Assembly: GCA_964036195.1 (NCBI GenBank)
Contig: OZ038459.1
Span: 7,561,206-7,625,205, forward strand
DNA: 64,000 bases
Direction of reading: 5' to 3'
Origin: Sphaerolaimus hirsutus
Taxonomy: Eukaryota; Nematoda; Chromadorea; Monhysterida; Sphaerolaimidae
Part shown: positions 1-64,000 of the stretch, piece by piece
Layout: every line of letters begins with the position of its first letter
Numbering within the stretch: position 1 is the first letter of the stretch
Position numbers and translations under genes: made by a program
Notes under the pieces: generated by a model
Seen by the model: only the letters and a program-made list of their open reading frames with translations
Told to the model about the DNA's origin: nothing
The model's database searches: none

Positions 1-345
1 GGCTACTCCCACTTAGTCCTACACATTTTATATACCTTTCCATAAGTTTTCATTTCATAACTTACACCTCACACGCCCCTATATGATAGTGTCCAATCTA
101 ACATTTTTTGGGGATAATGCAAAAAAATTGGGCAAGAAGTCGACAAGTCTACTTAGTTTGAATTGCGATTAACTCAAAATCGCATTTTTTGGAACTTTTA
201 GAACTTTGACTTTTAGGGGGGGGGCTAAGGGGTGGGGCGAATAAATTCATATTGCCCATTTTTAGGGGGTATTTCGAGGGTGGGGGTATTTCGAGGAATT
301 ACGGTATATAAACATCGCAGCGCATTTTTGTGCAAAACGGCTCAC

Positions 346-2620
346 CTTCCTGCTGGGACCGTTCTGGTGGCTGGCGTGCCTGAACAAGCCGAGCCCGCGC
401 AGCACTTGGGCCGTGTCCTGGCCGCACATGACCGACGACCGCGCTGCCGCGGCCGCGTCCGCGCATCCCGTTGGCGTGCTGCCAACGCGGGGCCATTGCC
501 GCCGGAGCTGCGCCAAGCTGTCGCACGTGTTGCACGTGGCGCTGCTGCACGTGCGATTTGAATTGCGCTGCGGCAGGCGCGACGAGGCTCGCTTCACCGC
601 CGGTGTTGGTGTGGAACTGGGGACATTCCCGGAACATGAAAAATGCCCTGTAAAATGTCAAATGACATGCAAAGTGTCAAAAGTCATGTAAAATGCCCTG
701 CAAAATGGCAACTCGGTTGCCATTTTGCAGGGAATGTTTCATGACTTTTGACACTTTGCGTGACATATGACATTTGACAGGGCATTTTCCAGGGTCCATG
801 ACTGGCACCTGGGCGTGTTGTCCCGACTATTGGTCGGCCGCAGGACCACGCCGTAGGAGGGCGGAGCTAGACTCACGTCGATCGCCTGCGACGCGGATAG
901 CAGCGATGCGCATTGGACAAGTGAAGAGTATAAATATTTACCTAGTGTCTATTTTTCCAAGTTTTCACATTTTGAATGAATTTTAAGCTGTGATTTTTTC
1001 TTTGCCGAGGCGAAATCGTCGAAGGTGAAATCGACTCGACTTTTTTTTGGAAATGAGAGTATTGAAAATTCGGATTTTTCAGCGGTTCTGACGAAATAAT
1101 CACCTCCCTCGAATAAGCCCCCCTCGAAATAACCCCCTCAAAATTTCCACTGTGAAAAAATTAACCCCCTGGGGGTATTTCGAGGAAATACGGTATTAAC
1201 ACGGTAGAAAAAAAACGAGAAAATACGGCCACACACCGCATATGTGTAATGTGCACACCGAAACTCATGTGTAAAACCCAACACCCTGCAAAAGAATTTG
1301 TAAAGATCGAAAAAGCTGCAGCAACCAAATCAATCATAAATAAAGGTATTCTAATATTTATCAGTTGGGACCACATGGAAAATGCCATAATGCACTAATA
1401 ACTTCAGCCAACCTGCAGCAACAAAGGAATGCCCCTCAACCTCTGTCGAATCTCACTATCAAAATACCCCTGCATATCAGTGCTTTGGTTAAATTCTGCA
1501 TTATCAACGGAACCGCAGCTTTCCTTACGCTCCAGTCTCAGTTTCCTCCTTAATATACTCATCCAGGAGCATTTCACACAGGAACTAGCTCGATTGCGTC
1601 TTAACCTACGGCCCGTGGCCGCTTTGAAATATCGTGACAGGGAGATGCAAGTCATCACAACGGTGATCAGACAAGAGCTGCATAATGTGCCTGCGATGGG
1701 AGGGTTTGTAGGGCTGGCGTAGTTTTGACGTGAACGCCAAACACGGGGAGTTTGAAACTACCATTATTTTTGTGATGATCAAAACAGGTAGGTGCAGTAA
1801 GTGACGAAATCAATTGCATTTAGGTGTACCTACAATCTACGGTAATACGGTATTTAAACGTAAAATAAAACGTAACCGACACACTATAATAGCTGGCAGG
1901 AGAGCGGAGATCCACCGTGCCCGCGCTTCCTCGGGTGTGTTCAAGCGGACCACCTGGCGCCACTTCCGCAACGTGACATGCGGCGAGTCAAGTGTTAAGT
2001 TGTGATAAGTTGTGAGCGATAAGTGGCCAGTCATGCTGTCAGTTCACTTGAATAATTTAACAGAAAAGGAACACGGGATACAGAGCAATTGCGATAGATT
2101 TATGGTCTCGTCTCACACAGGACACAGATGCCATACTGGAAAAATACAGCGCCGGAAAGAACCTCTAAAAATCGCAAGAGCATCTCATCGGCACAAGTGA
2201 CGGTGCTTTTCTAAGAGCCTACTTTATCTCAACTTGATCACTTAACCCCCCACTGGTCAAGTTCACGGAATGGACACCTGCGCCAAGCAGGCGGCGCTGA
2301 ACACGGACCAGTTGAGCACCAGCGCCCCCGTGAGCAGCATGGACCATGGGGTATATCGCCGTCCGATCACAGGCGACCCGGGGGCACTTTCAGACCCTGG
2401 AAAGTGCCCTGTCAGATGTTAAATGTCATGCAAAGTGTCACAATGCCCTATCAAATGTTTAATGTCATGCAAAGTGTCAATATTCATGTAAAATGTCCCG
2501 TCAAATGTGATGCAAAGTGTCATGTAAAAAATTACGTTTGCCATTTTACATGACCACATTTCACAAGGCATTTTACACGGTCTGGGAGTGGCACCCGGGC
2601 GGGTCGATAGACGAGCACAT
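346..2620 (-). CDS. Unrecognised gene, 5' part, N-terminal membrane segment; two introner introns
   Basis: I do not recognise the family. Proposed exons (minus strand): 2620-2595, 2377-2278, 885-809, 616-346. The gene runs off the left edge after a donor (AAG/GTGAGC). Phases agree throughout and give 158 codons. The protein begins MCSSIDPPG. Residues about 19-43 form a hydrophobic stretch (around MLLTGALVLNWSVFSAA), which suggests a single signal anchor. The rest is Ser/Thr/Arg/Ala-rich and looks disordered, with a CSSATCNTC cluster. Intron 1 (2378-2594) and intron 3 (617-808) are complete transposon-like elements. Intron 3 has GT..AG ends, but intron 1 ends CCCCCGG. The start codon was chosen because it alone puts exon 1 in phase with exon 2 once the element is removed. 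The open frame, GC content and exact junctions support coding. No function is inferred. Confidence 0.5.
617..808 (-). mobile_element. Introner family 1, forms the whole third intron of the left-edge gene
   Basis: Read on the minus strand, the intron starts GTGCCAGTCATGGACCCTG and ends GTTCCGGGAATGTCCCCAG. Its two halves form a long inverted repeat of TAAAATG/CATGCAAAGTGTCAAAAG words. It is flanked by CCCAG on both sides. Upstream exon codons ACG CCC AG join T TCC ACA downstream, so splicing at the element ends keeps the frame. Confidence 0.8.
1561..1722 (+). CDS. Possible terminal exon of an unknown protein (low confidence)
   Basis: This stretch lies inside a large intron of the left-edge gene. 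A plus-strand frame reads from ATCCAG/GAGCATTTC to a TAG at 1720. It is unusually protein-like (for example LRLNLRPVAALKYRDREMQV) and higher in GC than its surroundings. A competing minus-strand frame around 1520-1580 ends ...LLDEYIKEETETGA and stop, so even the strand is uncertain. No family is recognised and no partner exons were found. Confidence 0.2.
   Translation: MQEHFTQELARLRLNLRPVAALKYRDREMQVITTVIRQELHNVPAMGGFVGLA
2378..2594 (-). mobile_element. Introner family 1 in the left-edge gene, non-AG 3' end
   Basis: Minus-strand reading: exon ...GACCCGCCCGG, then GTGCCACTCCCAGACCGTG ... GGGTCTGAAAGTGCCCCCGG, then GTCGCCTGTG. The repeated CGG fits a 3-bp target duplication. Deleting the element plus one CGG gives CCC GGG TCG, which continues the open frame. 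The intron would start GT but end CGG, so precise removal would be non-canonical. Confidence 0.6.
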
Positions 2621-2782
2621 GCTTGCCCCCTTCATTTACGTTGTTAAACTGCACAGACAGATCTCCTTACAATCAATGTTACCATATTTTGATGAATAAG
2701 ATCACGTGGAAAACTGCACCAAATTCACCCAAAGTAGAAGCAATTTAATCAATATAATGAAATAAAAATTATGTTTGTTCTT

Positions 2783-3043
2783 TTATTCAGATGGGATATG
2801 GTAGGTTTCATTGTAATGTGTAATGTCGCTGGAGTATATGATCGACTGGCCATACGTTTGTTCGGCAATGGACGCTTTCAAAATAACGTCGATTCCTGCT
2901 ATCGTGAAATGTGAAGGGCAGTCTTTTGCCGTGCTGAAAGGCGCATACAGAGGATTGTGAACGTTGAAATTGAAAAACTGTACGATTTGCGCGGACAATC
3001 CAATCAGTAGAATTTGAAAAACAATCATAAAGGGAACGCACAT
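2783..3043 (-). CDS. Hypothetical ORF with N-terminal hydrophobic segment
   Basis: An 86-codon minus-strand ORF starts MCVPFMIVFQILLIGL, which resembles a signal peptide. Its C-terminal 15 or so codons run into a copy of a dispersed repeat (the ACCTACCATATCCCATCTGAATAA motif recurs at 3750, 7770, 15350 and 59080). The stop is therefore repeat-derived. It lies just upstream of the left-edge gene and could be an unrelated exon or chance. Confidence 0.18.
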   Translation of the reverse strand: MCVPFMIVFQILLIGLSAQIVQFFNFNVHNPLYAPFSTAKDCPSHFTIAGIDVILKASIAEQTYGQSIIYSSDITHYNETYHIPSE

Positions 3044-3591
3044 CAATCTACTAAAATGAGTTCCGCATTCCCTATCACAATGAACAAAGAAATAAGGTTC
3101 ATGCTATATCTATTTACATACACTGGCGAATAGGGTTGGAATTTAAAAAAATAATGTCGGATAAGTATGGAACATAAATATTAAATATCGAATTTTGAAA
3201 AGATATCGAATGTGGATCACAAAATATCGAAATTTCGTACCGATTATCCGGGGTTTTTATGTTTAATGTCGAAAAATTGCATCATTCAAACACAAACGGC
3301 CACTGAGTATCGATTCTCTTGTCTAAATATTTTGGCTAGACTTCAGTTTTTCAACAAAAAACACACATTTAAATAGAAAGTTCAGACTCGGCAAAGCTGC
3401 ACAGCAGTCTAGCCAGGTGTTAAATAATTAATGCACATCAAAACTATCCAAGCCGTGCTCAATAGTAAATACAGGGGAAGTAATTTCTACCCTGCCGCAT
3501 TAGCACAGAAGCATATCACAGACGGCCGCCTTGACAGTTAAGCGGAAAGTGTTTGCAAATCTGCCTTCAGCAGATCCACATTTTACGTAAA

Positions 3592-3797
3592 TATACCTAG
3601 TAAGCGGACCGCAAAGTATGAGCAGAATCTTACCGTAATTTAATGAATAAAATCTTGTGATAAATTTGGTAATTAATAATTCCATAGTAAAAAAGACAAT
3701 ATTATGATGAAAATACTAAATAATTTTTGGTTCGTTATTCAGATGTATTCAGTGTTATGGTAGGTTTCCATACTAAGTGTGATTTCCGCCGGGTATA
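3592..3797. repeat. MITE with TIR TATACCTAGTAAGCGGACC
   Basis: The left end reads TATACCTAGTAAGCGGACC and the right end, reverse-complemented, TATACCCGGCGGAAATCAC. Related copies lie at 7730-7925 (DBR1 intron 3), 15209-15405 (TRNAU1AP intron 5) and about 59027-59210 (globin intron 6, one end decayed). Confidence 0.6.
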
Positions 3798-4300
3798 CAT
3801 ACTTAATAGGTAGGTACGAACATATTTATGTATAGAACTATGCAGAGTTATTAAAATTACTGAACTTGAATTAGTGAAGTACCTAGGTATGTGTAAATGT
3901 AAAATATTTTTTTACTCAGCCTAGGTACAGAAACTGTAACATAAATTTTTTATTTGTAAATTAGTAAATGCGAGTAAAAATACGTTTTTTCCTAGAAATG
4001 AAAAAGCGAGTATTGAATTGCTTTCATAAGATATGGAAAAGTGGGTACTTGAATGGTAAAATATAAAAGTAAGTACCTATTTACACTGGTAGACAAAACA
4101 TTCTTTTAAATATTCAATTTGAGCTCTTTTGTGAAATTTTACATGATGGTGAAGTCACTTTTATGTCCCATATTGAAATTTCTGAAATACATTTTCTTTA
4201 CTCTAATTTTATAAAAGTACACATACAGGTGATTAAAGTGATTTACTCCAGGGCGATGTAAATGTATTTACTCAGTACCCGAGTATAAATACTCGAGTAT

Positions 4301-5266
4301 AAACTGCCGGACGAAAATAATGAGAAATCGTTTAAAAAAATTTAAATCAAATTTCATTCCGCCCCAGAGTAAATTTGGGACGGGCCACCCGCATCAAAAG
4401 AAAGCTGTATCAATTCTCTACAGGAACCCCCGGGGGGACCCCTGTAGCTGCTTAGACGCGGCCACAGGGGCGCCTCCCAAAAATTTTTTCATTTTTGGGT
4501 CGGTCAAAAAAAATGATAATTTGTAAGTCATTTTTTTTGCGCTCTTTACACGGATTGTGTAAAGAGTGCAAAAGGTCGTGATTAGGACATTCTTGTACAG
4601 AAATGCGCGCGCTTTCTTTATAGACTGCCAGCGCCGCGCATATCCTAAAATTTTCGACCAAAATTTGACTGTGAAGATTGACATATTTTTGGTCGGTTTT
4701 TAGCGATTTTGACGATATTTTGTTGAGTGCCAGCCTGAATCTGCATGGAAGGGGGCGAAAATTAAATGAAAGATGCACAAAAACATGGCGCATCTTTCGT
4801 TTAATTTTCGCTCCCCTCCATGCAGATTCAGGCTGGCACTCGACAAAATGGCGTCGAAATGGCCAAAAACTGACCAAAAATGACGATAATTTTCGAAGTC
4901 AAATTTACCCCCAAAAGATTAAAATACAAGCGTCGCCAGCCGTCTCAAACAAAAGCCGGTGCATTTCTGTACTGGAATATCCAAACGACATCTTCTTGCG
5001 CTCTTTACACAACGCGTGTAAAGAGCGCAAAAAAAATGGGTTTGGATTTCTCGTTTTTTTTGACCAACCCAAAAATGAAAAAATTTACGGGAGGCGTCCC
5101 TGTGGCCGTGTCAAAGCAGCTACAGGGGTCCCCCCGGGGGTTCCTGTAGAGATATGTGCGGGCTACATTATGATGTGGGTGGCGCCGCTACAAAGTTATC
5201 GTGGGGCTCAGAAAAAACCCTCAAAAATTTAAAAAACGATTTCTCAATATTTTCGTCCGGCAGTTT
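4301..5266. repeat. ~965-bp foldback element
   Basis: Nearly the whole element is one imperfect inverted repeat centred near 4783. The left end AAACTGCCGGACGAAAATAA pairs with the right end ATATTTTCGTCCGGCAGTTT. The central arms around GAATCTGCATGGA and TCCATGCAGATTC are almost perfect. Short open frames inside it are symmetry by-products, not genes. Confidence 0.8.
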
Positions 5267-5305
5267 AGGTAAGTATACCGCAAATCCTCGAATAACTCCC
5301 CCCTG

Positions 5306-6117
5306 TAGGGTTCAAACGATATATCGTATCGAATATCGAATATCGGATATCGACCATTTTTTAATATCGAATGTCGAATATCGATATCGAAAATTTTGAA
5401 AAAATATCAAATATCGATATCGAAAATTTTGAAAAAATATCGAATATCGATATCGAAAATTTGAAAAAATATCGAATATCGATATCGAATATCGACCATT
5501 TGTTCGATATATCGAACCTGTATTGTCCCCAAATTTACTTTTCATTTTCATTTTGAGATGTTTATGGTTGATGTGATGTGCTTAAAGTATTGTATTTGAT
5601 GAGTAAAAGTACAGTATTTATAATGTCATTGTTGTTGGAGTGCTAAATCTGAAGCCAGAAAACGCTGATATACTTTTTTGTGCAACATGCCCTTAAGCAA
5701 TTAGGTTAGGATGAACTGTAATATCTACCAATTGTTTTTTGTCTGATACACTTTGATTCATCATGTTTTTCTTCTATTTCCTACCATTGAGTGATGTAAA
5801 GCTTGTTAAAATCACTCGCACCATTCAAATTTCAGTAAAGAGATGATTAAACATGTGTGCAACCACATGAAAATACAATATGCCACTTGAAATATGCGGT
5901 GCTATACCAAAAGCATATCGCAATATCGAATATCGAAAATATCGAAATATCGAATATCGAATATCGACCATTTTTCAATATCGAATATCGATATCGAGGT
6001 TCCATATCGTATCGATATCGAATATCGAGTTTCAGAACAAAATATCGAATATCGATATCAAAAATTTGAAAAAATATCGAATATCGATATCGAAAAGTCA
6101 TATCGTTTGAACCCTAC
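5306..6117. mobile_element. hAT-like non-autonomous element with ATCGAAT-rich ends
   Basis: TIRs are TAGGGTTCAAACGATAT and ATATCGTTTGAACCCTA, flanked by a CCCCCTGT direct repeat (the boundary overlaps by one base). Both sub-terminal regions are dense runs of ATCGAATATCGATATCG words around a unique core of about 350 bp. A second copy with the same core is at 30469-31250. Confidence 0.8.
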
Positions 6118-6490
6118 CCCCCTGTTGGCGAGGTAAGGAAAAAATCACTCCCTCCTCGAATACCCCCCCCCCTCTGTATGAAAAGGATGCGATATAAAAA
6201 TACAAAATAATATTAGCGTACGACAGCAACAGCAGATACATGATGTGTATGCAGTATATCCACATCTTTTTGTTGTTGTTAGACTATAAAATAACTGAAT
6301 TAAATGAGTTGACAGACTGCATCCATACAATGAATAAAGTCCAAGTTTTCAGAAGAAAAATACCCCCCCCCCCCTCGTATAACTCCTCCTTGAATAACTC
6401 CCCCCTCGAATAACCCCCCCCCCCAAAAAAAAACACGCTTCTGACGACAAAATAACTCCCCTAGGGACTTATTCGAGGATTAAGGGTATG
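6118..6490. repeat. C-rich TACCGTAT-type palindromic MITE
   Basis: A poly-C/CTCGAATAACCCCC motif opens this region and TTATTCGAGGATTAAGGGTA closes it. Members of this family recur at about 1090-1200, 7140-7390, 13240-13590, 23370-23690, 24885-25205, 41340-41695, 45745-46155, 49490-49920, 50350-50535, 55070-55295, 55895-56345, 57440-57530, 59860-60100 and 63800-63935. They usually have ends like TACCGTATTTCCTCGAAAT and ATTTCGAGGAAATACGGTA. Confidence 0.6.
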
Positions 6491-6534
6491 TATTAACATG
6501 TAAATCCGGGTAAATGTAAATACATTTTAACAAC

Positions 6535-9320
6535 CTATGCAACTGCGCAGCGCAGTGCTCCATCACCGCGGGACTGTACATTTGCGAGTGTCACNNNNNN
6601 NNNNNNNNNNNNNNNNNNNNNNNNNNNNNNNNNNNNNNNNNNNNNNNNNNNNNNNNNNNNNNNNNNNNNNNNNNNNNNNNNNNNNNNNNNNNNNNNNNNN
6701 NNNNNNNNNNNNNNNNNNNNNNNNNNNNNNNNNNNNNNNNNNNNNNNNNNNNNNNNNNNNNNNNNNNNNNNNNNNNNNNNNNNNNNNNNNNNNNTAGGCT
6801 TGTCCAAAGCTGAACGTTACAAAACGATATCGCAACACAAATATTTACACCGTCTGACGAGAAACCACAAAAAAACTTCAAACTAACCCAAGAATCTAGT
6901 CAGCTGGTCAGTGTCGTGCTTTATGGCGGCCTCGAAACGACAGTGCAAGTGCGCGGCGAACCAGCGCCGGGGCTTGACTTCGTGCAACAGCTGCATGTAC
7001 TGCTTGCTGCCGAGCTCGCCGGATTCCGCATCCGCCTGCGGACAAGGTTAGAAGGTTGCAAAATTAAATACACACACTTTGGCAAATTCTGCATGTAGGG
7101 TTGGTCAAAAATCGATTATTGTCTTTCAAATCGGACAATTTAAGGGGGCGGGCATTATTCCAGAGGGTGTATTATCACTTCGTCAAAATTTCCATGCATG
7201 TTTCTATCAACTCATTTCATGAAATATTCCTTATTAACAATAGGATAAAACATTTTTGTTAAAATTATACACAACTTATTTATCATATGCCTAGAGGGGG
7301 GGGGGGATTATCCGAGGGGGAATTATTTTACCATAACTTGCCCAAAAGAAGAAATTATTCAACAAGGGGGAATTAATGAATTAAAGACGGTAAATGGAAA
7401 ATAATAATAGTGGTGCGACGGAATCAAGTGAAAATACTTGTCTGTCAATGATTATCACTCATCAAAATACTTGGCAGATTTTTAAAAACATAAAACAAGT
7501 GGAAAACCCCCGCCCAACCCTGAGATGTTTCTTGAATCGGAACAGGCGCTCCTTGTCGCCGTAGTGGGTGATGTCGAGGGGCCAGTCGTGCGTGAAGACC
7601 ACGTCCACCGGCACGGCGCGCAGCTGCCGCAACCTGCGGCCATTAACCGACTTATCACAAAAATTTGTGTACTCCTGCAACTGTTTCGAAGCAATGACGA
7701 CACCAGTATGCCAAGTAAATACCATACTGTATAATCGGCGGACATAACCCTTAGTATGTAAACCTACCACAACCCATCTGAACAGTGCACCAAAAATTTC
7801 ACACTTTTTCATTAAAATATTTCGTTCTTACCATGTAATAATTAATTACAAAATTTACCACGACTCTTATTCAGTAAATTGTGGTTGTATTCTGCACATA
7901 AATACTTTGCGGTCTGCCAAGTATACCGCATTGAGGCTGTCAATTTCCTATTTACTGTGCCCTATCGCTCATTGGTTATTGACCCATTCACCCTACAGCA
8001 CCGCAGGGGTGAATTGCGCCTTACCGTTTGCCCGTTTACCGTACCGTAAAACCACCCACCGTAAAAGTAGTTACCTGAACACGTCGGCCGCCCGAGTATA
8101 ATACACTGTCCTCAAAGTGTCCCTATTGAATGGAGGACATTCAAAGTGTCCCTTGGTGTGCCCCTTGGTGTTAAAAATACCGGAACAGCCTACGATACGT
8201 AGACCGCCGAATAGAACGCTGCTAGCCCAGCCCATGTAGTAAATATTTGGGGCTACCCAGCCTGGAAAGGGACGTTATGAAGGATTGAGAGGTTTTTCTG
8301 GTTGATTAATGTTATTGTGGTTATTTTTATTCATAGGAATTTGTTGATAAAAATGTCTTTAAAGCGCGTTTTGGCTGCGTCGTGAACGTGTCCAAAAAGT
8401 ATGGTTTAGCAATTAACACGTTTTGTTGCCGATTTTCGCACATTTCAAACATTGACAAGGCTTTGTTCGCCATTGTAAACAGATGGTATAAATATTCAAA
8501 TAAGTTATTACAAAGTTCGAGGTAATCCACTGGGAGACACAAGAGCAATTTTCATGTCTTACATTTTTAATCGTAAGCAATAGAAATACTTCAAAATGAC
8601 GCAAGCACACAAACCACCATAAGGCAATTCCTGCATATAACCGGAGGCCTCATGATTTCCACCGACAAAAATAGTGAGAACAGGCGCCGTAACTTCGCCA
8701 GAATAATACTTGTAAAATGTCTGCAAATGCAGATATTTCTCGGGGCACGCCATTGTCCATAGGTCGCCGTAGTTTCGGACCGCCTGAAATTGTGTGGAAG
8801 GTCGAAAGAATGTTTGTACAATTGGCGTGCGGATACAATGACCCTACAGACACTAGTTGACAACGACACCAAACGTCAACTGGTCCCGATCCCAATTCAA
8901 AGCATGTTGACGAGCCAAGAAACGACGACCAAATGCAAAAGTGTTGGATCGTGTTGCAAATGCTGTTTTTGAGAAAAACAATGACAATTGAGAAGGTGAA
9001 TGTAAAGCCAAGTGTCGCTACTCATCCACAAACTTTGAATTAGGATCGGAACCAGTTGACACCTCGTGCCGTTGTCAACTGGTGTGCAGGGCCTCGCATA
9101 GAATTTAAAAAAAAAATGTAACCTGAAAATCGCCGCAACATATCAACAAGTCGACCTTGTACCCCCTCTGCTGTTCCATCCTTGCCAGTGCCGCATAAAT
9201 CGCATCCATCTCTCCATGACTGCAACCAGCCACGGCGATTCTCACAGGACGTTTTTCGGTGCCTTCAGTGTTCTTATCGGTGGGCGGAGTTTGATCGGTT
9301 GGTGCGGACCCGGATGCCAT
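6535..9320 (-). CDS. DBR1: Lariat debranching enzyme, interrupted by the assembly gap
   Basis: DBR1 hydrolyses the 2'-5' bond of intron lariats in the nucleus, using a metallophosphoesterase fold. Minus-strand exons: 9320-9123, 8783-8615, 8261-8075, 7633-7519, 7035-6888, then 6809 into the gap, in continuous phase. Motifs seen: AGCSHGE (residues 31-37), CCGDF (61-65), GGNHEAS (107-113), THDW (199-202) and AHLH (251-254). These are the expected metal-binding and catalytic positions. PNIYY lies in the lariat-recognition region. Exon 6 starts ALDKP, matching the family's ALDKC, and is cut by the gap. After the gap, 6573-6535 could encode [12 protein letters not shown], weakly like the NPQTxxFCxxLG motif. 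Further 3' exons were not found. The N-terminus has about 20 extra residues before the first beta strand. Introns 1 and 3 carry MITEs. Confidence 0.93.
6595..6794. other. Assembly gap (200 N)
   Basis: A run of exactly 200 N, probably a placeholder length. It truncates DBR1 exon 6, so it hides coding sequence. Confidence 0.99.
8838..9110. repeat. CACTAGTTGACA-type MITE, DBR1 intron 1
   Basis: The ends read GACACTAGTTGACAACGACACC and GTTGTCAACTGGTGTGC, and both contain an inner CAACTGGTCCCGATCC / GGATCGGAACCAGTTG inverted repeat. The family, with end motif CACACTAGTTGACA, recurs at about 10090-10455, 18555-18725, 34250-34440, 44470-44676, 51990-52400 and 55185-55225. Confidence 0.6.
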
Positions 9321-9875
9321 CACTAAAAGGTGTGAAAGTTGTTGGAGCCCGATCCTACACATTCACATGAGATAAATTTCAGTTTCAAGTCGCCGGCAAA
9401 ATGTTGCAGGGTGCATATGCGGCTAAATGTCAATTTGAAACTGTTGCGCTATGTAGAACAAATTAGAAGCCTTTTTGAAACTGTTGCGCTATGTAGAACA
9501 AATTTGAAGCCTTTTTGAAACTGTTGCGCTATGTAGAACAAATTTGAAGCCTTTTTGAAACTGTTGCGCTATGTAGAACAAATTTGAAGCCTTTTTGAAA
9601 CTGTTGCGCTATGTAGAACAAATTTGTAGCCTTTTTGAAAAAAGCACTAGATATGACACTTTAGAAAGCGTGCGGCATTATTATAATGACCGGACGGTAT
9701 ACCGTAACACTCAAAAACACTACTGTGGCATAATGCTGGTTCATTATGCTAGAAATTCACCCGGAAATTCAGACGCCTCCACACACAAAACTCTGCAGAA
9801 GTCAGACAAGAGACCGTGATAAACAAAGGTTATGTGATGCGGTAAATATCAATATCTATTTAACTATAACAATCA
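9321..9875. other. DBR1 upstream / CCNH downstream spacer
   Basis: This spacer between two minus-strand genes holds the DBR1 promoter region. Its only distinct feature is the 40-bp tandem repeat at 9441-9640. Confidence 0.6.
9441..9640. repeat. Tandem repeat, 40-bp unit, 5 copies
   Basis: Units begin CTGTTGCGCTATGTAGAACA at 9441, 9481, 9521, 9561 and 9601, and differ by only a few substitutions. The array lies about 120-320 bp upstream of the DBR1 start codon. Confidence 0.97.
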
Positions 9876-12800
9876 TCAATCGCTATCATCGTCCCATTCA
9901 CTGGTTGGTTTCACTAATTCATCAGTGCCAACTGCGGCAGAATTCTGCACCAACTCCTCCAATTGGAGTCTGGCGTCGCCCCACTCACGCGCACGTTTTT
10001 GCAACTGCGTAGAAATTTTTTGTATTTTTTTGTGAAAGCGACACTTTTAATGGAAATTTTTCAAGTGTGGGGGAAGACGTATATGGTGGGCCTACACACT
10101 AGTTGACATATGTGTGTCAACTGGTCTGTGTCAACTCAGATTTGAGCTTCACGTGTCGCTGAGGTATCTCCAAATGCACGTGCAGCAATGTTGAAAAATT
10201 GATATGACGGCAATTGCATTTGAAGATCGCTGTGCGACACGTGAAGCCAAAATCTAAGTTGACATAGACCTGGTGCCAGTTCCGCAAATTGAGAAGTGAG
10301 AAGTAAAATGGCAAAAGCGAAGTCAAATGGCAAAAGTGAAGTAAGAAAATAGGAAAAAACAAAATGTAATTTCTCTTCGCATTTGCCATTTTACTTCTCA
10401 CTTCTCAATTTGCGGAACTGGCCCCAGTTGACACACGTGTGCCAACTGTGTGTGTGAGGGCTGCCAATATGTAAGCCTCACCTGTGCAGCTCGTTCCTGT
10501 TCAATGACGCTTGTGGAGGTCACGATCGATATAATCGCCTCGATACATTGCTTCAGTTGTTTCACTTTCTCCTGCACTTTACAATCGACTATGAAAAGAG
10601 CAAAATCAACTAAAACCAATCAGTTTGAAAAAAAAAATTGACGACACCTGATCGTTTCCATATAATTCATTCAAGTAAGGGGTCATGCTTCTGGTCGGTT
10701 GGGCACACCGCGCCGCGTAAAATAATGCAGCCAAGGCGATTTGTGTCGGCGCGTACAGCAGTGGCGCGTCGGACAACAGGCACATCTGATGGGGCCGGTG
10801 TGGAATGATGACTATGGTACAGGTAAAATGAATGTGTTGAGTAGGGATGGCCAAAAAAAAGTTTTTTTTCAACGACATGGTTTGAAGGGTTTTATTTTAA
10901 GATAAAACCGTTTTTTTCAAAAGCTCCCATATATGGCCATGAGTTAACATATACAGGTAAATAAGACAGGTGACAGTACTTTGTGATGTTATATATAGCC
11001 ATAGAATGGCTGTGGAGTCATGGGATAGCATTATAAATGGTTATTTCTGTCAAAAATATCCATTTTACATCGAATTATTATGTATATCGCCTTTTGTTGA
11101 AAGTTCATGATTTCAAGTGAAGTTGGTTATTGAAAAGTGCTTAAATAAGGTTATATAAGCAGGCTAACACATTGGTAGTAGTGTTGCACACTGTACAAGT
11201 ATGTCGGGGCACATTGGGTGTATATTATATACTATTTACACTAGCATATCGTGGCTTATTATGACACAAAAGCACAAACAAATGGAAGCTTTTACACTAA
11301 AAATGCCGCAAAAACAATGAAAACAACCACAAATAATAATGTGCATGTGAAATTGCGCGCTTGTGCGCGAAAAAATGCAAAATACCTAGTGCTTAGTACT
11401 AAAAATTTTGGTCAAGGTTTTTTAAAAAACGGTTTCCATGGTTGAAATATAACGTAGTATATAGTTTAAATAAAACGTTTTTTATTAATAAAAACTTTGA
11501 AAAAATACCTTGGCCATCCCTAGTGTTGAGCAAGGGCCACACTCACACCTCGTACTATGTCAAACAAATTTGTGACCGGAATTCATTGTTTTCTAAAATG
11601 TCAATTTTGCAGGGATTGTATATTTCACAAGGCATTTAAATGCTGAAGTGCGCGGACTGGCCTTCAGAGCATTTCTTCATCAAATTTTTTAAAAACATAG
11701 AATATTCGAGGCTGGCATCATTAATAATTATATTAATTAATTTGTTTGTTAATTTTCTAATCAACTGAACAACCGAATTCACATTCAAAAACTTTCAAAC
11801 AAACATTCATAAAATGCTCAGACGCAGGTCTCAAACTTTCCACCTCCCCAATCTGGGCACATCTAGTTTTCAGTGCGACCATGTGCCCTTCGAACGGTCG
11901 CAGCGGGTTATGCACCAAGAGATCATAGTCGATTTCAGCCATTACTACTGGCTCCATTGTGAGAATCTGTTCGGTATTCCTGCAATTTGTATTAAGGACT
12001 ATTTGAAATTGTTGGATCAGCCAAGAAAGTCTTAGTCAAACTTGATAGTGTTCGGAAAATAAAAGTAGAACAGATTTTTCATGTCGTTTCTCGAGAAGGA
12101 AAATTTTGAAAACAGACCGAATAAATGGATATCTAATTTTGAGCATTTCTTTTAAAAACAGTAATTCGTCAACTAAAAACAAATTTCGATCTTGAGAATG
12201 TCAACCGGAATTTATTAACGGTGAAAGATAGCAACAAACCCCATCACGAAATTTTTTTGAATACATTTCTTTTTAAATAAACATCCAACAAGTACCGTTA
12301 ACTGTTATATAAAATACCAACAAAAACAAACACTGAAAAAATTACAAAAACAAAATTCACACTAACTGGGCCTTATTGCCAGTCTTCAAATTGGCCACAA
12401 ACTCATCAATGGTCACATTGAACTCGTCCACCTTGGCAGCGACATAAAAACAGGCGATTATCACCTGCCGCCCGCTGTACTCCATATTACTGCGACGGGT
12501 GAAAAAGCGCCGGAAATAATTCAGCGCTGACCAGCATACGCACGGCCACATTGGGGGTTGGAAAGCTGGGGGGTGTGAAAAACGTTTTTTTTAAATTTTG
12601 AAAAAATCCGGCCCGAAAACGGTCCGTTCACCTACTCAGAGCCTTATTCGGGTCAGGTGAAAACCCAAGCGAGTAGCATGCCACTGTATTTTACGTCAGG
12701 GAACCGAAAAAATGCATCAAAAAGAGAAAATACGAAGTTAAGTCAAGTGAAACCAGAATATTTGAAGTAATCAGGGTTGTGGCAGAAATGCCTGTCACTT

Positions 12801-13713
12801 ACCAACCAACCAAGTTACCAACCACTTGAATTACTAAATAACTTTTGTTGTGACCGAATCGGCCTCTGGTACCATTCCCAGATCCCACGAAATATCAAAT
12901 GCCATACACTCTCCAAGTCATGTAAAATTTTCTTTTATTTTCACTCACTGTTTGACATTTTTCACTGCATTGTAGATAACGTTTGACAGAGTTTGACATT
13001 TTACGTTTACACAGCGTGCGGGTAAAACGCCAAACCACCCACCAACAGCATTCACCCAAACAAACAACGCACATTTCGCAAACTTCAGCCCAGTTTCCGC
13101 AACCAACTGACACAAATCAGTCTCCTCTCGAGCGTCCAACATGGCGCCCCTGATCCGCTCCGCCGTGGACTCAGACCCCCCGCACGCGGACAACACGGAC
13201 TCAGTGTGGGATCTAAAAATGCAGCGTGCGGGTGCGGAAAATACCGTATATCATCGAATAAAACCCCACGGGTATTATTATTTTGTCAGAGCTTGGGGGG
13301 TGGGAAGTTATTCGAGGGGGAAGTTATTTTTCCTCAGAATTTCCACTGTATTAGTTGTATGAATGAATTCCGCCAACTCGTGTAATTAACAGTTCAACAA
13401 CAACAGAAACAAGGTAGTCATGTTAAAATTCGTGTTCAAAAGCATCCAAATCATTCAAAAACACATTGTGAAAAAAACATATAAAAAAACCAGCGAGGGG
13501 GAGTTATTCAAGAGGGGAGTTATTCAAAAAGGAGAGTGATTCGAGGGGGAGTTATTCAAGTGTGATCTTATTCAAGGATAGACGGTAGGCCAGTGAAAAT
13601 CAACTGGTGGAAAAAAATGACCTGGATCGTTCATTTGCAGTTTCTCTAGTTTTTCGGAGCGCTTCCGCGCTGGGAAACGTCCATCTAGTTCGTTGCGAAC
13701 CGGTGGGATACAT
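9876..13713 (-). CDS. CCNH: Cyclin H, regulatory subunit of the CDK-activating kinase/TFIIH
   Basis: Cyclin H binds CDK7 and MAT1 to form CAK, which phosphorylates CDK T-loops and, within TFIIH, the RNA polymerase II tail. Minus-strand exons: 13713-13622, 13212-13073, 12565-12367, 11979-11805, 10785-10648, 10571-10482, 10004-9876. All phases fit and give 320 aa, the family's usual size. Diagnostic pieces: the N-terminal MYPTGSQRTRWTF (vertebrate start MYxxSSQxxxWTF), KVDEFNV, LVHNPLRPFEG, LLYAPTQIALAAL, and an acidic end SEWDDDSD. Both cyclin boxes are intact. The short exon 1 was placed by the conserved start and its AG/GT junction. Intron 4 holds a complete hAT-like element, and intron 6 holds a MITE carrying a family-2 introner. 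Confidence 0.95.
10090..10455. repeat. TTGACA-type MITE in CCNH intron 6, carrying a nested introner
   Basis: The outer ends read CACACTAGTTGACATATGTG and TTGACACACGTGTGCCAACTG. At 10273-10427 it contains a complete family-2 introner. Sister MITE copies (18700, 52360) read AGACCAGTT at the same point, so they show the empty site. Confidence 0.7.
10273..10427 (+). mobile_element. Introner family 2, non-genic copy nested in a MITE
   Basis: It starts GTGCCAGTTCCGCAAATTGA and ends TTTGCGGAACTGGCCCCAG. Its arms are inverted repeats of GAGAAGTGAGAAGTAAAATGG. It is flanked by CTG on the left and CAG on the right. On the plus strand it lies antisense to CCNH, so here it cannot act as that gene's intron. 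Confidence 0.8.
10842..11522. mobile_element. hAT-like MITE (TAGGGATGG family), CCNH intron 4
   Basis: The ends are TAGGGATGGCCAAAA and CTTGGCCATCCCTA, with an exact 8-bp duplication GTGTTGAG. The interior is shared with copies at 15900-16600, 21858-23354, 46505-47185 and 56571-57183. Confidence 0.88.
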
Positions 13714-14216
13714 GGCCGGCTAGAAGAAAGGTACAAGGTGGTTTTATTAATGAATTTTACTGTGAAATTTATATGGGTGAATGTTTTTACTGAGTTCTGG
13801 AGGTATGATCTCGCGAGATCGGAGATCAATATTTCACTAGTCAAGTTTTTTTTATAAAAATGAATGTTGATTTTTTTAAATGGTTATAATTTTTAATTTG
13901 ATTTTTAATTGGTCTACAGTGGATACACAAACTCGCCTACTCAATTTTGTGATTTTACTGAAGAATATTTAGTACATAAATATTGAAATACAATAAAACA
14001 TTTTTTCTTGCTGCGTAATGATAAGCATTGACTACGGACAAGAAAAATGTCGAATGTGCGAATATTGAGCGAAAAAAATGAGCTTGTGTAGGCACTCGCA
14101 TAAACACACATGAAAGCATGAATGGTCAAATAAACTGCTGTATATTATATCACACAGAGAGATCGGTACCAAAACGCGGTAAAAGAACATCACATGTCGT
14201 CAACCACAAAAGAAGA
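13714..14216. other. CCNH promoter / TRNAU1AP 3' spacer
   Basis: AT-rich spacer between the CCNH start and the TRNAU1AP stop. No gene or strong repeat was seen in it. Confidence 0.5.
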
Positions 14217-17200
14217 TCAACTCTGATAAAATTGTTGAGCATTAAGACTGGCTCCATTAGCATATGGACTCAATCCACTATCACCCATGGCAAAATAAAG
14301 CTCTTCGCTATTTTGCATAAACTCCCAGTTTTGTTCGTGATCTGGTCGCTGATCGATGTAGTCCTCCGGTTGCAAATCTGGATGTACACGCTCGTACTTT
14401 GGCTCCGTTATGTGGTCGGGTCTCCCAGCTGATAATCTGTTTGTGGAAGAGAAGGTAATTTGAGGTGCACCGTGCACGGCACGTTTTTTTCCTCACTTGG
14501 ACGGATTCCAGATGTGGAGACAAGAATGCTTGACAATGTAGAAAAGGCTTGCATAACGCCATGCATATTATGAACAAGTTAAAATTCGTCTAAGTGCATT
14601 CGATCAGATGTGATTGGGGACATTTATTTTTGTTTGAATAATATCGGAAAAAATCGATTCCAGGTACTTTTCCCCCCGTGGACAACTTGCCCCTGGAGTG
14701 TGTTGTATTAGCGTTTTGTCCGTGTTGCATGAGCGTTTTGTCGTGTTGCGTTAGCGTTTTGTCGTGTTCCATTAGCGTTATGTCCGCACGGACATAACGC
14801 TAATGCATCACACCACGGGGGGAAGAAGTCCATGGGGGGAAACGTGAAGTTAACGGAAAAAATCGTGGCGTGGGATTAAAATCGACGCGGAAATTAAAAT
14901 TATCACTACGTTTTCGTCGCACCCCCCCCCCCCCCCAAACGAGTGTGCCAAGCGAAAAAAATGAACGCACCTCGCATCGAAGAATGATGGCCCATTAGAA
15001 TTCTGATCGTCGGGCTTCTTAGCACCATGAGGCAGCTGAGTTTCACCCAGGGCGCTGGGCATTGAACGGACTGCGTTCGAATGTAAGAAATTAATACCTG
15101 CACTCTAACAGTCTAACATCATAACTGAACAGGCGGATCGCTATACAATGAATGATACCGTATTTTAATGTATAAGGTTACGTAAAAAACTGCACCAAAT
15201 TCACACAGTATACTAAGCGAACCGCAAAGTATGCGCGGAATCCTACCATAATTTCATGAACAAAATCTTGCGATAAATCTCGTTTTTAATTAATCCATAG
15301 TAAAAACGAAATATTATCATGAAAAAACTGTACAATTTTTGGTTCATTATTCAGATGGGTTATGGTATTTAGCTTCCATACTTAGTGTGATATCCGCCGA
15401 GTATAGCAGCAATGTGATAAGAATAACGAGAAATTTTTTGATGTTTTTTTCCCTCATATTCATATAGGTTACGGTAGACGTCAACTCAACGCACTATCAA
15501 CGGCGGGCAGCGGGGGCATCTCGAGCCCCACTTGAGCCATCTGCTCCCTCTCATACTGCTGCGCGTGAGTCTGCTGTTGCTGTATCTGCTGCTGCATCAG
15601 CTGCATCTGGCTGCGCTGGTCGTGCACCTCCCACTGCCCGCTGGCGTAGTAGTCCTTGTGCTGGTTGTAGTACTGCGAGGGGTCGTAGGCGGCCGAGGCG
15701 AAGAAGGCTTGGCGGGGGCCACGGTAGCGGGGGGCCGCCACGCGCAGGATTAGGTGTCTGGGGGTTGGGGGTTGGTGTGGGATTGGGTGAAATGAATGCA
15801 GAACCACGATATAAATCGGTTTTCCAGCAAAGTTTTCATAAATTGAATTATTTTTGCAAAACGTTTTCAGAACACTGAGCTCAAGATAGATCTCGAAACT
15901 AGGGTTGGCCGATGTTTTCTTAAACGTTTTTTTTATTTAAACATGACGTCCGAAATGTTTGTTTTTTTAAAAACATCGACCGAAATTTTTAGTACTAAGC
16001 ACTAGGTATTTTGCAAAATTTTTGCGCGCAAGCGCGCAATTTCACACACAAATTGACATTGGTGGTTGTGTTCATTGGTTTTGTGGCATTTTTAGTATCA
16101 AAGTATCCATTTCTATGTGCTACCATGGGTTAATAAGCCACCATATGCTGCTGTACTATATAATATTGAGGTAATATGCTTCCATGTACCTCCACAGTGT
16201 GTAACTTCACTCCCAAAGTAACAAGCTCCTTTTATAACCTTGTTTGATCACTATTCCGTGCCAAACTTTACCTGAAGTCACGAACATTCGACTATAAGGC
16301 GATATACGAACGATATGTCGACGAAAAATGCATATTTTTGACACAAATCACCACTTATAATGCTATCCCATGGCTCCACAGCCATTATATGGTCATATAT
16401 AACATCACAATGTGATGTTTTGATGTGAGTATTGCCACTGTCTGATATACCTATATATGTTGACACAAGGTCATATCTGGGAGCTTTTTAAAAAAACGTT
16501 TTTTATTTTAAAAAAACGTTGTTTTTTTTAAAAAACGTTGTTTTTTTTAAAAAACGTTGTTTTAAAAAAAAAACATCGAGTAAAAAAAAAACATCGAGCA
16601 CATAAATAGAGCACATATATTTAGTACAAATATAGTTGAAAATAGGCAATTAAACGCATGGAATTAGTTATTTTGTAGGTGAATATCTAAAAAGTGTAAA
16701 AAAAAATTGCAAAAATCGGGTAAAATTTCGCAAAAATCGCTCCAGAAGAGCTGAGCGGCCTCCGGGATAGATAGATAGCTGTTTGTAGTAAGGGGTAGCC
16801 CCCACCCATTCGAGACCCCCGGACTGAACCCCTCAACCAAACGACTCACTTCCCCAACACCGAAGTGCCAGTCATATCCCGAACGGCCGCCTGCTGGTCG
16901 TGCGCGTCTGCGAAGCGCACGGTGCCCGAGCATTTGGACGCGCCGTCGGGGTGCCGCATCACTTTGGCGCCCTTGCACGAACGGTAGCGCTCGCCGAACA
17001 GCTGAGAGTGCGTGTGGTTTGTGGAATGCGGATGTAGTGATGGAATGGCGCCTACACACTAGGGATGGTCAAAAATGTTTTTAAACGACCCTGTTTTTTA
17101 CACTTAAACGATTTTTTAAAAGCTCCCAAATATGGTTATGGGCAGGGACGTACGCAGGATTTGAAATACACGCACGGTATGAAATACGCTCCGTATACAA

Positions 17201-18346
17201 TCCGCCCCCCCTCGCAAAAAAAACACTTTTTTTAAAAAAGGACGGTTATAAAAACATCAGCGATTCCTACTACACACACTAGTTTTCACCGTGACTTCGT
17301 GGGAAAACTGTGGGAAAAATTTTTTATTTCAAATGCAGATTAATCAACACGATTGAATCATTTAATTTAATTTTAATGTTAATTTAAATTACTCAAAGTT
17401 TAAATCTGAAAATTTGAAAACTATAACACATATAGCATACAATAAGAGTGGGCTGAATGTCGCCATTTCAATTTTCACAGAAGTCACGGTGATAACTAGT
17501 GTGTGTAGGTAGGGCCATTGGCGCTGCGGTGCTGGCGTCGTTTTAGGAGGTAAAGGGCGCCGCACCATGGCACTTAACACCATTTTTCTGGCCCTTTTCC
17601 ATCACTATGTACATAGATAACACTTTTTTAGTTTTTGAATTAAATTTTTTTCATCTGTATGATATTTTAGTCAACTATACGTGATACATAAATGCATACA
17701 GAATCAATATTTGTAATATCTATACTATACATTTTACCGCAACCGTTGACAGGAACACCTTCATAAGTACATCCCTCAAATTAAAATTGGCTGGCACCAC
17801 GCCAACAAACCATAAAAAGTCCATTGTCGTCAATCTCCGGCGGCAAATTCATTACCATCACATTGTACTCAGTGTAGGGGGCCGACGCGTTCGTGGAGAA
17901 CGATAAATTGAAGACAACAGGAGGTCGGCTTTTCGGAATAACCTGGAAAAAGTGAAAAGAAAATTCGGGACGACAAAAAATGGTTTAAGTTGTCTAAAAA
18001 GGTGCTACCTTTCCATTAATATTGAGCATGGCGCGCCTGGCCGCGTCCGGGTCGCTCATTTCTATGAAGCAATAGCCAGCCGGCCGGCCGGAATATTTGT
18101 CATACACCACTTTTATAGCCTTGATCTCTTCGCCCATTCGATGGAAAGACTGACATTTTTGAAACGCTTTTAAAATAGCACGTTGAAAAAAAACGACAAA
18201 AAAACAAGTCAAGCCAATTTTACCTCAGCCAAAAAATCCGCATTCATGTACGGCTCCATGTCGCCCATCCACAAAGTTCTGTCTTGCTCATCCTGAGATA
18301 CAGTGGAGGGAAGACCGCGGTTAATCAGCGTCGTGCGACCGGCCAT
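14217..18346 (-). CDS. TRNAU1AP: tRNA selenocysteine 1-associated protein 1 (SECp43)
   Basis: SECp43 binds tRNA-Sec and promotes its modification and use in selenoprotein synthesis. Minus-strand exons: 18346-18224, 18149-18009, 17942-17811, 17001-16850, 15757-15495, 15070-14971, 14436-14217. All phases are consistent and give 376 aa, longer than the vertebrate protein of about 287 aa. RRM1 begins LWMGDMEPYM (residues 25-34) and contains PAGYCFIEM. RRM2 (about 114-190) carries YNVMVMNLPPEIDDNGLF. A Tyr-rich part (SQYYNQHKDYY) is followed by a Gln-rich insert. The end FMQNSEELYFAM matches the family's FMEQSEELYDAL. The start was chosen because RRM1 follows directly; upstream in-frame Mets exist. 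Introns 3 and 4 are filled by MITEs. Confidence 0.95.
15900..16600. mobile_element. hAT-like MITE (TAGGGTTGG family), TRNAU1AP intron 4
   Basis: The left end is TAGGGTTGGCCGATG, preceded by CTCGAAAC. The interior is nearly identical, in opposite orientation, to 21858-23354. The right end decays into repeats of AAAAAACGTTG and AACATCGAG, and no matching target duplication was found. Confidence 0.7.
17052..17520. repeat. CTACACACACTAGTTTTCACCG MITE with hAT insertion, TRNAU1AP intron 3
   Basis: The outer element pairs CACACTAGTTTTCACCGTGAC with CACGGTGATAACTAGTGTGTG. A sister copy without the insert is at about 40104-40347. Within its left end, 17060-17269 is a TAGGGATGG element bounded by an exact 8-bp CTACACAC duplication. 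Confidence 0.75.
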
Positions 18347-19430
18347 TTTCTGCAGTTGTTTTTCTTTAAATGGTGCATGTATTTTGCGTAGATATTTTGC
18401 CCAAAGGTACTTTTTTAGTATACATGCCATATGATGTCCGTCATGCCGTATGATGTCTTGGGAACTTGCCAACAGATTTGGATAGAGTCGAAATAAAAAA
18501 AAATAGATAGAATTACATCGTCGCTGGCGATTGCGAACAGGCGCGGTGTGCTGTACGCGCGCGCTGACGACACATATTGTCAACTCAGATTTCGGCTTCA
18601 CCTGTAGCAGATGCTCCAAATGCACATGTGGCAACGTTGAATAGTAAACCTTACCGCATGTGGAGATCGCTCTGCGACACGCGAAGCCGAAATCTGAGTT
18701 GACACAGACCAGTTAACACAAGTGTTCGGGATATTTCAATTTCCAACTATAAGCGGCCCACTTAATTGCATTCTGCGGCCATCGTCGGTGTCGCGTGTGA
18801 AAATCCTGCGTCTTTTATATTACGCAGCCCGGGAATTTGGCAGCAAGCCAAGTTTAAATACGTGGTACGATCCGCAAACAGAGCGGATCATTTTAGGTTC
18901 GTTGGGCTAGGTCCAAGTTATCATTTGCTTATTGTACTTTGTATGGTTTCCCCCAATTTTTGCTCAAAATCGCTCGAATTTGCTGCATTTTGCCAATTTT
19001 TACTTGATAATAGCCTATTTTGTCCATGGTTATATACACTAGTTTTGCCATGTTTTTTTGTGTTTTTGTTTATTTATAGCGATTTCGAAATTTTTGACCG
19101 GCTGCCAAGTAAACATACGGGTATCTCTGCATATTATTGTAACACTTTGCAAAGATTTCACAACAAAAAGATAATTGTGCGGGCCGCGGGGGTCGTGCTC
19201 AATTCTTATGGCAACGATATAAACGTGGTCCCAAAACCTTTTACTACGAATACGAATATAAGCTACTTGAGAAAAAAATACAGCATTTAATGTGAAACGT
19301 CATGTCCACTTTACGATCTCCAGTGATCTGTTCCAAAGTACTGTCCCCTTCACCATACTCAGAATAATTGAACACAATCACAGTGTGCCCAAATTACAAT
19401 TTACGTGATATCGCAGTAAATAATTTTAAA
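18347..19430. promoter_or_regulatory. Divergent promoter region between TRNAU1AP and CTU2
   Basis: The two start codons face away from each other across 1,084 bp. A TTGACA-type MITE occupies about 18555-18725 and the rest is AT-rich. No clear TATA box or initiator could be assigned. The shared-promoter role is inferred from orientation only. Confidence 0.4.
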
Positions 19431-22400
19431 ATGGCCGCGCGTCGCCCAAATCTGCCGCTGGGAACTGTGCCCGTTTCCGCCACAGAAAGAGACGGTCATT
19501 TTTCCTCCGATGGGCTAGTGGCGGCTGCGGCGGGCGTAATCAATTACTGCGTCAAATGCGACAAGCCGCCCTGTTTCAAGGCGGACGGCTCGAACGCCGC
19601 TTACTGCAGGACTTGCTACTCTGATATGGTTCGTTTACCTGTTTTAGTCGCGTGGCCACTGGAAGTCGTGTGTCTTATAGTCCACTGACCGCTCACCTTA
19701 CAATGAAAACTGTCATATCCCATCTGAATATTTAAACAACCTTAATTTTTCGTCATATTTGTCGCGCTGCTTCCACTTTAGGTGCAATTTGCTGCAGTTT
19801 TCATTTGACATTATTAATCAAAATATGGTATCATTCACTGTATAGCGATCTGTCTGTCCAGGCTAACTTTGTTTTACAAATACAGGTGCGGCACAAATTT
19901 CGGTCGGCACTTGGAAAGCGGCGACTTTTGCGCGCGACTGGGGGACAAGCGCAGCCGGTCGTTGTGCAGTTTGAAGGCGATCACGCGTCGCTGGCTATGC
20001 TTCACGTTATTGCACTGGTAGGTTTCATCTACCGAATGCCAGTCCCAGATCCTGTAAAATACTCGCCATTTTCCAGGGCATTGTACATGACTTTTGACAC
20101 TTTGCATGACATTTGACATTTTACAGGGTCTTTGACTGCCCTAGGCTCTGGGTTTCGCTTGGCAAATATTTGATGAATACCGTATTTCCTCGTAATACCC
20201 CCCTTGAAGGGTTCAGTGTACTTATTATTCTACAGTAATCTGACAATGACGCGCGTCTGTTTGGCAGACGCGCGTCCGCTTGATGCAATTTACGCTTTAC
20301 GTTTGCAATCGTCGAAAAAACCAACCCCTGCACGCACCAATAAATAGGAGCATGCGCGATGGACTTGCGTGTGGCACAGTTGTTTCTTTTCAGCAATAAT
20401 TTATACATTGTGATGCAATGGCTGTGAGGTCGCCGACCGCAGTGTGGGCGGGGGATTATGGGCGATAATCCAGCCGTAAAAGTAAATTAGTCTCGTAGAA
20501 GAGTATATTCCAAAACACATTTTAAAATGCACAATTAAGGAACTTTTAAGGAAAAACGATTTTTATGGTAATTCTGAGCGGCTAAAATTCTGCCAATTAT
20601 TACTGACACCTTTTGACTAATGAATGTTATCTGCACAATCACAATCAAATTTCGACGTTTTTTTCAATTTATTTGTCCTTCAATTTTTAATAAACAAAGG
20701 TCAATGCTAATTATTAACATCAATCTCTATGTAGAGTGTAAATCTGATGTGAACAGATGCACCGACTAAGTTCACATTGAACTTCGTCCGGCTGCATGAC
20801 GTATAGCAACCACACGAAAAGCAACTAGAACGTAAAGCAACTAATTAGTTGCCAATTAGTACATGAAAAACATTCAGAGTTGCTAATTAGTAGATTTGGT
20901 TGCTATTTCATACATTGAAAAAACCCATGCGTCAGCGGCGCGACGCAACAAAATCGGCAGAGCAAAAGCACTCATCAAAGGTGCCGCGTATGCGTCTAAA
21001 ATACAAGTCAAACACGTGGGGAAATAATTTAGCCGCATGCGCCGCAGTGACCGCACACGTCTGAGCGGTATATCAAAGTTCGTTAAAGCTAATCCAATGG
21101 AAATCATGATGGGGAAATATTTTGTGTGCAACAGATGCTTGACTGTGCCAAGAGTCAAGGCATTTTTGTGGTCAGTTTGATTGACGTTTCTATTTTGAAT
21201 GATTTTGCTTCACTCCAAACTGTTATTAATATTGTAATATCGCATTACAGGGTGTCTAAATGGACGATTTTGGACGACTTTCTAAATTTGAAATTGATAA
21301 TTTTGGGTCGGAGTTTGGAACACTATTTTGCTGAACTAGTGTTCCAAAAAGCGACCCGGAATTATCAATTTCGATTCCGGGTCAAATTTCGGGTAGTGTT
21401 TCAGATGGAAAAATAAATAAAAATATTTTTGAACTACCTGAATTTGAACTTTTGTTCTTGCTAATCCGATTATGCAGAGTGTTTGTGTGCTGCATTATGA
21501 ATAAGTTGACAAAAATGTGAGAGAGTTGCTATATCATACATTATTGAGTTGCTAAGTAGTACATAGTATACCACCTGAAAAACAGATGCTGGGTTGCTTA
21601 TTAGTACATGACTGTGGTTGCTATACGTGTGGTTGCTATTCACGTCCGTGCCCTTCGTCCGGCATCACACGCAAATCCATGTCGCATGTGGCTATTTACT
21701 GGCGGAATTGCATGCCTTTGATGAACACCGCGCCGACCCCTCACATGTGAATACATAAAACAGACAGAATGCTATAGGCCGTACGACACGATTGCTATAG
21801 GCCGCACATACGGTATTCAACAAAAGTCAAGCGAAGCCAGAATAATAACTCCACAACTAGGGTTGGAAAAAAAACGTTTTTTTTTAACTCGATGTTTTTT
21901 TTTTAAAACAACGTTTTTTAAAAAAAACAACGTTTTTTAAAAAAAACAACGTTTTTTTAAAATAAAAAACGTTTTTTTAAAAAGCTCCCAGATATGACCT
22001 TGTGTCAACATATATAGGTATATCAGACAGTGGCAATACTCACATCAAAACATCACATTGTGATGTTATATATGACCATATAATGGCTGTGGAGCCATGG
22101 GATAGCATTATAAGTGGTGATTTGTGTCAAAAATATCCATTTTTCGTCAACATATCGTTCGTATATCGCCTTATAGTTGAATGTTCGTGACTTCAGGTAA
22201 AGTTTGGCATGGAATAGTGATCAAACAAGGTTATAAAACGAGGTTGTTACTTTGGGAGTGAAATTACACACTGTGGAGGTACATGGAAGCACATTACCTC
22301 AATATTATATACTACAGCAACTAGGGTTGGAAAAAAACGTTTTTTTTTAACTCGATGTTTTTTTTTAAAAAAACGTTTTTTTTTTAAAAAGCTCCCAGAT

Positions 22401-25400
22401 ATGACCTAGTGTCAACATATATAGGTATATCAGACACTGGCAATACTCTGTGATGTTAAATATGACCATATAATGTCTGTGGAGCCATGGGATAGCATTA
22501 TAAGTGGTGATTTGTGTCAAAAATATCCATTTTTCATCAACATATCGTTCGTATATCGCCTTATAGTCGAATGTTCGTGACTTCAGGTAAAGTTTGGCAT
22601 GGAATAGTGATCAAACAAGGTTATAAAACGAGGTTGTTACTTTGGGAGTGAAATTACACACTGTGGAGGTACATGGAAGCACATTACCTCAATATTATAT
22701 ACTACAGCAACTAGGGTTGGAAAAAAACGTTTTTTTTAACTCGATGTTTTTTTTAAAAAAAACGTTTTTTTTTAAAAAGCTCCCAGATATGACCTAGTGT
22801 CAACATATATAGGTATATCAGACACTGGCAATACTCTGTGATGTTAAATATGACCATATAATGGCTGTGGAGCCATGGGATAGCATTATAAGTGGTGATT
22901 TGTGTCAAAAATATCCATTTTTCGTCGACATATCGTTCGTATATCGCCTTATAGTCGAATGTTCGTGACTTCAGGTAAAGTTTGGCACGGAATGGTGATC
23001 AAACAAGGTTATAAAAGGAGGTTGTTACTTTGGGAGTGAAGTTACACACTGTGGAGGTACATGGAAGCACATTACCTCAATATTATATATTACAGCAACA
23101 TATGTCAGCTTATTCACCCATGGTAGCACATAGAAATGGATGTTTTGATACTAAAAATGCAACAAAACCAATGAAAACAACCACCAATGTCAATTTGTGT
23201 GTGAAATTGCGCGCTTGCGCGCAAAAATTTTGCAAAATACCTAGTGCTTAGTACTAAAAATTTCAGTCGATGTTTTAAAAAAAAAAAAAACATTTCGGAC
23301 GTCATGTTTTTTTTAAAATAAAAAACGTTTTAAAAAAAACATCGGCCAACCCTATCCACAACGTCCCTTGAAGTCACCCCCCTCGAAATACCACCGTCTG
23401 GAAAAAGGAACATCATGTATATAAGGTACATGATCTATTTATTGGTGTAAATTTGCATCGCAGTGACACATAGGCTAGTGTATGTGTACATATTTACGTT
23501 ATATGTATGGAAATATCTTGTGATGTCACCTTTACCACTGTTTTGGGTACGTCAAATCCCATTCTTTACTACCACCCTTTACGAAAGTTTCTGGCGAAAT
23601 AAACCCCCCCCCCTCGAAATACCCCCCTCAAAATTTCCACTCTGAAAAAGCAAACCCCCTGGGGGTATTTCGAGGAAATACGGTATGTACTATGATATAA
23701 CCACATGATTATGGCGTCAGTGTTGAATTCTAGCGTGATTGTGCATGCTGAGTGTTTGTTTGTCAGCTGTCACCACGGACATGCTGAAATCCTTTTTTTA
23801 AATGTATCTAGAATAGAAGGTGAGACGTTTTTCAACCATCGGAAAATTAGCGGTCGAATGAAATAGGATTTTGAATTGAATCAGGAAAGTATCAACAAGA
23901 TGTTGCTTATCACATCTCATGAAAATCTTCTGAATCTACCATCCATGAATGTTTGACATTGCAGGGAACTAGCGCCGTGGCAACAAAACGCCTTCAAGTA
24001 AAACCAATGGTATGCTGCGTTGTTTCCAGAACAGAACCCTCGGACTTGTCTGGGATAATGTCCAAAATTTCGGCAGCCCGGCAGTTTGATTTTGCACCGA
24101 CAACTGATTCAAACAAAAATGTTTTCCATTGGTGCGTGATCCACGTGGCGTCGCTTTTTGAGGATGGTCCTGCATGGAAAGAGGTTGCATTTGATCTTCC
24201 GATGGGTGAGTGCTGTCAATCATTTCGAGCTATCTTGAGTTGTTTCCTACTAGGGATGGTAAAAAAACTTTTTTTCAACGACCTGGTTTAAAAAACGGTT
24301 TCGACGGTCGGGTTAAAAAAAAAACTTGATAAAAAAACGGAAATAAATATCCAACAAACATGGAAATTATTTATTTATGCAAATCTTGAATATTCAATTT
24401 TCGACCCTCGCTGGTAATTTATGATCACATCTAAGTATGAACAGAACTATACATTGAAAAACAGTGCCTTTTTATTTCAACTGTTTCCTTCACACATAAA
24501 TACACTCAAACTTATGCACCAACACAGAGACAAACAGACTATTCGGACAGTCCCGTATACCAGTCCTAAAGGAGCTTTTGAAGCCCCTTTCCCCAACAAT
24601 GAGAGCCGATTTCTTGCGTATTTTGAAGCATCGCGTGTTGCACCGAATCGCCAAATTAGTAGGTTCAGACAAAATTCTGCTGTCTGACGATGCAGACAAA
24701 ACTGTCGCGGCTGGCTTTAATTTGATATGTTTGGGTCGGGGAAGGAGTGTTCCACAAGAGACTCATGCAGTTGACGATTCGTGTTGCGGTTGGTTGACGG
24801 TTGAGGAGTTTACATTTTTGAAGTAGAATTGATTTTTCATGCTGAATTTCCTCGAAGATTTTTTCGTATGCCCACAAGGAGGTTTATTATTTCGCCTGCA
24901 AATTTTGAGGGGGGTTAATTCGAGGGTGTTTTTTTTCACCAGAAATTTCGTGAAGGGTCATAGTAAAAGTAGGCTTGGACATACCCAAAGCTGGAAATAA
25001 ATGTGACCAAATAGGACATTTTGAACATATTTATCAATCTTTTTTGTAGCTGCGATGCAAATTGGCAGCAATAAATAGGTCATGTACATTGCATACGTAT
25101 ACGAGATGTACATTATTCCATTTGGGGGTATTCCGAGGGGAGGTTTATTTTTCCTCAGCTCGCTCAAATCTGCGGTTATTTCGAGCAGGGTTAATTCAAC
25201 GGGGGTGGGGTAATGGCGCTACGCACACTGAAGCCGAAATATTCGGCATACACACGTTTTTGACAAATGCCGAATTAAATGCTGAATAGAAAAAAAACTT
25301 GCTGAACTCAAATCGTCCGTACTCTTGAAAATTAGGCGGTTTGTCAATTCAGCATGTATTTCAGCATTCAAAAGATGCGTACACTTTTTCATGCGGAAAC

Positions 25401-28400
25401 ATTCAGCAATAGGATAAAATCTCAAATGCTGAAATGCAAAGATAAACGAGGATTGGTTTTTGAGATCTCGGGATCGGATCGGGATTGACCTTTTGGTATT
25501 GGGATCGGGATTGGTTTTTGAGATTTCGGGATCGGGATTGACCTTTCGGGATCGGGATTGGCATTTTTCGGGATCGGTAATGGCATTTTTGAAAACATTC
25601 GAATATACACGTTTTTTGCCAATGTTTTCACAAAACAGGCTCAAAAACACGTCTGGATGCCAGAAAAGAGGCATAAAGTGGACATTGGTTAAAATTTATT
25701 AATGCAAAAAGGGCATTTAATGAGGTTGACCAAATTTTCTGGGATCGGGATCGGGATTGTATAAATTTTTTCGGGATCGGGATTGTGATTTTGAAAGTTT
25801 CTGGATCGGGATCGGGATTGGCTTTTGAGATTTCGGGATCGGGATCAGGATTGAGGTTTCAGGATCGGGATCGGGACCACCAAATCCCGAAATGTTTTAG
25901 GATCGGGATCGGGATTCCGTTTCGACCATAGTGCCAACCCTATCCAATATACATAATCACTATTGTCTATTGACCGAAGTTGATGCTGTACAGAGAATGT
26001 AACTAATTATATCTTGTCATAAAGTTGACATCAAATATTGTCATCAATTATATCTTGTCACACACACTAGTCAGGGGTAGGAAAGGGGGGTTCCCCCCCC
26101 CAAATCGCCCAGCTATCTATCTATTCCAGAGGCCGCTCAGCTATCTATCTATCCCGGAGGCAAAATTTTGGGCTACTATCCCCTAAACCCCTCCCCCCAA
26201 TCGGCCAGCTATCTACCTATCTGGAGCGATTTTTGGGAAACTATACCCTAATTTTCACTCAAAATCGCTATTTTCATACCTATATATAGATTTTCACCTC
26301 CAAAATCACTGGTTCGTGCATCTAACTGCCTATTTTGAGCTATTTTTAGTACTATATGTCCTTATATACCCATTTTTAGCCATTTTTCACCTACTTTCAG
26401 AAATTTTTCTCCTTTTCCTCCCTTCTATGCCTATATATTGAGCCCCAGCGAACCCCCCCCCAGAAAAATTTTCAGCTATCCATCCCTCCGGAGGAGTTAT
26501 TTGCTATCTATCCAACGAGGGTGTAGCGGCCGAAATGAAAACCCGGCCGTAATGAAAGCCTGGCTGTAATGTATGCCTACCCGGCCGCAATGAAAGCCTG
26601 GCCGTAATGTAGGGGATGCTACATTACGGCCGGGCAACATTACGGCCAGGCTTTCATTACGGCCGGGTAGGCATACATTACAGCCAGGCTTTCATTACGG
26701 CCGGGTTTTCATTACAGCGAGGCCCCCGTCCTATCCAACACCCAGGAGGGCCGAAAACTAGAATACCCCTGACACTAGTTGACATCAAAAATTGTGTCAA
26801 CTAAATTTTGGATAATTATTGGTTTTACTTGGCAGCAGGGTTGGCAAAATCTCAGAGAAAAAAAAATCAAATACAATTTTTATACAATTTTACTACAATT
26901 TTAGTAAAAAGAATTTCACAAAAACTAATCCTGGTCACAAAGAATAAAAAATAAAAATAAAATAATAATAAAATAATAATAAAATGGAAAATTGAAGAAT
27001 AAAAAAATAAAAATAAAATGGAAAATTGAAGAAAAAATAAAAATAAAATATAATTTATTTACAATTTTACTGCAGTTTCAGTAAAAATAATTTTACTAAA
27101 ACCAACCCTGCTTGGCAGACGCTACAGTGTATGCACAACTTCATGTGTGCAGTGGCAAAAAGGATGAAAATTGGGGTTAAGGGTGACTTCTAGTGAAAAT
27201 TATGGTCATCATTTTCAAAAATACTTACTTTTACATTTTCCCATGGAAATAAAAGTAAAAAATTATACTATACGTTTTCTGCACTCAGGAGTGACTAAAA
27301 ATGAATATTTTACATTAACTTTGAAAACATTGATTACTTTCAACAATCTGGTTTGCAGGCATGCTTAGGGTGACAAATTTCCGTTTCCGTTTTCTGCAGG
27401 CAAATTTTTTCCATTTTCCATTCCGTTTTCCGGTAATTGAATTAATTTTTCCGTTTTCCGTTCCGTTTTCCGACTACAAAATTTTTTTCCATTTCCGTTC
27501 CTGTTTTTCTGGCTAATTATCCCTTTTCTGGCTAAATTTTCAGTTTTTCTGCCTTTTTCTGGCTGAATTTTCAGTTTTTCCGGCTGAATTTTCAGTTTTT
27601 CCGCCTTTTTCCCGTTTTCAGGCTCAATTTTCAGTTTTTCAGCCTCATATTCCCCTTTTCTGGCTCAATTGTCTGTTTTCTGTTTCAGCCAAACTGGTAA
27701 ACATGCATGCAGGTTTTCAATTATGTGACTTTTTCCATTTTCCATCAAAATTTCAGCAATTTTTAGCATTTCCAGGAAATTTCCACAATTTTTTTTGTTT
27801 TCTGGCAAAATTTCATTTTTCCATTTCCAGTTTTCCGGCCTTGTTTTCCTTGTTGCTGAAATTTTATTTCCGTTTTCTGGCAAGTGCAAAAAAATTTCCG
27901 TTTCCATTTTCCATAACAAAATTTTTTTGACACCCTAGGCACGCGCTGTTCCAATGTTTATCATTACTATTCACTCATGTATAGGGTTCAAACGGGATCC
28001 CGATCCCGGATCCCATGAAATTCCGGGATTTACCAGTCCCGATCCCAATCCTGAAACCCCAATCCTGATCCCGATCCTGAAATCTCAAAAATACCAATCC
28101 CGATCCCGAAAGTTTTCAAATCCCGATCCCGATCCCGAGAAACTCCCAAGTCCGGGATCCCGATCCCGGAAAAATTAGTGGAAATTATAAAAAGTGAAAT
28201 AATGACGTTTTTGCATGCAAAAAAGTGGATGCAAACCCCCAGCGTCAATTTTATGCCACTGTTCTGGCATCCAACAGTGTTTTGAGACCTTTATGAACAA
28301 CTGTGAATTAGGGTTCAAACGGGACCGCGGTCCCGGTACATGGTTTGGCAAAAAGTTGGGACTGGGGCGGTCCCGGTCCCGGTCCCGACACCCCAGTCCC

Positions 28401-30373
28401 GGTCCCGGTCCCGGTCCCGACATATACAAAAAGCCAGTCCCGGTCCCGGTCCCGACCACCCAGTCCCGGTCCCGGTCCCGGACTTTTCTAGCGGTCCCGA
28501 CAAGGGATTGAAAAAAACGTATTTTCAATGACCTGGGTTTAAAGAAATATGTTTTTTTCATAAAATGTTTTTCTCAACGGCTCCCAAATATAGTTACTAT
28601 GTGGTCAACATGTACATGTAAATATGTCTGACAAATAACAGTATCTTATGATGTCATATATGGCAATACAATGGCTTTGGAGCCATGTTGTAGTATTATA
28701 AGTGGTGATTTTTGCCAAAAAATCTATTTTAGGTGTTATTACAAGTGTCTTGTGTAACTTGTTACAAAAATACATCGTTTTTCATAAAATATTCACGACT
28801 TCAAGTGAAGATGGGATTGGAATAGTGCTTGAATAATGTTATAAGAAAAGGCTAATACATTGAGAGTGTTCCTCCACACAATGGAGGTGTGTGGAACAAC
28901 ATTGGCTGGATATTACGTACCAATAGGGTAAAAAAGATGCCCCGGTCCCGGTACATGGTTTGGCAAATCCCAGTCCCGGTCCCGACCCCCCAGTCCCGGT
29001 CCCGGTCCCGGTCCCGACAATTGAAAAAAGCCAGTCCCGGTCCCGGTCCGGACCACCCAGTCCCGGTCCCGGTCCCGACATAAGAAAATTTCTGGTCCCG
29101 GTCCCGGTCCGAAAAACTGGTCCCGTTTGAACCCTACTGTGAATGCCAGAAAAATGGCCAAAATTTCTATCCCTAGAACCCAATCCCGATCCCGGAAAAA
29201 TGCCTATCCCAATCCCGATCCCGTGACCCCAATCCCGGCCAATCCCGATCCCGAAATCTCAAATTACCAATCCCAATCCCGATCCCGATCCCGAAATCTC
29301 AAAAAGTGAATCCCGATCCCGATCCTGATCCCGAAAAGTCAATCCCGTTTGAACCCTACTCATGTACACACATTGCCCAAATTCCCAAAATGGTTTGTAC
29401 GTTTTTTCTGTTTACACACTGTTGAACTGTGCTGAACTACAATATCTCAAGAATGAGCAGTTTTTAAAAAAAATTTATGGTCTTCATTTTTGAAGATCAT
29501 GTTCATACATGTTCATAAAAAATGTTTCATGAAGATGTATGAAAAACTAGATGAGATCTGGATCATTTCACAGCAGTAGATTTTCTGCCAATTGCTGAAC
29601 TGGTTTGCTGAAATGAAAGTGTCCGGATACAATTTTTTCACAAGATGCTGAAATGTTAAATTCAGCATATGACCAAAAATGCTGGAAAATCATCTAAATC
29701 CGTCCGAATTTGTCCGAATTCGTACGGTTGCTGAATGTCTGGACCCAAAAATGCTGGTCTAAAACCGTCCGAACAGCATTTTTTTAGTTCGGATTCGGCA
29801 GATGAAAACGTGCGTATGCCGAATATTTCGGCTTCAGTGTGCGTAGCGCCATTCCGAGGAAATATGGAATATTGCTCATCGATATTCACCGTGCACATTC
29901 GCAGACGGCGTTATGCGCATCCGGGCCATGCGTGAATTGAGTTCACGAGAACTGGCCGCCTACAATCACTACAATGGCTTGTCTCATTTCCTAGTAGCTA
30001 GTGAGAGTGAAATCAATGCTGCACCCCAGTCCGTTCAGGTGCCAGATTCAATTCATTGTGGACACTTTTTGTACATATTTACAGTTTACTATCCTTATAC
30101 TCGCAGACAGTGACTGCGTCATTCATTCGACGTATGCAAATGTCTTCATCAGGTCAATCTGGGTTGACTTCTGTCCTTGGTGCTTTGGGGCGGCTTCAGG
30201 CTGTCAACTGTTCTGATAATTCAGTTGACAAAGATTTTGGTAACTGTGCCTTTTGTTTGACACACAGTGATTTGATTGATTTTAATGGTGCTAAGTTGTG
30301 CGACGTTTGCCTTGATATTGTTAATGAGTTGAGTGATTCTAGCATATTCATGTCGTCGATTATGACACATTGA
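19431..30373 (+). CDS. CTU2: Cytoplasmic tRNA 2-thiolation protein 2
   Basis: CTU2 (Ncs2) pairs with CTU1 to thiolate U34 of Lys, Glu and Gln tRNAs, using sulfur from URM1. Exons: 19431-19628, 19886-20017, 23965-24205, 24564-24788, 29905-30038, 30107-30373. Phases fit and give 398 aa. Cysteines CVKC (40-43), C48 and CRTC (59-62) form an N-terminal zinc-ribbon. VRHKFRSALGK follows, as in the family. FEGDHAS sits where CTU1-type enzymes have the SGGxDS loop, so the ATP site looks degenerate, as is usual for CTU2. HWCVIHVASLFE, ICLGRG and MRIRAMRELSSRELAAYN match later family blocks. CAFC (357-360) and CDVC (375-378) form the C-terminal ribbon. Introns 2 (3.9 kb) and 4 (5.1 kb) are stacks of transposons. 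Confidence 0.92.
20036..20144 (+). mobile_element. Introner family 1, decayed copy inside CTU2 intron 2
   Basis: It starts ATGCCAGTCCCAGATCCTG, with GT changed to AT, and ends GGTCTTTGACTGCCCTAG. It lies 18 bp inside an ordinary intron and is not used as an intron itself. Confidence 0.75.
20800..21640. repeat. Composite element with GTATAGCAACCACACG ends, CTU2 intron 2
   Basis: GTATAGCAACCACACG near 20800 is matched by its inverse, CGTGTGGTTGCTATAC, near 21620. Runs of GTTGCTAATTAGTACAT follow inside each end. The centre (about 21250-21410) holds a second inverted repeat around TTGGAACACTATT / CTAGTGTTCCAA. Confidence 0.55.
21858..23354. mobile_element. hAT-like MITE (TAGGGTTGG) with internal tandem triplication, CTU2 intron 2
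   Basis: The ends are TAGGGTTGGAAAAAA and GGCCAACCCTA, with an exact 8-bp duplication TCCACAAC. The TIR plus about 350 bp of interior is repeated at 21858, about 22323 and about 22715 in the same direction. Only the last copy continues to the right end. Confidence 0.88.
26526..26722. repeat. ~200-bp hairpin of CGGCCGTAATGAAAGCC words
   Basis: Left-arm blocks such as CCCGGCCGTAATGAAAGCC are mirrored by GGCTTTCATTACGGCCGGG in the right arm. The hairpin is centred near 26613. It lies inside a larger CAGGGGTAGG-type element (about 26070-26775) that contains CTATCTATC words. Confidence 0.75.
26836..27110. mobile_element. hAT-like MITE (CAGGGTTGG ends)
   Basis: The ends are CAGGGTTGGCAAAAT and AAAACCAACCCTG, with an exact 8-bp duplication CTTGGCAG. 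The interior is AATAAAAATAA-rich. Confidence 0.85.
27366..27937. mobile_element. hAT-like element made of TTTTCCG words
   Basis: The ends are TAGGGTGACAAATTT and TTTTTTTGACACCCTA. Flanks GGCATGCT and GGCACGCG agree at 6 of 8 bases. The interior reiterates CCGTTTTCC and TCAGTTTTTC words. Confidence 0.65.
27982..29358. mobile_element. hAT-like GATCCC element containing a nested GGTCCC element
   Basis: The outer ends are TAGGGTTCAAACGGGATCC and ATCCCGTTTGAACCCTA, with an exact 8-bp duplication CTCATGTA. Inside, 28309-29136 is a second element (TAGGGTTCAAACGGGACC ends, exact duplication CTGTGAAT). That element is itself split by a TAGGGTTGG-family copy (about 28503-28935). Three insertion layers can be read. 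Confidence 0.88.
30039..30106 (+). other. Short CTU2 intron 5 starting GTGCCAG
   Basis: This intron is only 68 bp long. Its first seven bases are the introner start GTGCCAG and its upstream exon ends CAG, but the inverted-repeat body is absent. It could be an eroded introner or chance. Confidence 0.35.
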
Positions 30374-31330
30374 TAAAGATTAACACCAAATAATACCATG
30401 ACACAGTGAGACCAACATTCATATTCAGTAAAAATAATCTGATAATGATCGAACCTCATATCTACCATTAGGGTTCAAACGATATATCGTATCGAATATC
30501 GAATATCGGATATCGACCATTTTTTTATATCGAATATCGATATCGAAAATTTTGAAAAAATATCGAATATCGATATCGAAAATTTTGAAAAAATATCGAA
30601 TATCGATATCGAATATCGACCATTTTTTCGATATATCGAACCTGTATTGTGTCCCCAAATGTACTTTTCATTTTCATTTTGAGATGTTTATGGTTGATCT
30701 GATGTGCTTATAGTATTGTATTTGATGAGTAAAAGTACAGTATTTTTAATGTCATTGTTGTTGGAGTGCTAAATTTGAAGCCAGAAAACGCTGATATACT
30801 TTTTTGCAACATGCCCTTAAGCAATTAGGTTATAAGGATGAACTGTAATATCTACCAATTGTTTTTTGTCTGATACACTTTGATTCATCATGTTTTTCTT
30901 CTATTTTCTACCATTGAGTGATGTAAAGCTTGTTAAAATCACTTGTACCATTCACATTTCAGTAAAGAGATGATTAAACATGTGTGCAACCACATGAAAA
31001 TACAATATGCCACTTGAAATATGCCTTGTTATACCAAAAGCATATCACAATATCGAATATCGAAAATATCGAATATCGAATATCGACCATTTTTCAATAT
31101 CGAATATCGAATATCGATATCGAGGTTCCATATCGTATCGATATCGAATATCGAGTTTCAGAAAAAAATATCGAATATCGATATCGAAAATTTTGAAAAA
31201 ATATCGAATATCGAATATCGATATCGAAAAGTCATATCGTTTGAACCCTATCTACCATCCAGCGATAACTAGATAAATCAGTGCCAATTTGCACATTCTC
31301 CAATGCCCCTCAGCTTGACAAACACCCACA
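30374..31330. other. CTU2-FBXW5 spacer
   Basis: Same-strand spacer of 957 bp. Nearly all of it is one hAT-like element, so the FBXW5 promoter must lie close to or within that insert. Confidence 0.6.
30469..31250. mobile_element. hAT-like ATCGAAT element, second copy
   Basis: The ends are TAGGGTTCAAACGATAT and ATATCGTTTGAACCCTA, with an exact 8-bp duplication TCTACCAT. The core matches the 5306-6117 copy closely. Confidence 0.9.
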
Positions 31331-34300
31331 ATGGGCGGCAGTGAAAGCTGGTCCACCAGCACGCTGCCCGACCCGTTGTGGCTGCACGTGTTCGGCCAGC
31401 TCGGCCGTGCCGACCTCGGCAGGTGCGCCCAGGTGAATGCCCATTGGTACAGGGTGGCCAATGATGTCAGCTTGTGGAGGAGGTTAGTTTGGAATTGCAT
31501 TGGAACGCTTTGTTGATGCTTGATTTTGAGCGTTTGTTAGTCTTACGCTTATCTTTGGGTGTCGAAAGCACCATAACTTTGGTGCGAAGCGCCGTGGTGT
31601 TTGGCCCCAGCGCCAGGCATTTTGTTCCTGGCGCCGGGTAAAAAGAGCTGGACGCGCCAGTGCGCTTTTCATGGGCACGGCGCCAAGCATCGATGGCGCC
31701 AGAGCATTATAGCGCCAAAAGTGCCATGGCGCGTTTCGCTTTGGCGTTAGCGCCAGGCTCCATCACCATCGCGCGTTCACATCACTAAGTGTCATCCTTC
31801 ATTTCAAGTTTCCGAGTTCTTCGTTTACTTTCCAATTTTTTTCCAGGCTCTTCCGCCGAGACTTCCACCTGTCCGACAAGCACCCCTTGGACGGCCTCTG
31901 GGGCGGGCGCTTCATGCCCGACGACTTCCAGCTGCACAACGAGCCGACCGGCTGGCGCGACGAGTACAGACGTTTGCGGTGGACCGCGCCCACTGTGCCG
32001 CTCAGAGTGCTGCATGGACATGCTGATGAGGTGGGTTGAGTTGAGTGTGGTTTTTGTGTGAGACGGGTGGGTTGAGTTGAGATCTGGGGGCATTCGGAGA
32101 TTTGGAAAGTAAGGTGTGTATAGTCAAATGTCATGTAAAGTGTCGAAAGTCATGTAAAATGTCCTGTAAAATGCCAATTTTTCCTTTGCCATTTTACGTG
32201 ACTTTTGACAATTTGCATGTCATTTAACTCTACATGGCATTTTACACGGTCTAGGAGTGGCGCCTGATTATGTCGCTATCCAATGTTCCGAATATTTTCG
32301 ATAAGAAATGTGATGGATATATTCAGTACATTATATCGCTTTTTTCGCTTATTATTCTGGTGTTTTCCAGGTACTACACGCGACATTTTCGGCCGACGGG
32401 CGATATTTTGCAACATGCTCCAAAGATTCTAAAGTGCTTGTTAGTCATTAACGTGAAGTTGCATATTTATCATTTCACCAAATATAAATGACCCTTTTTG
32501 AAACTTGCCCCTGATACAGGTATGGCGAACGGACGATGTTTGCCCTATGCGAGAGCGCAGTTCAGCAGTTTCAGATCCCCTCAAAGTCACAAACGTTAAC
32601 GATTCACACAAAATCGAACCTGCCTTCGGCGCGGACATGGCCAGGCGGCTCCACTGGAAGTACACCCAATTCGCTCAGTTCAACTGCGCCAGGCGCGGCG
32701 AGGGCGGCAACGACGACCCGTTGCTGTTGCTCGTGTCCGGCGTCAAAGCCGAGGACAATCGTTCTGGTTACGCGGATGGAGAGATTGTCGTTTTTGAGTT
32801 GGATGGTAAGTTGGTTTTGGTAGGGTTCAAATTAGGGTTCGAACGAGATTCAATTTTCGGGGTCGAGATCGCGTTTTTCGAGGATTCGAGTTTTCTAGAT
32901 CGGAGTTGGGTGTTTAGGGACCGGGATCGCGATCGGCATTAGTTTTTTGATATTTCGGGATCGGGGTTGAGGTTACGGGATCGAGATCTGGATCGGGACT
33001 GCCAAATCCAGAAATTTTCCGGGATCGGGATCCCGTTTGACTCCTAGTTCAAATGAGACCATATTTGGGGAGTTTCATTCCAAAAACGCATATATCCATA
33101 ATTTTCAATTTTTCAAAATAGCAATTTAAAGTTTGTCGATGGCCCGACGGCGCTATGTTTGGGCGACAATGCTTGCCTTGAACTTTTCAGATAGATCCGA
33201 CATTTCTATACAATGTTTGTAACTAGCCGGGCCGGTTGTAATTTTGTTGGCCGGGAAATATTTAGGGAGTTATGTGAGACTTTGTAGATCACCCAAATTT
33301 GGGAACAAATCTGAACATTTGAAATTAAATGTTAAATAACTTCTCAAAGGTACATGATAGGCAAAAACAAATTACACGACTGCAAAGCCAGTGTCTAAAA
33401 GTACCTCTACCTATATTTTCAGATCAAAATATACACGCATATTTGATTCATAGTGCAAAATATAATTGGAAATTCACGTATGTATTTTTGGAAATGAAAC
33501 TTTATTTTGTATGGGCTCCGGGCGACCGCTCCGAAGCACGCGTGCATTTTTGGAAATGAAACTACTAACCCTGTCCTAAATAATTACATCCCTAGTCTCG
33601 ATAAAGCCGTCCCGTCTGAACCATAGTCTTAGCGTTCTTTGTATTCTTATGCAAACCATCACGTGAACAACATTCTATTTCTCAGAGGAATCTGGCACCG
33701 TCTTGTTTCGATGTCGCGCGCACAACAGACCGTACGATGTGTTCGGCTGTTGGTTCGACGCTAACCATTTTCTCTGCGGCGATCACACATTTGTACAAGT
33801 TCGTTATTTCGGTCTCATAGATTTACCGGGTTTGCTTGATTAACCCCCATTGAATAATCCCCATTTTGAGTGGTTCTCCTTTCAAAAAGTCTGGCGAAAG
33901 AATAATTCCCCAGGGTGCAGTCCCAGACCCTGTAAAATGTAAAATGTCATGCAAAGTATCAAAAGTCGGGCATTTTCCATGACTTTAGACACTTTGCATG
34001 ACATTTGACATTTTACAGGGTCTGGGACTGCCCCCAGGGGGATTATTCAAGCAAATACAGTATATTACATGATTTCGCAATCACTGTCTAGTTAATTGCG
34101 TACCCATCTCTGTTTCTAGGTGGACTTTGACAGAGGCATGAGCGTGTCGCAGTTGTGGCTTTGCAAGGCCAGTCAGGAACTGCAGTCTGAGCGCACGGCC
34201 GTTCTCGCACCAATGTACAAGTTAGTCGTGGTGGACGTTCTCTTTTTCTATGGGCCCACACCCTAGTTGACATAGCAAATAGTTGTCAACTAAATAACAC

Positions 34301-37300
34301 CAAAAATTTGAAGCATCGCACTGAACGGAAACAATTAAAATTATGCGTCATGAAATGATAAAAATTAACTATGCTGTGTATCACATAATCTACCAAAATT
34401 TAGTTGACACGAATTTGATGTCAACTAGTGTGTGTGGGCCTGTAATTTTATGTCGGCCTTTATATTTTTTTCTGTAAGGCTTGCGACAGCCGGTTGATTC
34501 AACGTTTTTTTAAATAAAATGTTATCTGTCGGTCGGCTGCGTTACTTTTGTCATTCTCACGTGTTGCACTTAACAGATTCTTGAACCGGAACATGGCGAA
34601 CATGCGCATGGTGTGCTGCAGCGGCTGGGTTTCCAATGGCGTGCGCGAGGCGGTCCTCATGCACAAACTTGTACGGCTACAACGAGAAGTCTGTTTTTTT
34701 TGTTAAATCTGGTGCGAATTCCGCCAAACGTGGGTGGAAAAGGACGTGAAAAGCCAGGTGAAAGGCCAAGTGAAATAGTTTTTTGAATAGGGTAACATTT
34801 TCAATTCGAAAGTTCCGACGCAAGCGTAAAATCGGACGTTTCACTGTAAATTATCATTACCGTCATCAGAAACAATGCTTTCTAAGTCAGAATTCATGCG
34901 TTACGTTTTTTAAAGTTATTTTTCATTTCACTTTTTCACATCACTTTTCACTCCACTTTTCACTTCTCGTTTCACTTAACTTATTGCGCAATCGGCCCCT
35001 GCACTCGATACACTTTACGCTCATCGTTTAATTTCCAGGCAAACGGCGCCGGCCCAGCTGCCAACGATAATGATGAGTTTCAACTTTCGCCGGGTGAAGA
35101 AGGTGCAAAAACAACCATTGATAAATCACTCTGGCGTCCCATTCTTTTTGGGGACAATTGTAAATCTGCCGATGGAGACTGGCCGTTCCAGGATTGCTGT
35201 ATGAATTGCAAAGATGCTAAGCGGCGCGTGCGTTATTTACAATATTGTTGTCAAGCGTAAGGGGTTGATCAGTCACAGGGGTACCTTTAATTTTGATCCT
35301 CCGGGGGGCTAGATATAGCTGAAAAATTGGGGGGTGCGGGGGTTCGATATATAGGCTTTTTGTGTAGAAGGAAGGAGGGTGAAAAGAGGTAAATATATAG
35401 ACCAACTCATATACATATTTAAGTAACTGAAAATTGGTAAGAAGGCAAATGAACTGGGTAGTGATTTTGGAGGTGAAAATCTATAAAAGTGTATGAAAAT
35501 ATGGTTAATTTGTTATTATGCGGCATCCATCCGGTGTAAATGCAACTAGTGCAACTAGATAACTGGCCGATTCGGGGGAAGGGGGGGGGGGTCATGAGAT
35601 AGAAGCCAAAAATTTGCCCCGAGATAGATAGATAGCTGAGCGTCCTCCAATATGATAGATAGCTGGGCGATTTGGGATTCCCCCCAACCCCCCCCCCCAA
35701 TTCGATACCCCTGTCTGGTCAATCCAATGTTTACACAAACTCAGGACCAAACCGACGGACCAGCACCTTGCACGTGCCTGTGCCACAAATCGCCCACGGA
35801 CAGGATGCTCGTGTACACGACGGGCACCAAGTGCTACGTGCCGCACCAGGTCGCCTTCAAGCTCGTGTCTGGTTAGTTGGCAATGGCGTTGACGTTTCAA
35901 CCCATTACACATATAGACAGAGTCTGCTAATAAACAGCGATTATCTACACGTTGCATCGGTAAACGTCTATCAAACATAGCTTGGTTGGTTTGGTTGAAT
36001 AGTGATATTAGCGTTCACGCCCGCTCTACAGTGGGCGGTAAACACAAAGGAATAGAGGTCTATACCTCTGTGTTTGCCGCCCACTGTAGAGCGGTTGTGT
36101 CAAATAATAAATATACTAATCTCTTGATCCTAAATGTGTGAAGGGTAGAATTAGATGGGTGGCGGGTTTAGATGTGAACTAAGCTAGGGTTCAAACGGGA
36201 CCAGTTTTTCGGACCGGGACCGGGACTGGGGGGTCGGTACCGGGACTTGTATTAGCCGAACCATGTACCGGGACCGCGGTCCCGTTTGAACCCTAAACTA
36301 AGCCTCGATCGTCTGTTTCAGGGGAGGAAACGCTGAGCCTGCTGCGGGGCGACGTGATGTCGCCTGACCGCCGCGAGCGAATTATGGAGCGCATCAGGGA
36401 GGAGGCCGCCGCAGAGCGGGAGCGAGCCGCTGGTGTGTTGGGGTCATTGTTGGTTTGTGCGGGGCTAGTAGCGGTGCCCTTCATTTCCGACCGTTAGTAA
36501 CGTCGATAAAACTTTTCTATCCACCCAGAAAAAATCTATCCAATTTATTCCAACGGTTTGTGTTAAAAATTACTTGTCCTGAAAGTGCCGATCTTTACAA
36601 TATTCACAATCTTCCCAATTTTTACAATCGTCTAGCGAACAAGTTTTCATTGCACAACACGCAAACGGATGGTCTTAAAATGCATAGGTTCATATTTTAC
36701 GCGTAATCGATATGGTGTTTCCATAAACAGCAGCGGGCGAAGCTGCGGCCGCGGGTGACGATGCAGTTGATAATGATATGGACGTGGATGCTGAGGCAGC
36801 TGGCGCCGCTGAAGCTGACATTGAACCTCGATTCGCACAGAACGAACAGGTTGTGTGTTTTGTGTGCGTACATACCCCTCAGCATTGTTGTTCAAACGTA
36901 TTTACGTTTACTTGATAAATACGTTTACGTTTTCTCCCGCAAAGATGCCGATACTCACTTACTCTTGTATTTTTTGAAAGTACATTAGTACAGAAAACGT
37001 AATTGAGAAAAAATATTTGAGGTGCATGAAAAGCAAAAACCACTCAAATGAATTAAACTGCTGCAAACATGGCAGCGGAAGTATTAGAAGTGGTGATAGG
37101 TAGGGAAAGCGACGATTTTCGATTGTACTTTTACAAAATTCTACGTCTTCCTAAGCACAAAATCTAAAACAAATCTTGCGTTTACGTTTTCCCTGAGTAA
37201 AAATACTGGTATTTGCGTTTAGTCACCGCAAAAGTAAAAAAAATTACTACACGTTTTCTGTACTTCAAAAATACCCTGTAGCGCGCCTGCACAAATCCCA

Positions 37301-38725
37301 GTCCGTTGTCACACAGGGCGGCGTTAACGACGCGGCACTAGAGGAGTTCATGCGCATGTTCGACATGGCCGACCACACGATCGACATGGACGGGCACATC
37401 GTGGGCTTGACGCTCAGCCGCGACGGTCGATATGTGGTCGTCAATGTGAGGCAGTTCATTTCTGAGGTCGATGTCACGCAGCCGTTGAATCCACCTAATA
37501 TTGATGAGCAGGTTAGAGGGATTGGGAAGAGGTTTTTTGTAGAATTTTGACAGAGTGGTTATTTGTGTTTCCACGCTCTTGACTGTTCAGGGGCCAATCC
37601 CAAACCGTGTAAAATGTAAAGTAAAGTGTCAATTGCCATGCAAAGTTCGGACATACTAAATTTTTCTTTTTTCTTTTGATTGACATTTTACATGACATTT
37701 GACACTGGAATCTGCTGAAGTTTGGAATCCGGAATCACCTTTCTTATCACAAATTTCCTTGTCTATGCACTTGATAAGTTACAGAATTGGCTCCGCCTTT
37801 AACCCTACCACTCAAATCCCACACATCACAAAACATACCCCCAACCGCAGATCAACGTTCGCTTAATCGACCTGGAGACCCTATCCCTGGTCCGGCCCAG
37901 CCCCAGCTACGTGGGCTCGTGGGCGTTCACCACCAACGACGGGGTGTTCTTTATATTCGTGGACGCCCTCGGCGACTGGCTGGCTTCGGGCAGCGAGTGC
38001 GGCAACGCGCCCGTGTGGAGCCGGCGCCACGGGGCGTTGCTAGCTCAGGTGCCAGTCCCGGACACTGTAAAATGCCATGTGGAATGGAAAATGTCATGCA
38101 AAGTGTCAAAGGTTATGGAAAATGCCCTGCAAAATGGCAACCGAGTTGCCATTTTGCCGGGCATTTTCCTTGACTTTTGACACTTTGCATGACATTTTAC
38201 ATTTTACAGGGCTATTTACACGGTCTGGGACTGCCCCCAGCTGCACCATGATAAGGTGGTTAATAGTGCGGCGTTTTATCCAGGAAAGGACAGAGATTGT
38301 CTGGTTACGGTAGCCGATGATCATACGGTAAGTATTTGTCGTGATTTATACTCGGCGGACCACATGCTATGCATTTGGCTGAAAGTAACACGCCATCGTG
38401 ACGTCATCGTTGATAAGATCAAAGTTGCTCCAAAAAAGTGAAAACTATTTCAAGCACGAAACGTATTGTGGTTGTACTCGACTCCGTCTTTTTCTTTTTC
38501 AAATGTTTTTCCGCCTGCTCGCGCGTCATCGACCAAGACATAAGTAATTTTGGACGCATACTCTGCAGTCCGCCTAGTATATTCGAAAAGTTTTACAAAA
38601 AGATTCGATTTACTTCATATCTTACGTTCGGAAAGCTGGCTATTTTAGGCAATATTTTGGCGCCACAGATTCGCGTCTGGACATCTCGACGGCACCTGGC
38701 CAACGCCTATGACTGGGATGAGTAG
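31331..38725 (+). CDS. FBXW5: F-box/WD40 protein 5, SCF ubiquitin-ligase substrate receptor
   Basis: FBXW5 links substrates to SCF (SKP1) and DDB1-CUL4 ubiquitin ligases. Exons: 31331-31482, 31847-32030, 32371-32439, 32520-32805, 33686-33798, 34120-34220, 34577-34670, 35039-35227, 35745-35871, 36322-36432, 36731-36849, 37302-37511, 37851-38048, 38241-38327, 38669-38725. All phases fit and give 698 aa (vertebrate about 566). The F-box is LPDPLWLHVFGQLGRADLG (12-30). WD blocks include FATCSKDSKVLVW, YTQFAQFN, RPYDVFGCW, IDMDGHIVGLTLS and HHDKVVNSAAFYP, all matching FBXW5. The family-specific middle is expanded by an acidic/Ala-rich segment (exons 10-11). Intron 13 is exactly one introner. Exon 8's donor (GGCGC/GTGCGT) was chosen by phase, with an alternative at GAAG/GTGCAA. 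Confidence 0.96.
31555..31775. repeat. GCGCCAGGCGCC-rich element, FBXW5 intron 1
   Basis: Dense TGGCGC and GCGCCA words sit in inverted orientation. Relatives lie at 50598-50880, about 54310-54410, 58768-58825 and 61570-61660. Confidence 0.6.
32113..32266 (-). mobile_element. Introner-related element inside FBXW5 intron 2
   Basis: The reverse complement starts GGCGCCACTCCTAGACCGTG and shares the ATGTCATGCAAAGTGTCAAAAG arms. It is antisense to FBXW5 and lies within an ordinary intron. A further copy (37589-37705, starting GGCCAATCCCAAACCGTG) lies in intron 12. Confidence 0.7.
32833..33046. mobile_element. hAT-like GATCGGGATC element, FBXW5 intron 4
   Basis: The ends are TAGGGTTCGAACGAGAT and GGATCCCGTTTGACTCCTA, with an exact 8-bp duplication GTTCAAAT. 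Confidence 0.85.
33914..34036 (+). mobile_element. Introner family 1 inside FBXW5 intron 5
   Basis: It starts GTGCAGTCCCAGACCCTG and ends GGGTCTGGGACTGCCCCCAG, and is flanked by CAG. It sits inside a C-rich MITE that itself lies within a normal intron, so it is nested twice. Confidence 0.8.
34250..34441. repeat. GGGCCCACAC-TAGTTGACA MITE, FBXW5 intron 6
   Basis: The ends are GGGCCCACACCCTAGTTGACA and TGTCAACTAGTGTGTGTGGGCC. A close relative is at 44470-44676. Confidence 0.7.
36021..36094 (+). other. 74-nt near-perfect hairpin, FBXW5 intron 9
   Basis: Arms of 30 nt pair with two T/C-type differences. The left arm starts CCGCTCTACAGTGGGCGG and the right arm ends CCGCCCACTGTAGAGCGG. They enclose a loop of about 14 nt (AATAGAGGTCTATA). 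The size and shape resemble a pre-miRNA or a minimal MITE, and no family was recognised. Confidence 0.6.
36185..36295. mobile_element. hAT-like GGTCCC mini-element, FBXW5 intron 9
   Basis: A complete 111-bp copy: TAGGGTTCAAACGGGACC to GGTCCCGTTTGAACCCTA, with an exact 8-bp duplication AACTAAGC. Confidence 0.92.
38049..38240 (+). mobile_element. Introner family 1, forms all of FBXW5 intron 13
   Basis: It starts GTGCCAGTCCCGGACACTG and ends GTCTGGGACTGCCCCCAG. Central arms TGCCCTGCAAAATGGCAAC and GTTGCCATTTTGCCGGGCA pair. Exon ...CTAGCTCAG joins CTGCACCATGATAAG, phase 0, in the middle of a WD repeat. CAG flanks both ends. Confidence 0.95.
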
Positions 38726-41700
38726 AGTGCTGCGAGTGTATTTCCCGGTAAAACATTTGCTCGATATTTGCAATATTTTAGAGGCATCACTATAACGGTG
38801 TTGTATTTATAATATACCTACCTTCAATTGTCCAGGAGTTTTCGAATTTCCCCCGCGAATGGTTGAGCATTTGATCATTTCACAAACATGTACAGATATT
38901 CATTTTGTATTTTTTATAAATTTAGCTCGCCTCAATGCTAGCTTCAGATGCATGTAGCTGATTGCTCCCACACAGTGAATTACAGCGCTTGTGTCTCGTA
39001 AATAGATATAAATATCTATCTAGTCTGTTGCTGTTGTTGAACGTCATAAAATGTGAACGCGCCGTGCCGTCAATTCAATGGCACACTTTTTTAGAATTTA
39101 ATTTCACTTCTTCACGTCGCCGCCTTCTCTGATCGAAAATCATTTTAATTAGTTTCCTATTTTATCGACTACGTCAGCCACTTATCAATCACAGATCACG
39201 ATATTCCATTTTGACAATCGCTCGCTGCTTGTCACTTTCGTGCGCGAGCGCTCGCTCGGGTGCAAAATTACTTTTCAAATGCTAATTTCGGTCCGCGCGA
39301 GATTGATAGCGCGCGTGCGCGTTTGTTTCCTCGTGCATTTTCTTTAAATAGGTTATCTGCGGGCATGGGAACATGTGCACTGCGCTCGGCCACTGTGCAG
39401 TGCACTGCCTCAAATATGCGTGCAATTTGTTTGTTTCAGCTGTTTTATACGGCCCCATTATCATGGGATCATTCTCTGCTGATTGCACATTGGTGGCATT
39501 TTGGCATTTTTTCCGGTGGACGGCGCCACCGAACCGGAGTGGCAGTTGAGACTTCTACGTTATTTTATCATATTCAACTTTCCTGTGAAGCTTCCTATTG
39601 TTGCGTTCTAAATACTCCATACTTTATTCCATACTTTATTCCGCGCTGAATCGTCTCGCTGGCTGGCTCTCTGTCACTCATAAGGCATGCATGAACGTTT
39701 TTTTGCCGTCGGTGCGTGCGTCTGGCCGAGCCGGCCTTCAAGGTTCCACCGGAACGGTGTTTCCGGTTTCGGTACCGGTGCCGACACCCTGGTTCCAATC
39801 GCGATCCAGGTGAAAAAAACACTGGTTCCCGTCGCAGCCATTTTCTCTGTTCTGGTGAATGAATAATGATATTATCTGTTCTGGTGAATGATGATTTTGG
39901 AAATTTTGAAAGAAACTTCGCGATATGATAATTTTGTTTCTTATTTACATTTTTTGCTATCTCTCGCTGAACCGCACCGCAGTCCGGTCCGATAGATCAC
40001 CGGTCCTTTGCAAAAAAAATTGGGAGGGGGTGTTCGCGGGGGTTTAATATATAGACTTTTTCAAAGTGTAGAATGTAGAAAACGAAAAAGATCTCTAAAA
40101 ATGTGCCTACACACACTAGTTTTCACCGTGACTTCGTGTGAAAACTGAAATTTTTTAAATGCAAATTAATTAACACGGTTGAATGATTTTATGTAATCTT
40201 AATTGGAATTTAAATTAATGTAAGTTGAAATTTAAATATTTTAAAACTAAAACACATATAGCATACAAAAAGAGTAGGCTAGATGTCGCCATGTCGCCAT
40301 TTCAGTTTTCACACAAGTCACGGTGAAAACTAGTGTGTGTAGGGCCAATATGTTTAAAGTAGCGGAAAAAAGAATATACGATATTTACTGGAATAACTAA
40401 CGCACTTCGCTTATTAACCCCTTTGCAGGGGTTTTGTAGGGGGTGGGGGGTTGGGTACCCCCCCCCCGCCAAAAAAAAATACGCCAGCTACCGTATTGGC
40501 TTGTTTTGAACCCCGGGCACTGTTTTTTTTACAACGTCCTTACAGTGGCACTCAATTCGAGCATGGTACTGTATTTGGTAAGGCATTTCAATTCCATTAT
40601 AGACATCGATCTACATATTTTGGTACGTATATCGATTCCAGCTGCGTAATTATGATGTAAATAATTGCAACGGCTGCGTCAATTAGATGCAACAATGACT
40701 GGATTTTTTTAACAACAGAAGGGACAGAACAGAAGCCACGTTTTTGAACGTATTGCGTTTCTCGCGTCATGTTTGCTTCTATTACTTAGGTGTGGGGGGC
40801 ACTCAATTCAAGCATGTCACTGTATTGTTTCATAAGGCAGTTACCCTGGCACTGTATTTGAGCATGGCACACAATTCAAGCATGGCACTCAATACAAGCC
40901 AATGCGGTATCTATTTTTTCCGGAGGCCGTTCAGCTATATCTATCTAGCAAAATTTTTGACTACTATCCCCCAAACCCCTCCCCAAATCGTCCAGTTATC
41001 TACCTATCCGATGCGATTTTGAGAAATTTTGCCTTAATTTTCGCTCAAAATCGCTAATTTTCTAACCTTTTTGTAGTTTTTCACCTTCGGCATCACTAGT
41101 TCATTTGTTTTATTGGCTGTTTTCAACTATTTTGCGTACTATATATTTATGCTGTACCTATTTTGAGCTATTTTCTTCCTACTTATAGCGATTTGTCCGT
41201 TGTCTTCCCGCTGTGCCTTGAAAAGCCTAATACTGAACCCGCGTGAACCAACCCCTCCCCAATCTATCCCTCCGAAACAGGGATTTACCATCTATATGAA
41301 ACCCCTAGGGGGTCCAAATCTACAAAATCCCTTGACGAATTTCCCCCCTGTTAAACGAGCGAGGAATGAATAATTCCCCCACTTGAATAATCCCCCAAAT
41401 GATAGAAGAAATATGATGCACATAATTTTGAAAAACAATCGATCAATTCAGACCGAGCAAATGAGCTCTATCTGGTTTGATTCATCGAATGCAAATGCTG
41501 TACATCCGCTGTGCAAGGATGCAGTCGAATGTGCACTGCCAGGTGCCAATGTATTAGGACATACATGTGTATGTAGCGTGATAGAAACATGCTTGAAGAT
41601 TTTGATGAAATAATAATTCCCCCCTTGAATAGCCCCCCCTCAAAGGGTCTTGACGAAAAAATGATTCCCAGGGGAATTGTTTGAATAAATACGGTAGGTA

Positions 41701-43375
41701 CATACATCGCCAAAGATAGCATATTTCCGAGGTGAAAAAAAGCAAAATGTGAAGAAAAAACCCCAGCGATTTTGACTGAAACTCGAGGAAAATGTTCGCA
41801 GGAAAAGTGGCGAACCCCCCCCCCCCCCTAGTGGAAACCCCTGCCGGTCCTGAAACGCTGTCCCATTTGTCCCTGCGAATTCCGTCGAGGTGTTGCCGCG
41901 GCGCCGTGCCAAAGCACCATTGTCCATTGTAGTTCAGCCGTTTTCGCGTGATGCACAATGCGATAAGCACGCATGCATTTTTTGCACTACTTTGTCGGTT
42001 TTCCCCGTCGAGTTGTCGGGTGATGAAATTGAATTAGCCCGATATTTGGGTTTGAATCGGGCAGCCTAATCTGAAATTTGGGCTGCCCGATTCAATGTGT
42101 TTCAATTTGCCATACGGTATGTATGTCATTGAATAGGGCAGCTTTGATTTCTGGAAGCTTTGAATTGATTGGTTTCCCAAAAATTTGTGTCGGACTGTCT
42201 ACATCCTGTTCCCGATAGCGTTTTCTAGAGGCGGCAAAGGCGTGGAAAGTAGTGTGCATTGGATTTCAAACGGGATCCCCATCCCGAATCCCGATAATTG
42301 TCAGGATTTTGCGGTCCCGATCCAGAAGCCTCAATCCCGAAATTTTTAAAATACCAATCCCGAACCCGGAAAAATTTGTCAAATTTGTCAAATGACTTTT
42401 AACACTGAGGAATGTTTACGGAAACCTCTTGTGTTGTGCAGTTGATGGCACTTCTCTGAAATGCAAGTGTGTTTAGACCTTTTGTGAATAAAAAGAGAAC
42501 AACCCGAAATTAAAGAATAGTAAAATAATACCAGAACTTTGTCCAAAATCCCGAGACACCGTTCACGATCCCGAAATCTCAGAAAACTAATCCCGACCAC
42601 GAAAAGTCCATCCCGTTTGAACCCTAATCCGTATTGGTTGATAGTATTTTTAGGCCCGTTTTCCAGCTACCATCTTGTGACGATCATAACTTTTTTCCTT
42701 ATACTCACTGGTCTGGTTAGAAAATCGTACAATATTTACGCAGTCCATTCAAATTGAGTTTGTTATTTGTCCCCAAAGAACTCTTTTTTCGATGAAATTA
42801 TTAAAAGTTATCACTGATTTTTGATTCGTATTAACGGTTTCTAGTCGGCTTGCAATTTCAACGATTAGCACCGTGAATAAAAAACGGATGTGTTATTTAC
42901 CACGTAAAGTGTTTTTTGGTGTCAAATGGCAGTACTCAGCAGTACCAACACCAACGAAACCCTCTTTTTTCGCAGCGTGTGAGTACGTCTTATCAGCCTA
43001 CAGACATTTTGAAGATCATTCATTTTGAATTTGAATACCAAGACCTTACGTTTCAACAGAAGTTTCCACAACCCTTAGATCTTTACCTCTAATCAAGTGG
43101 ATTTTCGCAGCACTTAACCACTGCACTTGTTTCCAACACTTTAATCGCACTTTTCACCGCCTACTTTTTGTCAAACTGTTGCGCATTGACTGCAGCATAT
43201 CGCATGCACGGTGCCCTGGGCCGCGGCCGCGCCTGTCCCCCGGGCGCCATCGCACCTTTGCGAGTGCGGAAATCAGCCCCGCTATTGCACTTTTGATCAA
43301 AACTTCATTTCCTTGGCGCCGCCTCGAAACTGGCGCGCGCTGTTAGCGCGCTTCCGAAATCTCGGCGATTTACGC

Positions 43376-43822
43376 TAGAGTTGTTAAAAGTACTAAACTT
43401 TTTTCAAAGTATGCGTAAAGTATTTTGTTTTTACTCACCCCGAGTACAGAAAGTGTAAAGTAAATTTTTTTACTTTTACTCGCGAGTAAATGAGAGTAAA
43501 ATACTTCTTTACCCAGAAAGCGTAAATGAGAGTATTTTTTATCGGGAAGGGTAAAAGCGAGTAAAATTACCGTTACTTCTGAAAAAAGCATTATGAATGT
43601 TTTCTTTCGATTAACAAGTCTTCTTTATGAAAAGCAGGGGTCTCGAATTGCAAAAATACTCTTCTGTACTCACAAAAATCACTCTTCTGTACTCGAGTAC
43701 TCTCAAAAAGTAAGCATACAGGTGAGTACGGATACTTTTTTCAAAGTATGCATATGCATATTTACTCGGTGCTTGAGTATGCGTACTTTTTGAGTAAAAG
43801 TAAATACTCATTAACAACTGTA
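43376..43822. mobile_element. hAT-like TAGAGTTGTTAAAA element
   Basis: The ends are TAGAGTTGTTAAAAGTAC and CATTAACAACTGTA, with an exact 8-bp duplication ATTTACGC. The interior reiterates GAGTAAAAGTAA words. Relatives are at 44975-45507, about 51236-51735 and about 36890-37275. Confidence 0.85.
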
Positions 43823-43986
43823 ATTTACGCGCGCGCGCTTTTCACTATGGAATACAGATGTCTAATGGGGTTTGGAGTAGAATAAAAGCCCTCGTACTAT
43901 ATACTATTAATAGTGGGAAGGGAATGCGGAGGGGCGGGGCGCTTTCAATGCGACCGTGAAGCGTTGTTTTGTTTTTGCCCTCGATG

Positions 43987-44199
43987 TTGTCCCAAGCGGC
44001 TCGCCATTGTGCTCGGCTGCGATTTGCGGCGCATTTCTTGTCCGGACTTGGATGGAAGCTCATATACATTGTGTTGGAGTGGGCTATTTTTGGGTTGAGT
44101 GTAGTTTTTGAATGGTTCTTTGGGTTTTATGACGTGGCGCCCTGGTGGCGCCAATGTGACCCGATGGGGTTGTTAATGTTGGCAGTGGATTACATTTAA
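43987..44199 (+). CDS. Hypothetical small membrane protein ORF
   Basis: A 70-codon ORF starts MLSQAARHCARLR and has two hydrophobic stretches (around LIYIVLEWAIFGLSVVFEW). A GC box-like GGGGCGGGG lies 54 bp upstream. There is no recognised homology and no introns, so chance is possible. Confidence 0.2.
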   Translation: MSQAARHCARLRFAAHFLSGLGWKLIYIVLEWAIFGLSVVFEWFFGFYDVAPWWRQCDPMGLLMLAVDYI

Positions 44200-44974
44200 T
44201 GTCAATATGCTATGCTTGGGACTTCATCTCGTTCAAGTTGAACTCATGCTATTTTGCCGCGCATTGAAAATATTGGAAAAAAACGTTTCTCAATGTAGCT
44301 ACCAAATCATAAAAAATGCTTTGCAAAAACATTACGGTGACGATTATGGATCTTGGTAAACTTTTTGATTTCACCAATTAAATAGCCTGTCCGGTGTATA
44401 ATTTTTTCCTATCAGAATGCCTCCGCAGCTTGTTTGGCCTTAACACACAGACGTGAAGCTATGCTCAATGGGCCCACACACTAGTTGACATCGGAAATTC
44501 GTGTCAACTGAATGTCAACTAAAAAAAATTAATCAGCACCCTTTACTGAAACAATGAAAATTGAATGTCACTATATAAAATTAATGTTCTATCACATAGG
44601 AAAGTTGAAATCACATAATTAAAGAAATTGAGTTGACACGAATTTTGATGTTAACTAGCGTGTGTGGGCCCCATGGCCCCCATGTGACAAAAGACTGTCA
44701 CATTTTTAGAAACACCACCTAGGTATTCATTTACCGGTTATTTTGATCATATAATTGTATACTATTATTATGTTTAAACTTTTTTTAATGTGGTGAAAAA
44801 ATGTTTGCATGATGAGATCTGAAGGACCGCTCACATTGTTTATATTTTGTTGCTTTTTACATAGTTTTGATTAGAATATTGTTGAATACCGACCAGTTCT
44901 AAATTTGTTCGCTTCGCTAAAAAAAATTCTAACTCTGCATTATATTTCTTTAACACCCGCGCAAGTGTCTCTAC

Positions 44975-45507
44975 CAGAGTTGTTAAAAGTACTGAACTTT
45001 TTTCAAAATTTAACGTAAACGTAAAGTATTTTATTTTTACTCAACCCTGAGTACAGAAAACGTAAAGTATTTTTTAAATACCTTTACACTGCGTAAAACG
45101 TGAGTAAAATACTTTTTTAGAGAAAACGTAAAACTGAGTATTTTTCCTCACAGAAAACGTATAAATTCGTATTTTTCTCATATAAAATGTTAAAGTGAGT
45201 ATTTTTCTCACAGAACGTAAAAATCAGAAATTTTGTAAATTTTTACTCTAGAATACATAAAATAATGTGTTTTTTGCTCCTGATAACTATTTCTTAGGAA
45301 AATGTCTTATTTTTGCCACTTTCTGTCTGTCAAAATGTCATTTCTTTCTATGTCCCGCTTTTATACGCTTTCGGTACTCGTGTACTTTCAAAAAGTACGC
45401 GAGTAAGTGCGAACCGGTATTTTTTCAGGAAGAAACGTAAACGTATTTACGCAGCACTCTAGTATCCGTATTTTTTGAGTAAACGTAAATATGTTTTAAC
45501 AACTATG
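44975..45507. mobile_element. hAT-like CAGAGTTGTTAAAA element
   Basis: The ends are CAGAGTTGTTAAAAGTAC and TTTTAACAACTATG, with an exact 8-bp duplication GTCTCTAC. Confidence 0.85.
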
Positions 45508-46204
45508 GTCTCTACGAAGCGCGCACCTGCAGCTAAGCAGCGCATCAATACATCATTCCAGGTCGTGTCTGTCAAACAATCGGATGGCTTTTTCCAACTG
45601 AACTGCCAAAGCGATTCCGCCGGCTTTTCGATGACGTTCCGAGCCCCGTGACATGGCACGCTCCTGAGAGGCCGCCCATTACGTGTTCTCGTGGTATTTC
45701 AAATATTTGTATGATTACATTTTCGCGACGTTTCATTCTTACTTACCGTATTTCCTCGATTTATACCACCTCCTTGAGTAGACCCCGCTCGAAAAAAACC
45801 CGGGTCTGAGCGATCCGATGAAAAAATAACCCCCGTTTATACCCCCCGTCTCCAATAATGCAAATACATCATGTATGTAATGTACATTATGTATTAATTG
45901 CTTCCAAATTGCATCGCAGCACACATGTACTAGTTTGTGTAGATATATTCCTACCTATATAAATATGTCCTGTTTGGTCTCATTTTTTACAATTTTTGGC
46001 TATCTTTTCCTTATTCCTTACTACAACCCTTCACGAAACAAAAACCCCTTTGAAAAACCCCCACCCCTCAAATTATCCCCCCCTCGAAATCTTCCGGCGA
46101 AATAATAAACCCCCTTGGGCCCAGACCTGGGGGTGTTTCGAAGAAACACGGTAATTGGCTTATAATTCTCTTCCCTATCTAAAAAATTCCACTCACTATT
46201 CCAG

Positions 46205-46360
46205 CTCAAAAACCTGCTTGCGCCACCGGTGGTCATGAAAGGAGCGTTCGCGCGGCGCGTCCCCCGGCTCGACGCCTAGTGGGCGCGCCGCCGCTGCGAC
46301 GGCATGTTCCTTATCAACCGGATCGTGGCCCAGCGCAGGCTCGCCGTGCAGCTCAACAAG
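46205..46360 (+). pseudogene. Isolated coding-like exon with one in-frame TAG
   Basis: The segment is bounded by TTCCAG and AAG/GTCGGG, is 52 codons long (phase 0 at both ends) and is GC-rich like real exons here. It reads LKNLLAPPVVMKGAFARR ... LDA, then TAG at 46277-46279, then WARRRCDGMFLINRIVAQRR. Only that codon breaks the frame. I do not recognise the protein and found no partner exons, so a decayed gene copy, an assembly error or an exon of an undetected gene are all open. Confidence 0.4.
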
Positions 46361-46504
46361 GTCGGGGGGGGGCGGGTTTGGTTTTTTTTGTGTTCGTTCC
46401 TTGCACTCTTGGTTTTGTGAGTGTTTGAGTTGTTGTCTTTGCGTGCGTTTTTTTTTGCCAATTCGGTTTTTTGTGTCGGTTGGTTAACGCCTACGGATCG
46501 AAAC

Positions 46505-47185
46505 TAGGGATTGCCCGTGTTTTTTAACTTTTTTATTAAAAACTTTATTTTTAAACAGGCATCGAAACCGTTTTTTTTTTTTTTAAACTGCAGCCAAAAT
46601 TTTTAGTACTAAGCACTAGGTATTTTGCAATTTTTTTGCGCACATGCGCGCAATTTCACATGCCCATTACCATTGGTGGTTGTTTTCATTGGTTTTGAGG
46701 CATTTTTAGTGTGAAACCCTCCATTTGTTCATGCTATTTTGTCATAATAAGCCATGATATGTTAGTGTAGTATATAATATCCAGCCAATGTGCCCCCATA
46801 TAGCTGTACAGTGTGATACATCACTGCCAATGTATTTGCCTGCTCTTATAACCTTTTTAAGCACTTTTCCATGCCCAACTTCCCTTGAAGTCACGAACAT
46901 TCGACAAAAGGCGATATACGTCAGAAGTCGACATAAAACGGATATTTTTGACATAAATCACCACTTATAATGCTATCCTATGGCTCCACAGCCATTCTGT
47001 GGCTATATATAACATCACAAAGTACTGCCAGTTGTCTAATGTACCTGTATACATGTTGACCCAAGACCATAACTGGGAGCTTTTGGAAAAAAACGTTTTA
47101 TTTAATAAAAAAAACGTTTTTTATTAAAAAAACGTTGTTTTTTAAAACAGGGTCGTTGAAAAAAAAACGTTTTTTTCCATCCCTA
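46505..47185. mobile_element. hAT-like TAGGGATTG/CCATCCCTA element
   Basis: The ends are TAGGGATTGCCC and TTTTCCATCCCTA, with an exact 8-bp duplication ATCGAAAC. The interior is shared with the 10842-11522 copy. Confidence 0.9.
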
Positions 47186-47889
47186 ATCGAAACACGTTAT
47201 TTTTTTCAACTCTAGCTCGGGTCATAGGCCATAGCCCCCCCCCCCCTCATTTCGTCGAGTTTGTGTGTCGAGTTTGTGTGTCGAGTGGCAAAATTCTAAA
47301 GTCAAGTCGGTCAAGTGTTACTTTTTGGTATGCTGCTTTGCCGAAATTTTAGATACTGGTTTCTTTACCAATGTTTTGACATGCAATAATGAAGTGTTCT
47401 TAACTTATAACAAAAAATTTAAATTTTAACTGGTAACTTTTAAATCATGTTACCCACAAAAAGTAACTTTTTGTCACACATGTTCATCTTTTCTCTCTTG
47501 CCACACAAATAAATTTGTAAAAATAATAATAAAACTGTCACATAACTTCAAAGCAAAACAAAATCAAAGATAATTTCAGGCAAAGAATGGAAAACAACTT
47601 CCCTTTTAGAAAAAAACTATTTTTCAGTATTTTCGGGAAGAAAATATTGCCATATTTATCATCAGAAATTTTGTCAGTTGCAAGGAGTAGCTATCTACTC
47701 TGATGCAGCACTGCCTAAAGAGTATGATAAACTATATAAGTGCGCAGCCACATATATTATTGTAGATTGTTCAATATATCGTCATTTTAATCAGTTCAAT
47801 CGTTAGGTTAAATTGAAGTTCAAAGACACCCCGACTCGAAATTCGCCAAAAATTTGAGTTGAGTCAAGCAAAACCCTTTGGCCTCGAGT

Positions 47890-49060
47890 CATGTGTGCTG
47901 ACCGTGGAAAAATGGATGGATAAAGAAATACAGAGATTTAATAATTAGGCTCATATTTGTCCATTTACCTATTTGCACTATTTTACATTTCATGCACTAT
48001 ATAAATTTACCACGCAAATTATATTTCTTGCACTATATTATTTATCCATGGAGAATATTTAATTAGGAAAGTGTATTATGAGTATTTGATATGTTTATGT
48101 GGAATATTTAGGTTAAAAGGACAGATAAGTTATTATTAGGTTTATGAATATGAAATTAGGTTCATTCAACTCGCCATAATTTTCTGATTATTATTATATA
48201 TACATTTACATGGTTTGCTTGCAATTTGGGAAAGTCAAATCTTGTAAATATTTATGTGCAACGTACTTACTTAGGCCAGCGTCCTAATAGAGAAATGGTG
48301 CCCTGTGTGTGACTAGCATTTACTGTATGTGTTTACTAAGCCCTTCGCGTAGGCATAATTATTATAGCTTTGCAATGCTTTATATAATATTAATTTGACA
48401 CTTTATGGTGAATACCCTGTTTAAATTATATTAAATATGTTATATTAACCCTGCTCAATTAATATACCCATTTACCTCGAATAAGTCCCAATTTGCCAAT
48501 CATCAAATATACATTTCAGAAAGTGATTATTATTGTATTGAATATGTCCTGCTTTACTTACGTCATTAGGAACATTTGCACTACTACTTGCAATTTCCAA
48601 ACTCTAGTTTATTAGTTTCAAAGTGCGTCAATGGTTTCTGACAAATTGAAACAGATTAGTAAATCGGCCGAGTTTGCCGACTTCGCGCTTCACAAGATTA
48701 ATAGTTTTTCTATTAGCCCAATTTGTACCTGGTATTTCTTTACCATAATTGTTTGAATGTGTGCACGCGTAGAATAAGCCAACTGTTTCGGCTAGATGTG
48801 TCTTATTATTGCATTTATGTCTTATTTGTGCATTTGAATTTAGGAAATTACTGTAGCTATGTTTTATACATAATTTCCGTGTCTTAGTTACTTTGGAAGT
48901 TTTTACTTCAGTCTTTGGACCCACCCCAAGTCTTCAAAAGAAGCTAGCGATAGAAACTTCGACTAGGAAGCTCGCTAGGCTTTGCGCTTTGTATTTGGCT
49001 GCATCTGATCAAATAAAGTACCTGAAACAATCTCGAAACCCCTTTCAACACACAACCACG
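47890..49060. mobile_element. Possible solo LTR-like insertion (tentative)
   Basis: It starts TGTGTGCTGACCGTGG and ends near CAACACAC, with an AATAAAGTA polyadenylation-like site at about 49013. It interrupts a region whose flanks share GTCGAGTCGAG-like words. No second LTR, primer site or pol frame was seen. Confidence 0.22.
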
Positions 49061-50597
49061 AAATAAACTCAACTTGGCTGTTGACAAGTGGACGTTCGGC
49101 TACAAAGGGAAATCAAACCACTCTAAAGGCCGTTTCTCACTACGGTCTTGGAGTTGCCGGATTCGGTGGAAGAAGACGCTGATTTCGGTGGCTTCATCAC
49201 ATCACGGGCAATTTAGTTTTTTGGTCACATCGAGTCGAGTCTTTTGGCACTAATTTTGTGTCACCAGTCGAGTCGAGTTCGAGACCATATTGAACGACCC
49301 GAAGAAGAAATCTTTCGAACTGTTAATATTCCAGCTCGATGAACGCAACCGCGCTTAAAATAGTGTGCCATGCGTTTGTGCGGCGGGCGCTTTTAGCTAC
49401 CTATTTACACATTTCTGTGAAAGCATGTGGGATCACTGACTGTCAACCGCCCGCCCTCTATTTACTATACTAAGTAACATGGGCATACCGTATATCCTCA
49501 AATAAAGCCCCCGGGGAGTTATTTTTCGTCATAATTTTTTGAGGGGGACTTATTCGAGAGTGTGAGTTTTTTCTTCGTCAGAATTTTCAGTAAAATGTAT
49601 GATGAATTTATTTGGAGCACAAATGGGGTAAAGTTGGTGACATGAATCATTTGTAGGAATACAAAATCCACAATTCAAGCAGTGAAATCAATGTTAGTGA
49701 ATTCTAGCTGCAAGATATATGTATATGAATATTTACATAATAAATACACAAAACGGTTTTTGTAAATGTGAAATGTTACCCAAATACCAAATATGTAAAT
49801 ACCCATCAATGTGGGGGTAGTTATTCGAAGGCGGGGGGGGGTATTTTTCCTCACAAGAGAGTTGCTTAATCGAAGGGGGGATTATTCGAAGGATGACTTA
49901 TTCAAGGTTATACGGTAGTTCCGTTTTCTCTTCCAGTAGGATCTTACCCGGGCGGTGACACGGCGGTTTAGGTTCTACAAATGCCCGCAAAATCAAGTAT
50001 GCATAGTTTGTGCATAGTGCACTCGAATTTCTGTAAAATTGATCCCGTGTGGCACGTGGCGAGTGTAATCCATCGTATTTTCCGTTTCCCATTGTTTGAT
50101 GTGCAGTTTTCTTGTTGATAGTATCGCTTTGGCCGGGCTCAAATGTGCCTCTCGCGAAGTTGACAACTGGGTAGTTGCCAAGAATGACATGAATGGTAAG
50201 ACCCATTCGAAATACAGGAACTACCTAGTTGAGTTTGTGTTTTGCGCGGAAACGCGGAACTTCGCCAATTCTCAGCAACTGAGAAACGATTGCTCATGAG
50301 AGCTGTGCATGGCAATACTTTCTATGCAACCTGATAATTGATGTATTTACGGTATATCATCGAATAAGTACCCAGGGGAGTTATTTTCTCGTCAGTTTTT
50401 TTTACTCGGGAGAAATCCGAGGGGGAGTTATTCTAGTGTAAGTGTCTTTTTCGTCAGAAAGTTTGAGCAAAACTGAAGAAAACTTTTCCTCACCCGGCCA
50501 ACAGAGGGAGTTATTCGAGGATATACGGTATTTTGTTCAATTTTCAGCTCCGTCCCGAACCTGTATTCGGTTCGCCAAAGTGAAACTGGGTCCTGGT

Positions 50598-50880
50598 TGG
50601 TGATGGAAAAAGCGCCATAGCGCTGTTCCAAACCCCAGCGCCAAGCGCCAATGGCCCCGAGCAAAATGGCACCAAGCGCCAGAAGCGCTATGGCGTTTTT
50701 TGCTGTGTGCTAGCGCCAAGCGCCAGCAACAGGCATTTTGTTCTTGGCGCCATGCAAAAATAGCGCCGAGCGCCAAAAACGTCATGGCACTTTTTTATGG
50801 GTGTGGCGCCAAGCGCCAAAAGCGCCATGGCGTTTTCCAGATTCCTTTGGCGCTAGCGCCATGGCGTGTTTCCATCACTA
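50598..50880. mobile_element. hAT-like element made of GGCGCC words
   Basis: The ends are TGGTGATGGAAAAAGCGCC and GTGTTTCCATCACTA. Flanks GTCCTGGT and GTCCTCGT match at 7 of 8 bases. The interior reiterates AGCGCCATGGCGC. Confidence 0.75.
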
Positions 50881-51786
50881 GTCCTCGTATCAACCCTATA
50901 CTTAGCGTCAATATCGGTACTGTCTGTTACCTCAAGAAAATCATACACCATGAAAGAAATCGCAAAATGTCAGGGGTAAAGTCTACAAATAAATCAAACA
51001 TATTTATGTTCCATCATCCCATGGTGTTTTTTTATTCATAATGCCGAGCGTTCGCATGCTGCGATAGTTTGATTAAATCCCAAACCTCCCAATGCTTTCC
51101 CCTTTATAAATATCACGCAGTCGAGTCGATGCCGGGCTCAACTAAACACTACCATCCTAAACACGATCCGGTCTAATCCCTTTCCAGTGTATCCATCTTT
51201 GATTGCGTCGGCTGCTGCCCTCAACAAATCGGCATAGTTGTTAAAACGTATTTACGTTTACTCGATAAATATGGATACTCGAGTACTGCGTAAATACGTT
51301 TACGTTTCCTCCCGAATAAAAATACCGGTGCTCACTACTCGCGTACTTTTTGAAAGTACGCGAGTACAGAAAACGTGTTTCAAACAGGTTTTTAATAGGC
51401 TTTTTAAAGGCATAAAGGAAACGAAGATAGAAAAAAGCTAAAAATAGGGACAAAATAACCAAAATAGCATAAAAATAGGCAAAAACACATTAACTAGTGA
51501 ATTTGACGGTGAAAAAGTTTTAAAAATTAGTATTTTGAGCTAAAATTGGGGCAAAATTTCTCAAAAATACCCAGTTTTACGTTTTCCAGGGACAAAAGTA
51601 ATTTATCTATTCACGTTTTCTCTGAGTAAAAGTAAAAAATATATACTTTACGTTTTCTGTACTCACCTGTGAGTAAAAAATAAATACTTTATGTTTACGT
51701 TTACTTTCGAAAATTTACAGTACTTTAAACAACTCTGCAAATCGACTATCACAAAATCACGCGGTGATGCAGTTGCGGCGCTGAAA

Positions 51787-54700
51787 ATGTCCGCCGCGGC
51801 CGAAATCGGACGCGTCGTGGAAGCCGATCGGCGCCCGGCGGCCGGCTACACCGCCGCTCAGCCCCATGGGATCTCGCTGCCGCTCGGCCGCGCGTAAGGT
51901 CGCATCCTTTTCCGGCACCTATTTTTCGAGTCGACTTCGAAAAAGTTCATCATGTGGTGTATTTACTATTGTTTTTCTCGCACTGTTGGTGGCTAGCATA
52001 CTAGTTGACCTGTGTCAACTCAGATTTCGGCTTTGCGTGTCGCAGAGTGAGCTTCCGTTCCAATGCACTTGCCGTAATATTTATTTGTCAACATTGTGGC
52101 GACACAGCTATTTTTCAACCGAAATTTTGAAAACTTGTAAATCAGCATTGAACGCATTTGAGTTTTATAGAATGTGTCATTTTTACTCTCCGTCACCTGT
52201 AGATAACGGGCACCTCATTCTAAAAAAACTCAAATGGGTTCAATGCTGATTTACGAGTTTTCAAAATATCTTTTGAAAACTTGCTTGTGTGGCCACATTG
52301 ACGCATGTGCATTTGGAGATCGGTCTGCGATACGTGAAGCCGAAATCTGAGTTGACACAGACCAGTTAACGCATATGTATGTGTCAACCATTGATGTACA
52401 TCTAGGATGGGCCTTGTTCATAGTTCTAGATTCAAAATGATTCCGTTCCGGCTGCACTAGTGTTATTTTGCCGCGGCAGTGCGCCGCTGTAGTTGCAGCT
52501 TTAGCCATGGCGACGGGCGCTGCCGCGCGGCTCATTGTTTCGGGCCCCGTCTAATATCGCATCTGGCGTGCGCTAATTTGTTACTAGCGAATCTATCCAA
52601 TAAAGTGATTACCTACCTGTCGTTCGCTCGCGAATTTTTCCATGTGCCGCATCTGGCGGCTGTACCTAGGTATATAAATCGTTGGATAAGCGGACCACAC
52701 CAAATCGTAAAATCTTGTTAGAATGTTGAAGGAATTCTCAAGTAGGTGAAGCTGAAGGCCTCAGAAGTTATGAGATAAATGGTTTTGGTTTGGATACCCC
52801 TGTCTTAATGTAAATACATATTAGACATATTTATTAGCCAGACTTTTTTAGATGAGGTAATTGATGTTTTGAATATGGGAGGTTTTTGATGTGCATACTG
52901 TCAGGCCACATTGAGAAAAACTCCTGAATAAGCTAATCAGGCATCATCCAAGCAATTGTTGTGCATAATCCAAGCACTTTAGATGCAAAATCCACTCACT
53001 CTGCATCATGAACTGCAGCATCATCCAAACAAAAATTGGGCATAATCCAATCAGTTTTCTGGTGTATTCATGTTTGTTTATGTGTAAATTCTGATGTTAT
53101 GTATGCAAATGTGAAGTTTTTGTGAATTTGCAAGGAGTCATTGCAAAGCATTAAGGTACAGAACACCTGCAGTGGGTTAGATGAAAGGTGCTAGGGTTAT
53201 GCAGCACTTTTTAGCTTGGATTGCGCCCGGTTGGATTATGCACACTTGGATGTTGACTCGGCACATTTTGTGGCATTTTTATAGAAATCTGACACAACTG
53301 TACATGCTAGGTATGTGCTAGTCTAGGATAAAACAACAGCTTTTAGTGCAATAACCTATTTTTATACACGAATCTGTACTTTTAATTGATAAAAAAATGG
53401 AAAACATCTCCTACTTCCCAAATGATTATATTTTTACCAGTAGTCTTCTATCAGTTCCCTCTTTAATAAATCCCCTCTATTGGCGGAGTTAGGAAAAATG
53501 ATCCCCCTCGAATAGTTCTCTCACTGTATTAGGTGATAAAATATAGCACTTATAAAAAGCAAGGGATGGTGGCCAAAAATTTTGCCTAGCAGTTTTCCCG
53601 GATAGATAGATAGTTTGGAGACCCCTGACTCAACGATATGTGGTATATAACTTCCAAGTTATCAAAATACGTATTTACGTTTAAACTTTGAAAAATCGCT
53701 GCTCAGTTTCTGCACCCCTAGTAACCCAGTCTGTGACATTTACCTACGTGTACCTGCCATGGCATCGGGCAAACTTTACGACATAAATACACCATATGGC
53801 GGTCTGGCTATTTCATTGGCGCAATCCACTAAGCGCATTTAGCCCAGAGCCCCGTCCGTAGCTCAGATCCGAGCGGTTTTAGATGCATCGGTGCACTTCG
53901 CTGCCGGAAGTTATGTGCCGCTGCACGACGGTTTGTCGCTGGTTTACTTATGTATAACTTTTGTTGGCCCCTTGGCAGAGTGCCAAGTGCCCACGGTCAT
54001 CCAGTTGACACTTTTGCCATTTTGTTCGCACTTTTGATGTGGTAGAATTGTGACGTGGCGGCAAGGACGTAGCCAGGGGGGGGGGGGCGGGGGGGGGGGG
54101 CGGCCGCCCCCCCCCTTCCCGGGCCGGACCAAAAAATGTGCCAGAAATGGCACTTTCAGACGACGATTTTGTCGACAGTTTGAAAAATTTTTGCGCTCAA
54201 GCGCGCTTCTCCCTTCACAACATATTTTTTTGGCTGACCAGTCTCCGCGGCCTAAAAGCCAGTGAAAATGGACTCAATTTCTGTCCATGTCGCTGTATAT
54301 GCCTGTAAAATACAGACGTATACTGCTGTTTTGGCGCCAATGCCAACGCCAGTGGCGCCATGGTGTGGCGCCTACGAATGGCGCCAGCGCCATGGCGCCA
54401 TTCCCCTACAACAGGGGTAAAATTTTAGGGGGGGGGGGGCGCCGCCCCCCCCGTTCGCCGGGCTCCGTATACAATCCGCCCCCCCCGCTCAAAAATCCTG
54501 GCTACGTCCCTGCGTGGCGGTGTCAATTTTGCTCTCGTTGGCGCTGCGCACACTAGTACACCACAGAAATTTGGGAAACTCAAATCTGTTATGACCAGCA
54601 CATTTGAGTTAACAAGACTGAATAATTTTTGATCGCCATCAACACTAGTTAACAGATTCCTCACTCTGGTCAACTCAAATGCATTCAAAACAGATTTATC

Positions 54701-57700
54701 AGTTCCCCAAATTACAGCGGTGAACTAGTGTGCGCAGCGCCATGGTTTTTTGTTCAAATCAGTCCGCATCGCTTGCAGGAGGATGACCGGCGCGCGCGCG
54801 GCCAGTGCGTGGACGAGGTGCCGCGGCCGTGGAAATACCATTGCCCGCCCATAGCTGAAAGTGAGTCTAGAGTTGGGTGGGGGTCCACTCGCGAACTCGC
54901 TGGGTGATCTGGGCGACTGTGCTGTGGGCATAGGCCCCCCTAGTAGGCATATGACAAATTATTATAGTGTGTAATTTGAACAAAAGTGGCATCTTATGTT
55001 GTTGATAAAGTACCGATATTTAATTAAATGATTTGATGGAAACACGCTAGAAAATTTAGGCGAAATAAGAATTGCCCAAGAATAACCCCCCCTTGAATAA
55101 TCCCCCCTTGAATAATCCCCCCTTGAATAGTCCCCCTCAAAGAAGTCTGACGATAAACAATCCCCAGGTACATTGGGCCCACACACGCTAGTTGACATCG
55201 ACACCAAATGTCAACTGGTTCCAATCCCAATTCAAAGCTTGCGTTTGAACGTCGTTCGTCGGCTCGTCAGCCATTATTCGAGCAAATACGGTATCTACCG
55301 TAGTCCCTTTACATTCACCCTCTCAACTGCAGCATTCAGCGCTAACCAGCGGCGGGCGATTCGCATCACGTGGAAAAAGTTGTCAGGCGAAAAGATCCGC
55401 AACCGAACGAGCACCATGCGCCTGGCCGAGTCGGTCTTCACCAAGTACAGGTGCCAGTTCCGCAAATTGAGAAGTGAGAAGTAGAATGGCCAATGCAAAG
55501 TGAATTGAGAAGAAAATTCGCAAAAGCGAAGTAAAAAATAAAAAAGTAATTTCCCTTCGCTTTCCTTCTCAATTCACTTCGCATTTGCCATTTTACTTCT
55601 CTCTTTTCAATTTGCGGAACTGGCCCCAGGGAGCGCACGCCGCAGGTGAACAGGATCTTCGTGCGCACGGCCGTCATGCACGGCATGGCCGCCGCCAGAT
55701 CAGGTATTTTTTGCGCGAATTTTGTCCGCTATTGTATCACTTTTTGATATACTCGATTGATAGAACAATGTGCAATGAACGCTACCATATTTTGATGAAA
55801 GATTGTGCACCAAATTCACCCAAAGTTGGAGCAATGTGATCTGATGAGAAGTTTTTTTATGTCTGTGCGTTCTATCAGATGGGAAATTGTAGATACCGTA
55901 TTTCCTCGAAATACCCCCCCCCCTCGAAATACCCCCCCCCTCGAAATACCCCCCCTCAAAATGGACACTATGAACTTATAAACCCCCCCCTCGAAATACC
56001 CCCCTCCCAATTTAGTGTATAGAGAACGTAAATGACAAAGGCTGCGGTTTGTCATCTGGGTAATGCAAAACACACGTTAAAAACGATGACTCTGTTCTGT
56101 GAGAACAGTGATTATACGTCTACACACTTATACAAGTCTTTAGAGTCTTATAAATGGTGATTTTTGTTGCATTTTCGACGTCTGCGTACGTTTCAGACGA
56201 CAATTTAGTTCTTGGTTTTCAAAAAATTTCTGGCGAAATAATAAACCCCCCCCCTCGAAATACCCCCCCCCCTCGTTTAACCCCCCCTCAAAATTCTCAC
56301 TCTGAAACAATAAACCCCCCGGGGGTATTTCGAGGAAATACGGTATCATTGTAATGTGTTCTGTGGATAGACTATATTCTAGTCAAATAGTTAGATAAAA
56401 GCGTTATCCTACGGGATAACGTTATTTTTAAAACATTTTGATCACGAAAAACGGCATACCCTTTTCAAAAACAGACGTTGACAAAAAAGTAACATCATGT
56501 ATAAGCAGCAATTGTTGTTGACATGACCGATTTTATGGTATGATTGATGTCCCGCAGCTACACTCTCAGCTAGGGTTGGAAAAAAAAACTTTTTTCAACG
56601 CCATGTTTTTTTAAAACGTTTTCACCAAAGCGCCCAGATAAGAACTTGTGTCAACATACATAGGTATATAAGGCACGTGGCAATACTCTGTGATGTTATA
56701 TATGACCATATAATGGCTGTGGAGCCATGGGATAGCATTATAAGTGGTGATTTGTGTCAAAAATGTTTTTGTCGACATGTTCACATATCGCCTTATAGTC
56801 GAATGTTCGTGACTTCAAGGGAAGTTTAGCACGGAATAGTGATCAAACAAGGTTATAAAAGGATGTTGTTACTTTGGCAGTGAAGTTACACACTGTGGAG
56901 GTACATGGAAGCACATTACCTGAATATTATATATACCACAGCAGCATATGACAGCTTTTTAACCTATGGTAGCACATTGAAATGGATGCGTTGATACTAA
57001 AAATGCCATAAAATCAATGAAAACAACCACAAATGTCAATTTGTGTGTGTAATCGCGCGCTTGCGCGCCAAAATTTTGCAAAATACCTAGTGCTTAGTAC
57101 AAAAAATTTCGGCCAATGTTTCAACTAAAAAACGTTTCGGACATCGTGTTAAAAACGTTTGAAAAAAACATCGGCCAACCCTACTCTCATCTCGGTATTC
57201 TATCTCATCTAAGCATCCACAGCACCGACACGTAAATACGTTGTTCTCCATGTTTCGCATGCAGCGCGCAACACAGGTGGTCAAGCGGGATGTTCGGCTA
57301 TGCGGAAAACGTACTCTACGTACAGGGAGCACGCGCCCGCAATGCACCTACTTCTGGAGCACATTATACTTTCGCTGGACAGCGGTCAGCCACTGTCCGA
57401 GGAATGGGACTTGGACGCCATTGGTTCGTTTTCGTTGGCAAACCCCCCCCCCCCCCTCGAATATCCACCCCCCTCAAAATTCTCATTCTGAACCAATCAC
57501 CCCGGGGGGTATTTCGAGGAAATACGGTATTTATTTTTTCTTTGTATTTATATTTAATAGAATATTATGTACATGTATTGTCGATGCCTGGAATCTGCAT
57601 TCTAAGAAGGAAACACATGTGGAGATATTTATGTAAACACCTTCCCGGTCACGTCCGGCAGCCATTTTTTGATTTTACTTCTTATATCCTATCCCCAGTT

Positions 57701-60700
57701 CTAGGGCGCCCCCGAGGCTGAAACTTGGGGGAGATATTGGCGCAACCTCCCTCTACTTCGCATGAATTAGGGGGGTCGCGGCGACCCCTTTCAGGGTGGG
57801 TCGCCGCGACCCCCCCAATTCATGCGAAGTAGAGGGGGGTTGCGCCAATATCTCCCCCAAGTTTCAGCCTCGGGGGCACCCTAGAACTGGGGATAGGATA
57901 TAAGAAGTGAAATCAAAAAATGGCTGCCGGACGTGACCGGGAAGGTGTTTATGAATGAAGGTACAGACGGTGACTTTCTTACGTTTTGTGTGCATTTGTG
58001 TGTGCATTGTTTGAATTTTCTGAAATACTTTGAAGTACCCAGTGCTAATGAAAAAGTATGCGTAGAGATAGGTACTCGTACAATCAAAATTTTGTGCTCC
58101 TGAGCATTTACTCTGTGCACAGGTTTATGTGTATTTCAGAGTATGTAAACGTAAATTCCCACTATCAACTCTGGAGTTTAGGTGTGTGAGGTGTCCGTTA
58201 ACCGCACTTCACCTAGATTAAAAATGAATTATTCGTTCACACTTCGTTCAAAGCCGATTTATTAATTTTCGAAAGTTCGGCTGTAAACAAAATCGTGCGT
58301 GTAGGCACAATTCTCACAAAAACTCCCACTACAACCATGGAACACATCCAAACACAACAGGGTATTCTAGATTTCAGAATAACACTCCAGATTAACAATC
58401 CAGATAGGTAGATAGCTGGCCGATTTGGGGGGTTTACGGGACAGTAGCCCAAAATTTTGCCTCCGGGATAGATAGATAGCTGGCCGATTAGGGGGGTAAC
58501 CCACCTCCCAACCCCCCTTTCCTACCCCTGCAACCAACACAAACACACCCACTCCCAGGTCAGAAGCACGGCCACCTGGCTCAACACGGCCTCACTGCGG
58601 AGATGTTCGAGCGGCTGGGCGAGACCCTGGCCGAGGTGTTCAGCGCGCAGGAGTGCATCCAGGCCTACCCCGACGCCAAGCACTCGTGGCTGCTTTTGGT
58701 GGCGCTGGTCACTGATCGGTTGGTGGGGTGCGGTGGATTTTTGATTGGTGAAATTGGTGGACAGGACAGGCGCCATGGCGCTTTTTGCTTTGGCGCTAGC
58801 GCCAGCCGCCAGCCCAGTGGCGCTTTTACACCACTATTTATAATTCGAGTGTGCTTGGGAAACGTGCTGGGTAAATTGCGTTGTAGTTTTACAGAGTTGA
58901 AAGCATTTTCATCGTCATCAAGTGCAGACATAAATTCACTTCTGTTTATTTTCTGCTGTACAGACAGATATTTATTAAGAAATTGCCTGCGGGCTGTCAT
59001 CGGGGTGACACAATAAATAATAATACGTATACTCTTCGAACATCACACTTAGCATGAAAACCTACCATAACCCATCTGAATAACGAACCAAAAATTATAC
59101 AGTTTTTCATCATAATATTTCGTTTTTACTATGGAATAATTAATTACGAGTTATATCACTAGATTATATTCATGAAAATATGGTAGGATTCTGCGCAAAG
59201 TAGTCGTTCGTGCCATTCCGTATACACTTTTACAGCATCGCTGCGGGTTTCACCAAGGCGGCGGCGCGCGACTCTCGCCACCGGCAGCAGAAGCGCAGCG
59301 TGCGCCAGGTGCCAATCCCAGACCCTGTAAAATGTCAAATCATGTAAAATGGTAAAAGTCATGTAAAATGCTCTACAAAATGGCAAACTTACGTTTGTCA
59401 TTTTGCAGGGCATTTTATATGACTTTTGACACTTTGCATGCCATTTGACAGGATCTGGGACTGCCCCCAGGCGGCCGAGCGGCACGGCACCGCGTCCATT
59501 TGGCTCCAGTATCAGCACCAGCAGCAGAGCGGCGCGCGGTCGGCGCCCGCCACTGTGGCCAAGCAGGCCGGCAGGTTATTTTTGCAGCTCAAAGACCTGT
59601 TTATGGATCTATTTGAGTTGTCAGCTCGTACGATCCTCGTGACCAGGGTTGTCAAACACTCAGAAAAAAAGATGAATAAAAATATTGAATATAATGAAAT
59701 CTGATATTTGGTTATACTTTCTTTTCTTTTTCCGGGGATATTTTATCAGAAGATTTTTTATGAGAAGAAAACGAAAAAATCTCTCATTTATATATTTTTT
59801 TAAGAGATTTTATTTTATTTTTGAAATATTTTTCTGATTTTATATTTAATAATATTGGGGAAAAATAATCCCCCTTGAATAATTCCCGCTTAAGGCGTAT
59901 GATCAATGTGTGTCCAATCTGATCAAAAATTGCAGGTTATTGTTATAAAGCATATTTTGTGCAATAAGTTGTGAGAAAAATGTTTGAAAATATTTACAAA
60001 ATAATAATTCCACCCCTTGAATAATTCCCCCTCGAATAGTCCCACTCCAAAAAGTCCTATGAAACAATAATTCTCCTGTGGAATTATTCGAGCAATCGCG
60101 GCATTCATTCCGCCTGTATGGTAAATATGTATATTATTTATTTAAATGTATTTACACGCATTTCCGCAGATCCAATGGCAAAGTGGCAACAAATGGCAAG
60201 TCAAAGTCGGGGGGACGGCAACCAGACAACGTGGTGCTCGCATCGCGTGCACTCGCGGCTGAAATGGACGCTGATGAACAAACTCTAGTGCTCACGAAGT
60301 GTCTCACTGAGCCGGACTTTAATGTAAGTTTGTTAAGTTGGTATTGATCATGTCAAAGTTGAGGAAATTAATGACCAGCTTTGTTTTACGACTACTGTGG
60401 AGATCATTTGTTGTTGGGTTTATCATCGAAAATGGTCAGGTCAATCTGCTTGAAATAGGTTTGCATACATACTATTGCACTTTAGTGGTGGACTGTAATT
60501 CATTATCATGTGCATCGAAATTAGTTGCTCTTTCATGTATTTTCGTCTTATAAATGTGATTTCTGTAAATTTATTTTCAGCTATTTAGATACACATCGAG
60601 GATTCATTCAGCTGCTCTAAAATCTGACACTCAAATGTCAAATCGAATCTCAAATTGACAATCTCAATCTGTTCTATTTACCCAGAGTATTTCGCGCAAC

Positions 60701-63196
60701 TTCTTCACAGGCTGCATCTGTTCACTGCAATAATTTGTCGTCGAACCCCGCAAAGAAGGATCCACGAAAGTCACACATACCAGTAGTTACAACTTCGAAC
60801 GCCTGCGCCACAGTGCCATCCACCAGTCAACACAATCATTCTGGTGCCAGTTCCGCACCCTTTAGAATGGCGGTAAAATGTCAAATGTCATGCAAAGTGT
60901 CAAAAGTCATGTAAAGTGCCCTGCAAAATGACAAACGTCCGTTTGCCATTTTGCAGGGCATTTTACATGACTTTTGACACTTTGCATGTTATTTTACATT
61001 TGACATGGCATTTTACAGGGTCTGGGATTGCCCCCCGGCTTCAACTCGATGGCGCTGTCTTTGGCGCACGAATTGGAAGCCATGCAAAAGCCCGGCACAT
61101 CAGTTGAAGATTGCTCTAGAATAAACCAGGGCCAGCAACCAATTGCTGACAGGTTACGACCGATCGATGAAATGTGGCCGGGTGGTGATGGTTTGACAGT
61201 GGGAAATTCTCTGAATGTGAGTTTATTTATTATTTGTTTATTATACTATTATTATATTATTGTTATTTATTTTATTATTATTTATTATTAGTTTATTGTT
61301 TCTTCTATTTTCGTGTATTTAGGTTCATTTGTGTCTTCTCATAGGTGTAACAGCTAAGCCGCTGAATACCGATTCACACCCTATGTCCAGCGAGTGAAAA
61401 TTCCTCTGCACGACACCTCTGCATGCATGCCCATATCCCATATGCGTGTCCCATATCTGCACCGCAATTCCCCTATACTCATTGACCAGTTTCCGCAGCC
61501 TCAAAGCCAGTTAAATGGACTCAATTCCTGTCCATGTCCCTGTGTATACCTGTAAAATCAATACAGACATATACTGCTGTTTTGTCGCCAATGCCAATGC
61601 CAGTGGCGCCATGGCGTAGCGCCTAACAATGGCGCTGGCGCCATGGCGCCATTCCCTTACTACAGCGGTAAAATTTTAGGCGGGGGCGCTAGGCTAGGCT
61701 AGGCTCCCCCTAAAATCCTGGCTAGGTTCCTGACTCGAGCGAAGCTAGGTAGCGAGAAGAACACAACTGTGATTACCTAAACTAAATATAATACGTTCAG
61801 AACAAGCATTGTCATATCAAGAGTTGAGCACAAAATCACATTTAATCACATCATGCACTGACATTCCGTTCGCCCACAATACCAGTCCATCTGGCTGGCA
61901 AATATCCCATTTGTCAGACTGTCTCTTCTAACCTTTTCGGCCGATGAGCCAACATTTCTTGCCTCACTAAATTAATTATAGGTAACCAATTTTTCCCTAC
62001 CCCCACAGAATCAATCGTCACCAAAAGGCGGCATTAAAAACGCGCGTTACCGTCAATCCATTCCGCACTTGCGCGGCCACCAACAACAGCGGCAACCGAA
62101 CTCAAAAACGTCCGTTTCTCTGGACCCGATTGCCTTCAACCCGAATCGGAACGATCGGAACGATCTAGGGCGCCACCGCGGCAGCTTTCAAATGAATCTT
62201 CAAAGTGGCGCCTATGCGCAGCGCCAGTCGCACTCGTCTAGCCCCAAGAAGCGGCACAGAATGGAGGATGGAGATTTGACACCGTTGGCGCCGCGTAAAA
62301 CGATCGTCACGTTTGGCGGTTGGTTTTTCGGTTGTTGTTGTTTTTTGTTACTGGTGTGGGATGCGTGAAACTGTGGACATTGGGATGGCCAGCGCTTTTT
62401 TCAACAACTTTTTCAAAGAAAGTTAGCTGTTTAAAAAAAGCGCAAGCGCAACTGGCCTTCAGCTGCCTGCATTGCTGCAATGTGCAGTGTGTTTGAGTGT
62501 GAAATGGGCAAATTAGGAAATGTCCGGACATTTTTTTGAAAAAAACGCTTCTTTAAAAAATCAGTGCCGTTGAAAAAAACGTTTTTTCCATTTATACTTG
62601 ACACAAAAATCTATCGAATTCTTAACATCTATATAGATTTCTATATAGATTTACCACCCACCCCGACCCGTTATTTCGTGCTCCCAGGACCGTCCGTCGA
62701 CAGCCAGTCGGCGCCGCGCAACGTTCAAGACAAGCAAGTGCAGACCGACTTGGTCAGCACCGATATCCTGGTGCCAGTCCCAGACCGTGTAAAATGCCCT
62801 GTAAAATGTAAAATGTCACGCAAAGTGTCAAAAGTCATGTAAAATGCCCTGCAAAATGGCAACCGAGTTGCCATTTTGCAGGGCATTTTACATGATTTTT
62901 GACACTTTGCATGACTATTTACATTTCACATGGCATTTTGCATGATCTGGGACTGCCTTCCGGTGCTGGAGCCGGACGAGGCGTTCGCACTGCGCCACCT
63001 GCCGCCGTCGCATCGGTCGGCCCCGTTGGCGCGCAGACGTTTGCAACCCGACCACGATTTGAGTTCCGCGCCGCCGAGAAAACCGCCCCACCCCGCGCTC
63101 ATGTGCAATTCTGTTGCCGGACGTTTGGATGGTGATTATCCACAGTGCAGCGGTCACTCGTCGGTGCGCTCTGAGCATAATTATTGTGTTCTGTGA
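51787..63196 (+). CDS. Globin-domain protein with a long C-terminal extension
   Basis: A haem globin (O2/NO/redox role presumed). Exons: 51787-51893, 54763-54860, 55333-55450, 55630-55703, 57277-57423, 58559-58718, 59236-59308, 59471-59574, 60170-60323, 60711-60843, 61038-61216, 62009-62318, 62688-62770, 62963-63196. All phases fit and give 657 aa. Helix A reads FSANQRRAIRITWKKL (about 70-85), and NRIF has the expected CD1 Phe. TYREHAPAM places distal His E7 at 151, and IGQKHGHLA places proximal His F8 at 185. Helices G/H read LTAEMFERLGETLAEVF and WLLLVALVTDR. Residues from about 250 are low-complexity, basic and Gln/Ser-rich, with KQVQTDL near the end. Four introns are introners. The start exon is the least certain part. 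It resembles the neuroglobin/nematode-type fold more than vertebrate haemoglobin. Confidence 0.82.
54062..54512. mobile_element. hAT-like CAAGGACGTAGCCAGG element, globin intron 1
   Basis: The ends are CAAGGACGTAGCCAGG and CCTGGCTACGTCCCTG, with an exact 8-bp duplication CGTGGCGG. The interior has long G and C runs and GGCGCC words. Fragments occur at about 17155 and 61710-61735. Confidence 0.88.
54545..54742. repeat. GGCGCTGCGCACACTAG MITE, globin intron 1
   Basis: The ends are GGCGCTGCGCACACTAGTACACC and GTGAACTAGTGTGCGCAGCGCC, with the inner pair AACTCAAATCTGTT / AACAGATT. The element ends about 20 bp before the acceptor of exon 2. Confidence 0.75.
55451..55629 (+). mobile_element. Introner family 2, forms all of globin intron 3
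   Basis: It starts GTGCCAGTTCCGCAAATTGA and ends CAATTTGCGGAACTGGCCCCAG. The arms pair GAGAAGTGAGAAGTAGAATGG with CCATTTTACTTCTCTC. Exon ...AAG TAC AG joins G GAG CGC ACG, phase 2, inside the globin fold. CAG flanks both ends. Confidence 0.95.
56571..57183. mobile_element. hAT-like TAGGGTTGG element, globin intron 4
   Basis: The ends are TAGGGTTGGAAAAAA and CGGCCAACCCTA. Flanks CTCTCAGC and CTCTCATC match at 7 of 8 bases. Confidence 0.85.
57634..57950. repeat. 317-bp near-perfect palindrome, globin intron 5
   Basis: Arms of about 155 bp are almost identical inverted copies: AAACACCTTCCCGGTCACG pairs with CGTGACCGGGAAGGTGTTT. They are centred near 57792 (GGCGACCCCTTTCAGGGTGG). No target duplication is obvious. 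Confidence 0.9.
59309..59470 (+). mobile_element. Introner family 1, forms all of globin intron 7
   Basis: It starts GTGCCAATCCCAGACCCTG and ends GATCTGGGACTGCCCCCAG. Exon ...AGCGTGCGCCAG joins GCGGCCGAGCGG, phase 0. The flanks are CCAG at both ends. Confidence 0.95.
60844..61037 (+). mobile_element. Introner (hybrid of families 1 and 2), globin intron 10, CCG 3' end
   Basis: It starts like family 2 (GTGCCAGTTCCGC) but has family 1 arms and the end GGTCTGGGATTGCCCCCCG. Exon AAT CAT TCT G joins GC TTC AAC, phase 1. The 3' end lacks AG. The nearest in-phase AG acceptor downstream is GGAAG at about 61080, which would drop 14 codons. Confidence 0.8.
62771..62962 (+). mobile_element. Introner family 1, globin intron 13, CCG 3' end
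   Basis: It starts GTGCCAGTCCCAGACCGTG and ends GATCTGGGACTGCCTTCCG. Exon GAT ATC CTG joins GTG CTG GAG, phase 0. A canonical AG (CTGGAG) lies 9 bp further on and would keep frame while removing three codons. Confidence 0.85.
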
Positions 63197-64000
63197 TCTG
63201 TGTAATCAGAACACACGTTATACGTCTGCGTACGTTACAAACAACCAAAAAGTACATTGTGCGGCAATTTAGACGGACCCCATAAAGTTTTGAATAACTT
63301 GTCACTGGGTGATCGGATTAACGTCAAATTTTAGGTCAACATTAACAATTAAAAAGGAAAGGATCCTTGAATTTATGGCTGCGATAGCTCCACTCGTTCA
63401 CAAGTTATTCATGCGAACGCGTAATTGACACTTTTCAACCACCTTGTGATATCGCTCAAACGGGATTGACTTTTCGGGACCGGAATCGGGATCGGATTGT
63501 TTTTTCTCTGTTTTTTCCTGATTTTCTTGTCGCAGCTGCATGCCTAAATGCGTGCACGCCCGCTATGCCCATAGGAAATCGGCGGGCGCTTGCGTCATTG
63601 GTCGTAAAGCTAGGTGGTGGAACAGTGACACTTACACGTTTGCATGAATAACTTGTGAACGAAAGGAGCTATCGCAGCCATATTTTTAGGCGTTCTTTCC
63701 GAATTAGTTGTTGATGTTGACCTAAAATTTGACGTTAATCCGAGAACTCAGTGACAAGTTATTCAAAAATTTATGGGGTCCGTCTAAATTTCCGCACCCT
63801 GTATAATACTGGGAGTTAATTCTGGCGTAATAAAAAACCCCACTCGAAATACCCCCTCCCTCGATTAACTCCTCAAAATTTGCACTCTGAAAACATAAAC
63901 GCCCTGGGGGTATTTCGAAGAAATACGGTAGTCTTGATACATGCAACTCGTTCCATCTTTTGTCACCGTTGTGCAGTGCCAGATTCTAGCATCGCAGTCA
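63197..64000. other. Globin 3' flank with repeats
   Basis: Contains an element at about 63255-63802 whose ends pair CAATTTAGACGGACCCCATA with TATGGGGTCCGTCTAAATTT over about 90 bp. A GATCGGGATCGG fragment (63460-63500) lies inside it. A C-rich MITE (about 63800-63935) follows. Confidence 0.6.

Follow-up and report, generated by a model that had tools for sequence, protein, structure and literature searches.

Short hairpin elements as probable introners in an animal genome, with a CWG target duplication supplying the last bases of the intron

The origin of introns is a long-standing question, which has reportedly been addressed by Huff et al. in 2016 and in a later PNAS introner survey by Gozashti and colleagues that may cover the present host. 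In those parts of the published reports that are drawn on here, introners are described as near-identical introns arising from the insertion of short elements, many of which have inverted ends and target duplications (PMC9860276, Gozashti et al. 2022), animals are among the hosts, and there are introner families that carry their own 5′ splice site and obtain the 3′ site from the duplication (PMC9860276, Fig. 2C legend). The introners of Amoebophrya combine hairpin inverted repeats with direct repeats of 3–5 bases at the borders and many non-canonical ends (PMC7789003), and in the larvacean Fritillaria borealis, in whose lineage U2AF1 and U2AF2 have been duplicated, 95% of introns fall outside the GT/AG rule (PMC13326754). 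Target duplications of 3 bp with the sequence CWG are generated by the NuwaI group of PHIS (PIF/Harbinger-like) transposons, mainly in animals (PMC4482050), and the TG 3′ splice sites described in human are alternatives adjoining an AG, never the sole site (PMC2374985).

The elements analyzed in this work, found in a window of 64,000 nt (i.e., the whole stretch of DNA under study) and throughout the genome from which it comes, resemble the introners of Gozashti et al. 2022 as apparently insertion-made introns with their own 5′ site and a 3′ site from the duplication; for the families treated there, the sections used here mention rare GC and GA 5′ sites and no target-derived TG 3′ end, whereas CTG is here about as common a target as CAG (PMC9860276). 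They share the CWG target duplication with NuwaI, from which they differ in that CGG and CAT targets are used too (PMC4482050). Hairpin inverted repeats, short direct repeats at the borders and non-canonical ends are common to them and to the Amoebophrya introners, whose ends are highly varied, in contrast to the fixed GT donor and the variable, target-derived 3′ end observed here (PMC7789003). As in F. borealis, an animal seems to depart from the GT/AG rule, although three introns of the FBXW5 gene described below are GT-AG (PMC13326754). With the human TG sites, as the parts of that report used here present them, the present copies have the last two bases in common, but here use of the nearby internal UUUUACAG shifts the frame, and a sole TG would be a real departure because TG occurs in human only beside an AG (PMC2374985). 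Judging by titles and the openings of abstracts, searches of the open-access literature brought up no animal family with an AG or TG 3′ end set by a CWG target. Introners derived from DNA transposons, including those with a borrowed 3′ site, are already known from the sections of PMC9860276 used here; the novelty would lie in TG serving widely as the only 3′ end.

The preliminary description of the window had proposed that seven introns in three genes consist, from splice site to splice site, of a single short inverted-repeat element. Inverted-repeat elements with common ends, of 162–217 bp, are indeed present at all seven places. A profile search of the window indicated 13 elements, which are not of one kind: 11 belong to family 1 and two (55451 and 10273) to family 2, which overlaps with family 1 mainly at the ends (Table 1). 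With up to 3 mismatches allowed, the terminal 20-mer GTGCCAGTCCCAGACCCTGT occurs 10 times in the window, the maximum in 100 shuffles being 0.

Table 1. Elements of the two families in the window (positions on the window; ends and flanks as read in element orientation)
Element	Positions	Strand	Length (bp)	Ends and flanks	Context
Family 1 element	617..808	-		GT...CAG on minus strand, flank CAG	
Family 1 element	2378..2594	-		GT...CGG on minus strand, flank CGG	
Family 2 element	10273..10427	+		CTG left, CAG right	Flanks non-coding, other-repeat-like by reading
Old family 1 copy	12869..13022	+			E 6e-8 and 2e-7 on two strands
Decayed, shortened family 1 copy	20036..20145	+			
Family 1 element	32084..32263	-			Antisense in ordinary FBXW5 intron, by exon reading
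Short family 1 element	33914..34037	+		CAG flanks	Within other inverted repeat; FBXW5 intron by exon reading
Decayed family 1 copy	37591..37706	+			FBXW5 intron by exon reading
Family 1 element	38049..38240	+	192	GT...CAG, flank CAG	FBXW5 intron
Family 2 element	55451..55629	+	179	GT...CAG, flank CAG	Host gene weakly globin-like
Family 1 element	59309..59470	+	162	GT...CAG, flank CAG	
Family 1 element	60844..61037	+		CTG left, CCG right; edge without AG	Flanks score non-coding
Family 1 element	62771..62962	+		CTG left, CCG right; edge without AG	

Measured by GT-AG edges, the exact correspondence of element and whole intron stood at 617, 38049, 55451 and 59309, and failed at 2378 (CGG), 60844 and 62771 (both CCG). 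The claim that removal of each element restores an uninterrupted codon frame was borne out as far as the joined flanks of all seven are open across the junction; at 617, 2378, 55451 and 59309, however, these open frames are weak evidence, because the antisense codon score equals or exceeds the sense one (sense versus antisense: 15.5 and 21.8, -0.6 and 6.0, 20.7 and 21.5, 21.6 and 22.4, respectively). The flanks of 60844 score as non-coding on both strands (-5.0 and -11.8), and so do the surroundings of the six elements absent from the preliminary description, at 10273, 12870, 20036, 32084, 33914 and 37591. Two of the seven elements had been placed within folded domains, a WD repeat of FBXW5 (38049) and a globin fold (55451). 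The former assignment is firm, as F-box and WD40 matches were found and the junction LLAQ|LHHD aligns without gaps with four homologues; it is the only one of the seven with homology spanning the junction. The latter is weak: the Pfam Globin match (E = 0.069) is under the cut-off and covers residues 126–174, off the junction, and a homologue search with this gene returned none. With E values as high as 1 allowed, Pfam returned nothing for the peptides of the genes at 617, 2378, 59309, 60844 and 62771. The three FBXW5 introns that could be read at both ends are GT-AG and unrelated to the elements.

A genome-wide search for the element, which had been put forward as a check, covered 348,482,957 bases in 762 contigs, the window being positions 7561206-7625205 of contig C15, and returned 717 + 711 = 1,428 exact occurrences of the GTGCCAGTCCCAGACCCTGT 20-mer, against 0 for the reversed control. 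The main sample comprised the window and 60 stretches around exact hits on contig C1 (320 kb), in which 77 two-ended copies were delimited with ≤3 mismatches allowed per end; the sampled copies come mostly from this one contig and were selected by an intact left end, so that young copies are favoured. The element unit in these copies is GTGCC...CCCC with a 3-bp target duplication. Identical 3-bp flanks, with offsets ≤2 allowed, were found in 56 of the 77 copies (CAG 26, CTG 22, CGG 4, CAT 3, AAG 1), and the 48 matched duplications that are CAG or CTG fit a 5′-CWG-3′ target. Amongst the 21 copies with unmatched flanks, the left triplets were CTG (9), CAG (4), CCG (2), CGG (2), ATG, TAG, TTA and CGA (1 each); the nine left CTGs were paired on the right with CAG (6), CCG (2) and CTA (1), and the four left CAGs with CGG, CCT, GGC and TTG. 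The consensus of 50 copies is predicted to fold into a hairpin of -134.4 kcal/mol (177 bases). The left end reads GTGCC and the right end, read inward, GGGGC; it is because of this difference in the second base that the GT donor lies at the left end. The orientation of such a near-symmetric element depends on which end reads GTGCC, and at one locus (L015) the call is unstable, being + with CAG in one assignment and - with CTG in another. The preliminary description overlooked the fact that the target duplication supplies the final intron bases: a 3′ AG is found in the CAG/CAG copies (26/77), and it is lacking in the CTG/CTG copies (22/77) and at three of the seven window sites discussed above.

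Twelve insertion events in genes of 10 conserved kinds are backed by homology, i.e., a match spans the junction after removal of the element and one triplet (ATP1A and OSCP1, with two sites each, are counted once each as genes, and two tandem copies in a 7TM receptor gene are counted as one insertion). Nine of these events belong to the 77-copy sample and three to 17 copies fetched later. Their flanks are CAG/CAG in FBXW5, the first OSCP1 site and the ATP1A C-terminus, CTG/CAG in ATP1A (the other site), cyclin Y and MON2, and CTG/CTG in BCKDHA, SLC23A, the 7TM receptor, the second OSCP1 site, DNPEP and IFT70, which gives six GT-AG edges (three CAG/CAG and three CTG/CAG) and six GT-TG edges. 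All 12 insertions are in sense orientation (two-sided p about 0.0005 by our own arithmetic), with the qualification that most of the candidates were picked by eye among sense frames. To counterbalance this, searches were run with 10 of the 63 listed antisense open frames, and none of them matched across the junction; the antisense frame of L033 gave a GndA match below the cut-off (E 0.022) that ends at the junction, and that of L062 a GDT1 match below the cut-off, located beyond the junction with an AG acceptor in between, from which we read the L062 element as probably sitting in an ordinary intron. Many of the sense peptides searched are without a family match: one set of 10 peptides (one of them an antisense frame) gave none above the cut-off, and several further sense peptides in two later batches had no match. 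The homology count leaves out L085 (discussed below), L068, L017 and weak Tudor, VWD, tetraspanin and nucleoside transporter cases. No Pfam match was found for L068 and no match for L017; we take the former to be SIRT-like and the latter SMYD-like.

The two insertions in the OSCP1 gene (L022:3987-4163 and L022:4810-4998), one CTG/CTG and the other CAG/CAG, constitute a natural side-by-side test. Furthermore, two receptor genes about 16 kb apart (L048:601-768 and L049:606-801) have one CTG/CTG insertion in common. Aligned with each other, the two elements show 7 mismatches and 28 gap columns, whereas the left flanks differ at 2 of 300 bases and the right flanks (300 bases) at 34 of 283.

Orientation was also assessed with codon scores. 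As at the window sites above, these rely on a table whose training data were the FBXW5 and globin-like exons of the window together with nine copies from the genome. This gave 19 sense and 4 antisense calls, with 54 of the 77 copies uncalled (one-sided p = 0.0013, and 0.0036 to 0.00016 over nine settings). The test is partly circular, since the table was trained in part on nine of the same sense loci, and the case for orientation therefore rests on the homology set. Regarding the antisense calls, L050 is readable as lying within an ordinary intron, and neither L026 nor 2378 allows an unambiguous reading. The sense pattern is broken most clearly by the CTG/CTG copy L038:616-801, which looks antisense within a coding frame; no Pfam match was found for it, and in our reading the one way to account for it would be an in-frame GT-AG route with 2 added residues.

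When the target is CTG, the putative intron has the ends GT...TG instead of GT...AG. For the six GT-TG proteins, no GT-AG pair in the stretches scanned round the junctions yields the exact product, and in BCKDHA the scanned range contains zero in-frame GT-AG pairs. A retained element introduces a stop codon in all five loci that were read through. This leaves three possibilities: use of GT-TG, an altered or missing protein, or removal by something other than the spliceosome. The sense orientation favours splicing of the RNA, with GT as a requirement. Splicing from an internal GUAAAA to UUUUACAG was considered as the main route and rejected, because according to our own arithmetic on the consensus and the scans for GT-AG pairs it adds 37 bases plus multiples of 12 in the consensus and shifts the frame. 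Of the 26 copies with an internal UUUUACAG, 22 carry it 19 bases before the element end, and its use likewise shifts the frame.

A genome search for the exact CTG/CTG pattern returned 67 occurrences, and the first seven list entries after contig C1 (L079–L085) were taken as a less biased sample. Four or five of these copies lie in exon-like sense frames, and two of them, L080 (IFT70) and L082 (DNPEP), show homology across the junction. L085 has a coding score in sense, with a Mito_carr match just below the cut-off that starts about 3 residues before the junction and no PDB match; it reads like the mitochondrial phosphate carrier SLC25A3, which we presume it to be. L081 has an open, histidine-rich frame, its two strands scoring almost alike; the sense frame of L084 is open but has a score of -4.8, and L079 and L083 are not coding-like. 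The chances appear evenly balanced that, at numerous loci in conserved genes, the spliceosome constitutively removes the elements with TG as the sole 3′ splice site, in which case GT-TG and GT-AG introns would be born about equally often, depending only on the CWG triplet hit, and GT-AG would be favoured afterwards.

Copies with mixed flanks bear on the same question. Exact-pattern searches of the genome returned 37 CTG/CAG and 19 CAG/CTG copies, the latter comprising, amongst others, a group of four near-identical entries and a pair; p is 0.022 for 19 versus 37 and 0.008 for the estimated independent copies, 14 versus 33. Five of the 37 and five of the 19 were picked before their flanks were seen, and a coding score in sense was obtained for four of the five CTG/CAG copies and for none of the five CAG/CTG copies (highest score 0.9). 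Counted over all CTG/CAG copies examined, 7 of 11 are coding (L054, L067, L018_7560 and four of L074–L078; the other four are L034, with its best frame antisense, L063, L065 and L075), against 0 of 5 for CAG/CTG (p = 0.034, with small samples). This contrast fits selection for an exonic 3′ AG. The CAG/CTG copies also end in TG, yet 0 of 5 score as coding, which counts against a free use of TG, and both readings were given weight. The view of CTG/CAG as pure T to A selection has been softened, since the existence of the 19 CAG/CTG copies means that mixed flanks arise both ways.

Taken together, the elements are very probably short non-autonomous DNA transposons with near-perfect hairpins (MITEs) that act as introners. 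The characterization as introner-like transposons is upheld by the 3-bp target duplication and the exact sense insertion in conserved exons, and is better supported by the genome sampling than by the window alone; that as exact GT-AG introns holds at four of the seven window sites. The observed parts of the mechanism are the 3-bp duplication, the exact empty sites and the sense orientation in 12 cases. A transposase, PHIS/NuwaI-like to judge from the CWG targets, would place the GTGCC...CCCC unit at a target of 3 bp (CAG or CTG in most cases) and bring about the observed duplication. In a sense exonic insertion the GT of the left end would then act as donor and the intron would close with bases of the duplicated target, so that a CAG target would give a canonical GT-AG intron and a CTG target a GT-TG intron. 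The spliceosome would excise both forms alike at the element edges, a long stem would conceal the frame-shifting internal donor and acceptor motifs, and selection would prefer copies with CAG in the right flank. We assign this whole explanation (introners, edge splicing, hiding by the stem, and selection for CAG) a probability of roughly 0.6; its GT-TG step, the removal of CTG-flanked copies by the spliceosome at the element edges, we hold to be slightly better than an even proposition. In predicted folds of 32 copies, internal GUAAAA donors are paired at 86% and UUUUACAG acceptors at 90%. When the flanks are included, pairing takes up most of the 5′ GT (0.41 of 2 bases left unpaired) and half of the final two bases, so that the element ends show no clear exposure, contrary to a simple model of exposed ends. 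The branch point, too, would be hidden in a fully paired stem, which counts against the explanation. Recent activity of the family is plausible, the median distance from the consensus being about 8% in the two main classes (CAG/CAG and CTG/CTG).

The most serious competing explanation, although an unlikely one, is that the exonic CTG/CTG copies are not spliced at their edges and represent recent loss-of-function alleles on one haplotype of a diverse population. A new insertion would leave the flanking frames intact-looking, and TG-ending CAG/CTG copies scored as non-coding in all five fetched cases. Random orientation would be predicted, however, and the six homology-backed CTG/CTG insertions, mostly chosen by eye, are all in sense; even in the list-order sample, four or five of seven lie in exon-like sense frames, two of them with junction homology. 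The CTG/CTG and CAG/CAG copies are, moreover, equally diverged (median 7.9% each; 14 and 17 copies), with the reservation that subfamily differences blur this clock, and one insertion is common to the two duplicated receptor genes, the elements of which are 7 mismatches and 28 gap columns apart. Somewhat less probable is canonical splicing of the CTG-flanked copies at alternative GT-AG sites, altering the protein by a few residues. In-frame, stop-free pairs do occur near most junctions (e.g., with a 4-residue loss in DNPEP), and a GGGAG near the right end would be usable with 3 added residues (L033 and L016). Against this stand BCKDHA, which is without any such pair in the scanned range, and the nearest listed pairs elsewhere, which alter conserved residues (SLC23A -11, OSCP1 -6, receptor +17, IFT70 +10, DNPEP -4).

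We consider non-spliceosomal removal improbable, be it somatic excision of DNA or removal of an RNA hairpin as discussed for non-conventional introns of other eukaryotes. The near-perfect hairpin and the TG, CGG and CCG ends speak for such a process, in which removal would be exact regardless of the ends, and hairpins, short direct repeats and non-canonical ends occur jointly in the Amoebophrya introners as well, according to the part of that report used here (PMC7789003). The sense orientation in 12 conserved exons, along with the presence of coding flanks for CTG/CAG and not for CAG/CTG in small samples, nevertheless suggests that the left GT is needed and a right AG preferred. Hardly credible is the idea that pre-existing, old introns were invaded by the elements later, since in the exonic cases the exons are separated by just the element and one target copy, with the 3-bp duplication straddling the junction, and three introns of FBXW5, traced at both ends, have GT-AG boundaries and no relation to the elements. 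It is only for copies in introns read as ordinary (32084, 33914, 37591 and L062) that this idea agrees with what was found.

In the favoured explanation, i.e., introners removed at their edges, the family would amount to a natural experiment with one element, one donor, and a 3′ end that depends on one target base (CAG or CTG). Should the TG-ended copies be spliced, an animal would present a large-scale breakdown of the rule that a 3′ AG is required, and the CAG/CAG, CTG/CTG, CTG/CAG and CAG/CTG classes would then allow the need for AG and the maturation of newborn introns to be measured.

Several other features of the window were recorded. A run of 200 N at 6595-6794 may be an assembly gap or sequence that has been withheld. 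Exon-like open frames on the minus strand at 7448-9362 resemble exons of the lariat debranching enzyme DBR1, which is our presumption as to their identity. A separate foldback element at 57634-57951 consists of a 154-base inverted repeat, 97% complementary, with 10-base spacing. Finally, a repeat ending in GGGGGTATTTCGAGGAAATACGGTA, or nearly so, is present four times, at 1102-1195, 23592-23685, 56252-56345 and 63837-63930.
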